The position numbers and the translations under genes are program-made. A stretch of DNA of 55,487 bases from contig BOKF01000055.1 of NCBI GenBank assembly GCA_016860845.1, positions 1-55,487 on the forward strand, in the 5' to 3' direction. The stretch comes from Chloroflexota bacterium. Lineage in GTDB: Bacteria; Chloroflexota; Anaerolineae; 4572-78; J111. Numbering within the stretch: the stretch's first letter is position 1; each line of letters opens with the position of its first letter. The notes below the pieces were generated by a model. The model ran no database searches, was not told the DNA's origin, and saw only the letters and a list, made by a program, of their open reading frames with translations. Below, piece by piece: positions 1 through 55,487 of the stretch.

Positions 1-1026
1 CGATCTAAATTGCAGGCGGTTTTAATCAATGCCGGCAATGCCAATGCCATAACCGGCGAGCAAGGATTGGCCGATGCCGAGCAAATGGCTCGCTGGGCCG
101 AGAACGCCTGCAACCTGCCGGCCGATAGTGTCTTTGTGATGAGCACTGGGATCATTGGGCAAAAAATGCCTATGGATAAATTGGAAACAGGTATTCGGAT
201 AGCCAGCGAAACTATTTTGACTGAGGCGGGCCGGTATGGGCGCGCCGTTGCCGAGGCGATCATGACGACCGATTTGGTGCCTAAAGAGGCTTTTGTCCAG
301 GCGGTTGTCGGAGAGAAGCCAGTTCACCTGGGGGGAATGGCCAAGGGAAGTGGCATGATCCACCCCAATTTGGCGACAATGCTGGCCGTCATTGTGACCG
401 ATGCCGCTATCGAACCGGCTGCCCTGATGGCGGCGCTCAAACAGGCCGTCGCATGCACCTTTAATCGGATAACCGTAGATGGCGATACCAGCACCAACGA
501 TACGGTGCTGGTTTTGGCTTCCGGCGACGCGGGCCACGCCCTTATCTCTAACCCGCAATCGCCCGGCTTTGCCTCGTTTGTGGCCGCCTTAACCGAGGTG
601 TGCAGCAGTTTGGCCAAGGCTGTGGTACGCGATGGTGAAGGCGCCACCAAACTGATTGAGATTACCATTCGAGGCGCTGCCAGCGAAGTTGAAGCCGAAG
701 CCGCCGCCAAAACCATAGCGACCTCACCCCTTATGAAAACGGCCCTGTTTGGCAACGATCCTAACTGGGGCCGGGCGCTGGCCGCTATTGGCCGCAGCGG
801 AGCTAGGGTTGACCCGGCGCAAGTCTCCCTGCACCTGGGTGATTTTCAGTTAGTCGCCCAGGGTGAGCCGCTGTCGTTCGATATGATCGCCGCCCATCAT
901 TGGCTGGCCGAAACTGATGAAGTTAAATTGGTGGCTGATTTGGGAGTCGGCCAGGCTGAAGCAACGGTGTGGACTTGTGACCTTTCCTATAAGTATGTTG
1001 AGATTAATGCTGAATATCACACTTGA
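1..1026 (+). CDS. argJ: Bifunctional ornithine acetyltransferase / N-acetylglutamate synthase, 5'-truncated
   Basis: ArgJ transfers acetyl from N2-acetylornithine to glutamate in cytoplasmic arginine synthesis, and in bifunctional forms also acetylates glutamate from acetyl-CoA. The frame is open from base 1, so the N-terminus lies outside the window; about 341 residues remain of a usual 400 or so. Family hallmarks visible are the early NAGNANA segment, GGMAKGSGMIHPN and the LATML autocleavage site. The nucleophile threonine codon is at 376-378; cleavage before it gives the alpha and beta chains. The C-terminal FGNDPNWGRALAAIGRSG block is also typical. No other arginine gene follows, so any arg operon lies upstream. 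The assignment is firm; whether the enzyme is mono- or bifunctional cannot be read from this part. Confidence 0.95.
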   Translation, partial: RSKLQAVLINAGNANAITGEQGLADAEQMARWAENACNLPADSVFVMSTGIIGQKMPMDKLETGIRIASETILTEAGRYGRAVAEAIMTTDLVPKEAFVQAVVGEKPVHLGGMAKGSGMIHPNLATMLAVIVTDAAIEPAALMAALKQAVACTFNRITVDGDTSTNDTVLVLASGDAGHALISNPQSPGFASFVAALTEVCSSLAKAVVRDGEGATKLIEITIRGAASEVEAEAAAKTIATSPLMKTALFGNDPNWGRALAAIGRSGARVDPAQVSLHLGDFQLVAQGEPLSFDMIAAHHWLAETDEVKLVADLGVGQAEATVWTCDLSYKYVEINAEYHT

Positions 1027-1193
1027 AAGGCAGGACAGTTAGACTATTGCCAATGCTTTGTTAACATGTTAAGTTAATTATTAAGGATAATCTGCCCATC
1101 ATAGATTTTTTGCCTGCCATTAACAGGCAGTAATCTTAATCTATTCCAGGAGCAGCTATTCACGATGCTATTTATCCAATCAAGAGAGAAACT

Positions 1194-2528
1194 ATGCTGC
1201 TGAAATTTTGGGGAACCAGAGGCTCCATCCCGGCTCCTCTCCGTCCGGACCAGGTTGAACAGAAGATTATCGCCGCCCTTGAAGCTGCAGGCCGTGAGAA
1301 AGTCAACCTCTCCAATCCTGGTGCGGTACGAGAATTTGTGGCCAATTTATCGTTTAACGGCAGTACCGTAGGGGGTAATACCGCCTGTGTAACGATTGAA
1401 CTTGGGGATGATTTGATCATTTTTGATGCCGGTTCGGGCATCCGTGAACTTGGCGATTATTTGATGGACGAAAGCAATAAGCGGGCCAAAGAGTTTGGCT
1501 TTGCCCGTGGTAAAGGTCACGCTTATCTATTTTTTACTCATACCCACTGGGATCATATCCAGGGGCTTCTCTACTTCAAGCCGATTCATGTGCCGGGAAA
1601 TGTTTTCGATATCCATTATGTCCATGAATATGTGCCTGATGTTTTGGCCCGGCAGATGGCCCCGGAATTTTTCCCGTTGCCCTTAGATGAGGTCAGTGCT
1701 TCGTTGAATTTTCAGCGGCTTGAAGCGGGGGCGTGGATTGAGATTGCTGGGGCCACTATTACCAATATGGAACTAAAGCATCCAGGTAAGGCTTATGCTT
1801 ATCGGGTAGAGGCTGACAACGCGATTGTGGTTGTCGCCACGGATAGCGAGTATAAAAGCTTGGATTACACTAATACCAAGAAATACAGTAATTTTTATGC
1901 CAATGCCGACGTGTTGATTTTTGATGCCCAGTTTTCAGTGCGAGAGTCGTTTGTTAAAGAAGACTGGGGGCACAGTTCGGCGTTGATTGGCGCGGATATT
2001 GCTCGAGAGGCCAAGGTAAAACGTCTGCTGCTTTTTCATCATGATCCCGCTACGACCGATGCCGAAATTATGCGGGTCTTACAGGAGACGGAAGAATATC
2101 TAGGGCATAGAAAAGGGATTACTGAAGTGATGGTAGCCCAAGAGGGCATGGAAATTTATCTGAGCAACCCCATCCCTGCCTCTGATTTTTACATAAAGGA
2201 CCACTTAGAAAAGGATATTATTGTCATATCCCTCTCGGGAAAATTTGGAGCGTACGCTACTGAGCAGTTTAGAAACCATCTCGCAAATAGTCTCCAAACT
2301 CATGAAGCCAACAAGGTTATCCTGATGATGGGGAATATAGGTGAGCTAACCATAGCGGGTATCAGAGCTTTGGTTGATGCCAGAAAAAGTGTGACCAGTT
2401 TGGCTCTGGTTGACGTCCCTCAGAATATTTATCGCGTATTTGAACTATCAGGAACGACAGACTTTTTTGCGATTTATAAAGATGTAGATGCGGCTTTATC
2501 TGCCTTAAACTCCAACAACAGTGACTAA
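1194..2528 (+). CDS. MBL-fold metallohydrolase fused to a C-terminal STAS domain
   Basis: 444 residues. The N-terminal part opens with KFWGTRGSIPAP and has VGGNTACV, then the metal site H116-x-H118-x-D120-H121, with later ligands probably in the HPGKAYAY and LLLFHHDP stretches. This is the metallo-beta-lactamase branch often annotated as class II phosphodiesterase-like or RNase Z-like. From about residue 335 to the end the sequence fits a STAS domain (IIVISLSGKFG, VILMMGNIGELTIAGI, FELSGTTDFFAIY), the fold of anti-sigma factor antagonists. The usual STAS phosphoserine position reads as Gly-Glu-Leu-Thr here, so phospho-regulation is uncertain. The substrate is unknown; a nucleotide-signal hydrolase controlled through STAS partners is an inference. 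The start is weakly supported (AGAGAGA upstream). The next gene is convergent, with only 6 nt between the stops. Confidence 0.85.
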   Translation: MLLKFWGTRGSIPAPLRPDQVEQKIIAALEAAGREKVNLSNPGAVREFVANLSFNGSTVGGNTACVTIELGDDLIIFDAGSGIRELGDYLMDESNKRAKEFGFARGKGHAYLFFTHTHWDHIQGLLYFKPIHVPGNVFDIHYVHEYVPDVLARQMAPEFFPLPLDEVSASLNFQRLEAGAWIEIAGATITNMELKHPGKAYAYRVEADNAIVVVATDSEYKSLDYTNTKKYSNFYANADVLIFDAQFSVRESFVKEDWGHSSALIGADIAREAKVKRLLLFHHDPATTDAEIMRVLQETEEYLGHRKGITEVMVAQEGMEIYLSNPIPASDFYIKDHLEKDIIVISLSGKFGAYATEQFRNHLANSLQTHEANKVILMMGNIGELTIAGIRALVDARKSVTSLALVDVPQNIYRVFELSGTTDFFAIYKDVDAALSALNSNNSD

Positions 2529-2534
2529 TCTCTC

Positions 2535-3164
2535 CTAATATGACCTCAGCAGCCGGATAAGTTGTTGTAACTCTTCGTTGCTAAAACTACGTTTGAGCAC
2601 TTCGGCGGCTTTTTCCGGGTCTCTGGTAATCGTAATTCGCTCGGTCCGCAACCCAGATTCAATCAAAGCCTTATTGATACTCATTTCACCGGCTAATACG
2701 GCCTGGCGTAATTGTTCAACTTTGGGGTTGGTTTCGGCATGCTGGCGCAGTTTGCGCAAGCCGGCCTGCCGCGAAGTGCCCGTGGCAATGTATTTTCTGC
2801 CGTCGTGCTGCTGGTCCCCATTTTCACTTTTGACATAGTGGCTTATCGCGCTTAGCTCCGGCGGCGTAAACTGGACCGCCTCATCTATCATATCCACCAC
2901 CAGCGGGTCGTCGGCGCATAGGCGGATTAAGGTGGCGACGTGAGTGCCCAGGCCCTGGGGCGGGGAAGCGGTGACAAACTCTTTGAAATTATCAAAGGTG
3001 AAAACTTCGCCTGTTTCCTGGTGCAGGTGTTCGCGCCACATCTCTTCTTCAATAACCTGCCTGATCAAACCGGGTATATTCTCTAAACTGGCTGCACCTT
3101 CTTTGATCGAACGAGACAATATATCCACTCTTTTGCCGTTGCGTACCAAAACCTCTTTCTTCAT
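2535..3164 (-). CDS. Conserved hypothetical protein, 209 aa
   Basis: A soluble, charged protein of 209 residues. The C-terminal half has a pattern I recognise from conserved hypothetical proteins of cyanobacteria and other filamentous bacteria: a GTSRQAGLRKLRQ segment, then a helix with VLAGEMSINKALIESGLR and a last part with DPEKAAEVLKRSFSNEELQQLI. That layout resembles helical DNA-associated or ParB-like linker regions, but no catalytic motif is visible and I do not assign a function. The start is supported by GGAG 6 nt upstream of ATG. The gene is convergent with the MBL-STAS gene and lies downstream, on the same strand, of the small ORF at 3305-3460, from which it is separated by a terminator-like hairpin. 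Confidence 0.7.
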   Translation of the reverse strand: MKKEVLVRNGKRVDILSRSIKEGAASLENIPGLIRQVIEEEMWREHLHQETGEVFTFDNFKEFVTASPPQGLGTHVATLIRLCADDPLVVDMIDEAVQFTPPELSAISHYVKSENGDQQHDGRKYIATGTSRQAGLRKLRQHAETNPKVEQLRQAVLAGEMSINKALIESGLRTERITITRDPEKAAEVLKRSFSNEELQQLIRLLRSY

Positions 3165-3206
3165 CTTAGCTCCGTTCCACTGTAAATGTTTTCAAACCCT
3201 GTAATC

Positions 3207-3269
3207 GCAATCTCGTTCCCAAACTGATCCTTCGACTTCGCTCAGGACAGGGTTTGGGAACGAGATCGC
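3207..3269. repeat. Inverted repeat with 15-bp perfect arms
   Basis: The arms at 3210-3224 and 3252-3266 are perfect reverse complements (ATCTCGTTCCCAAAC) and extend a few bases with one mismatch. The 27-nt loop contains CCTTCGACTTCGCTCAGG, a word I associate with dispersed palindromic repeats in environmental bacterial genomes. It sits between two minus-strand genes and resembles a REP/MITE-like element. No transposase is present. Confidence 0.7.
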
Positions 3270-3278
3270 CGATTAACA

Positions 3279-3306
3279 AACAAGCCATCCCACGGGATGG
3301 CTTGTT
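3279..3306 (-). terminator. Terminator-like hairpin at the end of the 51-aa ORF
   Basis: A 13-bp perfect stem (AACAAGCCATCCC with its reverse complement) with a 2-nt centre, so a slightly shorter stem in practice. On the minus strand it is followed by TTTGTTAAT. It begins within the stop codon of the small minus-strand ORF, as expected for an intrinsic terminator. Confidence 0.65.
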
Positions 3307-3460
3307 ACAGGCTATGGGTGGGCCACACCCGCCTTGCCAGCCGTATTAGCCAGCCCAGCAGGCCGGGCAGCGGTGAATTTAAGTAAGTCACCGGGCGCCC
3401 ATTGGCATAAACGATGATTGCATCTTTATTTCTCAGGCGAGGCTCGGTTGGCCGGGCCAT
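3305..3460 (-). CDS. Small 51-aa protein in its own transcription unit, possibly SOS-regulated
   Basis: An ATG at 3460 opens 51 codons ending at TAA 3305-3307. The N-terminal half is polar and charged (MARPTEPRLRNK, then IIVYANGRPVTYLN). The C-terminal half is cationic and amphipathic (PGLLGWLIRLARRVW), suggesting membrane association. Support for reality is architectural: a GGGGTGA Shine-Dalgarno-like stretch just upstream of the ATG, a TTGAAA-17-TAAAAT promoter at 3497-3525, a LexA-type box directly upstream of the -35, and a terminator hairpin at the stop. I do not recognise the family. By analogy with small SOS-induced peptides it could affect membrane or division, but this is inference. 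The alternative is a coincidental ORF over a non-coding RNA. Confidence 0.5.
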   Translation of the reverse strand: MARPTEPRLRNKDAIIVYANGRPVTYLNSPLPGLLGWLIRLARRVWPTHSL

Positions 3461-3496
3461 GGTCACCCCACTCGTTAGAAATTTCTCGCATGGGGC

Positions 3497-3525
3497 ATTT
3501 TATCATGTTTCAGACTCACTTTCAA
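3497..3525 (-). promoter_or_regulatory. Sigma70-type promoter for the 51-aa ORF
   Basis: On the minus strand, -35 TTGAAA (3520-3525) and -10 TAAAAT (3497-3502) with a 17-nt spacer. Predicted transcription start is near 3490, giving a leader of about 30 nt before the ATG at 3460. Confidence 0.65.
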
Positions 3526-3526
3526 T

Positions 3527-3540
3527 CGAACAAATGTTCC
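3527..3540. promoter_or_regulatory. LexA (Gram-positive SOS box)-type operator
   Basis: CGAACAAATGTTCC matches at every position the consensus CGAAC-RNRY-GTTYC known for Bacillus-type LexA. It lies 1 bp upstream of the -35 of the minus-strand promoter at 3497-3525 and 98 bp upstream of the plus-strand gene at 3639. Whether LexA of this organism reads this motif is not shown by the window. Confidence 0.5.
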
Positions 3541-3638
3541 GATTTGGTGTTTATACCTCTAGGGAGAAGCAACCGGCTCGCTATCCTGAGCCAGTTCATT
3601 AGCCCAAACGCCTCGTTGTCACTAAAATAAGCGCCATT

Positions 3639-6600
3639 ATGGGCAAATATGCTCAGTCGCGCCAAAGGCTAAAACATTCCTCCCCTCGATCCATTCCGGC
3701 CCCTACCTTACCCCTCCCTGCAGTTCAAAGCGCCCGCCGTACGTCCTATACCGGCTTGGGGGTTGTCCTGCTGATTTTCCTGATCCTGGCGACTCTCTAC
3801 AGTCTGGTTGTCCCCATCACCCAAGGCGAAGACGAACTGGCCCACTATCGCTACCTCAGCTTTATTGCCCAGACAGGCCGCTTGCCCCAGAATGCCGCCG
3901 AACGCCAGCAGGCCTGGTATCGCGCCGATTGGCCGCCCCTGTACCATTTGCTGGTGGGCTGGGCCGTCAGCCCGCTCGATACCACCCGCCCGCCGCTCAA
4001 AGATGTAGGCGAGTCGCCCCGGCGGCGGCTGGTGGGCGAAATCTTTTACCCTCGCCTCATCATTTACACCGAAGACGCCAACTGGCCCTGGCAGGATGGC
4101 ATCCTGGCCTGGCACCTGGGGCGGTTCATCTCGATTATCTTTTCAGCCGGAGCGTTGGTTTTTACGTATCTTACCGTTTTAGAAATTTGTAGAGGAGGCG
4201 AGGAGGCGAAGAAGCGAGGAGGCGAAGGGCAAGAATCTAAAGTCATCGCTCCATCGCCTCACTTTTCTTCGCCTCCCCCCGCCTCACTCTTGGCTTTAGC
4301 CGTTACCGCTCTCCTGGCCTTCACCCCCCGCTTCCTCTTCACCTCGGCTATGCTCGGCGACGACAGCCTGTTTATCCTGCTTTCGGCTATTTTCATTTGG
4401 CTGCTCCTGCGAGTTGCGCGCGGTGACGAGCGCTGGCAGCTTTATGCGCTTATCGGCCTGGTGCTGGGGCTGTCCGTTGTCACCAAGTACAGCACCGGCC
4501 TTTTGCCGCTGGCCGTTATTCCGACGGTGATCTGGCGGGCCGGGCAGGCCGGCTGGTCCTGGAGACGGGCCTCAGGCCGGGTAGCGCTGACCTGGCTATT
4601 TACGCTCATCGGCGCAAGCTGGTGGTTTGGCTGGATTGGCTACTACTTTAACACCGTCAAAACAGACGGCCTGTTTTTTGGCCTGCTCAAACCCTTGCTG
4701 GCCTCCGGTCCCGATGTGAGCATGCGCCGCGTCTTTGCCGTCTTTGGCGGCGGTGAATTTACCGGCCTGGAACGCCCTGGGGCCATCGCCGCCGGTACCT
4801 TCTGGGGCTGGCTGACCTACCTCTTTCAGACGTTTTGGGGTGTGCCGGTGTTGGAACACGACCCGTTCTTTCCCTGGGGCTACCTGATTATCCTGCTTTT
4901 CTGTCTCCTGGCGCTGGTTGGCTTGTGGCAGTTCTGGCGCACAGCAACAGCAGAACTGCGGATTATATTGGGACTACTGGGCTTGGTGGTCGCTCTCCTT
5001 TTACCCTTCCCGATCCTGCGTTTCTTTCTGACCCGCAACATCCTGGAAACCGGCCAGGGCCGCCACCTGCTCTACCCCGCCGCCCAGGCCATCCCGATCC
5101 TCCTGGTCCTCGGCTGGGCCGTGCTGGCAAAGAAGATTGAAGACAGCAAACAGAGTCTATCTGGCAATACCTCCGCTGTTCTCCATCCCCTATCCTCTAT
5201 CCCCTATCCTCTATCTTCTATCCTCATCTTCTTACCATCTCTCCTACTGCTCCTCTGGTCGCTCTTCCAGCTTGGCTATATGGCGGTCGCTTACCCCGCC
5301 CCTCTGCCGGTGCGGACAACCACCTTTGACTCGGCTTCAATTCCGCAGCCCTTAAAACACAATTTTGGCGAGGCAATTCAACTTTTGGGTTACGACTTTG
5401 TGCCCGATGCCGAACAGGCAACGGTTAATTTGACCCTTTTCTGGAAGTCGCTCAAACCCGTGGGCGAAAATTATCGGGTCCAGGTGCAGTTGGTTGACAA
5501 CGCCGGCCGGCCTCACTTTACCTGGCTCAGTCACCCCCTGAATGGGCGCTATCCAACTCGGGCCTGGGATAAAGGCGATGTCATTCGTGATACCCTGCCC
5601 TTGCCTCTGGCCGCCGTGCCGGCCAACCGCTACGACCTGCGACTGAACCTGCTCCGCGAAGCTGAAGATACCCCGCTGGCCGGCGAGCCGCTTGAATTTA
5701 TTCAGATTCCCCTGGTCGCTCAGCCGCCGATCCCTGGCTCAACCCGCCTGGGCGGCGCTGTTGATTATCGCCTCTGGGTTGGCGATACTCCGGCTCGCCC
5801 GCGCCAAACGCTGCCCCTCTCCTGGAGCTACGCCGACGCCTCGGCTGCGGCCCAATCGTCGCTGTCTGGCTTCCAGTCACGCGCACCCCAACCTGCCTGG
5901 GCTTTGGTCGGGCCGGATGATGTCCCGCGCCTGCCCCAAGCGACCGGCGACGCGACAACCATCTTCATCGTCGGCCCCGATTGGCCCAGCGGTCCCTACC
6001 ACCTTCAGTTGGATACCGGCCAGGACAGTTACCAGACCGAACCCTTGTTGACCGTTGCCAACGACGCCCGTTTGTTTGCGCTGCCGTCCTTGCCTGCGGG
6101 CTGGACTCCGGTGGAGGCGAATTTCGCCAACCGGATTAAATTGTTGGGCTATGTCTTGCCCACCCGCCGGGTCGAGCCGGGCGGCGCTCTGCCCCTGACC
6201 CTGTCCTGGCAAAGCCTGGCTCCGGTGCTGCCCGATCTCTTGACCTATGCCGTGCTTTTGGATGCCCAACAGCAGCCCTACGGCAGCGTTGACCGCTACC
6301 CGTCCGGTTTCTACAGTCCCATGTTGTGGGCTGAGCGTGAGATTATAGTTGACTCTTTTACCGTGCCTGTTCAGGCCGATGCCCCGCCGGGTGTATACGC
6401 TTTGCACGTGGGCCAATACCAGCTCGTCAGTGGCCAGCCCCAATCGCTGGCCCTCGTCGAAGGCGGCCAAGCCGCAGATGCAACGGCGGTCGTCATTGGC
6501 CCGATCAAAGTAGGTGGACCGCCGCCGGGAGTAACGATAACTGAGGTGCAGCCTCAATTTCCCTTGAACCAATTCTTTGGCGGCCAGATTACACTGCTGG

Positions 6601-6962
6601 GATATGATCGAGAGCAGAATTGCCAACAAGCAACTGTTAACTGCCAATTGGCAATAAAGCTCTATTGGCGGGCGGATACCGTTCCTGCTGCCGACTACAC
6701 CACCTTTCTTCACCTGCGTGACGCGGCCAATGAAACGGTCGCGCAAAAGGACAGCCCTCCGGCGGCAGGTCATTACCCGACCGGCTTGTGGGAGGCCGGC
6801 GAAATTATTGTTGACGAGATCACGCTGCCTCTGGCGGGCCTGCCGCCGGGCGAATACACACCGGTGGTCGGCCTGTATGAGTTTGCGACAGGCAACCGGC
6901 TGGCGACGCCGGGCCAGCCGGCCAATGAACTGCGTCTTAGACCCATTCAAATAAAGGAGTAA
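3639..6962 (+). CDS. Giant GT-C-like membrane protein with three C-terminal beta modules (paralog 1 of 7)
   Basis: 1107 residues. After a Pro-rich cytosolic leader, TM1 (about 40-60) is followed by an extracytoplasmic loop with D65-E66 in GEDELAHY and then ADWPPLYHLL, a layout like GT-C glycosyltransferases and DUF2142 proteins, where the acidic pair is the likely catalytic or metal site. Further TM helices run to about residue 560, including the GQGRHLLYP segment before the last pairs. Three beta-rich modules start near 573, 826 and 981 (GYD, LTLSWQSL, DAPPGVYALHVGQY type). Likely role: polyprenyl-phosphate-sugar-dependent transfer or polymerisation outside the membrane; donor and acceptor unknown. 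Three short-repeat inserts lie in loops (4191-4286, 5189-5223, 6618-6652). No clear ribosome binding site was seen at the chosen ATG. First gene of the seven-paralog run. Confidence 0.85.
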   Translation: MGKYAQSRQRLKHSSPRSIPAPTLPLPAVQSARRTSYTGLGVVLLIFLILATLYSLVVPITQGEDELAHYRYLSFIAQTGRLPQNAAERQQAWYRADWPPLYHLLVGWAVSPLDTTRPPLKDVGESPRRRLVGEIFYPRLIIYTEDANWPWQDGILAWHLGRFISIIFSAGALVFTYLTVLEICRGGEEAKKRGGEGQESKVIAPSPHFSSPPPASLLALAVTALLAFTPRFLFTSAMLGDDSLFILLSAIFIWLLLRVARGDERWQLYALIGLVLGLSVVTKYSTGLLPLAVIPTVIWRAGQAGWSWRRASGRVALTWLFTLIGASWWFGWIGYYFNTVKTDGLFFGLLKPLLASGPDVSMRRVFAVFGGGEFTGLERPGAIAAGTFWGWLTYLFQTFWGVPVLEHDPFFPWGYLIILLFCLLALVGLWQFWRTATAELRIILGLLGLVVALLLPFPILRFFLTRNILETGQGRHLLYPAAQAIPILLVLGWAVLAKKIEDSKQSLSGNTSAVLHPLSSIPYPLSSILIFLPSLLLLLWSLFQLGYMAVAYPAPLPVRTTTFDSASIPQPLKHNFGEAIQLLGYDFVPDAEQATVNLTLFWKSLKPVGENYRVQVQLVDNAGRPHFTWLSHPLNGRYPTRAWDKGDVIRDTLPLPLAAVPANRYDLRLNLLREAEDTPLAGEPLEFIQIPLVAQPPIPGSTRLGGAVDYRLWVGDTPARPRQTLPLSWSYADASAAAQSSLSGFQSRAPQPAWALVGPDDVPRLPQATGDATTIFIVGPDWPSGPYHLQLDTGQDSYQTEPLLTVANDARLFALPSLPAGWTPVEANFANRIKLLGYVLPTRRVEPGGALPLTLSWQSLAPVLPDLLTYAVLLDAQQQPYGSVDRYPSGFYSPMLWAEREIIVDSFTVPVQADAPPGVYALHVGQYQLVSGQPQSLALVEGGQAADATAVVIGPIKVGGPPPGVTITEVQPQFPLNQFFGGQITLLGYDREQNCQQATVNCQLAIKLYWRADTVPAADYTTFLHLRDAANETVAQKDSPPAAGHYPTGLWEAGEIIVDEITLPLAGLPPGEYTPVVGLYEFATGNRLATPGQPANELRLRPIQIKE
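4191..4286. repeat. Intragenic octanucleotide array with inverted arm
   Basis: Units of GGAGGCGA and variants at 8-nt spacing (4191-4225) face a complementary pyrimidine-rich arm (4255-4286); a 12-nt core GGAGGCGAAGAA is matched exactly. It lies within the coding sequence, in a loop between TM helices, and encodes Gly/Glu/Lys/Arg- then Ser/Pro-rich peptide. Confidence 0.75.
5189..5223. repeat. Intragenic heptanucleotide array, five units
   Basis: Five head-to-tail 7-nt units of the type YCTATCC, in frame within the first GT-C-like gene. It encodes a Pro/Ser/Ile/Tyr/Leu-rich stretch just before a TM helix. Confidence 0.8.
6618..6652. repeat. Heptanucleotide array in the third beta module (five units)
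   Basis: Five 7-nt units of the type AAYTGCC, 35 nt in total, encoding an NCQQATVNCQL loop between the LLGYD and LYWR strands. Arrays of the same length and position occur at 9661-9695 and 15892-15926. Confidence 0.8.
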
Positions 6963-6987
6963 GGCGGCCTGTTGCGGGCCTGGTTCA

Positions 6988-9900
6988 ATGCGTCTTGTCC
7001 ATCACCTGAAAGATCATCTAGCCCTGGGAGTGATCTTGCTCATTTATCTCATGACTGCCACCGTCCATAGTCTGGTGGTTCCGCTCACCGCCGGCAATGA
7101 CGAGTGGGCGCATTTTCTCTATGTCCGCTTTATTGCCGAGCACGGCCGCCTGCCTGCTACCCTGGCCGAACGCGCCGAGGCCGGCTACAAAGCCGATGCC
7201 CCGCCTCTCTACCATCTGCTGGTGGCTGCCGTGACCGCCGGCGTGGAGCCGGCCCGTTTGCTCCGCCCCCTTGACTCGCCCCGCCGCCAGTTAGCCGATA
7301 ACGACCCCCGGCCCTATGCCCTGGTTCACCTCGGTTACGAACTGCCTCCCTACCAGGGCGAGGTGCTGTTGTGGCATCTGGGGCGCGGCCTCTCGATCCT
7401 GTTTGGCATGGCGCTCATTGGCCTGACCTACCTGACCGGCCTGGCCCTCTGGTCGAATCGCCGTCAAGCCTTTCTGGCGGCGGCTGTCGTCGCCTTCATC
7501 CCGGCGCTGATTTTTCACAGCTCGGTGCTGACCTACGAGAGTCTCAGCGCCGCCATCAGCGCGCTTTTCCTGCTGGTCGCCATCAAGGTGATGGGCCAGC
7601 CTCAGTGGGGGTGGGGCTGGCTGCTGTTGGGGCTGCTGGCAGGTCTATCTATTACGACCAAGTACAGCGCCGTCCTGCTGCCACTGGAGCTGGTTGGGGT
7701 GGCCGGGCTGGCCTGGCTTAAACAGCGCCACAGCCAAACCGAGCAGGCTGACCGGCTTTCGCTTATCCGTTCACTTTTTAAGCCCATCCTGACTGCTGGG
7801 CTGGGGCTGGTGGTAGCGGCAAGCTGGTGGTTTGGCTTTTTGATCTGGCATTTTAATACGGTAGACCGCCAGGGGTTGCTGGTCGGCCTGGTGCAGCCGC
7901 TGCTGGTCGGCGACGGCAGCGATACGACCTCCGTCGCCATTGCCGCCTCTCTTTTTGGCGATCAAGCGGTGGCGGCTGAGGCCCGCACGCCGCTGGCCCG
8001 CAACTATCCCCTTCTGCTGCAACTGCTGTTCGACTCTTTCTGGGCGGCTCCGGTAGCCGGGCGTTTCGTCCTGTCGCCCTGGCTGGCGCTCGTTTTTACG
8101 GCGGCAGCCGGGCTGGCCGTGGCCGGCCTATGGCGAGTTTGGCGGCAGGCCGGTCTTACCGTTCGAATTTGGCTGGCCTTGCTGATCTTGCATACTCTGC
8201 TCATTGTGCCGCTGCTGGCCGTCCGTATCCTCTTCTCCTTTGACCCGCGCGAGGTGGCCCAGGGCCGGCACCTGCTTATGCCGGCAGCGTCGGCCATTGC
8301 TCTTTTGTTGGTCTGGGGCTGGACGCGCTGGTCGGCCCGGCTGGGACAGGCTGTCGTTGCCGGGCTGCTGCTGTGGAGCGTTTTAGGCCAGGTGGGCTGG
8401 GCAGCCGTTGCTTATCCCCCGCCGCTGCCGGTTTGGCTGAAGGAAGTTCCCTCCGCTGCCCTGGCCGGCTTGCAGCCTATCAATCACACCCTGACTGGGG
8501 CCATGCGCCTGACCGGCGTCTCCTGGCGCGAAACGCTACCTGCTTCATTAGAAGTAACCCTGGGCTGGGAGTCCCTGGCGCTGCTATCCGCCGATTACCT
8601 GGTTGAATTAACCTTGCTCGATTCAACCGGCCAGCTTGTCAGCTACACTGCCGGCCATCCGGTCCAGGGCCGCTACCCCACTCGCGCCTGGGAAGCCGGT
8701 GATGTCATCCAAGATACTTATTGGCTGCCGCTGACCGGCTCCTTGCAGGGAACTTATCAGTTGCAGCTTCGTTTGCTGGATCAGTCCGGCCAGCCGCTGC
8801 CGGGAGCGGAAACTGTGCCGCTGGGGCAGGTCACGCTGGCCGGGCCGGTCTACCCGGCGCTTGACCCATGCGTGGTTTGGTTCGAGGGCCGGCCTGACTC
8901 CATCCTCAGCCAGCCTTACCGGCTGCGTTCGACCTTGACCGTGGTCAGCCCGGACCGGCCTGCCCTCAGCGCTCTGTCCGCCGAGGGGCTTCAGACAGCG
9001 CCGCCGCCGCTCCTCTCTCAAGAAAATATCCATCTTTTCCTGGTGGGACCGGATTGGTCAAGCCGCTACGAGTTGCGCCAGGGTTCGGTCCGTTGCGGCG
9101 AAGTCGAGGTTGAAGTTCTGCCGCGCAGCTTCACCCTGCCGCCTATCCCGCAGCCCTTGGCAGTTAACTTTAATAACCAGGTGCAACTGTTGGGCTACGA
9201 CCTGCCCACCCGGCGCATCCAGCCCGGTGAGCGCCTGCCCCTCACCCTGTATTGGCAGGGTCTGGCTTACATGGGCGAAGATTACCAGGTTTTTGACAAC
9301 TTGCTGGACAGCCAGCAGCGCCGCTGGGGCGGGTATGACCGCCGCCCGCGTGATGGCTACAGCACCCTGTTGTGGGCGCCGGGCGAGGTAATTACCGATG
9401 CCTTTGGTGTGCCGGTGGACCCGGCCGCTCCGCCTGGAATCTATACTCTTGACATCGGACTTTACCACAAAACCGGCTCCGGCCCGGTCTCTTTGCCGGT
9501 ACTGCAAGACGGCCAGCCCAGCGGGCAAAGCAGCCTCCGGCTGGAGCCGCTCAAAGTCGGCGGGCCGCCGCCGGGAGTGACGGCGGCTAACCCTGAGCCG
9601 CAGATTAAAGTTAACCAGAGCCTGGGGGATCAAATAACTTTGTTGGGGTATGACCTGGAAAATTGTCAACAGCCAACAGCCAATTGTCAATTGTTAATGA
9701 GGTTTTATTGGCGGGCTGAAACCATCCCCGCCGCCGATTACACCACGTTTTTGCACCTGCGTGATGCGGCTAATAAAAATGTGGCCCAAAAAGACAGCCC
9801 ACCGGCAGCGGGTCGTTACCCGACCAGCCTCTGGGATGCCGGCGAAGTCATCGTGGATGAAATCACCCTGTCTCTGGCGGAGGCGCCGCCAGGACGCTAC

Positions 9901-10002
9901 ACGCCGGTAGTCGGCCTGTATAACCTGGCTACGGGTGAGCGATTGGCTGTGCCGGGCAATCCGGCCAACGAAATTGCTTTGGAGCCGGTTGAACGACCTT
10001 GA
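6988..10002 (+). CDS. Giant GT-C-like membrane protein with three C-terminal beta modules (paralog 2 of 7)
   Basis: 1004 residues. TM1 comes early, then D38-E39 in GNDEWAHF and the ADAPPLYHLL block of the first outer loop. Additional TM helices extend to about 480, with AQGRHLLMPA near the end of the membrane part. Beta modules begin near 504, 725 and 880. The second carries the full consensus (LTLYWQGL, GGYDRRP, LLWAPGEVI, APPGIYTLDIGLY). Between modules 1 and 2 lies a spacer with FLVGPDWSS, shared by the paralogs. Probable extracytoplasmic glycan transfer or polymerisation; specificity unknown. It starts 25 nt after the first paralog and its TGA overlaps the TTG start of the next gene, implying one transcript and coupled translation. 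A heptanucleotide array interrupts module 3 at 9661-9695. Confidence 0.85.
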   Translation: MRLVHHLKDHLALGVILLIYLMTATVHSLVVPLTAGNDEWAHFLYVRFIAEHGRLPATLAERAEAGYKADAPPLYHLLVAAVTAGVEPARLLRPLDSPRRQLADNDPRPYALVHLGYELPPYQGEVLLWHLGRGLSILFGMALIGLTYLTGLALWSNRRQAFLAAAVVAFIPALIFHSSVLTYESLSAAISALFLLVAIKVMGQPQWGWGWLLLGLLAGLSITTKYSAVLLPLELVGVAGLAWLKQRHSQTEQADRLSLIRSLFKPILTAGLGLVVAASWWFGFLIWHFNTVDRQGLLVGLVQPLLVGDGSDTTSVAIAASLFGDQAVAAEARTPLARNYPLLLQLLFDSFWAAPVAGRFVLSPWLALVFTAAAGLAVAGLWRVWRQAGLTVRIWLALLILHTLLIVPLLAVRILFSFDPREVAQGRHLLMPAASAIALLLVWGWTRWSARLGQAVVAGLLLWSVLGQVGWAAVAYPPPLPVWLKEVPSAALAGLQPINHTLTGAMRLTGVSWRETLPASLEVTLGWESLALLSADYLVELTLLDSTGQLVSYTAGHPVQGRYPTRAWEAGDVIQDTYWLPLTGSLQGTYQLQLRLLDQSGQPLPGAETVPLGQVTLAGPVYPALDPCVVWFEGRPDSILSQPYRLRSTLTVVSPDRPALSALSAEGLQTAPPPLLSQENIHLFLVGPDWSSRYELRQGSVRCGEVEVEVLPRSFTLPPIPQPLAVNFNNQVQLLGYDLPTRRIQPGERLPLTLYWQGLAYMGEDYQVFDNLLDSQQRRWGGYDRRPRDGYSTLLWAPGEVITDAFGVPVDPAAPPGIYTLDIGLYHKTGSGPVSLPVLQDGQPSGQSSLRLEPLKVGGPPPGVTAANPEPQIKVNQSLGDQITLLGYDLENCQQPTANCQLLMRFYWRAETIPAADYTTFLHLRDAANKNVAQKDSPPAAGRYPTSLWDAGEVIVDEITLSLAEAPPGRYTPVVGLYNLATGERLAVPGNPANEIALEPVERP
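9661..9695. repeat. Heptanucleotide array in the third beta module (five units)
   Basis: Five 7-nt units (AATTGTC and AACAGCC types) encoding NCQQPTANCQL, at the same loop and with the same 35-nt length as in paralogs 1 and 4. Confidence 0.8.
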
Positions 10003-12620
10003 AACGTTATAAAATTCTCTTACCCCTGATTTTGCTGGCTTTTTTCCTGCGCGTCTGGCAGCTCCCGGTCACGCCGCCCGGCCTGTGGTACGACGAAGCC
10101 TACTACTCGATGGATGCGGCCTGGCTGCTCGACGGCGGGCCGTGGCGGCTTTTTTTTGCTGGCAACAACGGCCGCGAGCCGCTGTTTATCTATTTGCAAA
10201 GCCTCTTTATCTGGCTCTTTGGGGCCCAGCCGTTGACCTCGCGGCTGCTTGGGCCGCTGGTCGGCACGCTGACCGTGCCCGTTGTCTATGTGCTTGCCCG
10301 CCGCCTGACCCGTGGCCGGCAATCCACCCCTTGGCCCCTGGCCCCTGCCCCCTACTGGCTGCCCTACGTAGCGACCGCCGGCCTGGCGACCTCGTTCTGG
10401 CATATTGGCCTGAGCCGGGGTGGGTTCCGGGGCATCTTGCTGCCGTTGGCAACCGGGCTGGTTTTTTATGCCTTTTGGCGCGGCTGGCAACCCCCCCTGA
10501 AAGGGGAGGGAATAAGGGGGAGGTGGATGGCGCTGGCCGGGCTGGCCCTGGGTCTCAGCCAGTACACCTATCTCTCCGCCCGCGCCCTGCCCCTGGTTTT
10601 TGCCGCCTTCGCCCTGGTTTGGACAGCCCTCTACTGGTTTAACCCAAATCGCCAGCCTTCCAGCCTTCCAACCCTCCCTTTCTCCCGTCTCAAAACCCTT
10701 TGGCTGGAGCTGGTGCTCATGGCGATTATCGCCGCAGCGGTTTTTGCCCCGCTCGGCTGGGTTTTTTACCAGAACCCGGCTCTGTTCTCAGCCCGCACCG
10801 GCGACGTCCTCTTTACCCCCGATTCTCCCGCCGACCTGTTCCAACACCTGTTCGCTGCACTGCGTCTCTTTGTGGATGGGGGCGATCCCAACTGGCGGCA
10901 TCATCTGCCGGGCCGGCCGATGCTGGGCTGGCTGGGCTGGCTCGGTTTCTGGCCCGGCCTGGTCCTCTGCCTGCGCCACCCTCGCCGCAGCGCCTACCTG
11001 TTCTTGGTGATCGCCCTGCTTATCCTCTTTTTACCCGCCCTTCTGGCCGTCCCACCCATCCATGCCCTGCGTCTCTCCGCCCTCTTGCCGGTTTATTATC
11101 TTATTTTTGCATTGGGCCTTATGGAAGTTCCACGCTTCACGCTTCACGCCTTACGCACCACGCACCACACACCCCGTATCATCGCCGTCACCCTCACTGC
11201 CGTCCTTCTCCTCGAAACCGGCCTGACCTTCTTTGACTACTTCTACCGTTGGGCCAGGGCCGAAGAAACTTACGTCGAGTACAACGGCCCGCTGGTGGAT
11301 TTCGTCAGTGAGGTTGTCGAGCAGACCAACCAGACTGCCGTGGCTATCCCCTTTCAACTGTACGTCCATCCGACCACCCGCTACCTGCTGCACGATTATT
11401 TTACCGAGCAGCCCGCTCCTGCCGATCTCTCCGGTCCGGTGCGCCTGGTGACGCTGCCCAACGATTTTCGCATGCTCAATGTCGGCAACATCCCGACCTC
11501 GCCGGCCTGGGTCTGGCTGACCCGCCGGAGTGACGGTCGCGGAGCAGCTTACGTCTCCCGCCCGCCGCGCCCGGCTGAACAAGCCTACCTGGATGGCCCG
11601 CTGGCGGCGCTTACCCCGGATGTCTATCGTGACCGCTTTGGCCGGGAATTAGCTCAGTGGCGCACCCTGCCTGACCCAGCCCCGTTGTTGCCCCTGTTCA
11701 CCGCAACAGCCCCCGAACGCACCATCACCCTCAACTGGGCCAACCTGGCCGAACTGACCGGCTATGACGTGCTGCCAGCGGTCATCAAGCCCGGCCAGCC
11801 GCTGACCCTTAACCTCTACTGGCGCAGCCTGACCGACACCACCTTTGACGAGCGCCTGTTTCTGCAACTGATTGACCGCGCCGGCAATCCGATCAACCAA
11901 TGGGAGGGTGAGGCCTTCCGCGAAGACATGTACCGCTGGCGGCCCGATGGTATCCTGCCCAGCCAGCACATTCTCTGGGTGGGTCCCGAGGCCGCCCCCG
12001 GCCCCTACCTGGTCCGCCTGGGCTTTTTTGACGACCGAACAGGCCGGCGGCTGCCGATTATTAAGGCTGAAGGCGGAGGGCTGAAGGATGAAGGGCAGAA
12101 TTATTCTTCATTTCATCCTTCATCCCTCATCCCTCATCCTTTCCCTGACCAAATCCAGCTCGGCCTGTTCTACATCTCCCTTGATGGGACCGATCCGCGC
12201 CTGCCCGCTGCTCCCCTCTCCGCCACCTTCGCCGACTCCATCCAACTTATCGGCGTGACCTTGCCTGCCATTGACAATTCACCATTGACAATTCACAATT
12301 CACAATTACCTGTGACCTTCCACTGGCAAACCCTCCAGCCCACCGACCAGCCCTACACCGTCTTTCTGCAACTGCTCGACGAGCAGGGCCAGGTGGTCAG
12401 CAGTTGGGACAGCCAGCCCTTTAACGGTCTCTACCCGACCGACCTCTGGTCCCCCGGCGAAACCATCGCCGATACCTTCGCCTTGCCTCTGCCGGAAGCG
12501 GGACTCCCCCCCGGCCGCTATCGCCTCATCACCGGCTTCTATGATGTCGGCAGCGGCCAGCGCCTGCCCGTCGCCAGCGGCGGCGATTTTGCCGAATTAG
12601 CTCAATTTTCCGTGGAATAA
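9999..12620 (+). CDS. GT39/PMT-type glycosyltransferase with two C-terminal beta modules (paralog 3 of 7)
   Basis: 873 residues. It differs from its neighbours in the membrane core. The first loop has PPGLWYDEAYYSMDAA (D32-E33) and then GREPLFIYLQSL, the hallmark of ArnT/PMT_2 (GT39-like, GT-C fold) enzymes, which transfer a sugar from a polyprenyl-phosphate donor on the outer face. About ten or more TM helices run to residue 410; an extracytoplasmic domain follows, then two beta modules near 579 and 741. The start is TTG overlapping the upstream TGA. Short-repeat inserts occur at 10652-10675, 11131-11165, 12075-12139 and 12269-12310, plus a G/C-run insert near 10480-10525. Donor and acceptor are unknown. 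Whether it acts on the same glycan as its neighbours is inference from co-transcription. Confidence 0.87.
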   Translation: MKRYKILLPLILLAFFLRVWQLPVTPPGLWYDEAYYSMDAAWLLDGGPWRLFFAGNNGREPLFIYLQSLFIWLFGAQPLTSRLLGPLVGTLTVPVVYVLARRLTRGRQSTPWPLAPAPYWLPYVATAGLATSFWHIGLSRGGFRGILLPLATGLVFYAFWRGWQPPLKGEGIRGRWMALAGLALGLSQYTYLSARALPLVFAAFALVWTALYWFNPNRQPSSLPTLPFSRLKTLWLELVLMAIIAAAVFAPLGWVFYQNPALFSARTGDVLFTPDSPADLFQHLFAALRLFVDGGDPNWRHHLPGRPMLGWLGWLGFWPGLVLCLRHPRRSAYLFLVIALLILFLPALLAVPPIHALRLSALLPVYYLIFALGLMEVPRFTLHALRTTHHTPRIIAVTLTAVLLLETGLTFFDYFYRWARAEETYVEYNGPLVDFVSEVVEQTNQTAVAIPFQLYVHPTTRYLLHDYFTEQPAPADLSGPVRLVTLPNDFRMLNVGNIPTSPAWVWLTRRSDGRGAAYVSRPPRPAEQAYLDGPLAALTPDVYRDRFGRELAQWRTLPDPAPLLPLFTATAPERTITLNWANLAELTGYDVLPAVIKPGQPLTLNLYWRSLTDTTFDERLFLQLIDRAGNPINQWEGEAFREDMYRWRPDGILPSQHILWVGPEAAPGPYLVRLGFFDDRTGRRLPIIKAEGGGLKDEGQNYSSFHPSSLIPHPFPDQIQLGLFYISLDGTDPRLPAAPLSATFADSIQLIGVTLPAIDNSPLTIHNSQLPVTFHWQTLQPTDQPYTVFLQLLDEQGQVVSSWDSQPFNGLYPTDLWSPGETIADTFALPLPEAGLPPGRYRLITGFYDVGSGQRLPVASGGDFAELAQFSVE
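10652..10675. repeat. Intragenic octanucleotide array
   Basis: Three 8-nt units (CCAGCCTT, CCAGCCTT, CCAACCCT) inside the GT39-like gene. The same word recurs at 39985-40068 in the YfhO-like gene. Confidence 0.7.
11131..11165. repeat. Intragenic heptanucleotide array, five units
   Basis: Five 7-nt units beginning CACGCTT, drifting to CACGCAC, in a loop before a TM helix of the GT39-like protein. The CACGCTT word also occurs at 17777-17804. Confidence 0.8.
12075..12139. repeat. Intragenic heptanucleotide array with short inverted arm
   Basis: Five 7-nt units (TTCATCC/CTCATCC type) at 12105-12139, preceded by a GAAGGATGAAGGG stretch near 12083 that can pair with them. In frame, between the two beta modules. 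Confidence 0.75.
12269..12310. repeat. Heptanucleotide array in beta module 2 of the GT39-like protein
   Basis: Six 7-nt units alternating CATTGAC and AATTCAC types. They encode an insert between the LIGV and VTFHWQ strands, the same loop as the arrays in the third modules of paralogs 1, 2 and 4. The words are the reverse-complement family of AATTGTC. Confidence 0.8.
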
Positions 12621-12630
12621 TTTTTTTATT

Positions 12631-12658
12631 TTGCCAGCCTTCCCCCCGGTGATATAAT
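12631..12658 (+). promoter_or_regulatory. Sigma70-type promoter ahead of the fourth paralog
   Basis: TTGCCA (12631-12636), 16-nt spacer, perfect TATAAT (12653-12658), in the 91-nt gap between paralogs 3 and 4. It gives genes 4 to 7 an independent promoter. Confidence 0.7.
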
Positions 12659-12711
12659 GCGCCGAGGCAGAATGACCACCGACCGCAGATGGCGGACGGC
12701 TGTAAAAACTA

Positions 12712-15700
12712 ATGGAACCAAACAGCTTTCAAACTCAAGACTCAACATTCGAAAATACAACCTCTCAACCCCAGACCCTTGTCCCCAAAATCGAAAATCA
12801 AAAATACCCAAAGGGTACGATGTCGAAAATCGAAAATCTGGCCCTGGTTTTGCTCCTCATTCTCTATCTTGCCACCGCCTTGGCCTACGCCGTCCTGGCC
12901 CCCCTGACCACCGGCCCGGACGAATTGGCCCATTACGAATACGTCCGCTTTATCGCCGAGCATGGCCGCCTGCCGCTCAACGCCGAGGAACGCCGCCAGG
13001 CTAGCTACAAATCCGACCAGCCGCCGCTCTATCACCTGCTGGCGGCGCTGCCCGCTGCCCTGGTTGACCCCAGCGGCCCGCCCTTTCTCAAGCGTTACAA
13101 CGACCATCCCCGCCGCCAATTGATCGAGCGCACCCGCCACGCCTGGGGCCTCTACAACACCGAAGACGAGCGCTGGCCCTACCGCGCCGAAATCCTGCGC
13201 TGGCACACCGGCCGCTGGGTCGCCATCCTCTTCGGCGCAGCAACAGTAGCCGTGACATTTTTTATTGCCCGTAACCTATTCTCTTCACTCCCTCCCCCTT
13301 CCAGGGGGAGGGTTGGGGAGGGGGTCACCGCCCCACCTCTGGAAAAGGCTGGACCGGGGGTCTGGCCGCTCGCCCTCCTTTCCGCCGCCGTGGTCGCCTT
13401 CATCCCCCGCTTTGGCCTGACCGGCTCGATGCTCAACTACGAAACCACCGTCGCTTTCTTTGCCGCCCTCTTTCTGTGGACTCTCCTGAGAATAGCAGAT
13501 AGCAAATGGCAGGTGGCAGATAGTGAAGAGGCGAAGCAGCCAGCCACGTACTACGCATCACGCATCACGCATCACGCATCACGCATCACGCTTCCCCTCC
13601 TCCTCGGCCTTTTCGCCGGGCTGGCGATTCTGACCAAACTCAGCGCCCTTATCCTGCTGCCGGAAATTGTGGTGGCCTTCTGGCTGATCGGGCGCACTGG
13701 CAAAACTGAAGGCGCCCCTTCTACCTGGCTGCGCGGGGCATTCATCGCTTTGGCAGCCGCCTTTCTCGTGCTGAGCCTTTGGTTCGGCTTTGTCCTGGCC
13801 TACTTCAATACCGTCGCCGATGACGGGTTGTGGGTCGGCCTTTTGCGGCCTCTCGTCGCCGCCGACGCCAGCGACGCGACCACCAACCGCTTGTTGAGTT
13901 TTCTCACCGAGGGCCAGGCCGGCTTTACCGGCGCTATTGAGAATCTCCAGTCCGGCCCGCCCTGGGAATGGGCCAGGATTGCCTTTCGCACCTTTTGGCT
14001 GGTGCCCATTGAAACCGTGCACCCGCTCGCCCCGGCCGCCCTGGTTGTTGCTCTGGCCTTGTGCCTCTTGGCCCTCTTTGGTTTGTTGCGATCCTTCCTT
14101 ATTGACGGCCGACCGCTGACCACTGACCGCCGGCAAACAACCTCTGATCAACCCCCAACCCCTTACTCCCTACTCCCTACTCCCTACTCCCGTTTAATCC
14201 TGCCCCTGCTGGTATTGCACCTCCTCATGCCCTTAATCCTGCCCCTGTTGCGCTACGCCGCCACCTTCAGCCTGGCCGACACCGCCCAGGGCCGCCACAT
14301 CCTCTTCCTCGCCGCCCCTGCTTTCGCTATCCTATTAATTGGGGGTCTAAATAACACTGCTGATCATATAATGCGCATCACGCATCACGCATCACGCATC
14401 ACGCATCACGCATTACGCTCCCTCCCCTTCCTCTCCGTTCTCCTTCTCCTCATCTGGACCGCCGCCCATCTCTGGACGATGACCTGGGCCTATCTGCCCC
14501 CGCTGCCCGTCTCGACTCTGCCGCAGGCCAAAGCGCAGGCGGCCCACGCTCTCGACCGACCGCTCAACAAGTTTGTCACCCTGGCCGGCTACACCAGCCA
14601 GCTTGACCCGGTGGGTCGAGTCCTGCGTTTGGACCTTATCTGGCAGGCGACAGCCCTTAGCCCGGTAGATTATCTAACCGAGATCAGCCTGGTTGACGCC
14701 CAGGCGAAACTGCAAGCGCAGTGGCTGGGTTATTCCGCCGGGGGCCGTTACCCGACCCGCGCCTGGGATGTGGGTGACATTATCCGTGACACGGTTTGGC
14801 TGCCCGTGGAAGGGCTGGCAGCGGGGCCGTACCAACTCAGGCTTAAATTCATTCCGACCAGCCAAACTTACCCGCCTGAGGTGGAAGCAGCCCCTCTCGC
14901 GCTGAACGACGTGACTCTAACCGAGACAGCTTTGCGTACCTTCAACGGCAGCCTGGCCTTTGCCAATCAGGCTGCCGCCGCTTCCGGTTATTCGGTCTGG
15001 CAAAATGGGCAAACCCTGTTTGGCCCGCATGAATTTCGCTACCGGGAAACCGTCCTGGTCACACTCAGCCCCCTGCTCCCCGACCAGCAGCGCACCGTCC
15101 ACCTCATTGGCCCTGATCCTAACCGCGTCTTCACCCCGGTGCGTGAATTCAACGATACGGCCCTGTTCATCGTCGGCCCCGACTGGCCGGGTGGAGATTA
15201 TCATCTCCAGGTTACGCTTACTTCCTCCACGGCTGACCCGCAGCAGGTCAATTCCAGTAAAATCCTCAGCGTGGTTGATCGCTGGGGACGGCAATTTGCC
15301 CTGCCTGCTCTCCCCCCCTCGCAGGGAGGGATGAAGGGGGGGTATGTTGGGGTTGAGGCCAATTTTTCCAATCAGGTCAAGTTACTTGGCTACAACCTGG
15401 GGGTAAACCGCGCCGAGCCAGGCGGCGGCATTCCCTTGACCCTCTATTGGCAGGGCCTGGATTGGCTGGGTAATGATTACACCATCTTTACCAAGTTGAT
15501 TGCAGCCCAGCCCAACTCGGGCGATGGCGCCAGCCCACCTGTCTACGGCGGGCGGGACCGCCTGCCCCAGGAAGGATATCGCACCCTCTACTGGGCGCCC
15601 GGCGAAATTGTCGCCGATCCCTTTGGCGTGCCGGTGGCAGCGAATGCGCCGGATGGCGTTTACTATCTGCACGTGGGGCTGTATCACCAGGTTGAACAGG

Positions 15701-16236
15701 GGGCCGTTTCGCTGCCCCTCGTCCAGAATGGCCAGCCGGTTGGTGCGACCAGTGTGACGATTGGCCCGCTTAAGATCGGCGGGCCGCCGCCTGGCACAAC
15801 CCTGACCACGGCCACACCGGAAACGGAGGTCAACCAGCCTTTTGGCGAGGGATCGAATGTGACTTTGTTGGGTTATGATTTGGAAAGGGACAATTGTCAA
15901 CAATCAACGGTCAATTGTCAATTGTCAATCAGACTATATTGGCGCAGTGAAGCGCCTCTGCCGCTTGATTACACCACCTTTGTCCACCTGCGTAATGCGG
16001 CGGGTGAGACCGTCGCTCAGAAGGACCAGCCTCCCCTCGACGGGGCTTACCCCACCAGCCTGTGGGACCCCGGCGAAATCATTGCCGACATCGTTACCGT
16101 CTCTCTGCCGGCGGACTTACCGGCAGGAACTTACCAGCTTGTGGTTGGTCTCTATGATTTTAATACGGGCCAGCGGCTGGCGGCGCCGGGTAGTCCTGCT
16201 AATGAGGTTAGCCTGACCAGTGTTCAAGTCCCTTAA
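12712..16236 (+). CDS. Giant GT-C-like membrane protein with three C-terminal beta modules (paralog 4 of 7)
   Basis: 1174 residues from this ATG. The first 36 residues are low-complexity, encoded by 7-nt periodic DNA. A second in-frame ATG at 12820 (AAAGGG upstream) starts directly before TM1, as in the paralogs, and may be the true start. The first loop has D70-E71 in GPDELAHY and SDQPPLYHLL. TM helices run to about 600, with AQGRHILFL near the end. Beta modules start near 618, 881 and 1044. It carries the most repeat inserts of the set: 13495-13522, 13553-13594, 14104-14131, 14163-14190, 14373-14414 and 15892-15926, plus G/C-run inserts near 13290-13335 and 15305-15345. Function is predicted as for the other paralogs. 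It overlaps the next gene by 17 nt. Confidence 0.85.
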   Translation: MEPNSFQTQDSTFENTTSQPQTLVPKIENQKYPKGTMSKIENLALVLLLILYLATALAYAVLAPLTTGPDELAHYEYVRFIAEHGRLPLNAEERRQASYKSDQPPLYHLLAALPAALVDPSGPPFLKRYNDHPRRQLIERTRHAWGLYNTEDERWPYRAEILRWHTGRWVAILFGAATVAVTFFIARNLFSSLPPPSRGRVGEGVTAPPLEKAGPGVWPLALLSAAVVAFIPRFGLTGSMLNYETTVAFFAALFLWTLLRIADSKWQVADSEEAKQPATYYASRITHHASRITLPLLLGLFAGLAILTKLSALILLPEIVVAFWLIGRTGKTEGAPSTWLRGAFIALAAAFLVLSLWFGFVLAYFNTVADDGLWVGLLRPLVAADASDATTNRLLSFLTEGQAGFTGAIENLQSGPPWEWARIAFRTFWLVPIETVHPLAPAALVVALALCLLALFGLLRSFLIDGRPLTTDRRQTTSDQPPTPYSLLPTPYSRLILPLLVLHLLMPLILPLLRYAATFSLADTAQGRHILFLAAPAFAILLIGGLNNTADHIMRITHHASRITHHALRSLPFLSVLLLLIWTAAHLWTMTWAYLPPLPVSTLPQAKAQAAHALDRPLNKFVTLAGYTSQLDPVGRVLRLDLIWQATALSPVDYLTEISLVDAQAKLQAQWLGYSAGGRYPTRAWDVGDIIRDTVWLPVEGLAAGPYQLRLKFIPTSQTYPPEVEAAPLALNDVTLTETALRTFNGSLAFANQAAAASGYSVWQNGQTLFGPHEFRYRETVLVTLSPLLPDQQRTVHLIGPDPNRVFTPVREFNDTALFIVGPDWPGGDYHLQVTLTSSTADPQQVNSSKILSVVDRWGRQFALPALPPSQGGMKGGYVGVEANFSNQVKLLGYNLGVNRAEPGGGIPLTLYWQGLDWLGNDYTIFTKLIAAQPNSGDGASPPVYGGRDRLPQEGYRTLYWAPGEIVADPFGVPVAANAPDGVYYLHVGLYHQVEQGAVSLPLVQNGQPVGATSVTIGPLKIGGPPPGTTLTTATPETEVNQPFGEGSNVTLLGYDLERDNCQQSTVNCQLSIRLYWRSEAPLPLDYTTFVHLRNAAGETVAQKDQPPLDGAYPTSLWDPGEIIADIVTVSLPADLPAGTYQLVVGLYDFNTGQRLAAPGSPANEVSLTSVQVP
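12721..12842. repeat. 7-nt periodic leader around the alternative starts of paralog 4
   Basis: Degenerate 7-nt periodicity, clearest at AAAATCG, AAAATCA, AAAATAC (about 12788 on) and CGAAAAT twice near 12822-12836. It spans the two candidate start codons at 12712 and 12820. Confidence 0.55.
13495..13522. repeat. Intragenic heptanucleotide array, four units
   Basis: Four 7-nt units of the type GCAGATA/GCAAATG, just upstream of the ACGCATC array at 13553, in a loop of paralog 4. Confidence 0.7.
13553..13594. repeat. Intragenic ACGCATC array, six units
   Basis: Five exact ACGCATC units plus one ACGCTTC variant, encoding the 7-residue periodic peptide ASRITHH. The same word is found at 14373-14414 and 39069-39145. 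Confidence 0.88.
14104..14131. repeat. Intragenic heptanucleotide array, four units
   Basis: Four 7-nt units of the type GACCGCT/GACCGCC. The same word family is at 18439-18466. Confidence 0.75.
14163..14190. repeat. Intragenic heptanucleotide array CTACTCC, four units
   Basis: Units TTACTCC then CTACTCC three times, in the same loop as the preceding array, immediately before a TM helix. Confidence 0.85.
14373..14414. repeat. Intragenic ACGCATC array, six units
   Basis: GCGCATC, four exact ACGCATC and one ACGCATT, encoding RITHHAS-type peptide before the last TM helix of paralog 4. Confidence 0.88.
15892..15926. repeat. Heptanucleotide array in the third beta module (five units)
   Basis: Five 7-nt units (AATTGTC, AACAATC, AACGGTC types), encoding NCQQSTVNCQL at the loop also occupied in paralogs 1 and 2. 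Confidence 0.82.
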
Positions 16237-19200
16237 GTATCCTGGCTTGACATATTTCAACAGAAGAGGCCTGATCCTCATTTTGGTTCTCTTCCTCGCC
16301 CTGGCTTCAGCTTACAGTATCATCACGCCCATTGGCCGGGGCGCGGATGAGTGGGCCCATTATTGGTACGCTCAATTCATTGCCCAAAACGGCCGCCTGC
16401 CGCTTAACCCCGCCGAGCGTGAAGCGGCCGGCTACAAGTCTGACTGGCCCCCACTCTATCATCTCTGCGCCGCCGCTGTCACCGCCTGGATTGACACCGC
16501 CGGTCCGCCCACCTTCAAATTTCGGGCTGACCCCAATCACCTTCGCCGCCAAATCATCCCGGCCTCCCGTTCCGAGGCCATCCTCCATACCGAGGATGAA
16601 CTGTTTCCCTGGCAACAAGAAATCCTGGTCTGGCATTTGGGCCGGTTTCTCTCTATTGGTTTTAGCCTGGGCACGCTTTTAGTAACGTATGGACTGGCTT
16701 TGGAGGTGTTTGCAGGTAGCAAGGTAGCAGGGAGCAGGGGAGCGGAGGAGCACCCCCGTGAACTCTGCCGAGCGAAGCCCGACGAGGGGGCAGGTGGGAG
16801 CGGGGAGGCAGAAGAGCACGCTTTACGCTCTACGCCTTACATTTCACATTTCACGTTTCACGTTTTACGCTTCCCCTCCCCCCAAACTCTGGCCTTGACC
16901 TGTGTGACCTTCCTCGCTTTTATCCCGCGCTTTCTCTTCACGGGGATGCTGTTTAATTATGACAGCCTGACTCTGCTCATAGCCTCGTTGTTTCTGTGGC
17001 TGGCGGTGCGGGTAGCCAAAGGGTATTATCCGCGCTGGGGATTCTGGGCTTTGGGCGGGCTGGCCGGATTAGCCTTGCTGACGAAATATTTGACGGCGCT
17101 GTTGCCATTAGAGATCGTATTCCTGGCTTTTAGCCGGAGCGCCGGAGCGTCGGAGCGCAGCGGAGAATTTATACACTCCCCCCTGCCCCCGCGCTCCTCT
17201 GCTCCCCTGCTAAAATTAGGGCAGGCTTTGCTCGCTTTCCTTCTGGTCACCGGCGGCTGGTTTGGCTATTTGCTGGTCAATTTCAATGAGATCGAAACCT
17301 ATGGTCCGGTTTTGGGCACTTTGGCCCCCCTACTGCGCGGCGATGGCAGCGACCGCACGGTAGAACAAATTTTTGCGGCAATCAGCGGCGGCCAGGCCCC
17401 GCCGCCAGCCCATATTGACCAACCGCACTATTCTCCCTGGCAGCTTATCAGCGAATTTTTTATCACCTTCTGGATCAATCCGGTTACCCGGCCTTCTCCG
17501 CTCAATTGGTTTGTGCTGGCAATGACGGGCGTAACGATCATTGCTGTAGTTGGCCTGTTAAAGCGGCCTCACGACCTGCCCTTGCCCGGCTTCGCCTCTT
17601 CGCTCCCTCGCTCCCTCGTCTCACTTTTGCTGCTGCACTGCCTGCTTCCCTTACCCTTCATGCTCATTCGCCTCTTTGGCGCGCGCGATGCCCTCGAAGC
17701 TGTCCAGGGCCGCCACCTGCTTTTCGTGGCTGGTCCCGCTGTCGCCATCTTATTAGTTTGGGGAATATCATGTTTTACACTCCACGCTTCACGCTTCACG
17801 CTTTATGCGCTGACCGGCCTCCTCATGACCGGAGCGCTTCTTCAACTTATCACGCTGTGGTCCGGCTACCCTGCCCCCCTGCCGGTGCGGACGACGCCTT
17901 TTGCACTAACTAAAACAGCCCCCCTCTCGCCTTTACTGACCTTACCCGGCGGAGCGACAGCTCTCGCGGCGATGGTGATGTCTGACGAAGACCCCTGGTT
18001 TTCTGGCTTCTCCGCCGCTGCGCCCCCTGCCGCTTTGCCGGTGACCATTTTCTGGCAAGGAGGTACGGGGCCAGCGCCGGAGGATTATCAAGTCGAACTG
18101 GCGCTGGTGGATAGGGCGGGCCAGACCCGCGTTAGCTGGCTGGCTTACCAGACCCAGGCGCGTTATCCCACCCGCGCCTGGGAGGCAGGTGATATCATCC
18201 GCGACGAAGGATGGCTGCCCCTGGAGCAATTAGAGCCAGGCGAATATATGGTGCGTTGGCGGATTTTGGTGGAAGCAGGGCCGGTAGTAGATTGGCAAAC
18301 TCTTTCTACTTATACCCTGACCGAGCCGGTGAGTCGGCAAGACAGCGGAGTTGGTGGGTGGAGACTATGGCGAGACGGTCAAGTAACCCCAATCCCCCCT
18401 ACATTGCGGGAGCGTGAAACCGCCCAATTTACATTTACTGACCGCCGACCGCCGACCGCTGACCGCCACCTGATTGGTTCGGATGGGGTACTTCGCTCTC
18501 CCATATCTAGCGGGGAGGATTGGGCCAACTTCATCATCGGCCCGGATTGGCCGCCGGGTGATTATCGCTGGCAGCCCGAGGGGGAGGTCGTCTTGCGCGT
18601 CGAGGAAAACGAACGCGATTTCCAAATACCGGCGCTGTCCCATCCCCTGGAGGCTAACTTTGCCGGCCAGGTAAAACTGCTCGGCTACGATTTGCCCGTT
18701 CGGCGCGTTCAGCCGGGGGAAGGGCTGCCGGTTACGCTTTACTGGCAGGGGCTGCGCTGGCTGGGGGAAGATTTTGTCATTTTCAATCGCTTGCTGGATA
18801 ATCAGGGGATGGCCTGGGGCGGGTATGACCGCCGGGCTAAAGAGAATTACAGCACCCTGTTCTGGGCGCCCGGCGAAGTTATCAGCGATGGCTTCGCTGT
18901 TCCGGTAGATGCGGCCGCCCCGCCGGGGATTTACACCCTGAGCCTGGGCTGGTACCGGCGGGTTGAGGGACAGGCCGGCTCGCTGGCTATCCTCGATCCG
19001 CAAACCGGCGAACCCGGCGGGTCAACAGCGGTGACCATCGGGCCGGTCAAAGTGGGCGGCCCGCCGCCGGGAGTCACTGTGGCGGCGGCTAATCCGCAGC
19101 ATGGGGTTGGTATCACTCTGGGAGAACAAATCAAGTTGCTGGGCTTTGATTTAGCAAGCGGAGAAGCCGGTGGGTCAGGAGAGAATGCGTCCAGCCGGCC

Positions 19201-19537
19201 AACCCTCCAAACGTCCACACCTCTTCGGCTGATCCTCTACTGGCAGGCGCTGGCGACCCCATCAACCGACTATACCGTTTTTGCGCACCTGCGGGATGCT
19301 GCCGGGGAAACCGTCGCCCAAAAAGATGGCCCGCCGGCCGGCGGGGGCTATCCCACCGGGTTGTGGGAGGCAGGCGAAATTATTAAAGATGACGTGACAA
19401 TTCCCCTGGATGAGTTGGCTCCGGGGTCGTATCAGTTAGCAGTAGGAATGTACGACCTGGCTACCGGGGTGCGTCTGCCTGTGCCTGGCTCGCCGGATAG
19501 TGCGATTTTGCTGGGTGTATTTGAGGTTGGTAAATGA
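16220..19537 (+). CDS. Giant GT-C-like membrane protein with three C-terminal beta modules (paralog 5 of 7)
   Basis: 1105 residues, starting with GTG inside the end of the previous gene (17-nt overlap). The first loop has D43-E44 in GADEWAHY followed by SDWPPLYHL. A second outer loop has HTEDELFPW and WHLGRFLS. TM helices continue to about 545, including VQGRHLLFV. Beta modules lie near 555 (degenerate), 810 and 963. Long repeat-derived inserts are at 16714-16873, 17128-17215, 17777-17804 and 18439-18466, and a Gly/Ser/Thr insert lies at about 19163-19225 in module 3, again at the LLGFD to LILYW loop. Predicted extracytoplasmic glycan transferase or polymerase. Its TGA overlaps the ATG of the next gene (ATGA). 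Confidence 0.85.
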   Translation: MFKSLKYPGLTYFNRRGLILILVLFLALASAYSIITPIGRGADEWAHYWYAQFIAQNGRLPLNPAEREAAGYKSDWPPLYHLCAAAVTAWIDTAGPPTFKFRADPNHLRRQIIPASRSEAILHTEDELFPWQQEILVWHLGRFLSIGFSLGTLLVTYGLALEVFAGSKVAGSRGAEEHPRELCRAKPDEGAGGSGEAEEHALRSTPYISHFTFHVLRFPSPQTLALTCVTFLAFIPRFLFTGMLFNYDSLTLLIASLFLWLAVRVAKGYYPRWGFWALGGLAGLALLTKYLTALLPLEIVFLAFSRSAGASERSGEFIHSPLPPRSSAPLLKLGQALLAFLLVTGGWFGYLLVNFNEIETYGPVLGTLAPLLRGDGSDRTVEQIFAAISGGQAPPPAHIDQPHYSPWQLISEFFITFWINPVTRPSPLNWFVLAMTGVTIIAVVGLLKRPHDLPLPGFASSLPRSLVSLLLLHCLLPLPFMLIRLFGARDALEAVQGRHLLFVAGPAVAILLVWGISCFTLHASRFTLYALTGLLMTGALLQLITLWSGYPAPLPVRTTPFALTKTAPLSPLLTLPGGATALAAMVMSDEDPWFSGFSAAAPPAALPVTIFWQGGTGPAPEDYQVELALVDRAGQTRVSWLAYQTQARYPTRAWEAGDIIRDEGWLPLEQLEPGEYMVRWRILVEAGPVVDWQTLSTYTLTEPVSRQDSGVGGWRLWRDGQVTPIPPTLRERETAQFTFTDRRPPTADRHLIGSDGVLRSPISSGEDWANFIIGPDWPPGDYRWQPEGEVVLRVEENERDFQIPALSHPLEANFAGQVKLLGYDLPVRRVQPGEGLPVTLYWQGLRWLGEDFVIFNRLLDNQGMAWGGYDRRAKENYSTLFWAPGEVISDGFAVPVDAAAPPGIYTLSLGWYRRVEGQAGSLAILDPQTGEPGGSTAVTIGPVKVGGPPPGVTVAAANPQHGVGITLGEQIKLLGFDLASGEAGGSGENASSRPTLQTSTPLRLILYWQALATPSTDYTVFAHLRDAAGETVAQKDGPPAGGGYPTGLWEAGEIIKDDVTIPLDELAPGSYQLAVGMYDLATGVRLPVPGSPDSAILLGVFEVGK
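16714..16873. repeat. Compound intragenic repeat insert (7/8-nt units)
   Basis: Starts with purine-rich 7/8-nt units (AGGTAGC, AGGGAGC types, 16714-16750), continues through a unique stretch with GAGCGAAGC, and ends with eight 7-nt units of ACGCTTT/ACATTTC/ACGTTTC type (16818-16873). The whole insert of about 160 nt is in frame. Confidence 0.8.
17128..17215. repeat. Intragenic hairpin built from octanucleotide units
   Basis: Outer arms TTTTAGC (17128-17134) and GCTAAAA (17209-17215) pair exactly. Inside, three CCGGAGCG-type 8-nt units face pyrimidine-rich CGCTCC words on the other arm. In frame in paralog 5. Confidence 0.75.
17777..17804. repeat. Intragenic ACGCTTC array, four units
   Basis: ACACTCC, ACGCTTC twice and ACGCTTT, in the loop before the final TM helix. 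The equivalent loop in paralog 4 carries the ACGCATC array at 14373-14414. Confidence 0.8.
18439..18466. repeat. Intragenic heptanucleotide array, four units
   Basis: TGACCGC, CGACCGC twice, TGACCGC, encoding a Thr/Asp/Arg/Pro peptide in the spacer between modules 1 and 2. Confidence 0.8.
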
Positions 19538-22179
19538 AGGTGTGGCAAACCGCGCGCCTGGCTGGATGGCCGGGATTGAGCGCGATTCTCCTGATTTACC
19601 TGCTGCTGGCTTTTGCCTTTAGCCAGGTAACGCCTTTTAATAAAGGCCCTGACGAAGGGATCAACCTGGCTTATATCAATTTTATCATCGCTAACGGGCG
19701 TTTACCTGTGACCTATGCTGAACGCGACCAGGTCGGTCCCAAAGCCAACTGGCCGGCGCTTTATCATCTAGGCGTGGCTGGACTCAGCCAAATTCTCAAG
19801 GTTGATGTAACTACTCCCCCCGTTATAAAGAAATATTGGGATTCATTTCGCTATCAGGCCATAGATATACAGGATGATAATCCCGGTTATTTGCTGACCG
19901 AAGACCAACTGTGGCCTTATGTTGGGCAAATTCTGGCGCTCCACCTGGGGCGCTGGCTTTCGGTTGCCTTTAGTACAGTTACCCTGGGCCTGGTTTATTT
20001 GGCTCTAATCGAAATGCGGCCCGACCGGCCCGGTTTGGCCCTGGCGGGTACGGCGATGCTGGCATTTTTGCCGGCTTTTATATTTGTAGGCTCTGTTTTA
20101 AACGAAGATGCCCTGGTCGCCATGCTGGCCGCTTTATACTTCTGGCTTCTCGTCCGGGCGGTGAAGCAGCCCGAATGGTGGTGGCCGTTTGGCTTGCTGG
20201 GGTTGGTCCTGGGGCTTTCGGTGACAGCCAAATACACCACCATTGTTTTGCCCCTGGAAATTGGCCTGATTTTGGCGGTGATGGTACGGCAAGGCGGCCT
20301 GGGTTGGTCCTGGTATGGGCTGCGCCTGGCCCTGGTCGGTGGAACGGCGGTGCTGGCTTCTGCCTGGTGGTTTGGCTGGAATTTTTGGTATCTCAACGAA
20401 ATCAAAGAATTAGGGCTGGTGGCTGGCCTGCTGCGGCCCATTTTTACCGGCGGCACTGATGTTACCCTGGCCCGGCTGGGGAATTTCTTGAGTGGGGGTC
20501 AAATCGGTTTAACCGAACTGCCCGAAAATATCAAGGTGGGCACCTTTCCGGCGTGGCTGCAAACCACCTTCTTTTCATTCTGGGGGGTGAGTATTGGCGA
20601 TTTTATCCCCTTCTTCCCTTATGCCTACATTATTATCGGCTTCATCCTGTGTTTAGCCAGCGTGGGCTTGTGGCGGCTGTGGCGCAGCGACCCGGCCTCT
20701 CGCCAATGGCTGCTGCTGCTGGTTTTTCATATCAGCCTGTTTGTAATTTTGCCGCTCGTCCGTTTTGGCCTGTCGCGCCGCTTGGGACAGACCGCCCAGG
20801 GTCGGCACATCCTCATCCCGGCGGCAGCGGCCGTGATGGGTTTAATTGTCTGGGGCTTGGCGGCAGCTATCCCGGCCCGCTGGCGGCGCTGGTTTTTTGC
20901 CGGGCTAATGGTCGGCCTGGTTGTCTGGACAGGGGCGCATCTATATCGGCTGGCTACTTTTGCCCCGCCGCCTCTGCCTCTGCGCACCCTATCCCAGGCC
21001 GCCGAGTGGTTGGCCCGGCCGTTGGGGGCCAAATTCGGCGAGGCGATTGAACTGGCCAGTTACGAGCTTGAGCCGCAGCCCCAGCAAGGCCGGCTGAACC
21101 TCACCTTGGCCTGGCGTTCCCTGGGGCAGGTGAATCAGAATTATCTCCTTCAGGTTATTTTAGCAGACTCGTCCGGCCAGGCTGTTTCTCATTGGTTGGG
21201 CTATCCCGCCCAGGGGCGGCTGCCCACCCTGGCCTGGGAATCCGGCGATGCTGTATTTGACCGCCTGGCTCTGCCGCTGCCGGCTCTCCCTGCCGGAGAT
21301 TATCAGCTTACCCTGCAACTCAGCACTGGCCCGGACAGCCAGCCTTTGGGCGAAGCCGTGACATTGCCGGTCCGCTTAGACACCCCGACTATGGCGGTTC
21401 TCCCCACCGGCGTAGATTACGCCCTGTGGCAAGTCTCCATCCCGCCAGCTTCCTACCCTCAATCGCTGATTTCGCCTCTGCCAGCCCCTAACCTCCACCA
21501 CAGCCAAAACCCCGTCTTTCGCTATCCCGCCACGATCAGTGTTCTCTCACCTGGGCCGGTACGCCTGCTCGACCCCTCCGGCCAGTCCCATTCTCCTACC
21601 CGCAGCCAGGCGAATATCCACCATTTTGTAATTGGCCCGCGCTGGCTCAGCGGCGATTACCGCCTGCAAGTGGGCGACAAGGCTGTCCTTGAACCTGTCC
21701 TTACCGTAGAAAACTGGTGGCCGCGCCGATTTGAACGGCCAGCCGGCATTGAAGCCCCGGCTCAGGTCAATTTTGCTAATCAGCTCAACTTTTTGGGTTA
21801 CAGCCTGCCCCAAAAACAAGTCAAAGCCGGTCAAGCTTTTCCGTTGACGTTGTACTGGCAGGCTTTGCCCGCTATGTCGCCCCAGGCCGATTTTGTGCAG
21901 TTTAACCATTTGCTGGACAGCCAGGGTAATCCGCATGGCGGCTATGACCGCCGCCCGTTGGAATATTACAGCACCCTGTTCTGGGCGCCGGGCGAGGTGG
22001 TGGTAGATGGTTATGCCGTGCCGGTAAATGCCGATGCGCCCCCAGGACAGTATTATTTGAATGTTGGTTACTACCTCATCGTAGGTGAAAGCGCGGTAAA
22101 TTTGCCACTGGTCATGGATGGGCAAATGAGCGGCGTGACCAGTGTTACGATTGGGCCAATCGAGGTGGTAAAACCGTAA
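19534..22179 (+). CDS. Giant GT-C-like membrane protein with two C-terminal beta modules (paralog 6 of 7)
   Basis: 881 residues, with the start codon overlapping the upstream stop (ATGA). TM1 is followed by D40-E41 in GPDEGINLAYINF; the His found two or three residues after the acidic pair in the other cores is missing. The KANWPALYHL and TEDQLWPY blocks are present, as are TM helices to about 485 with AQGRHILIPA. Only two modules follow (near 499 and 744); the third module is absent, so the protein ends after VTIGPIEV. No heptanucleotide array was found in it. Predicted extracytoplasmic glycan transferase. It is separated by 12 nt from paralog 7. Confidence 0.85.
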   Translation: MKVWQTARLAGWPGLSAILLIYLLLAFAFSQVTPFNKGPDEGINLAYINFIIANGRLPVTYAERDQVGPKANWPALYHLGVAGLSQILKVDVTTPPVIKKYWDSFRYQAIDIQDDNPGYLLTEDQLWPYVGQILALHLGRWLSVAFSTVTLGLVYLALIEMRPDRPGLALAGTAMLAFLPAFIFVGSVLNEDALVAMLAALYFWLLVRAVKQPEWWWPFGLLGLVLGLSVTAKYTTIVLPLEIGLILAVMVRQGGLGWSWYGLRLALVGGTAVLASAWWFGWNFWYLNEIKELGLVAGLLRPIFTGGTDVTLARLGNFLSGGQIGLTELPENIKVGTFPAWLQTTFFSFWGVSIGDFIPFFPYAYIIIGFILCLASVGLWRLWRSDPASRQWLLLLVFHISLFVILPLVRFGLSRRLGQTAQGRHILIPAAAAVMGLIVWGLAAAIPARWRRWFFAGLMVGLVVWTGAHLYRLATFAPPPLPLRTLSQAAEWLARPLGAKFGEAIELASYELEPQPQQGRLNLTLAWRSLGQVNQNYLLQVILADSSGQAVSHWLGYPAQGRLPTLAWESGDAVFDRLALPLPALPAGDYQLTLQLSTGPDSQPLGEAVTLPVRLDTPTMAVLPTGVDYALWQVSIPPASYPQSLISPLPAPNLHHSQNPVFRYPATISVLSPGPVRLLDPSGQSHSPTRSQANIHHFVIGPRWLSGDYRLQVGDKAVLEPVLTVENWWPRRFERPAGIEAPAQVNFANQLNFLGYSLPQKQVKAGQAFPLTLYWQALPAMSPQADFVQFNHLLDSQGNPHGGYDRRPLEYYSTLFWAPGEVVVDGYAVPVNADAPPGQYYLNVGYYLIVGESAVNLPLVMDGQMSGVTSVTIGPIEVVKP

Positions 22180-22191
22180 CGGTCAGACTGC

Positions 22192-25100
22192 ATGATAGGG
22201 ATGAAACAAGCCAAACTACCACAAGCTGGATTGTTGATCTTGGTTATAGGCATCTATACCGGCCTGGCCTGGTTCAACAGCCTTAATATTCCTCTCAGCA
22301 AAGCCCCCGACGAGTATGTCCATTTTCGCTACATTCGCTTTATAGTAGAGAATGGCCGACTGCCGCAGACCAATGTCGAACGCCAGGCCACCGGTTACAA
22401 GGCCGATCAGCCGCCGCTCTACTATGGGCTGGTCGCCCTGGTGACAAGCTGGATTAAGACGGATGACCCGCCTACCCTGAAAATGACCTGGGACTCGCCC
22501 CGGCGTAAGTTAATTGATCTCGTTTTGCCGCGGGCCATGATTGTGCGCACCGAGGATGAAACTTGGCCGTATGCCGGAATTGTTTTGGCCTGGATGGTGG
22601 GGCGCTGGCTTTCGATTCTCATGGGCATCGTAACCATTATTTTAGTCTATCTTGTTACTGCGGAAATTTTTCCCACTCAGCCGGATTTGGCTCTGGCCGC
22701 CGCAGCTACGTTAGCCTTTATCCCTTGCTTTACCTACATTAGCGCCGTGTTGAGCGATGAAAATCTGCTGGGCGTGGTTGTTGGCCTCTATTTTTGGGGG
22801 CTGGTACGCTTTAGCAAAGGTCAGCGTGACTCCTGGACATTTATGGTGCTGGGGCTGTTAATGGGTTTGGCGGTCATTACCAAGTACAGCGCCGTTGTTC
22901 TGCCCCTGGAATTTTTGCTGGTGCTGGCAGTTTTAGCCCGGCGGCGCCCCTGGCCGTGGCGGCGGTGGGCGCAGGGCCTGGTAACTATAGCTATCGCCGG
23001 GGTTTTTGCCTCTGGGGGCTGGTTTCTATTTCAAGCCTGGTACTTTAACCGGGCTGGGGAATTTGGTCCGGTGGCTGGGGTTATCCGCCCCCTCATTGCC
23101 GGGGACGAGTCCCTGCCGGGGGTCGGCCTGCTGGCCGGCATTTTGACCGGTACGGCGTCGGCTGCGGATCGCTTTGAGCCGGAAATGCAGGGTTCACTTT
23201 GGACCTGGCTTGTCGCCATCTTTACCAAATTCTGGGTGGTCGAGATTGTTGGGGCGCAGCCGCCTTTCCCACCGCTTCTTACGGTCAGCCTGATGCTCGG
23301 CGTCGTGCTGATAGCCGGAGTTGGCTGGTGGCTCATTTGGCGGCGTTATCAGGGCCAGGAGCGGGACTGGCTGGGCCTGCTGTTGCTGCATCTGTTTATT
23401 TTTGTGCCAATCCCGTTGCTGCGTTTTCTGCTCTCCGGGCGGATCAATGATACAGCGCAGGCCCGCTACCTGGTCTTTTCGGCGGCGCCCGCTATCGGGA
23501 TTTTGCTGGCCTGGGGCATAGCTGTAGTGGCCCGCGAAAAGTACCGACACTGGGCGCTGCTGTGCCTGGTCGGAGTCATGGCATCTCTGAGTGGGGTTAG
23601 CGCTTATCATTTCTGGACGGGCTTTCCTGCCCCTCTCCCCGTGCGCACAGATGCCATGCTGGCGGTTTCACCCAGACAGCCCCTCTCGATCCGTTTCAAC
23701 GACGGTTTTGAACTGACCGGCTACGACCAGCAAATCAGCGGTGATGGTTCAACGTTGCAGGTAAGGCTTTACTGGCGCTCGCTGGCCTATGCCCATGAAG
23801 ATTATGAGACTCATTTGAGTTTGCTGGATAACAAGGGCCAGGTGGTCGCTGTGACGGCAGCCCAACCGGCCCAGGGACGCTATCCGGTACGGGCCTGGGA
23901 CCCTGGCGATGCCATCCACGATGTCATTGCTTTGCCGCTAACTGGGATTTTGCCGGGGTCCTACCAGGTGCGCTTGCGTCTTCGGGGCTGGGAGACGTGG
24001 CTCAAGACGACCGATGGGGCCGAGGCGGTCATTTTGACTCAAGTAGACCTGCCGGCACCGGCTGAAGGTAAGACCTCCCCCCAGCACGTCCTGGCTGGAA
24101 AAAGTCTAAAAGGCTTTTCGGTCTGGAACAAGGGGCGTCTGGCTGGCCGCCTGCCTCTTTATCGCTACCTGGCCGATATTCCCATCACGATTGATCCTTT
24201 TCCCCTTCAGGGTCAGGTCCAACTCTGGTTGGTGGGGCCGGATAACCAGCGGCGGCCGCCTGTAACCGCTGCCGGCCCCCTGCAAACCTTTATTGTCGAG
24301 TATGACTGGCCTTCCGGCGAGTACCGGCTGGAGGCGGAAGTGGAGGCCGCCCATTCGGTCTTGGAACGGGTCGAGAGTGAGCCGGTGCTGCGGGTGGAGA
24401 ATAAGCCCTGGTCTTTCCAGCCGCCGGCTATGGGCCATCGCCTTGAAGCGAACTTTGACGATAAGATCCTGCTGCTCGGTTATGACCTGCCGTTGCGCCG
24501 GGTGCAGCCGAGCGAGGGGCTGCCGGTTCTGCTCCACTGGCAGGCCCTCCAGCGCATGCGGGAAGATTACGTCATGTTTGTCCGCCTGCTGGATGCTGAC
24601 CAACAGGTTTGGGGAGGGTATGACCGGCTGCCCCAGGAAACATACAGCACCATTCTCTGGGTTCCCGGCGAGGTTGTCAGCGATGGTTTTGTGGTACCGA
24701 TCAAAGGGGATGCCCCCAAAGGAATGTATTATTTGGCCTTAGGGTTCTATGACCTGCAAGAGAGCCAGCCCGTTTCGCTGCCTTTGGTCCAAAATGGTTC
24801 CCCTACAGAAGAAACCAGGGTACTGATTGGGCCGGTTAAGGTCGGCGGGCCGCCGCCCGGCGTTACGCTGGACCGGTTCACGCCCCAGGTTGTTCGAGAC
24901 GACCCGTTTGGCGATAACCCTATCATTCGTTTGAAAGGGTATGACCTCGACATTCAGGCCGGCCAGCTCCGTTTGACCCTCTACTGGCAGAGCGAGATGC
25001 AGACCGAGATAGATTACACCCGCTTTGTCCATCTGCGGGATCCTCAAGATCAGACCGTTGCTCAGAGCGATGGGCTGCCGGGGGGAGGGAGTTACCTGAC

Positions 25101-25284
25101 TTCCCTGTGGGACCCTGGTGAGATCATCCCGGATACCGTTACTGTGCCTTTGCCGGCAGAACTACTGCCGGGAGAATACACCCTGGCGGTCGGGCTGTAC
25201 GAGGCGGCTACGGGGCAGCGTTTGCCTGTCCCGGCCTCGGCGGGGGATAACAGCCTGCGCCTGCCTGCGGTCAGTCTCCCGTAA
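22192..25284 (+). CDS. Giant GT-C-like membrane protein with three C-terminal beta modules (paralog 7 of 7)
   Basis: 1030 residues. A second ATG at 22201, with GATAGGG upstream, is an equally good start. The first loop has D40-E41 in APDEYVHF and ADQPPLYYGL; TM helices run to about 475. The QGRH block is changed to AQARYLVFSA. Beta modules lie near 496, 749 and 904. Module 3 reads GYDLDIQAGQLRLTLYW with no repeat-derived insert, so it shows the uninterrupted form of the loop that carries arrays in other paralogs. A terminator-like hairpin follows at 25325. Last intact gene of the run; predicted glycan transferase or polymerase with an extracellular carbohydrate-binding-like tail. Confidence 0.85.
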   Translation: MIGMKQAKLPQAGLLILVIGIYTGLAWFNSLNIPLSKAPDEYVHFRYIRFIVENGRLPQTNVERQATGYKADQPPLYYGLVALVTSWIKTDDPPTLKMTWDSPRRKLIDLVLPRAMIVRTEDETWPYAGIVLAWMVGRWLSILMGIVTIILVYLVTAEIFPTQPDLALAAAATLAFIPCFTYISAVLSDENLLGVVVGLYFWGLVRFSKGQRDSWTFMVLGLLMGLAVITKYSAVVLPLEFLLVLAVLARRRPWPWRRWAQGLVTIAIAGVFASGGWFLFQAWYFNRAGEFGPVAGVIRPLIAGDESLPGVGLLAGILTGTASAADRFEPEMQGSLWTWLVAIFTKFWVVEIVGAQPPFPPLLTVSLMLGVVLIAGVGWWLIWRRYQGQERDWLGLLLLHLFIFVPIPLLRFLLSGRINDTAQARYLVFSAAPAIGILLAWGIAVVAREKYRHWALLCLVGVMASLSGVSAYHFWTGFPAPLPVRTDAMLAVSPRQPLSIRFNDGFELTGYDQQISGDGSTLQVRLYWRSLAYAHEDYETHLSLLDNKGQVVAVTAAQPAQGRYPVRAWDPGDAIHDVIALPLTGILPGSYQVRLRLRGWETWLKTTDGAEAVILTQVDLPAPAEGKTSPQHVLAGKSLKGFSVWNKGRLAGRLPLYRYLADIPITIDPFPLQGQVQLWLVGPDNQRRPPVTAAGPLQTFIVEYDWPSGEYRLEAEVEAAHSVLERVESEPVLRVENKPWSFQPPAMGHRLEANFDDKILLLGYDLPLRRVQPSEGLPVLLHWQALQRMREDYVMFVRLLDADQQVWGGYDRLPQETYSTILWVPGEVVSDGFVVPIKGDAPKGMYYLALGFYDLQESQPVSLPLVQNGSPTEETRVLIGPVKVGGPPPGVTLDRFTPQVVRDDPFGDNPIIRLKGYDLDIQAGQLRLTLYWQSEMQTEIDYTRFVHLRDPQDQTVAQSDGLPGGGSYLTSLWDPGEIIPDTVTVPLPAELLPGEYTLAVGLYEAATGQRLPVPASAGDNSLRLPAVSLP

Positions 25285-25324
25285 TCGTTTGACGGCCATT
25301 TTTTATGGTAGAATGTGCCGTAAT

Positions 25325-25375
25325 CCCAACCGGTGGTAGCAAAAAACCTTGGCCCGGTTGGGCATTTTCTTGTTT
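25325..25375 (+). terminator. Intrinsic terminator after the seven-paralog run
   Basis: Stem CCCAACCGG (25325-25333) with CCGGTTGGG (25354-25362), 20-nt loop, followed by CATTTTCTTGTTTT. Confidence 0.65.
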
Positions 25376-25445
25376 TATGAAGAAGGTCAAACCCGTTATC
25401 GTTGCGCCGAAATAAACCTTGACACTCTGTACGAGTCAAGTTCTC

Positions 25446-25830
25446 AGCGACCGTTATTATTCAGTCTATAGCCAGCAAAGCAATCTTTTTCCGGTTGAAA
25501 GCGGATATCACCTTTCGGATTTTTGACCACCCTGCTCTCTGGATTTTTCAGGCGCAGCTACCGGCAGATTTCCTCAAAAATCACTCCCCGCAAGTTGAGC
25601 TGGCGGCCAACTGGGCTAACCAAATTGACCTGGCTGGTTACAACCCGGATAAAACGACGGTGAAGGTTGGCGAAAAAATTCGTCTGGTTTTATACTGGGA
25701 GGCTCTGGCCAAAGCAGCTAAAGATTATACTACAGGCCGGAGCGGTTCATTGAATTGGCTGCTCATTGGCCTCGTGGTGTTAAATCTGCCCCGGACTTAT
25801 GGGGGCAGGCCGTCTGTGGTTTGCCGGTAG
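25446..25830 (+). pseudogene. Decayed fragment of a GT-C/beta-module paralog
   Basis: In one frame from 25446 the sequence reads SDRYYSVYSQQSNLFPV then GYHLSDF and stops. From about 25525 the next frame continues with FDHPALWIFQ, then a recognisable start of a beta module (ANWANQIDLAGYN, VKVGEKIRLVLYWEAL) until about 25730, where similarity ends. This fits a frameshifted 3' remnant of a membrane glycosyltransferase of the same family as the upstream genes. The 555-nt gap between 25285 and 25839 otherwise holds only the terminator. An intact short gene (111 aa, TTG start at 25495) is less likely, as it would begin mid-domain. Confidence 0.6.
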
Positions 25831-25839
25831 TAGGGTCTT

Positions 25840-27111
25840 ATGTTTACTAACCCTCAACGAGCTTCATTCCAGCGTGTCGGGCGAAATGCATTAATTATCA
25901 TTTTTGTGACGTTGCTTATACTGGAACTTTTCACCCGGTTGGTGTGGTGGAATGACCAGGTTGTGCGCTCTCTGTTCGGTAGAGAAATTACGCTGTTACC
26001 TGCACCTCTAGTCAACGAACGGCAGATCGAGAGTCTAAAAACCTGGGCCGCCGACCCCAACAAATATGTGCAATTTGACCCGGTATTGGGCTGGAGTATC
26101 CGGCCAAACGCGCAAGGACAGCAGGACGGTGTGACTTACACCTCTAACAGCACCGGGATGCGCAGTTTACGGGAATATCCGCTGTCAAAAGCGGCTGGCA
26201 TCCTCCGCATCGGCACATTTGGCCCCTCTTTTACGCACAGCGATGATGTGGCTGATGAGGCCACCTGGCAGGCACAAATGGAGCGGGCCAGGCCAGATTT
26301 AGAGGTGATGAATTGGGGCGTCGGTGGCTACGGTACGGACCAGGCATTTTTGCGTTATCAAACGCAAGGCGCTGCCTACCAGCCTGATGTGGTCCTGATT
26401 GGCTTTGAAGAGGATAATATCCGGCGCAATGTTAATCGCTTCCGTCCCTTTTTTCGCGGCCAAACCGATATCCCTTTAACCAAGCCGGTTTTTATTGAAA
26501 AAGGGAATGAATTGACCTTGCTTGAAAACCCCTTTCAAACTTTAGAAGCTCTCGAAGATACGCTGTTGAACAGCCCGCAACGTTTTCTGGATATCGTCTG
26601 CCCCCATGATTTTTACTGCCAGCGGGACCGCTACCAATCGCAGCCGTTAGATATTTTCGCCAGTTATCGTTTTGGGCGGACCCTCGTTTATGAAATGACC
26701 CAGGCCGGCCGGCCGGGGGTTAGCTCTTTTCAAAATCCCATCATTCAGCGGGTCAACTTTTTGCTGATTCGCCAATTTGCCGAAGAAGCGATACGGAACG
26801 GTTCTGTGCCGATTGTCTTAATCTTTCCTGAGCGCAGTTCCATCGAAGCTCATGAAAGGGGCGAAGCTACGCCTTATGCCGCCGGTATTACCTTACTGCG
26901 TGAGCAGGGGCTGCAAGTGATTGATTTGACCCCGGCTTTTGCCCATGCCCGGCAAACAGACCAGCGCAACTACCTGGATTACTATGCTTATGACGGCGGA
27001 CACTTTAGCCAGTTGGGTAATTACGTGGTCAGCCAGACGGTGCTGGCGCATCTTTGCCAGCAAAAGATTTTAGAGAATTGTGGCGATTTTCTCAAGCAAG
27101 CGCCACCTTGA
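25840..27111 (+). CDS. Membrane-anchored SGNH/GDSL-like hydrolase with altered GDS motif
   Basis: 423 residues with one N-terminal TM helix (about 16-36), the rest probably extracytoplasmic. SGNH blocks: block I reads GTFGPSFTHSDDV (S130 in place of the GDS serine, with Asp replaced by Pro), block II has NWGVGGYGTDQ, and block V reads YDGGHFSQLGN near 387-395, supplying Asp and His. Such proteins de-acetylate or acetylate surface polysaccharides and often sit in glycan clusters, as here. The GPS variant may still be active, since Ser, Asp and His remain, but this is inference. It follows the pseudogene fragment and precedes a 34-bp palindrome. Confidence 0.8.
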   Translation: MFTNPQRASFQRVGRNALIIIFVTLLILELFTRLVWWNDQVVRSLFGREITLLPAPLVNERQIESLKTWAADPNKYVQFDPVLGWSIRPNAQGQQDGVTYTSNSTGMRSLREYPLSKAAGILRIGTFGPSFTHSDDVADEATWQAQMERARPDLEVMNWGVGGYGTDQAFLRYQTQGAAYQPDVVLIGFEEDNIRRNVNRFRPFFRGQTDIPLTKPVFIEKGNELTLLENPFQTLEALEDTLLNSPQRFLDIVCPHDFYCQRDRYQSQPLDIFASYRFGRTLVYEMTQAGRPGVSSFQNPIIQRVNFLLIRQFAEEAIRNGSVPIVLIFPERSSIEAHERGEATPYAAGITLLREQGLQVIDLTPAFAHARQTDQRNYLDYYAYDGGHFSQLGNYVVSQTVLAHLCQQKILENCGDFLKQAPP

Positions 27112-27125
27112 GGGTAAACAGGGCA

Positions 27126-27153
27126 ACAGGTTTGGGCCTGTTCACAAACCTGT
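27126..27153. repeat. Inverted repeat after the SGNH gene
   Basis: Nine-base arms ACAGGTTTG and CAAACCTGT with a 10-nt loop. There is no T-run, so terminator function is doubtful. Confidence 0.5.
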
Positions 27154-27175
27154 CTCACGCCAGCAATAATGAGAA

Positions 27176-27209
27176 TTCGGAGTGCAAAAGTGCACTTTTG
27201 CACTCCGAA
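27176..27209. promoter_or_regulatory. Perfect 34-bp palindrome upstream of the GT2 gene
   Basis: TTCGGAGTGCAAAAGTG is followed immediately by its exact reverse complement. It ends 22 nt before the GT2 ATG at 27232 and about 10 nt before the GAGGGAGGGG ribosome binding site. Possible operator or attenuating hairpin. Confidence 0.7.
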
Positions 27210-27231
27210 AGCTATTTCGAGGGAGGGGAAT

Positions 27232-28269
27232 ATGTTAAGTATCCGTATTGCCGGTATTATCATCGGCGTTCTATTCATCCTCTATATTTTCTACAAGCAC
27301 CGCAGTGGACGTTACCAGCGTTTGGATACGCTGATCGGCGCTGCGGTTGGGATCGGCATTGTTGCTCTTTCTGTTTCGCCCAGCGTCGCCAATGTTTTAA
27401 CTGAAATTTTTGGGCTGCAAAATCGCCTCTTTGCCACCCTGGTTATCGCCAATATGATCCTGTTTGGCATGTTCCTTTACGTACTTAACAAGGCGAATCA
27501 GGCCAATCGCCAGCTTGGGGAGTTAGTGCGTGCCTTGGCCAGGCAGGAGTATATCAAGAATAAAAACCTCGCCGGCGGCGCTCCGGTTCAATCAATTTTT
27601 GTGGTCATTCCAGCCTACAACGAAGAACAGGCTATTCAAAACGTGCTGCCTCGGATTCCCCGCGTCATCTTGACCTACCAGGTCCAAATTGTCGTGGTGG
27701 TGGATGGAGGCACCGACGAAACGGCCGAGGTTGTCCGGCGTGAAAATTACCCGGTCGTTGCCCACGTGATGAACCGCGGCCAGGGGGATGCTCTGCGGAC
27801 AGGTTTTGAGATTGCCTTGAAGGATGGCGCCGATGTAGTGGTGACGATGGACGCTGATGGCCAACACCGGCCGGAGGAAATCGAAAAGTTGGTGCGGCCC
27901 ATTATCGAAGATACGGCTGATTTTGTGCTGGGTTCCCGCTTCCTGGGCCAATATGAGGATCAGGGCGGGGCCAGGCATGTGGGCATTTTGTTCTTTACCA
28001 AGCTGATCAACTTATTGGGCGGCATTAATATTTCTGATTGCACCAACGGTTTCCGGGCGATCCGTGGCAGCGAGTTAGCCAAGCTAGATTTGCGCGAAGA
28101 TAAATTCAGCGCGCCGGAACTGATCATGAAGGCAGCCAGGGCCGGGTTACGGATCCAGGAACTGCCGGTTACTATCTTGCGTCGGGCCGAGGGTGAGAGC
28201 AAAAAACCGCGCCGTTTAGGCTACCCGCTTGGGTTTGGTTGGGTCATTGTTAAAACGTGGCTGCGCTAA
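27232..28269 (+). CDS. DUF2304 - GT2 (dolichyl/polyprenyl-phosphate sugar transferase-like) fusion
   Basis: 345 residues from the ATG at 27232, chosen because GAGGGAGGGG lies just upstream; a longer ORF would run through the palindrome. Residues 1-105 hold three hydrophobic helices of the DUF2304 type. From 120 on comes a GT-A glycosyltransferase family 2 domain: VVIPAYNEEQAI, VVVVDGGTDETAE, HVMNRGQGDALRTG and the metal-binding D207-A-D209, with GSRFLG later. The product class is polyprenyl-phosphate mannose/glucose-type synthases, which make the lipid-linked sugar donors that GT-C enzymes use, matching the GT-C genes upstream. The stop is 2 nt before the start of the flippase-like gene. Confidence 0.88.
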   Translation: MLSIRIAGIIIGVLFILYIFYKHRSGRYQRLDTLIGAAVGIGIVALSVSPSVANVLTEIFGLQNRLFATLVIANMILFGMFLYVLNKANQANRQLGELVRALARQEYIKNKNLAGGAPVQSIFVVIPAYNEEQAIQNVLPRIPRVILTYQVQIVVVVDGGTDETAEVVRRENYPVVAHVMNRGQGDALRTGFEIALKDGADVVVTMDADGQHRPEEIEKLVRPIIEDTADFVLGSRFLGQYEDQGGARHVGILFFTKLINLLGGINISDCTNGFRAIRGSELAKLDLREDKFSAPELIMKAARAGLRIQELPVTILRRAEGESKKPRRLGYPLGFGWVIVKTWLR

Positions 28270-28271
28270 AA

Positions 28272-29306
28272 ATGGCCGGATTCCGGGATAAGTTCTTTAA
28301 AAGTAAACCTAAAAATAATAAGCCGGCCGGCTTATCTTCCCAACATTGGCTCGGCCTGGCCGGCTTGATCTTGTTTGGAGGCGTGTTATACTATGCCGGC
28401 CCGGAAGCCTGGTCGCAAATTTTGCGGGCCGACACTCGCTACCTGCTGCTGGCTTTTGGGGTCAATGTTTTACTGATGGGCAGCAGCTCCATCCGCTGGG
28501 GGTTACTAACCAACGCCGTCGCCGGTCAGAAAGTCTGCTCTTACTTTAACTACTTTTACTATCTGGTGCTCGGTCGAGTCTTTGGTTTATTTGTTTCTTT
28601 CAATCTGGGAGACTACGGCGTGCGGCCTCTGGCGCTGCGGGCGACCCATTCATTATCCACGGCCCGAATGGTTTACGCCCTCATTCTGGATAAGCTTTTT
28701 GATTTACTCCTGGCCGTGGGTTTATCGGGGGTAGCTCTCTTTTTCTTACTGGACCGGCTTTCGTGGCAGAGTTATTGGTCTGTCGTCGTCTTGATCGCCG
28801 TGCTGCTTTTACTGTTTTGGAGCCGCTATGAACAGTTGGTCCAGTTTTTCCTTCGTTTCTTTTCGCCCTACGGGGCTGGTCTGCTCCGGCGTAGTAATAA
28901 AGCAGCGCAGTGGTTCGATTTTTTGGTTGCTAACCGTAATCTGGTTGGGGCAAAAGCTGTGGCCGGGGCCTACGGCATGACCGTTCTTCGTTTTGTGCTG
29001 CTCGTCTTATATCATTATCTGATTGCCGCAGCCCTGCATTTGCCCTTTTCTTATCTGGACTTTTGGCTGGTTGTTCCAATTATTCAATTGGGATTGATTG
29101 CTGCTTTTACCCCGGCAGCGCTGGGCGTCTTAGAATTAAGCTGGCTAGGCGTTTTAACCTGGCTGGGGTACCAGCCCTTCGAGGTGAGTGTCTTTGTGGT
29201 TGGACAGCGTATCTTTTCGCTGGTGTTTACTTTACTGGTGGGGCTGTTTATCAGTCCCTGGATCTTTAGCTCAAAAAGAAGTCAAGTTGGTCACAAACCC
29301 AACTGA
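28272..29306 (+). CDS. Lysylphosphatidylglycerol synthase TM-like (UPF0104) membrane protein
   Basis: 344 residues from the ATG at 28272, directly after the GT2 stop (a GTG at 28257 would add five residues and overlap). About seven to eight TM helices. Family signs are SSIRWGLLTNA early, FNLGDYGVRPLAL, LDKLFDLLLAVG and the C-terminal FTPAALGVLELSWLGVL stretch, all typical of the LPG_synthase_TM/AglD-like family without the MprF catalytic domain. These proteins commonly accompany GT2 polyprenyl-phosphate sugar synthases and are suspected flippases for lipid-linked sugars. Here the pairing with DUF2304-GT2 supports that role, though biochemical proof for the family is limited. Confidence 0.85.
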   Translation: MAGFRDKFFKSKPKNNKPAGLSSQHWLGLAGLILFGGVLYYAGPEAWSQILRADTRYLLLAFGVNVLLMGSSSIRWGLLTNAVAGQKVCSYFNYFYYLVLGRVFGLFVSFNLGDYGVRPLALRATHSLSTARMVYALILDKLFDLLLAVGLSGVALFFLLDRLSWQSYWSVVVLIAVLLLLFWSRYEQLVQFFLRFFSPYGAGLLRRSNKAAQWFDFLVANRNLVGAKAVAGAYGMTVLRFVLLVLYHYLIAAALHLPFSYLDFWLVVPIIQLGLIAAFTPAALGVLELSWLGVLTWLGYQPFEVSVFVVGQRIFSLVFTLLVGLFISPWIFSSKRSQVGHKPN

Positions 29307-29378
29307 TGATGAAAAGGTAGCAGAGTAGCGTGCCCTTCGGCGCACCCGAAGGGGTGAGGTTGAAGAGGGATAATATCC

Positions 29379-29406
29379 CTGTCTGCCGTCTACTGTCTAC
29401 CGTCTA
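29379..29406. repeat. Intergenic heptanucleotide array, four units
   Basis: CTGTCTG, CCGTCTA, CTGTCTA, CCGTCTA in the 126-nt gap before the UDP-sulfoquinovose synthase gene. The remainder of the gap holds an AAAGGGAGG ribosome binding site and a short imperfect hairpin near 29330-29360. Confidence 0.75.
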
Positions 29407-29432
29407 CTATTTTCAAAGGGAGGATTACTCAA

Positions 29433-30638
29433 TTGCGTGTTTTTATTGCTGGAGTTGATGGTTATCTGGGCTGGACGCTGGCTCAGTATCTAACGGCCCG
29501 GGGCCATGTTGTGGCCGGGGCTGATTTATTCTTACGCCGCCAGTGGGTGGCAGAAATGAATAGCCAAAGCGCCATCCCGATTTTGCCGATGGCCGAGCGA
29601 TTAATTGCCTTCCGTGAGAATTTTGATCGAGAGCTTCTCTTTCGTGAAGGCGATCTCCGCCACTATCAATTTGTCCACGATTTCCTGGTAGATTTTCAGC
29701 CGGAGGCCATCGTTCATTTAGGCGAGATGCCTTCCGCACCTTATTCGATGGTTGATGTTGAGCACGCCGTGTTTACCCAGACCAATAATATTGTTGGCAC
29801 CCTCAACCTTCTCTTTGCCATGCGAGATGTGACGCCGGAGGCTCATTTGGTTAAATTGGGCACCATGGGCGAATATGGCACGCCCAATGTGGATATTCCC
29901 GAAGGTTTCTTTACCATCGAATATCGAGGCCGGACCGATAAACTGCCTTTCCCCCGCCAGGCCGGGAGCTGGTATCATCAGAGTAAAGTCCACGACAGCC
30001 ATAATGTGATGCTCGCCTGCAAGATTTGGAAGCTGCGCTCGACCGACATCATGCAAGGGGTTGTCTACGGCACCCGCATCAACGAGATGAATAACGATGA
30101 GCGCCTTTTGACCCGGCTGGATTTTGATCAAAGTTTTGGCACGGCCATCAATCGGTTTTGCTGCCAGGCCGTGATTGGCGAGCCAATGACGCCGTTTGGC
30201 AAGGGTCACCAGAAGCGGGGCTTTTTACCGCTGCGTGACTCGATGCAGTGCCTGACCCTGGCTATCGAAAACCCACCCCAGCCCGGCGAGTATCGGGTTT
30301 TTAACCAGTTTGAAGAAGTCTATAATGTAACCGAACTGGCTTACAAGGTGCAGCAAGTCGCCCATGAGTTTGGCCTTGCCGGCGAAATCTGGAACTTGGA
30401 GAATCCCCGCCAGGAGGCCGAGGAGCATTATTACCATCCCGACCACCAGCACCTGCTTGATTTAGGCTACCAACCTACCCATGATATGGAGAGCGAGTTA
30501 CGCCTGATGATCGCCGACCTCCTCAAATACCGGGCGTGCATCGAAGAAAAACGAGAGTCATTGATCCCCGACATTCGCTGGGACGGCCGGCGCAAGAAGG
30601 TGGAATATTTGCAGCCGCAAGCAGTCCCGCTTACCTGA
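29433..30638 (+). CDS. sqdB: UDP-sulfoquinovose synthase
   Basis: 401 residues. Converts UDP-glucose and sulfite to UDP-sulfoquinovose in the cytoplasm. The match to SQD1/SqdB is extensive: NAD-binding G7-x-x-G10-x-x-G13, GEMPSAPYSM, LGTMGEYGTPNVDI with catalytic T144, WYHQSKVHDSH with Y181, H182 and K185, QGVVYGTR, RFCCQAVIG, and NPRQEAEEHYYHPDH. The spacing of T/Y/K agrees closely with plant SQD1. The start is TTG, supported by AAAGGGAGG 9 nt upstream. No SqdX/SQD2 sulfoquinovosyltransferase is present in the window. Together with GT2, flippase and GT-C genes, this suggests use of the sugar in a surface glycan rather than, or besides, the sulfolipid. Confidence 0.93.
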   Translation: MRVFIAGVDGYLGWTLAQYLTARGHVVAGADLFLRRQWVAEMNSQSAIPILPMAERLIAFRENFDRELLFREGDLRHYQFVHDFLVDFQPEAIVHLGEMPSAPYSMVDVEHAVFTQTNNIVGTLNLLFAMRDVTPEAHLVKLGTMGEYGTPNVDIPEGFFTIEYRGRTDKLPFPRQAGSWYHQSKVHDSHNVMLACKIWKLRSTDIMQGVVYGTRINEMNNDERLLTRLDFDQSFGTAINRFCCQAVIGEPMTPFGKGHQKRGFLPLRDSMQCLTLAIENPPQPGEYRVFNQFEEVYNVTELAYKVQQVAHEFGLAGEIWNLENPRQEAEEHYYHPDHQHLLDLGYQPTHDMESELRLMIADLLKYRACIEEKRESLIPDIRWDGRRKKVEYLQPQAVPLT

Positions 30639-30670
30639 ACCCTTTTGAAATAAGTTGACTTGGAGTAGCT

Positions 30671-31600
30671 ATGGAGATATCAAACCAGCAGGCCCTGGTC
30701 ACTGGCGGGTGTGGCTTTATTGGTTGTAATCTTATCGAGCAATTGTTAGCCCTGGGTTATCAGGTCCGCGTGCTTGACGATCTCAGCCTGGGACAGCCCA
30801 ACCTGTGGGGTGACGAGGTTGACCTCGTGGTCGGGGATATTCGGGACGGCCAGAAGGTCCAACAGGCCATGCAGGGAATAGATGCTGTGGTTCACCTGGC
30901 CGCGCACACGGATGTCCGTGACTCTGTCGCCCACCCGCAAGCAGATGTTGACGTTAACGTGATGGGCACTCTGTCCGTGCTGGCCGCGGCTCGTGACGCT
31001 CAGGTGAAGCGGTTTGTTTTTGCTTCGTCCAATGCGCCGCTAGGCGAGCAGTTTCCCCCCGTTCACGAGGAACAGATACCCCATCCAAAATCACCTTACG
31101 GAGCCAGCAAACTGGCCGGTGAGGCTTTATGCCAGGCGTTTTACGCTTCTTACGGACTGCCGACGGTCGTTTTGCGATTTGCCAATGTCTATGGCCCTCG
31201 TTCTACCCACAAATCGAGTGTGGTGGCCAAGTTCATCCGCCGGATGCTAAAGAACGAGCCGCTAATAATTTACGGCGACGGGCAGCAAACGCGGGATTTT
31301 GTGCATGTGAGCGATATCTGCCAGGGTCTTATCCTGGCGCTGAGGAGAGAGGAAGCTGTTGATCAAGTTTTTCAAATTGGCAGCGGCGTGGAAACTTCGC
31401 TGCTGGAGTTCGTTGGGCTGCTGAAGGCGGCGGCTGGCCGCGAGGATATCGAGGTGCAGTTTGGCCCGCCCCAGCCGGGCGAGATTTGGCGTAATTACTC
31501 GCAGATTGACAAGGCGCAACACTATCTGGGCTACCGGCCCCAACTCTCTCTGGCTGACGGGCTGGCCGCTACTTATAACTGGTTCCTTTACCCCAATTAA
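30671..31600 (+). CDS. NAD-dependent epimerase/dehydratase (UDP-glucose 4-epimerase-like)
   Basis: 309 residues, extended short-chain dehydrogenase fold. The cofactor motif is G12-G-C-G15-F-I-G18, DDLSLG ends beta 2, VVHLAAHTDV is intact, and the catalytic pair is Y143-x-x-x-K147 in SPYGASK with Ser at 119-120. FANVYGPR and GDGQQTRDFVHVSD are typical of UDP-hexose 4-epimerases and related nucleotide-sugar epimerases. The exact substrate cannot be told. Position next to sqdB and before further membrane transferases indicates supply of an activated sugar for the glycan. GGAG lies just upstream of the ATG. Confidence 0.88.
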   Translation: MEISNQQALVTGGCGFIGCNLIEQLLALGYQVRVLDDLSLGQPNLWGDEVDLVVGDIRDGQKVQQAMQGIDAVVHLAAHTDVRDSVAHPQADVDVNVMGTLSVLAAARDAQVKRFVFASSNAPLGEQFPPVHEEQIPHPKSPYGASKLAGEALCQAFYASYGLPTVVLRFANVYGPRSTHKSSVVAKFIRRMLKNEPLIIYGDGQQTRDFVHVSDICQGLILALRREEAVDQVFQIGSGVETSLLEFVGLLKAAAGREDIEVQFGPPQPGEIWRNYSQIDKAQHYLGYRPQLSLADGLAATYNWFLYPN

Positions 31601-31615
31601 TTTTGACTCGTCACC

Positions 31616-33676
31616 ATGCAGCGGCCTAACCTTATCCTAACCGAAAAATATACGCTCAGCCGTCGCGAGCTGGTGGTGGTGGTCCTGATTCTGCTCTTGG
31701 TGATTATTGCCTGGACGACTTTCAATCTGCTTCATCCAGCTATTACCGAGACTGATCTGAATCTGATCGCCACGATGATTTCCAAAGATATGGATCTTGG
31801 CCTTTATCCCCGGGATGATATTTTTGCTGACAACACCTATTATCGTTTCTATACCCCGGTTTATCGCTGGTTAGTGGCCCAATTCTGGCAGATAAGCGGC
31901 AGTTTTGAAAGTGGGTTGGTTTATTTGACCTGCCTGGTTCTGGCCTTCTACCTGGCCGGCATGTTTTTCTTATCCCGTCGAGTCATAGGGAATACCTGGT
32001 TAGCTCTGGGGATCACGGTCGCCTCGGCCAATTATTACGAGGCGATGGGCGAAGAGTTGTGGGGGGTCGGGGGATCGCAGTTTCTGATGTCCCGAGCGGT
32101 TTATACCGCCACCGCGCCCTACTTATTTTTATGGTTCTTGTCCTTCCTGGCGCAGCCGGGCTGGTTCAAAGGGGTGGTCTTGGGCCTGGCCATCGGCCTG
32201 GCAGCCAATCTCCACCCCATTTCGGGCTGGCAGTTCGCTATTTTGGTGATTGGGCTGACGGTTTTGGTCTTTGGTTTGAAGCGAGCCGGCTGGGGCTGGT
32301 GGGGCATGCTGCTTGGGTTGATGGGTGCTATCAGCCTGGGAGCTCTACCTATCGCTCAAAGCGTGTTTGGTAAGACCGGGCGCGGCCTGCCGGTCGAGGT
32401 CAGCTTTGAAGCTTTTCGCCGGGTGATTTACGAGAAGTACACCATTCCCTTTCGCCCGGCAACCGTGACCTGGGATTTAGCCGGACTGGAATTGAACAAA
32501 CCGGTTTTGGAAGCATTGGTTTGGATTTATGTCGGGCTAACCCTGCTGTTGTTGATTGTCTCTCTCTGGGCTAAGTTCCGCCGGCCCGCATGGGGACGCT
32601 GGATTTGGCTGGTGGCAGGATTGGTCATCCTGGCTTATGCTTATCTGGTAGCTTTGTTCAACCTACCCATCTTTTTTGTGTTGGCCGCAGGCTATGTGAT
32701 TTATCTTTTTCGGCTGCGGCAGATACCCGAGGTAGATGGGTGGTTAATCGGCTGGCTGGGGTTGACCGTGCTGACCTCGTTTGTCGGTTACTACTTCCTC
32801 ATGCGGGCCTGGGAAACCTTTGAATTGAGATCATTTATCGCCATTTTTACCGGGCAGATTAGAGCGGCTCGTTTTATTTACCTGCCTTTGTACTTGTTGG
32901 CGGGGCGGGCGGCCCTGGTCTATGTGCAGATGCTGGCCCGCGGGTTAAGGAACATCGGGCCTCAGTGGCGGCTGAAAGGAGACGTGCCGGGTGCAAGCTC
33001 CCTTGCCCTGGCGGCCGGTGTTGTCTTAAGTCTGGCTCCTGGGCTGTCAACGCTGTTCTTTACTACCCTGCCTTTGGCCATCATAACTCTGGCCGGGGGA
33101 GTCGGCGCTGTTGTGTTGGCCGCCTGGCTGTTGGAGAGACGTTCGCTGGTGGGCTTAGGCTCCTGGGGGATAGTCCTGGCAATGGCTGGCTTGTTGATTA
33201 TCTTGTTTGGACCGCTGGCCTCCTGGTTTGGCCCTTTCTTGCCCATCCCCGCGATCAACCTGCTGGACCCCGCCGCGCGAAGCGTGGAACCTGTTTATTC
33301 AAAGGACGATCAAGATTTATATAACTGGGTGAAGCAAAACACGCCCAAAGAGTCGTTGTTTTACTGGTGTGATTTTGGGCCTGGCACAACCCTTTTCTTT
33401 CGCCGCTATGCTGAACGAAGCATCAACCTGAATTGGAAGGACATGAATCTGGTCTTATATGATATGGCTAACCTGGTATCCTACCACCAACGGTATCGTC
33501 AATTAGAGCAGGCCTGCCAAAAATTCGACAGCCTGGTGACAACAGCTAACAGGATCGAGGCCGATTATATTCTGATCCCGGCCGGCCGGGCCGCAGGGAT
33601 AGAGCACCTGACCTGTTTTTTGAACAGCCGTTATGCCCTTTTTCCGGTAGGCAAAAACGAATGTGCGAGCCAGTGA
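31616..33676 (+). CDS. Large polytopic membrane protein, possible GT-C type, 686 aa
   Basis: About a dozen TM helices (first at 20-42). The first outer loop has TETDLNLIATMISKDMDLGLYPRDD and further on YYRFYTPVYRWL, with acidic residues where GT-C enzymes keep their active site. After the last TM (near 540) a C-terminal soluble part of about 130 residues contains DDQDLYNWVKQNTPKESLFYW (broken by few gaps), RYAERSINLNWKDM and DYILIPAGR. This resembles the DUF6798-type ending of other predicted surface-glycan membrane proteins, from memory only. It lacks the beta module. It starts 15 nt after the epimerase and is probably co-transcribed. Function unknown; glycan polymerisation or transfer is inferred from context. 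Confidence 0.7.
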   Translation: MQRPNLILTEKYTLSRRELVVVVLILLLVIIAWTTFNLLHPAITETDLNLIATMISKDMDLGLYPRDDIFADNTYYRFYTPVYRWLVAQFWQISGSFESGLVYLTCLVLAFYLAGMFFLSRRVIGNTWLALGITVASANYYEAMGEELWGVGGSQFLMSRAVYTATAPYLFLWFLSFLAQPGWFKGVVLGLAIGLAANLHPISGWQFAILVIGLTVLVFGLKRAGWGWWGMLLGLMGAISLGALPIAQSVFGKTGRGLPVEVSFEAFRRVIYEKYTIPFRPATVTWDLAGLELNKPVLEALVWIYVGLTLLLLIVSLWAKFRRPAWGRWIWLVAGLVILAYAYLVALFNLPIFFVLAAGYVIYLFRLRQIPEVDGWLIGWLGLTVLTSFVGYYFLMRAWETFELRSFIAIFTGQIRAARFIYLPLYLLAGRAALVYVQMLARGLRNIGPQWRLKGDVPGASSLALAAGVVLSLAPGLSTLFFTTLPLAIITLAGGVGAVVLAAWLLERRSLVGLGSWGIVLAMAGLLIILFGPLASWFGPFLPIPAINLLDPAARSVEPVYSKDDQDLYNWVKQNTPKESLFYWCDFGPGTTLFFRRYAERSINLNWKDMNLVLYDMANLVSYHQRYRQLEQACQKFDSLVTTANRIEADYILIPAGRAAGIEHLTCFLNSRYALFPVGKNECASQ

Positions 33677-33820
33677 GACTACCAAAACAGCGACACCTGA
33701 GATTGCTGCCGGGTTGGAAGCCGAAAGCTGCTATGTAAACGGTCGGCATAGGGTGTTTCTTGATATACGGAGACCCTGATAATCTCATTAGGAAATCCAA
33801 TGAGTTGAAAGGCACGTTTG

Positions 33821-34438
33821 ATGGCAAAGAGTTTAACGCAACAAGTCTGGGATTTTTTCGGTATCCCTTTTCGTTTGGGGTTTATGCCGCAGCCGCTTCT
33901 TCCCCGTTTTGGCTGGACGACCTTAGAGGAAGAAAGATTGTCATGTGTACTGCCCTACGTGCGGGGTCGTTTGCTGGATGTAGGGGCCGGCCATAACAAT
34001 CTGGTTCGACGTTACCGTGGGCCGGGGGTAGGAGTGGATGTATTTGATTGGAGCGGGGGGGTCTGGCTGATTGAAGATGCGGCTCGCTTGCCTTTTGCCG
34101 ATCAAAGTTTTGATACCATCAGCTTTGTGGCCTGTTTGAACCATATTCCCAACCGCGAGGCTGCCCTGCGCGAGGCCTTCCGCCTGATGAAGCCGGGGGG
34201 ACGCTTATTGGTGACTATGATTGACCCGATTATCGGCGCGGTCGGCCACAGATATCTCTGGCGGCACGGCGAACATCATCAGCGGGGGGGCATGAAAGAA
34301 GGGGAGAAAGAAGGGCTGTGGACCCACAGAATCATCGAAATATGCACCGCTGCCGGTTTCAAACTCCACTTGCACCACCGCTTTGTCTACAAACTGAACA
34401 ATTTTTATTGGTTTGAAAGGGAGAACGGGGCGACGTAA
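33821..34438 (+). CDS. Class I SAM-dependent methyltransferase
   Basis: 205 residues from the ATG at 33821 (TTG at 33818 possible). Motif I is LLDVGAGHNN, the acidic strand-2 end is VGVDVFDW, motif II is ARLPFADQSFDTISFV, then LREAFRLMKPGGRLLVTMID, the Methyltransf_11 layout. The C-terminal part (GFKLHLHHRFVYKLNNFYWFE) resembles methyltransferases of polysaccharide loci. Likely methylates a sugar or lipid carrier-bound intermediate; the substrate is not evident. It is preceded by 144 nt with a small hairpin (CTCATT/AATGAG near 33782-33802). Confidence 0.82.
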   Translation: MAKSLTQQVWDFFGIPFRLGFMPQPLLPRFGWTTLEEERLSCVLPYVRGRLLDVGAGHNNLVRRYRGPGVGVDVFDWSGGVWLIEDAARLPFADQSFDTISFVACLNHIPNREAALREAFRLMKPGGRLLVTMIDPIIGAVGHRYLWRHGEHHQRGGMKEGEKEGLWTHRIIEICTAAGFKLHLHHRFVYKLNNFYWFERENGAT

Positions 34439-34439
34439 T

Positions 34440-34631
34440 AAATTTTGGCCTGCCAGGGCCGATTTTTTGGTTAATGGCAGGCACACGCAGGGCAAATTCA
34501 ACCAGCAGTAACCTAATGCTCAAGCTTATGATGACAAGACCGATATTGACCAGGAAGCGTTTCAGCGAAAGACCTTTAGCGGGGTGGGCAAAGATGCGGC
34601 CTAGTTTAAACCAGTTGCCTTTAACGGCCAA
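34440..34631 (-). pseudogene. Possible remnant of an SGNH-hydrolase N-terminus, antisense orientation
   Basis: On the minus strand, in the 210-nt gap between methyltransferase and membrane protein, a frame reads GRIFAHPAKGLSLKRF then an N-terminal TM-like stretch ending LLLVEFALRVPA. That is the typical anchor of membrane-bound SGNH hydrolases (a TM followed by E-x-x-LR). It then runs into sequence that is coding on the other strand. No convincing start or downstream domain exists. A chance ORF cannot be excluded. An inverted repeat GCCTGCCA/TGGCAGGC lies at 34448-34482. Confidence 0.3.
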
Positions 34632-34648
34632 ATTCTAGGCAGTGAACA

Positions 34649-37189
34649 ATGATCAAGAAGCAGTATCGTCCAGCTATCTTCATCGTGGTTTCTTATATCC
34701 TGCTCACCATTATCTTGACTTATCCCGTCGCTTTTCGACTTACCAGCCATATAGCCGGCTTCCCTGGTGAAGACAACTTGCAATGGCGCTGGTTTTTATG
34801 GTGGTTCAAACATTCTCTCCTGAATCTGCAAACCTCTGTCAGCCACGTCTCTGTCCTTTTTGCGCCCACCGGCGGCGACCAGCCCCTTTATGCCGTGACC
34901 ACCTATGTCCCGGCGCTGGCTTTACCCCTCACCTTGCTGGGCGGACCGACCTTAAGTTTTAATCTGAGTGTTCTCCTCTCTTTTGCCTTCTCCGGCTATA
35001 CTGCTTATCTGCTGGCCTATTATTTAACCCGGCGGCGATGGGCCGCGTTTGTGGGTGGCTTGATTTTCGCCTTTTTCCCGGCTCGATTTGGCTACGCCAC
35101 CGGCACGTTTTTAGCCCAACTCACCACCTATTTCTTGCCGGTTTATCTGCTGGCCCTCTTCGTGCTCGCTCGCCAGCCCAGCCTTCGCCGGGCTGTTTGG
35201 ACCGCCGTTACCCTGGCGATTCTCTGCCTGACCTGGCCGCTGCATGTTGTTTATGGAGTGGTGGCTCTAACCCTGCCGTTTCTCATCTGCCAGGGGCTAA
35301 TTTGGCTGCGCCGGCCGGAAAAGCGGGGCAGTCTCAAATATTTTGGCCTGGCGTTTGGGTTGGCTTTTGCCCTGCTCCTGGGCTTCTACTGGCCCCTGTT
35401 GAGCAGCATGCTGCGGGGCGACCATGCCCATCTGGGTGGCAAAGACACCATTTACTTTGCCGCCGACCTGCTGGCCTTCGCTGCCCCTTCTAACTATCAC
35501 CCGGTGCTGCAGCCGCTCCATCTTTTGCCCCAGTACGCCACTCGTATCCTGGCCGACCGGGATGATATTCAGGAACGGTTGGTCTACATCGGCCTGACCC
35601 CCCTGGTGTTGGTCGGGCTTGGTTTGCTTAAATTTCGGGGCCGGCTCGCATTTTGGTTACTCACGGCGTTAGCCGCCATGTTTCTCTCGCTGGGGCCGCT
35701 GTTGAAATTTAATGGCAGCCTGGTTCAATTAGATATTGAAGGTTACGTTGGCTATGTCGTTTTGCCATACGCCCTGCTGCGCTCTATCCCTGTTCTGGAT
35801 TGGAGTCCCGTTTTGGGGCGGTTGAACGTGACCACCATGTTATGTGTCGCCATGATGGCTTCATATGGAGTGACTGCTTTGCTTTCGGGTAGAAAAAGGG
35901 CCTGGCGACCTGCTTTGGTTTTAGTGCTGGCCGGACTCATTCTTTTTGAATTCTGGACCATTTTCCCTTTCCCAACAGAGCCAGATAAGGTCCCCGAATT
36001 TTACTACCGGCTCAAGCAAGAAGCTGCCGCCCGGCCGCAGATGATTATTGATTTACCCTTGCCCGGGGAACCGGCTTACAATAATTATTCGATGCACTAT
36101 CAAACGGTTCATGAACAGCCCTTAGCCGGCGGCCACCTGATGCGAGAACCGGCCGGTGCGCATGAGATGCTGGCTTTTCTTAATCAATTGCTGCTGCCGC
36201 CGCCAGACCAGCCTGTCATAGCTTTACCGGGTACTCAAGCCCGCCTGGGCCTGTTAAATAAATTCGGCTTTACCAAAATAACAGCCCGGCTGCCGTTGAT
36301 GACCAACGCGGCCGCTCAGTCCCAATTGACCTACCTCTCCACCTGGCTGGGCCAGCCGCGCCCGGAAGGCGAGGTCGCCGTTTTTGAAATTCCTCCCGGC
36401 GGCGACCCTCCTCATGCTGTTTCTTTGCTCGGCGGTGACGGCTGGCAGACGGCTGAAAATACAGCCGGCCTGGAAATCCGGTCGCCGGCTGAGCTGTTGG
36501 TTTACCTGGATGAGGGCCAGGGACGCTCCTTGAGGCTGCATTTAGCCGTTTTTGCGCCTCAGTCGTCCGGCCGTTACCTCACTGTCAACCTGGATGGTCG
36601 CCCTCTCGCCCGGCTCTATTTGCAGCAGGAAACGTTAACCTATCAGCTTCCCCTCTCTTTGGGGCCGGGCGCGCACCAATTCACCTTCTATCCTGAGGAA
36701 CTCTGCCAGCAGGAGTGCGCCCCGGTAATTTTTAGCCGGATTGCCGTAGAGCCTTATGCCCTCGCCGAAAATGAGGCGCAGCGTCAGTCCATCGTTTTTG
36801 GCCAGCGGCTAGCTTTGCTGGATAATAATATATCCAGCCTGACCGCCCAGCCCGGGCAGCCTATCCTGGTTTATCTCTATTGGCAAAGCACGCAAAAAAT
36901 GGCCGCAGATTACAGCGCCTTTGTCCACCTGGTCTCTCCGGCGGGAGAATTGGTCAGCCAGACGGACTACCTGCTGGGAGACTGGTTGTATCCCACTTCT
37001 CAATGGCCGCCGGGGCAGATTTTGGCGATGCCCAGCCTTTTCTTTATCCCACCCGATGCCAAGGCCGGCGGCTATCAATTGAGAGCGGGCGTCTATAACG
37101 CTGAAACAAAAGAACGATTATTCCTGAGTGATCATGCTGGCCAGCCGGATTTTATCCTGCTTTCATCCATCACCGTTAAGCCTGAGTAA
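34649..37189 (+). CDS. Large GT-C-like membrane protein with one C-terminal beta module, 846 aa
   Basis: TM1 at about 8-28, then an outer loop with GFPGEDNLQWRWFLWW (acidic pair E-D) and VLFAPTGGDQPLYAVTTYVP, a layout seen in many predicted bacterial membrane glycosyltransferases or polymerases. About 11 TM helices reach residue 440. The extracytoplasmic part holds a FYYRLKQEAAARPQMIIDLP segment, a jelly-roll-like stretch and, from about 710 to the end, one copy of the beta module found in the upstream paralogs (ILVYLYWQSTQKMAADYSAFVHL broken by few changes, then WPPGQIL and GYQLRAGVYNAET). This links it functionally to the seven-gene run. It ends 3 nt before the next gene. Confidence 0.75.
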   Translation: MIKKQYRPAIFIVVSYILLTIILTYPVAFRLTSHIAGFPGEDNLQWRWFLWWFKHSLLNLQTSVSHVSVLFAPTGGDQPLYAVTTYVPALALPLTLLGGPTLSFNLSVLLSFAFSGYTAYLLAYYLTRRRWAAFVGGLIFAFFPARFGYATGTFLAQLTTYFLPVYLLALFVLARQPSLRRAVWTAVTLAILCLTWPLHVVYGVVALTLPFLICQGLIWLRRPEKRGSLKYFGLAFGLAFALLLGFYWPLLSSMLRGDHAHLGGKDTIYFAADLLAFAAPSNYHPVLQPLHLLPQYATRILADRDDIQERLVYIGLTPLVLVGLGLLKFRGRLAFWLLTALAAMFLSLGPLLKFNGSLVQLDIEGYVGYVVLPYALLRSIPVLDWSPVLGRLNVTTMLCVAMMASYGVTALLSGRKRAWRPALVLVLAGLILFEFWTIFPFPTEPDKVPEFYYRLKQEAAARPQMIIDLPLPGEPAYNNYSMHYQTVHEQPLAGGHLMREPAGAHEMLAFLNQLLLPPPDQPVIALPGTQARLGLLNKFGFTKITARLPLMTNAAAQSQLTYLSTWLGQPRPEGEVAVFEIPPGGDPPHAVSLLGGDGWQTAENTAGLEIRSPAELLVYLDEGQGRSLRLHLAVFAPQSSGRYLTVNLDGRPLARLYLQQETLTYQLPLSLGPGAHQFTFYPEELCQQECAPVIFSRIAVEPYALAENEAQRQSIVFGQRLALLDNNISSLTAQPGQPILVYLYWQSTQKMAADYSAFVHLVSPAGELVSQTDYLLGDWLYPTSQWPPGQILAMPSLFFIPPDAKAGGYQLRAGVYNAETKERLFLSDHAGQPDFILLSSITVKPE

Positions 37190-37192
37190 CCG

Positions 37193-38239
37193 ATGAATTA
37201 CTGGTTGATTTATCTGTTCATTTTCATCGCCGGCCTCATGGTGTTGGCCAGCCCGATCCTTTTGCTGCGCCAGCGGCGAAGCAGCTACCCGCTGGTCGAA
37301 AACATCTGCCTGGCTCTTATCGCCCTTTTCTTAACCCTGCTGGCCCTGGAATTTTACTTCAAACTTTTCTTTGCCCAATCTGATGGCTTCCGCTACACGC
37401 TGGCCTCACAAAACTGGTACGACCGCTATTGGCAGGAAAATTCGTTAGGCTACCGGGATGTGGAATGGACAGCGGAGATGCTGGCCGGCAAATCCAAGGT
37501 GATGGTGGTGGGCGACTCTTTTGTGGCCGGTTCCGGCATTGCCAACCCCCAAGACCGCTTTGCCAATCAACTCAACCAACTCCTCGGTAATGAATACGCG
37601 GTGCTCGTCGTCGCCTCTCCTGGCTGGGATACCGCCGACGAAGTGGACGCTATCCTTACCTATCCCCAGCGGCCCGACCTGTTGGTACTGTCTTACTACA
37701 TTAATGATATCGAAGGTACCGCCTATCAAACCGGAGCGCAGCGGCCTGCTATCAGGCGCGATCCGCCGGCCTGGCTGCTGCCACTGGTGGAAAATTCTTA
37801 CGCCGTTAATTTTTTGTACTGGCGGCTGATCCGGCTGGGGCCGCAGGAATGGGCAGATACCTATTGGAACGAGTGGCTCAAAAAAATCAGCGTTGACCCG
37901 GATATTCGCTGGCGGCACCAGCAGGAGTTGTTAAAGATTATTGAAGGGGCGGCTTCCGAACAGATCCCGCTGATCGTGGTCGTTTTTCCCAGCCTGACAG
38001 CGGTCGAGGAGAGCCGCGAACTGCTCAAGCCGGTCGTTGACCTTTTCCAGGCGCATAACGTTCCGGTGCTAGATGTCAGCCAGCTTTTGGCCGGACGTGA
38101 CCCGGCCACCACCACGGTTAATGCCATGGACGCTCACCCCAATGAGGCGGTCAACCTGGAAGTAGCCCAGCATCTTTACCAGCTTATTAGGCAGCATTGC
38201 CAGCCGCCTAAGTGTCCTGAACCGACGGCGCAGCATTAA
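37193..38239 (+). CDS. Membrane-anchored SGNH/GDSL hydrolase
   Basis: 348 residues, two N-terminal TM helices (about 2-24 and 38-60) followed by an extracytoplasmic SGNH domain. Block I is VVGDSFVAGSGI with nucleophile S109; the block III asparagine is in YYINDIEG; block V DAHPN (about 314-318) supplies Asp and His. All catalytic residues are present, unlike the related protein at 25840. Likely an O-acyl esterase or acyltransferase acting on the surface glycan. It sits between two large membrane proteins with spacing of a few nucleotides upstream and 29 nt downstream. Confidence 0.85.
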   Translation: MNYWLIYLFIFIAGLMVLASPILLLRQRRSSYPLVENICLALIALFLTLLALEFYFKLFFAQSDGFRYTLASQNWYDRYWQENSLGYRDVEWTAEMLAGKSKVMVVGDSFVAGSGIANPQDRFANQLNQLLGNEYAVLVVASPGWDTADEVDAILTYPQRPDLLVLSYYINDIEGTAYQTGAQRPAIRRDPPAWLLPLVENSYAVNFLYWRLIRLGPQEWADTYWNEWLKKISVDPDIRWRHQQELLKIIEGAASEQIPLIVVVFPSLTAVEESRELLKPVVDLFQAHNVPVLDVSQLLAGRDPATTTVNAMDAHPNEAVNLEVAQHLYQLIRQHCQPPKCPEPTAQH

Positions 38240-38268
38240 CTCGCAGGCGCCTCATTCGATATGAAACA

Positions 38269-40818
38269 ATGACTCAGGCAGCCCGTCACTCAAAACTAAA
38301 CAACTGGTCACATTACTGGCCCGACGCCGCCCTGCTGGTGCTGTTAGCTCTCCTGCCCGGCCTCTTTTTCTGGCGACTCTTCACCCCTAACCCCGCCGAC
38401 CGCATGGCTGTCGCCGCCGGTGATTTCACCGAGCAATACTTCCCGCTGCGAGCTTTCGCCGCCCAGGAGTGGGTGCGCGGCCAGATTCCCCTCTGGAATC
38501 CTTACCTCTTTGGCGGCCAGCCGGCCCTGGCCGATATCCAGTCCGGGGCCTTATACCCGCCCCACCTCCTGGAAAGCTTGATTCTTGGCTGGAGCGGCCT
38601 CGGCTTTCCGTTATGGGCCTTAGAATTACAGGTTATGGCTCACTTTTCTCTGGCAGCAGTCGGAACCTACCTTTTTGCCCGCGATTCTTTTCTTCATCTC
38701 TGCGCTGCCTCTCCGCCTCGCTTCTCCGCTCCCCTCCGGCGAGCGCGCTTCGGCGCGGTTATGGCTTCGCTCACCTTTACTTACGGCGGCTACCTGACCG
38801 GCTTCCCGGTGCAGCAAATCACCATTTTAGAAGCCAGCGCCTGGCTGCCCTGGGTGTTGTGGGCCGTCAGCAAATCAGCAAATCAGCGAATGGCGAATAG
38901 TGAATGGCGGTTAGCCGGCAATCCTGTCTCCCGTTCCCTTTCTCCCCTGCTCCTCTGCTCCCCTGCTCCTTATTGGGGCGCGCTCGTTTTCGCCCTGGCC
39001 ATCCTGGCCGGCCATCCGCAAACGGTGCTGTATATCTTCTACCTCAGCCTGGCCTACTTTTTGTATTTACGATTTACGCATCACGCATCACGCATCAGAG
39101 CGAAGCCTCCCCTTGGGACGCATCACGCATTACGCATTACGCATTATGTTTCCCGCCTCCTCGCCTCTCTCATCCCCTGGCTCATCATCGTGCTTCTCGG
39201 CGCGGCGATTGCCGCTGCCCAGCTTTTGCCCACCCGCGAATTTATCGCGCACTCGCTGCGGGCCGACCTCTCCTATCAGGCCGTCTCCGCCGGGCTGCCG
39301 CTGAACGAGGCCATTGCTGTCCTCTATCCCGGCTTTTTTGGCGGTTCGCCGCAGTATGTGGGGATCGTTTCGCTGGTCCTCATTGCGCTGGCCTTGTCAG
39401 TCCGACCCCCAACCGCCGGTCCCCGGCCCCCTCTTGTTTTCTGGGCCGGCGCCGGTCTGGTCGGCCTGCTGCTGGCTTTTGGCGGCCGTACTTTTCTATA
39501 TCCTCTCTTTTACCTCTTTTTGCCCGGTTTTGAGGCGGTCCGCCAGCAGGAACGCGCCTTTCTGATTTACAGTTTCAGCGCCGCCATCCTCACCGGCTGC
39601 GGGGCGCTGGTTCTGGCCGGGCCGCTGGCCAAATCTGCCCGCGCCGCCTTGACCCTGTTTGAGCGCCGCCTGTGCCGGGTTGCCGCCGTCGCCCTGGCCC
39701 TGACCGCCTTTTTTATTTACGGTTCGGCTGTCTCCAGCGCTCGCGGCGATGAAGTCAACCTCTTCTACGGTGTTTTGTGGCACCACCTTTTTGGTTTGCT
39801 GATCCTCGGCGGCATGCTGGTCCTGCTCATGCTTCGCTCCCGGCACTGGCTGCGCCGGCCCTGGGGCATGGCCCTGGTCGCGCTCTGGCTCATCTTCAAC
39901 CTGTTCACCGTCAACTGGCGTTTTAATTTGGAAAAACCTGTCACCCCACCCCCCTTCACCCCTAATGGCGTGACCCAGTTTCTTCAAACCAACCTTCCAA
40001 CCTTCGAGCCGGAGGCCCCCTATGGGCAACCTTCCAGCCCTCCAACCTTCCAGCCCTCCAACCTCCCCACCCGCATCGCCAGCGGCGGACTCCTCCCCGG
40101 CGGCAACAGCGCCGCCTCGGTTTATAAGCTGCAAGATTTGACCGGCAACACCCCGCTGCAACTGGCTTCCGTCGAGAGCTTTATGCGGCAGATGCCCGCC
40201 TGGCGCTTGTGGCAGTTGCTCAGCGTCCGCTACGTGCTGGACAAGCGCAACATCGCCGATGCCGGCCTGCGTCTCGTTTTTGAGGAAGGCGACCTCAAAG
40301 TGTTCGAGCTGGGCGACCCCTTCCCTCGCGCCTGGTTGGTGGGGAATGTCGAAATCGTGCCCGATGACCAGCAGGCCATCACCCGCCTGGGCAGCGATGC
40401 TTTTGACTTGCGCCGGACAGCCGTGGTCCCCACTCCCCTCGACCTGCCTCCCAGCGACCCCGCGGCTTCGACCGTGACCCTGCTGGAAGCTGACTCCACC
40501 CACCTTAAGGCCGAGACCAACGCCTCCGCCCGGCAGTTGCTGGTTTTTAGCCAGATTTATTACCCCGGCTGGCAGGCCAAACTTGACGGCCAGCCGGCAG
40601 ACCTGCTGCGGGTCAATGTCGTCCAGCAGGGTCTAGTTGTTCCGGCGGGGCAGCATACGGTGGAACTGGTGTTCAGCCCGGGGAGTTTTTGGCTTGGAGC
40701 GGCTATTTCGGTCATTGCCATGCTCATTTGCCTGGGGTTGTTGGTTTGGAGCAGCAGGCCGGGCCAGAATCAAAAAGCCTCGCGGTTGTGGGCGAGGCTT
40801 TTTGTCGGTCTGATATAA
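38269..40818 (+). CDS. YfhO-like polytopic membrane protein
   Basis: 849 residues. TM1 (20-36) is followed by GDFTEQYFPLRAFA, then GQIPLWNPYLFGGQPALAD and a GALYPPHLL segment, the signature of YfhO-family membrane proteins. YfhO of Bacillus is linked to lipoteichoic acid glycosylation. The C-terminal soluble part ends with YYPGWQAKLDGQ, VVPAGQHTVELVFSPGSF and a last TM helix, also typical. Repeat-derived inserts occur at 38867-38910, about 38925-38972, 39069-39145 and 39985-40068. An intrinsic terminator hairpin is embedded in the final codons. Last gene of the plus-strand glycan region; convergent with the KaiC-like gene, 5 nt between stops. Confidence 0.85.
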   Translation: MTQAARHSKLNNWSHYWPDAALLVLLALLPGLFFWRLFTPNPADRMAVAAGDFTEQYFPLRAFAAQEWVRGQIPLWNPYLFGGQPALADIQSGALYPPHLLESLILGWSGLGFPLWALELQVMAHFSLAAVGTYLFARDSFLHLCAASPPRFSAPLRRARFGAVMASLTFTYGGYLTGFPVQQITILEASAWLPWVLWAVSKSANQRMANSEWRLAGNPVSRSLSPLLLCSPAPYWGALVFALAILAGHPQTVLYIFYLSLAYFLYLRFTHHASRIRAKPPLGTHHALRITHYVSRLLASLIPWLIIVLLGAAIAAAQLLPTREFIAHSLRADLSYQAVSAGLPLNEAIAVLYPGFFGGSPQYVGIVSLVLIALALSVRPPTAGPRPPLVFWAGAGLVGLLLAFGGRTFLYPLFYLFLPGFEAVRQQERAFLIYSFSAAILTGCGALVLAGPLAKSARAALTLFERRLCRVAAVALALTAFFIYGSAVSSARGDEVNLFYGVLWHHLFGLLILGGMLVLLMLRSRHWLRRPWGMALVALWLIFNLFTVNWRFNLEKPVTPPPFTPNGVTQFLQTNLPTFEPEAPYGQPSSPPTFQPSNLPTRIASGGLLPGGNSAASVYKLQDLTGNTPLQLASVESFMRQMPAWRLWQLLSVRYVLDKRNIADAGLRLVFEEGDLKVFELGDPFPRAWLVGNVEIVPDDQQAITRLGSDAFDLRRTAVVPTPLDLPPSDPAASTVTLLEADSTHLKAETNASARQLLVFSQIYYPGWQAKLDGQPADLLRVNVVQQGLVVPAGQHTVELVFSPGSFWLGAAISVIAMLICLGLLVWSSRPGQNQKASRLWARLFVGLI
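38867..38910. repeat. Intragenic octa/heptanucleotide array in the YfhO-like gene
   Basis: TCAGCAAA twice, TCAGCGAA, then GAATGGC-type 7-nt units. A pyrimidine-rich stretch follows to about 38972 that shares GCTCCTCTGCTCCCCTGCT with the hairpin in paralog 5 (17193-17210). Confidence 0.7.
39069..39145. repeat. Double ACGCATC array in the YfhO-like gene
   Basis: ACGATTT plus three ACGCATC (39069-39096), a 21-nt unique stretch containing GAGCGAAGC, then ACGCATC plus three ACGCATT (39118-39145). It shares its unit with the arrays of paralog 4. Confidence 0.85.
39985..40068. repeat. CCAACCTT-type array in the YfhO-like gene
   Basis: CCAACCTT units, a short unique stretch, then two copies of a 15/16-nt compound unit (CCTTCCAGCCCTCCAA), encoding Pro/Ser/Thr-rich peptide in the extracytoplasmic part. 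Confidence 0.75.
40772..40803. terminator. Bidirectional terminator inside the end of the YfhO-like CDS
   Basis: A 12-bp perfect stem AAAAAGCCTCGC / GCGAGGCTTTTT with an 8-nt loop. It encodes the last residues of the plus-strand protein and lies 20 nt before the stop of the minus-strand gene, so it can end both transcripts. Confidence 0.85.
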
Positions 40819-40823
40819 GTTAA

Positions 40824-41570
40824 TTACGCAATCCGGTGCGTGGCCCCGGACAAAATGCCTTCGCGGCCGGTGAAGGGTTCTTTGATTTTTAATCCGCCTT
40901 TTTGAATTTCAAAGCGGCGGATCTCTTTTTGGTGGGCGCTGCCGCGCATCTTCATCACGGCAATGGCTCGCTGCATGCTGCTGTCCACTTCCACGTAGCG
41001 CAGCAGCATGACCGTATCCACCAAAAAGGGCAGGGAGGCCATCCGTCCCCGCTGGACTTCTAAGACGTTGACCGCCTCATCCAGCAGCAAAGAGGTCATT
41101 TTTTCCCGCTTCAAGGCATTGACCAGGGTGTTATAAATTTCGCGCAGTTCCAACGGGTCATCGCTCATGCGCTGGAAATGGGCCGCGCTGTCAATGACCA
41201 CCCGCTCCGGGGCCAGGGTGGTCAACATGGGGGCCAGGGGGCTGTCGGGGGTTTTCAGGCTGCCCAAAAAGACCTCCGGTGAAGTGAACAGGATGCGCAG
41301 CAGGCCGTCTTTCTCCAGGGCTTTTAAGTCCCAGCCTAACTGCAGGGCGTCGCGAATGAGCGAGGCCGGGAACTCCTCAAAGGAAACCAGCAAACCGGGC
41401 TGGCCGGCTTTGATCCCGGCAATCAAAAATTGCAGGCCCAGCGTGGTTTTGCCCACGCCCGGCGCGCCGCTAATCAGAGAAGCGGTGCCGGCGAGCAGCC
41501 CGCCGCCAAGCATCTGGTCCAGCTCAGTCGAACCAAAGGATAATCTTTTACGGGGTATCAGTGTGGACAT
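40824..41570 (-). CDS. Single-domain KaiC-like RecA-superfamily ATPase
   Basis: 248 residues, one KaiC domain. Walker A is SGAPGVGKTTL (G35-K41-T42), followed by the KaiC acidic pair E65-E66 in VSFEEFP. Walker B is VVIDSAAHF, and KMRGSAHQKEIRRFEI is the typical KaiC C-terminal strand. Cyanobacterial KaiC has two such domains; single-domain homologues are common in archaea and Chloroflexota and have signalling or regulatory roles that are mostly undefined. No kaiB or kaiA is in the window. The promoter TTGAAA-17-TAAAAT lies at 41614-41642 within the end of the upstream gene. Convergent with the YfhO-like gene. Confidence 0.88.
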   Translation of the reverse strand: MSTLIPRKRLSFGSTELDQMLGGGLLAGTASLISGAPGVGKTTLGLQFLIAGIKAGQPGLLVSFEEFPASLIRDALQLGWDLKALEKDGLLRILFTSPEVFLGSLKTPDSPLAPMLTTLAPERVVIDSAAHFQRMSDDPLELREIYNTLVNALKREKMTSLLLDEAVNVLEVQRGRMASLPFLVDTVMLLRYVEVDSSMQRAIAVMKMRGSAHQKEIRRFEIQKGGLKIKEPFTGREGILSGATHRIA

Positions 41571-41613
41571 GCATCACTCTTTCTCGCGATTCAGAATGGA
41601 CGAAACGCGAGTG

Positions 41614-41642
41614 ATTTTACCTCAGTTGCCTGTAAGTTTCAA
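41614..41642 (-). promoter_or_regulatory. Sigma70-type promoter for the KaiC-like gene
   Basis: Minus-strand TTGAAA (41637-41642), 17-nt spacer, TAAAAT (41614-41619). The -35 lies inside the last codons of the upstream PT-rich gene, so the two genes can be expressed separately. Confidence 0.7.
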
Positions 41643-42473
41643 CTGCCAGTTGATGATTTTGATTTGAATGGCATCGGCACTGCTGCATGGATTGGGAATG
41701 CAGCCTTTGCGATCCGAGTCGTTGATGTCTACCTCATCTTCATCCTCTAAATCATTGCAATGCTTTGGGTTTTTAGCATAAATCGGGTCGGTCGTGAATT
41801 TAAATTCTTCACTGGCCCGCTGCCCATTTTCGACCACGTAGGCAAACCAGTTGTGGGAGGAGGTCGCCGCTACCTTGTTGCTGCCGGGCAGCAGCAGCGC
41901 CCCATAGCGGCCGTTGCCGTCGGTGCGGGCGGTAAACTGGCTGCCGCTGACCCCCAATTCGCCGTATTGGATTTGCACGCCCGCTTTGGGCAGACCATCC
42001 GGCCCATTGACGACTCCCTTGAGGCCGATGTCGGCGCAGTTGTTCTCGCTGGAATGGGAAGAAACAAAATAGCCAAAAGGTGTCGGCGTGGCGGTCGGCG
42101 TTGGGGGCCGGGTTGGCGGGAGAGGCGTATTGGTGTCGGTCGGGGTGGGCGTCAAGGTTGGGCTGGGCGTCTTGGTCGGGGTTGGGGTGCGGGTGTCGGT
42201 GGGCGTTTTGGTTGGGCCTGGGGTGCGGGTCGGCGTGGGCGTCCAGGTGGCCGGGTAGGATTGGTCAGGCGTGGCGACGATGACGACCTGGGTGGCGACT
42301 GGCGGCGGGTTTCGCAGCGCCGCTTCAGTTGCCCGGCTGGGGCTGAGGGGATTAAACGGGACGTTGGGCTGAATGAAGATGGTGGCGTAGCAGAGCACCG
42401 AGAGGAGGGTCATGCCCATGGTTAGCGCCAGTAACACCGTAGTCCAACGATTGTCTAATCTTTGAATCATCAT
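41622..42473 (-). CDS. Membrane-anchored PT-rich surface protein with a carboxypeptidase-regulatory-like domain
   Basis: 283 residues. TM anchor at about 13-33, then NVPFNPLSPSRATEAA, a long Pro/Thr linker (about 60-125, TPTPT and TKTPT runs), and an extracytoplasmic domain with NCADIGLKGVV, YGELGVSGSQF, GNGRYGALLLPGSNK and SSHNWFAYVVENGQ. The beta-sandwich pattern resembles carboxypeptidase regulatory-like (Cna-B/CarboxypepD_reg) domains. Near the end is an acidic stretch and GCIPNPCSSADA, shared with the paralog upstream. Probably a surface display or adhesion-type protein; the ligand is unknown. RBS GAGGTAAGG precedes the ATG; a 26-bp palindrome lies 24 nt upstream. Confidence 0.8.
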   Translation of the reverse strand: MMIQRLDNRWTTVLLALTMGMTLLSVLCYATIFIQPNVPFNPLSPSRATEAALRNPPPVATQVVIVATPDQSYPATWTPTPTRTPGPTKTPTDTRTPTPTKTPSPTLTPTPTDTNTPLPPTRPPTPTATPTPFGYFVSSHSSENNCADIGLKGVVNGPDGLPKAGVQIQYGELGVSGSQFTARTDGNGRYGALLLPGSNKVAATSSHNWFAYVVENGQRASEEFKFTTDPIYAKNPKHCNDLEDEDEVDINDSDRKGCIPNPCSSADAIQIKIINWQLKLTGN

Positions 42474-42496
42474 GGTCCTTACCTCACTGTTTTTTG

Positions 42497-42522
42497 GTAG
42501 GTCAAACTTAAGTTTGACCTAC
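42497..42522. promoter_or_regulatory. Perfect 26-bp palindrome upstream of the PT-rich gene
   Basis: GTAGGTCAAACTT followed at once by its reverse complement, inside wider CACTG/CAGTG arms. A run of six T precedes it on the plus strand. It lies between the two PT-rich paralogs, 24 nt before the ATG of the second. Confidence 0.7.
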
Positions 42523-42570
42523 AGTGGGGACAAGCTGAGTGCCTGTCTTTCAACGATTTCTCTACCCTAA

Positions 42571-43761
42571 CTAAGGAAGTTGTTCACAGGCGATCCCATT
42601 ACGGTCAGTGTCCAGAGCGTCGGTGTTCTTGTTATTCCCGCCAGCGGCATTAAAGGCAGCCTGGGCCTGAGCCTGGCTGGCAAAATCGGAACACTGCAAA
42701 ACTCGACCTATCGGCAAATCTTCACAGGCGATGCCGTCACGATCACGGTCAAAATCATAGATGTCTACCCGGGGGCCGCCCACCGCCACGAACAGGCGTT
42801 GCGCATCGGCTTGGGTGGGGCAGTCATTGCAGGTACGCGGAAGGATGAAACTGGCATAAGGCGGGATGCAAAGACCGAGCCGGGGCGTCGGGGTAGCCGT
42901 CGTTACCAGCAGTTCTTCTGGCCGGAAGACAACGTGTTTGACATTGGTTGCATCCTCGCTGGTGCAGGGGTCGGGGATACAGCCATTATTATCGTTGCTG
43001 TTGGAATTACTGCTGCTGTTGTCATTGCTGTTACTGTTGCCGTTGCTGTTGTTGTCGTTGCTGCAGCTTTCACTGGGATCGGCGTACATGGGGTCGGTGG
43101 AGAAGAGCAGGGCTTTGCTTACTTTTTGCCCATTTTGGAGCAAATAGGCAAACCAGTTGTGTGACCTCCTGGCCGCGGCCTTGCTGGTGCCAGGAACCAG
43201 GGTCACTCCATAGAATTCATGAAACTCTGTTGGCCCGGTTTGAAAAACACTGCCCCGCACGCCGATTTCACCGTATTCTATTTGAAAACCGGAGATTGGC
43301 TCGTTATCGGCGCCAAAAACTGAATACATCAATTTGATATTGGCGCAGTTATTTTTGCTCTCAGGGCCGCTGGAAGCGACAAACGGATAAGGCGGCACAG
43401 GGGTAAAGGTCGGCGGGACAACCGTGGTGGGGGTTTGGGTCGGGGTAGTGGTGCTGGTGGGTGTGTCTGTTCTGGTGGGGGTGGGGGTGCGGGTGTCGGT
43501 GGCGGTTTTGGTCGGAGCCGGGGTGGCTGTGGCGCTGGGCGTCCAGGTTGGCGGGTAGGTGGGGGCCGGGGTCGTCGGAGTTGAGGTTGGGGTGACTTGG
43601 GCCAACCGGGTGGCGGCAATGGCCGTGGCACGATTGGGGCTGAGCGGGTTGAAAAAGACATTGGGATTTAGAAAAATGGTCAACAAACAGATCAATGTCA
43701 AAATGATCAGCCCGACAATCATCGCCAATAAAATGGTTATTAAATTGCCTAGATTCGACAT
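42571..43761 (-). CDS. Membrane-anchored PT-rich surface protein with two Excalibur domains
   Basis: 396 residues. TM anchor at 8-31, NPNVFFNPLSPNRATAIA, then a PT-rich linker (about 55-120) and the same beta domain as its neighbour (NNCANIKLMYSV, YGEIGVRGSVF, SHNWFAYLLQNGQ, TDPMYA). An Asn/Ser/Gly low-complexity stretch and GCIPDPCTSEDA follow. The C-terminus holds two Excalibur-type calcium-binding units: CNDCPTQADAQ with DFDRDRDGIACEDLP, and CSDFASQAQAQ with DTDRNGIACEQLP. Excalibur units (DxDxDGxxCE) occur in extracellular proteins. Role likely at the cell surface, Ca-dependent; the exact function is unknown. AGGAGAG sits 5 nt before the ATG. A tandem duplication with the 41622 gene is evident. 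Confidence 0.85.
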   Translation of the reverse strand: MSNLGNLITILLAMIVGLIILTLICLLTIFLNPNVFFNPLSPNRATAIAATRLAQVTPTSTPTTPAPTYPPTWTPSATATPAPTKTATDTRTPTPTRTDTPTSTTTPTQTPTTVVPPTFTPVPPYPFVASSGPESKNNCANIKLMYSVFGADNEPISGFQIEYGEIGVRGSVFQTGPTEFHEFYGVTLVPGTSKAAARRSHNWFAYLLQNGQKVSKALLFSTDPMYADPSESCSNDNNSNGNSNSNDNSSSNSNSNDNNGCIPDPCTSEDATNVKHVVFRPEELLVTTATPTPRLGLCIPPYASFILPRTCNDCPTQADAQRLFVAVGGPRVDIYDFDRDRDGIACEDLPIGRVLQCSDFASQAQAQAAFNAAGGNNKNTDALDTDRNGIACEQLP

Positions 43762-43783
43762 ACACTCTCTCCTAACAGGTTAC

Positions 43784-43809
43784 AAGCTGCAAGTCGCAGG
43801 TTGCAGCTT
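43784..43809. repeat. Heptanucleotide-periodic hairpin in a short intergenic gap
   Basis: AAGCTGCAA and TTGCAGCTT pair exactly around an 8-nt loop. The stretch is also 7-nt periodic (TGCAAGT, CGCAGGT, TGCAGCT). Confidence 0.65.
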
Positions 43810-43846
43810 ATCAGCGGTAAACGACTGCCTGCAACTTGCCCCCTGC

Positions 43847-45181
43847 TCACTCGGGCGACACCAAGCGGTACATCTCTCGCCCGGCTGCCTGACCGACGCC
43901 CACAAAAAGACCGAGTTCAGGCTGCGTTGTCAGCAACTGGTTGGCTGCGTCTAAAAGCTGTTTGCGCCGCTGCTCCTCGGGATAGTTTGGGTATCGCCCC
44001 AATTCGCCGGCTAAAACTTCGCGGCGGAGCCTTTCTTCGGTCGCCTTATCAATTTGAGAAACTTCCGGCAAAGCGACAATCAAATCTGCATACAACGCAT
44101 AGAGCGCTTCATAAGTTTTGGTCAGCTCGGCTCGAATTTGTTCCGCTTGAGCTTCCCACTCGGGCACCAGGCTCAACCCATAAGCCCCGCGAGCGATGCG
44201 ATATTTTGTTGATAACCACTCTATTTGCGCAATCGTAATATCTATTTTTCTGGAGAGTTGGGCTGCCGCATTTAACTCCTGGGTGTAAAAGGGCAGTTTT
44301 TCCCCATCTTCTGCCAGTAGCGCTTCTTTGAGCGCCTCTCTGGCTGACTCGGGCGCATTACCGCCTCGCTCAACCAGCAGCGCTGCCAGTTCTTGTGCTT
44401 TGCTCCAGCGGTTTGCCTCAGCTTCCTGGATCGAAAGCGGCAGGGCAATGGCTTCACTGGCCTGGGGCAAGATAAAGAGCTGCGTTCCGGGATCAACTGC
44501 CGCACCTACCGGCTTGGCGGTCATGTCTAAACTTTTTCGGGCCAATTCTCGCTCATTTAGCCCCAGGTAATCTTTTTGCAGCCGCTCAAACACCGAGCGG
44601 CGGTGCGCCCCTTGCAGAAAAGGACTTTTAGCCGCCACTACAAAGGCTTGATCCAGATAAAATTTGGCCCAATCCGCCTGGTTTAGACTGCTCAATCTTT
44701 CGCCGGCTTCCAAAAATATATCGGCTCGGACCGTATCCGGTAAGTTAGGGCTGAGCGCTGCAATCAAACCGGCCATTTGATAACAAAAGATCGCTTTCTC
44801 TGGATTATTCTGGGCCTGGTAAGCTCCGGCTAAAAGTAAAAAATCCCCCGCGCTTTCCTTATCGTTCAAGGTTGGATAATAGGCCAGAGCGGCCAGGGCT
44901 GTTTCAGGTCGTGATTTGTTAATAGCCTCGATAATTACGTCCGCTTCAGACACTCCCCCCAGCGAGGCCAGGGCCAGCGCCGGATCAATTTCCTCAACGT
45001 TGACCGCGTTCAGTGGATTTCTGCCTCTTAGGACACTCCCCCCCCCGGATTGGGCGGAGCTAAATTGACCCGAAAACAAAAAAGTGCCAACCGCTACGAG
45101 CAAAATAAACATTAAAATTGTTAACGTGCCGACGACGATAATTAATCCCAGGTAGGGATTTCTTCGTTTAACTTGTTGCAT
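43847..45181 (-). CDS. Membrane-anchored helical-repeat (TPR-like) protein
   Basis: 444 residues: basic N-terminus, one TM helix (about 11-36), then an entirely helical extracytoplasmic region rich in Ala/Leu/Glu. Stretches such as LLLAGAYQAQNNPEKAIFCYQMAGL and the following helices resemble degenerate TPR/SEL units, so a scaffold role is plausible. A long amphipathic region follows (about 240-400), possibly coiled coil. There is no catalytic motif and I do not recognise a named family. It precedes the two PT-rich surface genes on the same strand with an 85-nt gap, so co-expression is possible. Confidence 0.7.
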   Translation of the reverse strand: MQQVKRRNPYLGLIIVVGTLTILMFILLVAVGTFLFSGQFSSAQSGGGSVLRGRNPLNAVNVEEIDPALALASLGGVSEADVIIEAINKSRPETALAALAYYPTLNDKESAGDFLLLAGAYQAQNNPEKAIFCYQMAGLIAALSPNLPDTVRADIFLEAGERLSSLNQADWAKFYLDQAFVVAAKSPFLQGAHRRSVFERLQKDYLGLNERELARKSLDMTAKPVGAAVDPGTQLFILPQASEAIALPLSIQEAEANRWSKAQELAALLVERGGNAPESAREALKEALLAEDGEKLPFYTQELNAAAQLSRKIDITIAQIEWLSTKYRIARGAYGLSLVPEWEAQAEQIRAELTKTYEALYALYADLIVALPEVSQIDKATEERLRREVLAGELGRYPNYPEEQRRKQLLDAANQLLTTQPELGLFVGVGQAAGREMYRLVSPE

Positions 45182-45519
45182 GGCGCTTTAGTGAGCTTTC
45201 CTTTGTGTAAGATAAATTTACCGACTGTCTTCTTTATCCTACCATAAAGCTGCTCAAGATGCGAAGATGCGCAGCCACGCTAAAATCTACTTGCTTTGTC
45301 TTTCGCTTCCGTTGGTTGTTTACCCAACCCAGTGTCCTGTTAGCCATTATACTACATATAGCTAAAAAAGCCTATTCTGCCACAATATATAGTATAACGA
45401 CAGGTTACACCCTTATCATTATACCCCCGTACTTTGGAATTGGCAATCTTGAGTAGAAAATTTTATGTAAATAAGTTGGCCGGCTGATCTTTTGTTTTTA
45501 CGTCCCCTGGCGTTTAACC
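45182..45519. other. Intergenic region between divergent genes
   Basis: 338 nt, AT-richer than its surroundings, with no gene I can support. On the minus strand a perfect -10 TATAAT (45346-45351) lacks a convincing -35. A small hairpin GTTGG/CCAAC lies at about 45311-45328, and the TATATAGTATAAC stretch near 45386 could serve the plus strand. The plus promoter for the next gene is at 45520. Confidence 0.4.
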
Positions 45520-45548
45520 TTTACGTTTTGGATGGATTGTAGTAAAAT
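45520..45548 (+). promoter_or_regulatory. Sigma70-type promoter for the GNAT/NSAR pair
   Basis: TTTACG (45520-45525), 17-nt spacer, TAAAAT (45543-45548); 11 nt before the ATG, so the leader would be very short or the transcript nearly leaderless. Confidence 0.55.
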
Positions 45549-45559
45549 CCCCCACGGTT

Positions 45560-46396
45560 ATGACTATCTCAATTCGCCCCGTGACGACAATTGCAGAATG
45601 TCAGGCTATCGAGCGGCTGCAAATAATTATCTGGGGCACGACGGAACTGGACGTCACTCCGACTTCACTGCTGTTGATTCTCGCCAAAGAAGGGGGGATT
45701 GTGCTGCTGGCCCTGGATGGAACTGAGCCAATCGGTTTTTCTTACAGCCTGCCGGGCCTCACTCCAGAGAATCGCCTCAAACTGGTCTCGCACCAGACCG
45801 GCGTGCTGCCCGCCTATCAGAGCAGCGGGATTGGGTATCAATTAAAATTAGCCCAGCGCGAGGCTGCCCTGGCCCGCCAGTTCGATCTGGTAACCTGGAC
45901 CTTTGATCCCCTGCAAGGGCGAAATGCTTATCTTAACCTCAACAAATTGGGTGCGGTTTGTAACACTTACTTGCGCCACCTTTACGGCGACATGCCTGAT
46001 GCCCTCAATCGCGGCCTCCCCAGCGACCGTTTCCGGGTGGATTGGTGGATCGCTTCGGCCCATGTTACCCGCCGGCTGGCCCGACAAACTCCGGCCAGGA
46101 CTCCCGTCACTTCCACCTATCCCCTGATTAACCCATCTGCAATTCTACCCAGTGGCTTTCTCGCCGCCCCCTCCACCTTTGACCCTCCCCATGCACCCTT
46201 TTGCTGGCTCCAAATCCCGCCCGACTTCCCCGCGCTCAAAGCCACTGCCCCTGATTTAGCCTTGCAGTGGCGGCTCCACACCCGCGAGGTTTTTGAGGCG
46301 TACTTTGGCGCCGGCTACACTGCCGTTGATTTTGGCCGGGGCGACGACCGCAATTTTTATTTGCTCCAAAAAGATTGGCAGCCGGACAAAATGTAG
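45560..46396 (+). CDS. GNAT-family acyltransferase (COG3375-like), partner of NSAR
   Basis: 278 residues. The N-terminal part fits a GNAT fold: IRPVTTIAECQAIERLQ, then FSYSLPGL, a SHQTGVLPAYQSSGIGYQLKLAQRE segment where the acyl-CoA loop lies (Q-S-S-G-I-G in place of R/Q-x-x-G-x-G/A), and WTFDPLQGRNAYLNLNKLGA, the diagnostic block of the COG3375 family. The family is known next to N-succinylamino acid racemase, and the Geobacillus homologue is a succinyl-CoA:D-amino acid N-succinyltransferase. Here it lies 80 nt upstream of such a racemase, so the same reaction is inferred. Cytoplasmic. A desuccinylase is not in the window. Confidence 0.85.
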   Translation: MTISIRPVTTIAECQAIERLQIIIWGTTELDVTPTSLLLILAKEGGIVLLALDGTEPIGFSYSLPGLTPENRLKLVSHQTGVLPAYQSSGIGYQLKLAQREAALARQFDLVTWTFDPLQGRNAYLNLNKLGAVCNTYLRHLYGDMPDALNRGLPSDRFRVDWWIASAHVTRRLARQTPARTPVTSTYPLINPSAILPSGFLAAPSTFDPPHAPFCWLQIPPDFPALKATAPDLALQWRLHTREVFEAYFGAGYTAVDFGRGDDRNFYLLQKDWQPDKM

Positions 46397-46476
46397 AGGG
46401 TCGAAGTGTGCGTCCTCAGCGGTGAAAGATTAAATCTGTCCGTCAATCAGGGAATTTTGGAAAGGGTGGCAATTTT

Positions 46477-47589
46477 ATGAAAATCGAGCGCATCGAACTC
46501 CACCACGTTTCCCAGCCGCTGGTGGCTCCTTTCCGCACCAGTTTCGGCACGCAGGTGACCCGTCCCTGCATCCTGGTGGCCGTTTACAGCGAGGGTCTGG
46601 CGGGCTGGGGCGAGTGCGTGGCCGCCGATGATCCCGGCTACTCCTATGAAACAGTCCAGACGGCCTGGCATATCCTGAGTGACTTTTTAATTCCGTCAAT
46701 CCTGGGCCAAACCGTGACAACCGCCCAGGAAGTCACCGCCCGTTATCAATGGGTGCGGGGCCATCCCATGGCCAAGGCCGGCCTGGAAAACGCCGTCTGG
46801 GATTTGCTGGCCCAGGCTGCGGGTGTCTCACTCTCTAAATTGCTGGGAGGGGTGCGCCAGCGGGTTGAGGTCGGCGTCAGCATCGGTATCCAGCCGACTC
46901 TGGAAGCTCAATTAGAGCGTGTGGACCAGTTTGTCCAGCAGGGCTACCGCCGCATCAAAATGAAAATTGAGCCAGGCTGGGAGCTGACACCTCTTACCGC
47001 TGTCCGTGAACGTTACCCCACCCTCAAGCTCATGGCCGACGCCAATTCCGCCTTTACCCTGGCCGATGCCCCCCTTTTCCGCGAAATGGACGCGCTCAAC
47101 CTGCTGATGATCGAGCAGCCCCTCCATTACGACGACATTGCCGACCACGCCAAGCTGCAGCGCCAGCTCCAAACCCCCATCTGTCTTGACGAGAGTATCC
47201 ACTCGCCGCTGCATGCGCGTTGGGCCATCGAGATCAAAGCCGGCCGGATCATCAACATGAAAGTAGGCCGGGTGGGCGGCCTGAGCAATGCCCTGGCCAT
47301 CCACGAGATGTGTCTCGAGGCCGGCATTCCCCTCTGGTGCGGGGGGATGCTTGAAACGGGCGTAGGCCGGGCGTTCAACCTCCACCTGGCCACCTTACCC
47401 AACTTCACCCTGCCCGGCGACATTTCTGCCACCCATCGCTACTACCACGAAGATATTGCCGAGCCGGATTTTAACTTGAACATTGCAGATTCGACCATCA
47501 CAGTGCCCACCGGGCCAGGAATTGGGGTGCGCATCCTGCCGGAGCGGCTGGAGAAGGTGCGGGTGAGTCTTAGAGTCTTTCAGGCATAA
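46477..47589 (+). CDS. menC: N-succinylamino acid racemase / o-succinylbenzoate synthase (enolase superfamily)
   Basis: 370 residues. All catalytic residues of the MenC/NSAR branch are in place: K161-x-K163 (IKMKIEPGW), D188 (MADANSAF), E213 (MIEQPLHYDD), D238 (CLDESIHS) and K262 (NMKVGRVGG). The numbering is within one residue of the Amycolatopsis racemase. The N-terminal capping domain reads LVAPFRTSFGT. Enzymes of this group can make o-succinylbenzoate in menaquinone synthesis, racemise N-succinylamino acids, or both. Adjacency to the GNAT gene and absence of other men genes favour the racemase role in irreversible D- to L-amino acid conversion. AAAGGGTGG precedes the ATG. Confidence 0.9.
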   Translation: MKIERIELHHVSQPLVAPFRTSFGTQVTRPCILVAVYSEGLAGWGECVAADDPGYSYETVQTAWHILSDFLIPSILGQTVTTAQEVTARYQWVRGHPMAKAGLENAVWDLLAQAAGVSLSKLLGGVRQRVEVGVSIGIQPTLEAQLERVDQFVQQGYRRIKMKIEPGWELTPLTAVRERYPTLKLMADANSAFTLADAPLFREMDALNLLMIEQPLHYDDIADHAKLQRQLQTPICLDESIHSPLHARWAIEIKAGRIINMKVGRVGGLSNALAIHEMCLEAGIPLWCGGMLETGVGRAFNLHLATLPNFTLPGDISATHRYYHEDIAEPDFNLNIADSTITVPTGPGIGVRILPERLEKVRVSLRVFQA

Positions 47590-47914
47590 TACCGGCACCT
47601 GCCGCCTCCCCTGTACTGACCGGCACCTGATCGGTCTGGCTGCCATTGAACACCCGCCTCACCCCACAATGCTGCTGCATCAGGCCATCAAACTCTGACC
47701 GTGAGAGCGACCCTGATTGCACCGGCGGCAGGGCCAGCCTTGAAGAATCGGATCTATTTTGGAGAATGGTTTGACCTCCTGGCTGGCCTGACCTTTTTGC
47801 TTGAACCAACCGGGGTTGAATCACTCCGGCCCTAAATTGACCGACGGTCTGGTTACCCAGGGTGCGTTGCAGTTGCAGCACTTCAGCGGGGGTCAGGGAG
47901 GCAGGACCGTACCA
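47570..47914 (-). pseudogene. Fragment of an eCIS/DUF4157-type protein
   Basis: A minus-strand frame open from about 47914 reads ASLTPAEVLQLQRTLGNQTVGQF, broken here by its GTG codon at 47881, then an Arg/Gln/Pro-rich stretch and SRSEFDGLMQQHCGVRRVFNG. The LQRTLGNQ-V-G motif is characteristic of proteins in extracellular contractile injection system and DUF4157 loci. The HExxH-containing DUF4157 core itself is missing, the frame begins after a stop with no ATG or ribosome binding site, and it overlaps the end of menC by 20 nt. I read it as a truncated relic. The rest of the 536-nt gap (47590-48125) shows no supported gene. Confidence 0.5.
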
Positions 47915-48125
47915 TTATATCATAAAATGAACCGGAGTTTTAGCAAGTTTTATCTATGAGTTGCAATATTGAGGGCAGCCGGAACTCCATCGCCGGCCAA
48001 GCACAAAGCTCTCTTCCACGGAGAAGGGGGCTTTTTGCTACAGGCAGTGCTTTAAAAGATTGCGGGTCGAATAATATTGTGATGAGATTGCAGTGGGGGT
48101 ATCAGGACGGGGTAGAATCGTGCGC

Positions 48126-48575
48126 TCAGAATAATTTAGGCGCGGAAGCGGAAGTGGTCACAGCAACCTTGATAGCTTCGTCAAGCCGCTTTATATCGGT
48201 GGGTTTTACAAAAAACGCGTCAGCGCCGGCTGCTCTGGCTTGATCCTGCTCCCTTTTACTGCTCCAGGCCGAAATTACAAAAATAGGAATATGACGAGTT
48301 TTTGAATTAACTTTTATCGCTTGAATGGCTTGATAACCATCCATGACCGGCATCCGTAAATCCATCAGAATCAGGTCTGGCTTCCAATGTAGGGCCATTT
48401 CGACGCCTTCTTGACCGTTTTTAGCAGTAGCTACGGTGTACCCATAAATTTCTAACGTCTGGGCCATAATATTACGAATAACCTCAGTGTCTTCAACATA
48501 CAGGATACGGATGGGCTTCGTATTCTCGTCTCCGGGTTGCAGCCCACTTAATTTTTGGGGATCTTGTTCTGCCAT
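48126..48575 (-). CDS. Stand-alone response regulator (CheY-like receiver)
   Basis: 149 residues. A polar N-terminal tail of about 22 is followed by a complete receiver domain: ILYVEDTEVI with the acidic pair, phospho-acceptor Asp in LILMDLRMPVMDG, VISAWSS, and the conserved Lys in FFVKPTD. There is no output domain, so it signals by protein interaction. No kinase is adjacent; the GAF histidine kinase at 52861 is a possible but unproven partner. RBS AGAGGT precedes the ATG. It lies downstream of tRNA-Arg on the same strand but separated from it by a terminator. Confidence 0.9.
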   Translation of the reverse strand: MAEQDPQKLSGLQPGDENTKPIRILYVEDTEVIRNIMAQTLEIYGYTVATAKNGQEGVEMALHWKPDLILMDLRMPVMDGYQAIQAIKVNSKTRHIPIFVISAWSSKREQDQARAAGADAFFVKPTDIKRLDEAIKVAVTTSASAPKLF

Positions 48576-48734
48576 GGTAAACCTCTGTCTTGATAGAATT
48601 GCTCATAGATTACTGATCGAGCCTATAAACATAGTTTATCACGATTCTTGAAGGTTAGGAAGACCAAAAATTAGGGGTTTTCATTGATTGGGAAGAATTT
48701 CCTATAAACAAAGTGGCATGGGGTCAGAGGTGAG

Positions 48735-48779
48735 GAATAAAAAATTAGACCACTCACCCGAAAAAGGCAAAGCGGTCTA
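48735..48779 (-). terminator. Terminator after tRNA-Arg
   Basis: On the minus strand, stem TAGACCGC / GTGGTCTA (48772-48779 with 48746-48753, one G-U pair), then ATTTTTTATT. Confidence 0.7.
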
Positions 48780-48819
48780 GGGGAAACGATAGAGCTACCA
48801 TTTGTCTTTACCAATTATA

Positions 48820-48891
48820 TACCCCCGGGGCGACTCGAACGCCCGCACATGGCTCCGGAGGCCACTGCTCTATCCACTGAGCTACGGGGGC
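48820..48891 (-). tRNA. tRNA-Arg (anticodon CCG)
   Basis: The cloverleaf folds fully on the minus strand: acceptor GCCCCCG/CGGGGGU, D arm GCUC/GAGC with AGUGGAUA loop, anticodon stem GUGGC/GCCAU with loop CUCCGGA, T arm GGGCG-UUCGAGU-CGCCC, discriminator A. The anticodon CCG is at 48856-48858 and reads the CGG codon. CCA is not encoded. The promoter is at 48903 and the terminator at 48735. Confidence 0.95.
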
Positions 48892-48902
48892 AAGGTAAAA
48901 AC

Positions 48903-48931
48903 AGTTTAGCACAAAATGCGCTTAATAGCAA
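48903..48931 (-). promoter_or_regulatory. Sigma70-type promoter for tRNA-Arg
   Basis: Minus-strand TTGCTA (48926-48931), 17-nt spacer, TAAACT (48903-48908), 11 nt from the mature tRNA 5' end. Confidence 0.65.
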
Positions 48932-49092
48932 AGAAAACAGGCAATCACGGGTCTGTTCCAGATTTTAGGTGGTGCTGTAGGAAACGCGCAGACCCTCAAC
49001 CTTGTCACCTGCTGCCTGTTTAATTTGGCCCTTGGCCTGCTTCATGATAAACTGCCTGGTTGCTGTCATTTAATAATCATGAGGTAAATGCA

Positions 49093-49827
49093 TTGCGTCT
49101 ATATCAACCGCTCCGTCCCTGGAGCATCTTTAATATTATCTTTATTCTTGTCACCCTGGCCTGTGCCTCGCTTCCGTTTCAATCGGCGTCGAAAGAGTCT
49201 AACCTGGCGCCAACCCGCACTCCACTGCCCACTTTTACCCCAACCGTCTACACGGAAATTCCCCTGTCCATCCTGCCGACGCCGACCACCCCACCGCCTC
49301 CCCCACCCACCGATACACCTGTTCCGCCCCCGCCAACGCAGCCGCCTGCTCCTGAGGTGATCCCGACTGACACCCCCGTTCCTCCACCCCCCACCGAACC
49401 TCCGCCTCCGCCGGCTGAGCCTCCGGCAGCCGAACCTCCTCCCGCCGAACCACCGCCCCCGGCGGCTCCAGCTGAGCCTGCCCCTCAGAATGGGGTGCTT
49501 GCCAAAATCAGCTTTCGCGATGGCAAGAATACGTACGCTGTCGGCGAGAAGGTTTTTGTAAAGATTGAGGCCAATAATGTCGAAGGGGGGATCAAGCCAT
49601 TTGGTATCCTGGGTCTCACCCCCGACACCGGCAACTTCCAAACCAGTTGGGATAACAGCCAGCTTGAAGCGGGCAAACCTTTCACCCACGAAGACGGGCT
49701 GGCTTTCAGCACCCCGGGAAACCATAAATTGTGGCTTTCCATCTGCTTTTCATCTAAAGAAGAATGTCAGGGTCCAGCGGGTAACTGGGTGCGTTTTGAA
49801 CCTGGACTTGACGTGATTGTTCAATAA
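49093..49827 (+). CDS. Exported Pro-rich protein, likely lipoprotein or membrane-anchored
   Basis: 244 residues from TTG 49093, chosen because GAGG lies 8 nt upstream; a longer frame from 49060 lacks such a site. The N-terminal hydrophobic segment FNIIFILVTLAC ends in Cys, a non-ideal lipobox (T at -3), so lipid attachment is possible but uncertain. Residues about 40-145 form a Pro/Thr then Pro/Glu/Ala-rich extended linker (PPPPPTDTPVP, AEPPPAEPPPP). The C-terminal 95 residues form a compact beta-like domain (ISFRDGKNTYAVGEKVFVKIEA in pieces, GLAFSTPGNHKLWLSICF, CQGPAGNWVRFEPGLDV) of unknown family. Likely a surface-exposed sensor or adhesion domain. It is 16 nt upstream of ppk2. Confidence 0.75.
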   Translation: MRLYQPLRPWSIFNIIFILVTLACASLPFQSASKESNLAPTRTPLPTFTPTVYTEIPLSILPTPTTPPPPPPTDTPVPPPPTQPPAPEVIPTDTPVPPPPTEPPPPPAEPPAAEPPPAEPPPPAAPAEPAPQNGVLAKISFRDGKNTYAVGEKVFVKIEANNVEGGIKPFGILGLTPDTGNFQTSWDNSQLEAGKPFTHEDGLAFSTPGNHKLWLSICFSSKEECQGPAGNWVRFEPGLDVIVQ

Positions 49828-49843
49828 TGAAGCGAGGAGATCT

Positions 49844-50641
49844 ATGTCCATTATCAAAGTAAAACCCAACCAGAGAGTTAAGTTAGCCGAGATTGACCCC
49901 GAAGACACGGGTGGTCTTGAAAAACAGGCGGCCAAGGGAATCTTGGCCAAAAATATTGAGCGCCTGGCCAAATTACAGGAAGTACTTTACGCCGAAGGGA
50001 AGCATGCCTTGTTAATTGTCCTGCAGGCTATGGACGCCGGTGGTAAAGATGGAACAATCCGCAGTATTATGAGCGGGGTTAACCCGCAAGGTGTGTCTGT
50101 TACCAGCTTTAAAGCGCCCACCGCCGCAGAGCTGGCTCACGATTTTTTATGGCGTGTTCACGAGCCGGTCCCGCTACGGGGGATGATTGGCATCTTCAAT
50201 CGCTCTCATTATGAGGACGTGCTGGTGGTGCGGGTGAAGAATTTGGTTCCCAAAGCGATCTGGCAACCTCGTTACGAGCACATCAATAACTTTGAGCAGT
50301 TGCTGGCTGATAGTGGTGTCACCATCCTGAAGTTTTACCTGCATATCACTAAAGAGGAACAGAAAAAACGCTTGCAGGCTCGCCTGGATCAGCCGGAGAA
50401 GCGTTGGAAATTTAACCCCGCCGACTTGGGCGAACGGGAGCGGTGGGATGATTACATGCAAGCTTTTGAGGATGTTTTTGAAAAGTGCAGTACCAAAGCT
50501 GCCCCCTGGTACATTGTTCCTGCCAATAAGAAGTGGTATCGCAACGTGGTTATCTCCGAGACCATCGTCAAAACGCTGGAAAGCCTGGATATGAAATTTC
50601 CCGAACCGGCAGCAGACCTGGATAAGATTGTGATTAAGTAA
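49844..50641 (+). CDS. ppk2: Polyphosphate kinase 2 family phosphotransferase
   Basis: 265 residues from the ATG at 49844 (RBS GCGAGGAG). PPK2 enzymes transfer phosphate between polyphosphate and nucleotides in the cytoplasm. Walker A is AMDAGGKDGTI, Walker B and the following conserved block are IGIFNRSHYEDVLVVRV, with an Arg-rich lid near KKRLQARLDQPEKRWKF and WYIVPANKKWYRNVVIS near the end. The length fits one-domain PPK2. Whether it phosphorylates AMP/ADP or GDP cannot be told from motifs alone. The upstream gene is 16 nt away, so they may be co-transcribed. Confidence 0.92.
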   Translation: MSIIKVKPNQRVKLAEIDPEDTGGLEKQAAKGILAKNIERLAKLQEVLYAEGKHALLIVLQAMDAGGKDGTIRSIMSGVNPQGVSVTSFKAPTAAELAHDFLWRVHEPVPLRGMIGIFNRSHYEDVLVVRVKNLVPKAIWQPRYEHINNFEQLLADSGVTILKFYLHITKEEQKKRLQARLDQPEKRWKFNPADLGERERWDDYMQAFEDVFEKCSTKAAPWYIVPANKKWYRNVVISETIVKTLESLDMKFPEPAADLDKIVIK

Positions 50642-50666
50642 CAAGATGAGAGTTACTTTGAACCCA

Positions 50667-50695
50667 TTGCTAACTTCCTGATAGAGTGTTACTAT
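50667..50695 (+). promoter_or_regulatory. Sigma70-type promoter for the CPCC gene
   Basis: TTGCTA (50667-50672), 17-nt spacer, TACTAT (50690-50695), in the 82-nt gap after ppk2. Confidence 0.6.
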
Positions 50696-50723
50696 TAATC
50701 TGATCCTGTAGCCGGAGGGTAAC

Positions 50724-51293
50724 ATGCAGCGCGAAGAAGCTCTCGAAAAAATAGCCTGGCATCATCTCAAAAAATTGACCCGCGATGAGGCCGCCGACCT
50801 GATTATTGAGTTCTTTAACGAACCGCTTAAACCGAGTCTCCGCGAAAAATTAAATATTACCACCATCGTCCAGTGGGAAACCCACCAGCCCCCGGATGAT
50901 TTGCAACCAGGCAACCCGATTTATCGCCCGGTCCTGGTTGATAAAATGAAAAGGCCTTTTCGGGGCGCAACCAATGAATATTTGGCCCAATATCTGCGTG
51001 AAACGGTGGGGATCCAGGTAGACCATGTTGAAGGCAAGCTGCCCGGCTGGTTGCCTTGCCCGGTCTGTGGGTATCTCACCTTTGAGACGCTTGGCGCCTG
51101 GGATACCTGCCCGGTATGCGGCTGGAATAGCGATCCCGTCCAAGAAACGATGCACGATGACCCCACCGGCGCTAATGGGATCAGCCTTAATGAAGCCCGT
51201 CACAACCATCAAACTTTTGGGGCTATCTCTAAAGAAAAGCTGGCCCTGCTCAAGCCAGAAGATAAGAAGAAATATCCAAAATTACCCGAGTGA
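50724..51293 (+). CDS. CPCC family cysteine-rich protein
   Basis: 189 residues. The N-terminal 100 residues are an uncharacterised soluble region. From about 110 a zinc-ribbon-like domain reads LPCPVCGYLTFETLGAWDTCPVCGW, with two CPxCG pairs, followed by GANGISLNEARHNHQTFGA. This is the layout of the Cys_rich_CPCC family, though the central CPCC is CPVC here. The family is widespread, sometimes linked to toxin-immunity neighbourhoods, and has no defined biochemical role. RBS GGAGG lies 5 nt before the ATG and its own promoter is upstream. A terminator follows at 51371. Confidence 0.85.
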   Translation: MQREEALEKIAWHHLKKLTRDEAADLIIEFFNEPLKPSLREKLNITTIVQWETHQPPDDLQPGNPIYRPVLVDKMKRPFRGATNEYLAQYLRETVGIQVDHVEGKLPGWLPCPVCGYLTFETLGAWDTCPVCGWNSDPVQETMHDDPTGANGISLNEARHNHQTFGAISKEKLALLKPEDKKKYPKLPE

Positions 51294-51370
51294 AGTGTCT
51301 ACTACTAGAAGTAGTAGGTGAAAGGAAAACACACCCTATATCTTGTGTTGTGTGGAATTTCACAGCTAAT

Positions 51371-51407
51371 AAAAAAGGCGACGCATTTTAGCGCCGCCTT
51401 TTAATTT
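51371..51407. terminator. Bidirectional terminator between convergent genes
   Basis: AAAAGGCG-A-CGC / GCG-C-CGCCTTTT hairpin with one internal mismatch, followed by AATTTT on the plus strand and TTTTTT on the minus strand. A second small hairpin CTACTAC/GTAGTAG lies at 51299-51317 just after the CPCC stop. Confidence 0.8.
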
Positions 51408-51467
51408 TCAACAAAAAAGCGATGGCGTTTTAGAGTTAGCTATAAACCTACCGCCCTGCTAATTGGC

Positions 51468-51650
51468 TCAATTGCTCACTCTTTCGGCTAATACCGCCAG
51501 GGTAGCGATTACCCCTCCGGCCAGAAGCAGGTAAGCTACAATGACGACCAGCACCGATACCGCCAGCAAAGCTCGCTTGACCGAACGAGGCCAGGCATAC
51601 ATCGGCGGTAGAGGATTGGTTGAGGAGCGGAATACGGTTGGCAATTGCAT
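51468..51650 (-). CDS. Small single-pass membrane protein, 60 aa
   Basis: Sixty codons from the ATG at 51650, with GGAGGG 8 nt upstream and an extended -10 promoter element at 51769. Layout: polar N-terminus with MYAWPRSVKR, then a TM helix of about 27 residues (ALLAVSVLVVIVAYLLLAGG and on) and a short ERVSN tail. The basic residues before the helix predict N-in topology. I do not recognise a family. It lies alone between two terminators or hairpins. Confidence comes from the ribosome binding site, the hydrophobic pattern and the gene spacing rather than homology. Confidence 0.6.
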   Translation of the reverse strand: MQLPTVFRSSTNPLPPMYAWPRSVKRALLAVSVLVVIVAYLLLAGGVIATLAVLAERVSN

Positions 51651-51768
51651 GACTGTACCCTCCAGTTCTAACTCCCACCCTCAGAACTAATCTTTAAGAA
51701 ATTAGTGCCAACTTCCAACAATGGCTTGAAGATCTGCAAAAACGAAGGTACTTTAACCCCTTGCCTTC

Positions 51769-51774
51769 ATTATA
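51769..51774 (-). promoter_or_regulatory. Extended -10 element for the 60-aa membrane protein
   Basis: Minus-strand TGGTATAATG: perfect TATAAT with TG one base upstream. No good -35 was found. The gene start is 119 nt downstream. Confidence 0.5.
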
Positions 51775-51893
51775 CCACATTATTTTGAAAAATGGAAGGG
51801 GAAATTTGACAAATTTTTTGATTTTAATCTAAAAGATTTGTTTTCTCTTCAGGATGCCTGTAAATCAACCAGTCTCACGCGTATTAACCCTAA

Positions 51894-51940
51894 TTCTCCC
51901 CAAAAGATACGCTGTTTATTCACAACTTCTCCCCAAAAGA
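51894..51940. repeat. 14-bp direct repeats, 33 bp apart
   Basis: TTCTCCCCAAAAGA at 51894-51907 and 51927-51940. Flanking TTATTNAC words extend the similarity to about 2.3 copies of a 33-bp unit. It lies in the 586-nt gap upstream of the 60-aa gene; the rest of the gap is AT-rich and empty apart from the -10 element and the hairpin at 52146. Confidence 0.65.
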
Positions 51941-52145
51941 CATGCACTTATTAACAGGTAACTAAATTTCTGAGTCTGAAAGAGTTTTGCCCCTCTCCTT
52001 AATGAAAAAACTTATTTTATGAAAAGACAGGTCAATTACCACAAAATTCCCAAAATTTGCAAATTATCTTATTAAAAAGAAAAAGCCCGGTTCTGCGTTC
52101 AACCGAGCTTCCTACTGAGCAGGCTCCACAGCAAAAACGTCGTAG

Positions 52146-52250
52146 CTGCTCAGCCATGTCATTTCGACCGAAGGGAGAAATCCCTAATGCCTATGTGCCG
52201 TTTCAGGGATTTCTCGGCCTACGGCCTCGAAATGACATTGGGCTGCTGAG
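52146..52250. repeat. Long imperfect inverted repeat (MITE/REP-like)
   Basis: The arms share GTCATTTCG and AGAAATCCCT in opposite orientation, with CTGCTCAGCC facing GGGCTGCTGAG outside; only a few mismatches and a short loop near 52190-52202. It lies 14 nt downstream of the TPR gene stop. It contains no ORF and resembles dispersed non-autonomous palindromic elements. Confidence 0.75.
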
Positions 52251-52264
52251 GAGTAACAAAACGT

Positions 52265-52831
52265 CTATTTATCCTGGTCTGTCTCTTTGCCGGCCCCCGC
52301 AAGACCCAGCATGCCGCCGGGGAGTTTCAAAATCTGTTGGAGTACTTTTCGTTTGAGCGAGTTTTCAGGCATATTTTCAATGCCCTCTTCGTAAGCGCCG
52401 ATAGCGGCAATGTACTGGCCTTGCTTCGTGCGGAGTTTGCTGATCGCCTGCCAGACATACATGGCCATCTCGCTTTCGCCCGCTTCTTCTAACATAGCCG
52501 CTGATTGTTTGTATGTTTCAACTGCCTCGTCCAACCGGCCCTCTGCTTCGTAAACAGAGGCCCGGTTGCCCAGAGTCTGCGCCTGGCCCTTTTTTTCCTG
52601 CAACTGGGTGAAACGGGTCATCGCTTCGTCGAGGGCCTGATGAGCAGCCGGGTAATTAGTTAGCTGTTTGTAAGTGACGCCCAGATCATTATAAATCTCA
52701 GCGGTTTGTTGGGGCTGGTCTGCCGCAGCTTGCAGAGCTTCGTTGAATTTTTCCAGCGCCGCCTCAATTTTACCTTTACGAAAAAGGGCAACGCCTTGCT
52801 CTTGCAGTTTTTTGGCGGAGGGCTGAGCCAT
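52265..52831 (-). CDS. TPR-repeat protein
   Basis: 188 residues, soluble, with about three to four tetratricopeptide units: residues 5-38 (GVALFRKGKIEAALEKFNEAL), 45-78 (IYNDLGVTYKQLTNYPAAHQAL), 85-118 (LGNRASVYEAEGRLDEAVETY) and 125-158 (AISKLRTKQGQYIAAIGAYEEG). It ends in a Gly-rich charged tail. Probably a cytoplasmic adaptor. It starts 29 nt after the histidine kinase stop with GGAAGG before the ATG, so it is the third gene of the regulator operon and may bridge kinase and target. Confidence 0.88.
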   Translation of the reverse strand: MAQPSAKKLQEQGVALFRKGKIEAALEKFNEALQAAADQPQQTAEIYNDLGVTYKQLTNYPAAHQALDEAMTRFTQLQEKKGQAQTLGNRASVYEAEGRLDEAVETYKQSAAMLEEAGESEMAMYVWQAISKLRTKQGQYIAAIGAYEEGIENMPENSLKRKVLQQILKLPGGMLGLAGAGKETDQDK

Positions 52832-52860
52832 ATGATATATCCTTCCTTTGAAAATCCTGC

Positions 52861-54561
52861 TTATGCCTTTGATTTGGCGGTGACGGCAGGCGGTGACGGC
52901 AAGATCAACTGAATGCTCGTACCCCGATTGGGAGCATCCTGCCGGGATTGGATATGCAGTTCTGCTTCAATTAATTGCGCCCGCTCGCGCATATTTATCA
53001 AGCCAAAAGAGCCGCGCCGGTCATAACTGGCTTCGATTTTCTCAACATCAAACCCCTCGCCGTCATCCCGAACGGTGACGATAAAGCGATTATTCTTAGG
53101 CTCAAGCGATAACCACACATTGCGAGCATTGGCGTGGCGCTTAATATTATTGATCGCTTCCTGGGCAATGGAGAAAATGGTGCCGGCCACTTTGGCGTCA
53201 TAACCAACCTCTTCCATCGTTTTGAAATGAATATCAAAACTCTCAGAACTGCGCAGTTGGTTGACGTATTCTTCCAGCGCCGCGACCAGCCCTTGTGTTT
53301 CCAAAATAATCGGTCGCAGCTCAAACAAAACATTGCGGGCATCACGGGTTGCCTGGCGGACCAGGTTGCGCAGAGCATTAATTTCATTGTGAACCGCTTC
53401 CGGCTTAACTTCATTCAGCCGTTCCAGGTGGTCGAGACTCATGCTGATGGCCGAGAGGAGCTGCACCGGGCCATCGTGGAGCTTGCGGGCCAGTTCGCGG
53501 CGCACATCCTCCTGCGCCTTGATGATGTGGTCTCGTTCCTGCCGGACCTGCTGGTAGAGGCGGGCGTTCTCAAGGGCGATGGCCGCCTGAGCGGCAATGG
53601 AACTCATCAGCCGGACATCTTCCTGGTTAAAGCCGGCCCCGGAATATTTGTTTAAAACTTCCAGCACCCCAATAATCCGCCCTTTAATTTTGAGCGGCAC
53701 GGCGGCAATGGACTGGGTTAGAAAGCCGGTGCGTACATCTACTCGATGGCTGAAACGAGGGTCGGTCCGGGCATCGTTGACGATGACCGGGTAGCCATTC
53801 CGCGCCACCCAGCCGGCAATGCCTTCATCCAGGGGAATGCGCTGCTGGCGGAGCATCTTGCTGCGCGAGCCGTGGCTGACTTCAAAAACCAGTTCTTCGC
53901 GTTCTTCGTCAATGAGCATCAATGAGGCGGCGCCGGCGTCAATCACATCGGCGGCCAACTGCATGGTATCGGATAACAACTTGTTGATGTCAAAGGTGGT
54001 GACGAGGGCCTGGCCCACCTGGTAGAAAAGGCTCATCTGGTTCAGCCGCTGTTGGGCCAGTTCCAGGTCAGACACCAATGAGGCCATCTGGCCCATCCCT
54101 TTGGCGATGCGGGTGAGTAAATTCTGCTGAGGTTCGGCCAACTCCTGGCCGGGTGACAAGACCAGACTCAAGGAACCAATCACCTTGGTGTCTTGCAGCA
54201 GCGGGACATTGATGAGAGCGAGTTGGCTGCCGGCCAGCTTAGAAATAGAAATGGGCAGGGTTGTCGCCCCTGGGATAATCAAAACTGCATCCTGCAAACG
54301 CCGGCTAATAACCGCTTCCCAGTGTTCGATACGGTTCAAAGCTTCTTGCCGGAATGCGCCCGACCTGACCCGGTGGGTTGATTGCGTCTGAACTAGAATG
54401 GACCCGGCTTCTGCGCCAACAATGCGGACCACCATGCCCAGGGCTTTACGCAGCATCGTATCCAGGTTGCGGGTCGCAGCCAGTTCAAAAAGCTCGTCCA
54501 CAACCGAGGGTTTGGGTGCTTCCGCGGGTTGGACGGATTTTTCAGAGGAAAGTTCAGCCAT
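52861..54561 (-). CDS. Cytoplasmic GAF-GAF sensor histidine kinase (HisKA_3/NarL type)
   Basis: 566 residues with no TM helix. Two GAF domains lie at about 20-170 and 180-335; the second has DEGIAGWVARNGYPVIVNDA and SIAAVPLKIKGRIIGVLEVLNK, close to the consensus. A coiled-coil link leads to the HisKA_3 phosphoacceptor in ARKLHDGPVQLL, then the HATPase with AQEAINNIKRHANA (N box), VRDDGEGFDV (G1) and FGLINMRERAQLIEA (G2). It autophosphorylates on His and should pass phosphate to a NarL-type regulator, which is not adjacent; the receiver at 48126 lacks an output domain. It follows the XRE regulator by 10 nt. Confidence 0.93.
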   Translation of the reverse strand: MAELSSEKSVQPAEAPKPSVVDELFELAATRNLDTMLRKALGMVVRIVGAEAGSILVQTQSTHRVRSGAFRQEALNRIEHWEAVISRRLQDAVLIIPGATTLPISISKLAGSQLALINVPLLQDTKVIGSLSLVLSPGQELAEPQQNLLTRIAKGMGQMASLVSDLELAQQRLNQMSLFYQVGQALVTTFDINKLLSDTMQLAADVIDAGAASLMLIDEEREELVFEVSHGSRSKMLRQQRIPLDEGIAGWVARNGYPVIVNDARTDPRFSHRVDVRTGFLTQSIAAVPLKIKGRIIGVLEVLNKYSGAGFNQEDVRLMSSIAAQAAIALENARLYQQVRQERDHIIKAQEDVRRELARKLHDGPVQLLSAISMSLDHLERLNEVKPEAVHNEINALRNLVRQATRDARNVLFELRPIILETQGLVAALEEYVNQLRSSESFDIHFKTMEEVGYDAKVAGTIFSIAQEAINNIKRHANARNVWLSLEPKNNRFIVTVRDDGEGFDVEKIEASYDRRGSFGLINMRERAQLIEAELHIQSRQDAPNRGTSIQLILPSPPAVTAKSKA

Positions 54562-54571
54562 CAGGCCTGCC

Positions 54572-55255
54572 CTAGTAGGTCACTTCGAGCAGCCCTTCGG
54601 CCAGGCTGCGGAGGGTGTCAGCCGAGAGATCGCTCAAACGCATGGCGATATTGATGTAAAGCAGGTTGGCCGGGTTCGCCAGAAATTCGCGCACTTCTTT
54701 GGGTAATTCAGAAAAGCGGGCCAATTCATCCAGGGTTAAGTGGCCGTTGGTTTGATCGAAAGGTAAACCCTGGTCAATAAAGTAATCCAGGGATACATTG
54801 AGATAGTTAGCCAGCGTTTCCAGTTCTACTATGGGGACTTGGCTTTCGCCCAATTCATACTGAGCAATCTGGCTAACCGGCAGGCCCAGCAAGTTGGCCG
54901 TATCTTCCTGCGAACGGCCGGCTTCGGTGCGGGCCTGGCGCAGCAAGACGCCAATAATACGCTGGCGGAGAGCGATTGCTTCGATGGTGGGTAGCGCTCG
55001 TTTGGGAGTTTCGATGGGGTCTTCGGACCAGAAGAAGCTCACCGGCACATTAAAGAGCAGGGCCATCACCTCTAGTTGGGGCAGCGTGACCTCTCGCTGG
55101 CCAAACTCGATCTCGGAGACCAGGCCGGTCGAAAGCCCAAGTGCCTGCCCGACCTCTTTCAAGGTTAAGCCTGCTTCGGTGCGAGCATGGCGTATCTTTA
55201 GGCCCACTATTTTTTGGCGCAAACGCGCTTTTGGATCAACCATAGAGTCTGGCAT
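54572..55255 (-). CDS. Transcription regulator with two XRE-type HTH domains
   Basis: 227 residues. HTH 1 (about 15-72) reads IRHARTEAGLTLKEVGQALGL then STGLVSEIEFGQREVTLPQLE; HTH 2 (about 98-153) reads LRQARTEAGRSQEDTANLLGLP then VSQIAQYELGESQVPIVELE. Both match HTH_3/Cro-CI. The tandem arrangement within one chain could bind a two-part operator. The C-terminal part, with ELARFSELPKEVREFLANPANLLYINIAM, is a helical region also seen in regulators of this type. A second ATG four codons later is possible. First gene of the operon with the kinase and the TPR protein; the upstream gap contains an extended -10 and divergent signals. Confidence 0.9.
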   Translation of the reverse strand: MPDSMVDPKARLRQKIVGLKIRHARTEAGLTLKEVGQALGLSTGLVSEIEFGQREVTLPQLEVMALLFNVPVSFFWSEDPIETPKRALPTIEAIALRQRIIGVLLRQARTEAGRSQEDTANLLGLPVSQIAQYELGESQVPIVELETLANYLNVSLDYFIDQGLPFDQTNGHLTLDELARFSELPKEVREFLANPANLLYINIAMRLSDLSADTLRSLAEGLLEVTY

Positions 55256-55288
55256 AATAATGTTGTCTCCCTCAAATTCTCAGCTTGA

Positions 55289-55294
55289 ATTATA
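55289..55294 (-). promoter_or_regulatory. Extended -10 element for the XRE-kinase-TPR operon
   Basis: Minus-strand TGTTATAAT, about 34 nt upstream of the XRE start codon. No recognisable -35. Confidence 0.45.
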
Positions 55295-55382
55295 ACATAA
55301 AATTTGGTAATACACATGTTCCAATAGGCATTATGTTAGTATTACAGCGCAATGTTGCTAACAAAATAACTAAAAAGACAAA

Positions 55383-55437
55383 GGCATGGTATGTTTCTCC
55401 AACCACCAGCCAAGTGGGAAGGAGAAAATACCATGCC
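55383..55437 (+). promoter_or_regulatory. Hairpin covering the ribosome binding site and start codon of the last gene
   Basis: Arms 55383-55400 and 55421-55437: GGCATGGTATGTTTCTCC against GGAGAAAATACCATGCC, one unpaired base, 20-nt loop. The right arm contains the GGAG of the ribosome binding site and the ATG at 55433. Confidence 0.75.
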
Positions 55438-55487
55438 TAACGAAATTATAACCAAGATTCAGTTTATTGAGACATGTCCTGCGCCGG
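55433..55487 (+). CDS. Start of an unidentified gene, truncated by the window end
   Basis: The ATG at 55433 is preceded by GGAAGGAG at a good distance. Eighteen codons are visible (MPNEIITKIQFIETCPAP) without a stop. Too short to assign a family. Divergent from the XRE-kinase operon. The start region is enclosed in a strong inverted repeat, suggesting translational or operator control. Confidence 0.5.
   Translation, partial: MPNEIITKIQFIETCPAP

Follow-up and report, generated by a model that had tools for sequence, protein, structure and literature searches.

The window, a stretch of 55,487 nucleotides from a Chloroflexota bacterium (contig BOKF01000055.1), contains six forward-strand genes for membrane proteins of the GT-C and YfhO types whose reading frames carry tandem arrays with 7- or 8-nt units. 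The family is one of putative GT-C sugar-transferases, whose putative activity would be lipid-linked sugar transfer. A strict detector, requiring at least nine consecutive matches at lag 7 or lag 8, found 21 merged arrays in the window, all of them within these six genes; Tandem Repeats Finder added degenerate arrays and, in the intergenic spacer that separates two glycan genes, one 7/14-nt array, CTGTCTA (29379..29408). Comparisons were made with samples, not whole genomes, of three relatives, G001 (G1), G002 (G2) and G010.

The first gene (3639..6962, 1107 aa, GT-C (PMT_2) glycosyltransferase-like, PF13231, E 1.6e-7) has orthologues in G1 and G2. It contains the 8-nt array GAGGAGGC (4192..4225), at whose column G1 and G2 also have an array, and a CTCTATC/CCCTATC array (5181..5225) in a block of 57 nt in the window, G1 and G2, where the words differ. 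The second (6988..10002, 1004 aa, PMT_2, PF13231, E 4.1e-6), with an orthologue in G2 and none in the G1 sample, has a CAACAGC array (9667..9683) in its C-terminal part, probably in a beta module by analogy with a modelled paralogue. The third (9999..12620, 873 aa, GT-C family) has five strict arrays: CCCCTGG (10332..10347), a site for which G2 uses another word; the 8-nt CCAGCCTT (10652..10670), in a block longer than that of G1 by 24 nt (three units); CACGCTT drifting to ACGCACC (11131..11168), in a block of 63 nt in the window, G1 and G2; TTCATCC/CTCATCC (12112..12141); and AATTCAC (12270..12307), where G2 has a CTACTCC-type array.

The fourth gene (12712..16236) encodes a GT-C-fold membrane protein of 1174 aa and also has five strict arrays. 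TCGAAAA (12823..12838) lies in the N-terminal tail or at the start of the first helix, and ACGCATC, at 5.6 units (13553..13591), where helix 281-308 ends on the inner side. Inner loop 466-490 holds a degenerate GACCGCC array (14104..14134; block 45 nt in the window, G1 and G2; G2 word GGAGACC) and four units of CTACTCC (14164..14191; block 42 nt in all three; G2 CTACTAC), the latter running into the start of the next helix. Inner loop 557-570 has 6.4 units of ACGCATC (14374..14418; G2 word ACGCCTC), and a CAATTGT array (15891..15929) falls in the extracytoplasmic beta region.

The fifth gene (16220..19537, 1105 aa, PMT_2, PF13231, E 1.5e-8), again with five strict arrays, contains ACATTTC/ACGTTTC (16839..16865), in a block exceeding that of G1 by 42 nt (six units); three 8-nt arrays, GCCGGAGC (17133..17158), one containing GCTCCTCTGCTCCCCTGCT (17180..17211) and TCGCTCCC (17600..17618); CACGCTT (17783..17803), where the G1 block is the longer by 21 nt (three units); and GACCGCC (18440..18467), with identical word and length in G1 and no array in G2. 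The sixth, a YfhO-family gene (38269..40818, 849 aa, PF09586, E 1.3e-8) with four strict arrays, contains the 8-nt TCAGCAAA (38867..38887) and CTCCCCTG (38942..38969), the latter including a 19-mer also present at 17193; ACGCATC (39076..39097), in a block exceeding that of G1 by 21 nt (three units); ACGCATT (39118..39146); and the 8/16-nt arrays CCAACCTT and CAACCTTCCAGCCCTC, on either side of a repeat piece containing CCCTATGGG (39989..40064).

The arrays listed in the initial annotation were all recovered, at most about 20 bases from where it had placed them. ACGCATC (three sites) and CTACTCC lie as given above, YCTATCC is the array at 5181-5225, and ACRYTTC is a stretch of about 16818-16873 around its strict core; ACGCTTC was found at 17783-17803, CACGCTT at 11131-11149, and CGACCGC as a degenerate copy near 14104 and a second at 18440-18467. 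The word reported as shared between genes, GCTCCTCTGCTCCCCTGCT, is present at both 17193 and 38950. Across 16 window CDSs there were 17 runs at lag 7, with 0.14 expected from 50 codon shuffles (maximum 2), and 6 at lag 8, with 0.08 expected (maximum 1). As these counts far exceed the shuffled expectation, the arrays are not due to chance, and their reality is confirmed. Two points need adjusting. Glycan genes of the window do not carry such arrays as a rule: no strict array was found in any of its 22 called genes that fall outside the GT-C/YfhO family and that include GT2, epimerase, methyltransferase and GDSL genes. Nor are the arrays specific to this locus, as they were also found throughout the sampled parts of the related genomes, intergenic DNA included.

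With genes called by an in-house heuristic based on open reading frames and codon usage, the pooled samples of the three relatives gave 72.8 arrays per 100 kb in GT-C/YfhO-family genes, 6.0 in other membrane (TM) genes, 4.0-5.4 in other coding genes and 38.0 in intergenic DNA; in G1 alone, family genes had 47.3 and intergenic DNA 12.1. The enrichment of GT-C/YfhO-type genes over other membrane genes was 12.2-fold (bootstrap 6.9-27.9). Within family CDS, lag 7 reached 69.1 per 100 kb, and lags 6 and 9 gave 5.0 and 5.6. Arrays were present in 39 of 57 family genes in the relatives and in 6 of 10 in the window, 45 together. The proposed concentration in GT-C/YfhO-type genes holds in each of the three sampled relatives, and array density is therefore not equal elsewhere.

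Among lags 2-30, period 7 had the highest count in CDS and intergenic DNA alike (G1, 0.8 Mb; G2, 0.4 Mb sampled). The vocabulary is restricted, 186 arrays using 70 words where 166.5 were expected. Identical-word pairs, a count that includes neighbouring arrays, are commoner within genomes (553) than after shuffling (338.9, maximum 401); when pairs less than 3 kb apart were dropped, word sharing was 1.4% within G1 and 1.2% between G1 and G2. Coding arrays were stop-free on the sense strand in 225 of 247 cases and on the antisense strand in 130. Array length had a median of 22 nt and a 90th percentile of 40 nt, the longest merged array reaching 115 nt (n=132).

A GT-C membrane fold was revealed when VIA-align was applied to the chains listed by Foldseek. 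In the modelled protein of this fold, the arrays of the membrane domain appear to face the cytoplasmic side and not the outer one, a placement that in this one protein counts against contingency switching. The first Foldseek listing was headed by beta-rich proteins with low TM-scores, and a family profile had no match among PDB sequences. Comparable loop arrays are not known from the GT-C glycosyltransferases ArnT, AglB and PMT, from which the proteins described here differ in carrying an added large extracytoplasmic beta region.

Arrays occupy the same places in the orthologues of five genes, and 13 of 23 arrays coincide in position between the window and G2, with 2.24 expected. At nine of 17 shared sites at least one species differs in length, in many cases by an amount that is not a whole number of three-unit steps; the other eight are equal in length across the window, G1 and G2, three species, while their words are replaced. 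In 58 protein pairs of at least 80% identity, indels of 6, 7 and 8 residues numbered 16, 24 and 9, and those of 13, 14 and 15 residues 2, 9 and 1, deduplication being by inserted peptide alone, so that sliding versions of one event may be counted more than once. The excess at 7 and 14 residues implies steps of three units; these peaks were weaker at 70-80% identity and gone at 60-70%. Repeat similarity was 0.84-0.85 within arrays, compared with 0.69 between the window and G2 and 0.86 between the window and G1, the detection threshold acting as an upward bias; these figures carry no weight here as evidence of homogenisation.

We suggest that the arrays are probably genome-wide heptanucleotide repeats, filtered for frame, that work as slow builders of loops. 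They appear to lengthen and reshape loops gradually without breaking genes, and not to act as on/off switches. They would be the coding-sequence face of a genome-wide hepta- and octanucleotide repeat load in an uncultured Anaerolineales group of the Chloroflexota, with slipped-strand mispairing likely to grow, shrink and homogenise them and gene conversion as a possible contributor. Because neither 7 nor 8 is a multiple of three, an array yields one and the same hepta- or octapeptide repeat whichever frame is read, and three-unit or compensated changes could therefore survive selection while single-unit steps would be eliminated. The outcome would be a slow, frame-preserving construction and rewording of loops. 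Tolerant loops, together with the cost of losing a single unit inside a frame, may partly explain the GT-C excess over intergenic DNA. Several difficulties attend this reading: the higher density in family genes than in intergenic DNA, pooled and in G1, is not predicted by simple tolerance; the swap of a word for an unrelated vocabulary word at one site exceeds what slippage alone can do; and many of the length differences at shared sites do not fit three-unit steps.

Arrays could instead arise everywhere by mutation and persist wherever insertions are tolerated, the GT-C loops being the most tolerant places. The abundance of intergenic arrays is consistent with this, as is the position of arrays in one gene, where 71 of 93 array residues lie in poorly conserved stretches that make up 182 of its 1174 residues; family genes likewise exceed other CDS in their density of the repeat pieces CCCTATGGG and CCCTTTGGG, though on counts of only 5 and 7. 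Family density nevertheless exceeds that of intergenic DNA although loops form just part of each gene, and the maintained positions and lengths suggest some constraint on the loops. We consider such purely neutral accumulation unlikely. A slimmer prospect is active rewriting of a lineage-wide heptamer vocabulary and its spread from locus to locus, GT-C cytoplasmic loops being the preferred sites. Glycan machinery would then possess a built-in, slow diversification that works by three-unit, frame-preserving steps through brief OFF intermediates, the frame-locked counterpart of contingency loci.

Slimmer again is the possibility raised initially, that the arrays are contingency loci at which slippage toggles each GT-C gene, giving phase variation of surface glycans as in neuO. 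Like such loci, they are tandem arrays inside reading frames, with units that are not a multiple of three; they lie in glycan-type enzymes, are strongly enriched in the family in the samples of three relatives and do change in length over evolution. There is also a precedent, and heptanucleotide repeats inside a glycan enzyme gene are in themselves nothing new: neuO, which prophage CUS-3 of E. coli K1 carries and which encodes a glycan-modifying enzyme, has a poly-psi heptanucleotide VNTR within its reading frame (PMC13001214, PMC3046976), with 3-53 units across 64 genomes and the frame OFF in 42 of them (PMC13001214). In both cases three units make one heptapeptide and unit numbers not divisible by three shift the frame. 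However, neuO has a single array near the start codon, whereas the arrays described here are short, often degenerate and of many words, several to a gene and present in every tenth of gene length, and none was found OFF. None of the family genes examined has its frame interrupted at an array. Searches of consensus assemblies by tblastn with family proteins found no such interruption in 2.06 Mb sampled, with its 45 array-bearing family genes, for breaks with more than 60 bits on each side, and none in 15 further loci (two overlapping) for breaks with more than 45 bits. The open frames of called genes are no test by themselves, because they are called open by construction. Two broken genes were found, one beside a T run (G001 C1 40715-43800) and one beside a C run (L139); neither has an array at its break, and these could be assembly errors or genuine mutations. 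The arrays are not long and uninterrupted, as the median of 22 nt shows, a near-identical protein pair (P0002/P0003, 99.7%, the single such pair) has no indel, and eight shared sites keep their length in three species. Haemophilus influenzae likewise has hepta- and octanucleotide arrays linked to surface genes, including a heptanucleotide array with a frameshift in the hmw1a ORF, but its arrays are longer (e.g. 13-38 units) and vary in unit number between strains (PMC2651432), which was not observed for the present arrays. Most improbable of all is a dedicated process that spreads heptamer words between unlinked loci with a preference for GT-C loops: a small word set does recur at many loci, identical words are paired within genomes beyond the shuffled maximum and unrelated words substitute for each other at one site, but that pair count includes neighbouring arrays, sharing within G1 barely exceeds that between G1 and G2 once close pairs are dropped, and neither an enzyme nor a flanking element was identified.

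The frame-filtered repeats that we favour resemble the heptanucleotide STRR/LSSR of cyanobacteria, Xanthomonas and Beggiatoaceae (PMC4692102, PMC4679880), which are likewise prominent genome-wide, of few units, abundant between genes and patchy between lineages; in the G1 and G2 samples, too, period 7 dominates and words recur at many loci. Among long simple repeats, heptanucleotides are described as reaching the highest abundance in the majority of genomes surveyed (PMC4679880, citing Mrazek). Where studied, STRR/LSSR are reported to be over-represented outside genes (PMC4692102), as are the present arrays relative to genes beyond the family (4.0-6.0 against 38.0 per 100 kb), whereas GT-C/YfhO genes exceed intergenic DNA and evolve with their frame preserved. 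Tandem heptamers of at least three units have a median score of 1.00 in eight genera of Chloroflexi, the scale running from -4 to +4 (PMC4060949), so a mild heptamer excess at phylum level is already published; that score is a whole-genome category per phylum and does not itself speak to group, words, family, frame or loops. Triplets dominate prokaryotic CDS in a survey of repeats with 1-9 bp units, the main text of which does not contain "Chloroflexota", "Chloroflexi" or "heptanucleotide" (PMC12699852). Among the top matches listed from open-licence PubMed Central, no paper dealt with heptanucleotide arrays inside Chloroflexota genes.

The gene family offers a natural system for asking why period 7 dominates and how repeat words spread, and for testing whether repeats can modulate membrane enzymes while leaving them switched on. 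It also advises caution, in that non-triplet arrays in surface genes without OFF alleles should not be taken as phase variation. Membership of the arrays in a longer mobile element was considered and found no support in screens of over-represented 14-mers and 10-mers, which yielded no flanking element. Those 14-mers that are over-represented in G1 and G2 beyond the arrays are mostly CRISPR-repeat-like by appearance, and the 10-mers in family genes mostly resemble conserved protein motifs, again by appearance. Inverted array pairs were considered as terminators and set aside, their numbers being too small (5 intergenic, 2 coding, 1 mixed); direct pairs, counted for comparison, were 8 intergenic and 3 coding.

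Tandem arrays with 7- or 8-nt units are present in the window much as the initial annotation described them, and a repeat search recovered them. A strict detector (at least 9 consecutive matches at lag 7 or lag 8) gave 21 merged arrays, every one within six genes of the GT-C/YfhO-type membrane family, named here by coordinate (3639, 6988, 9999, 12712, 16220 and 38269). The 17 runs at lag 7 compare with a mean of 0.14 and a maximum of 2 in 50 codon shuffles of 16 CDSs, and the 6 at lag 8 with a mean of 0.08 and a maximum of 1. Tandem Repeats Finder added one intergenic array, at 29379-29408. No strict array was found in four of the ten window genes assigned to the family (one a 111-aa ORF) or in the 22 called window genes outside it, including GT2, epimerase, methyltransferase and GDSL genes, so that the proposed concentration in glycan genes holds for the polytopic GT-C/YfhO family and does not extend to glycan genes in general.

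Among the genomes compared, the Anaerolineales MAGs G001 (H5_CFX7) and G002 (H5_CFX5) are the closest relatives. The G001 sample holds seven family orthologues, six at 82-90% identity and that of 22192-25284 at 72%, with none for 6988-10002; the G002 sample holds seven at 63-75%, with none for 22192-25284. Together with a third relative, G010, the samples cover 1.0, 0.6 and 0.4 Mb, respectively; genes were called with our own ORF and codon-usage script, and family membership required a phmmer match (E 1e-5 or better) to any of nine window proteins. Pooled over the three samples, whose regions were picked to take in family loci plus long neighbouring stretches, so that absolute densities are valid for these samples only, arrays per 100 kb reach 72.8 in the family (111 arrays, 39/57 genes), 6.0 in other genes with at least 4 TM segments (13 arrays, 11/159), 4.0 in few-TM genes of at least 600 aa (16 arrays, 11/154), 5.4 in shorter few-TM genes (49 arrays, 43/1052) and 38.0 in intergenic DNA (123 arrays). 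The family to other-membrane ratio is 12.2 (bootstrap 6.9-27.9), and family exceeds intergenic density in each relative (47.3 vs 12.1 in G001, 111.2 vs 78.4 in G002, 61.1 vs 48.5 in G010). The count inside and outside coding sequence thus confirms enrichment in the family, but arrays are not specific to the locus, intergenic DNA being rich in them as well. Period 7 has the top count among lags 2-30 in both CDS and intergenic DNA (first samples, 0.8 Mb of G001 and 0.4 Mb of G002). As lag 7 in family CDS (69.1 per 100 kb; 4.1 in other CDS) far exceeds the frame-preserving lags 6 (5.0) and 9 (5.6), the period looks to be set by a DNA process, not by coding selection.

Five genes were aligned between the window, G001 and G002, and array positions coincide far more often than in 2000 permutations: 13/23 between window and G002 (2.24 expected, maximum 8), 8/23 between window and G001 (1.04, maximum 5) and 9/12 between G001 and G002 (1.24, maximum 5). 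Arrays are shared by two or all three species at 17 sites; block length differs somewhere at 9 of these and is equal in all three species at 8. Words vary at sites of equal length (ACGCTTC, ACGTTTC and ACGTATC at a 63/63/63-nt site; CTACTCC, CTACTCC and CTACTAC at a 42/42/42-nt site), and elsewhere unrelated words share one site, e.g., AATTCAC and CTACTCC. Exact differences of 21, 42 or 63 nt occur at several unequal sites (15/36/78, 51/72/51, 72/30, 39/18 and 33/12, one-species arrays included) and further sites differ by 3-18, 24, 27, 30, 51 or 54 nt, so three-unit steps are common but not exclusive. On one modelled protein (12712..16236, 1174 aa), array residues of the window, G001 and G002 orthologues fall in presumed cytoplasmic loops, adjoining helix parts or the beta region, and none in the 186 outer-loop residues; we take this side to be cytoplasmic from the ArnT-like fold, presuming the N terminus inside as in GT-C enzymes. 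The window protein has 93 array residues, and 71 of them lie in stretches of low conservation, which together cover 182 of its 1174 residues.

Indels were compared in a set of 240 homologues (the best 120 of 129 plus the best 120 of 349). At 80% identity or more (58 pairs, 168 distinct simple indels), sizes of 6/7/8 residues number 16/24/9 and sizes of 13/14/15 number 2/9/1; because deduplication was by inserted peptide only, sliding versions of one event may be counted repeatedly. At 70-80% identity, peaks stand at size 7 (85; neighbours 65 and 49) and size 21 (18; neighbours 5 and 2), with size 14 not outstanding (18; neighbours 28 and 15), and no peaks appear at 60-70%. Some of the inserted peptides are of the repeat type, for example THHASRITHHALRS and SRFTLHA.

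The array anatomy fits a load of slipping repeats filtered by reading frame, slippage being a presumed step; this frame-filtered reading is supported by where the arrays lie, by their lengths and by the indel sizes. An array of 7- or 8-nt units reads as one repeating peptide whatever the frame, so that arrays of stop-free words can occupy a loop and a three-unit change adds or removes one heptapeptide. Tolerance alone does not account for the family density exceeding the intergenic; a plausible addition is that single-unit deletions would be harmless outside genes and selected against inside them.

Contingency on/off switching, as the initial annotation had proposed, fares poorly. Tblastn of family proteins against 2.06 Mb (samples plus window, 45 array-bearing family genes) found one frame-broken family gene, and 15 further loci (two overlapping; 41 ORFs of at least 600 aa, 13 with arrays) gave one more; these breaks (G001:C1 40715-43800 and about 6030-6110 in a further locus, L139) have a homopolymer at the junction (T in the first, C in the second) and no array there, and may be either assembly error or mutation, whereas the heptanucleotide switch gene neuO is OFF in 42 of 64 genomes (PMC13001214). 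P0002 and P0003, a pair of 12712-gene proteins that share 99.7% identity and are treated as conspecific, show no indel, and for the 9999 gene G001 has one protein sequence listed from two contigs; in this small sample of sequences, both fit array stability.

In an earlier report, heptanucleotide repeats are the commonest long simple repeats, with polymerase slippage proposed (both credited to Mrazek and co-workers), and units in multiples of three are likeliest within coding regions (PMC4679880). For at least three tandem heptamers, the median score across 8 Chloroflexi genera in a survey table is 1.00 (PMC4060949), so that a mild heptamer excess in the phylum was already published. Coding heptanucleotide switches are known in neuO (PMC13001214, PMC3046976), and one is reported in the Haemophilus hmw1a ORF (PMC2651432); so far as we know, none of these reports describes a polytopic family whose genes carry multiple short arrays that keep the frame, as here. 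Among the literature matches listed, none reports such arrays inside Chloroflexota genes.

The word vocabulary is restricted. In the window, 0.8 Mb of G001 and 0.4 Mb of G002, 186 period-7 arrays use 70 words (166.5 expected, minimum 154, from 500 draws of random genomic 7-mers, rotations and strands merged), 96 carrying words common to at least two genomes, and 65 period-8 arrays use 36 (64.2 expected, minimum 61). Identical-word pairs within genomes, neighbouring arrays counted in, number 553 against 338.9 with shuffled labels (maximum 401 in 2000). With pairs closer than 3 kb dropped, same-word pairs make up 2.8% within G002, 3.0% within G010 and 1.4% within G001, against 1.2% for G001-G002 and 0.5% each for G001-G010 and G002-G010, so the within-genome signal is weak for G001. 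Of 247 arrays within genes, the sense strand is stop-free in 225 and the antisense in 130 (for random 7-mers, each strand is stop-free in about 77%). Across 301 Chloroflexota genomes sampled evenly over the phylum, ACGYNTC in three copies occurs in 16 and the reversed control word in 4; G001 has 34 (overlapping) ACGYNTC matches and 0 control matches. Two of the four genomes with the control word, G265 and G295, have 11 and 16 reversed-control matches and 0 of ACGYNTC, which suggests, from these counts, another heptamer dialect.

Pieces with GAGCGAAGC, CCCTTGGG or CCCTATGGG adjoin or separate heptamer arrays in the same loops (window 16770, 39098-39117 and 40018); CCCTATGGG occurs at 3.0 per 100 kb in family genes, 0.3 in other CDS and 1.6 in intergenic DNA, with 5 sites each. 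Inverted heptamer-array pairs, 8 across all samples, could fold into long hairpins whose two arms carry one and the same repeat, for example CGTGATGCGTGATGCG...CGCATCACGCATCACG; those in G002 (contig C2) include 1167223-1167274, 1173926-1173980, 1290505-1290558 and 1418767-1418810. One window protein (1194-2528) has a STAS domain (PF01740) at its C terminus, joined to a domain of metallo-beta-lactamase fold (PF12706). The commonest 14-mers outside arrays, with up to 35 and 78 copies in the G001 and G002 samples, respectively, look like candidate CRISPR repeats and differ between the two.
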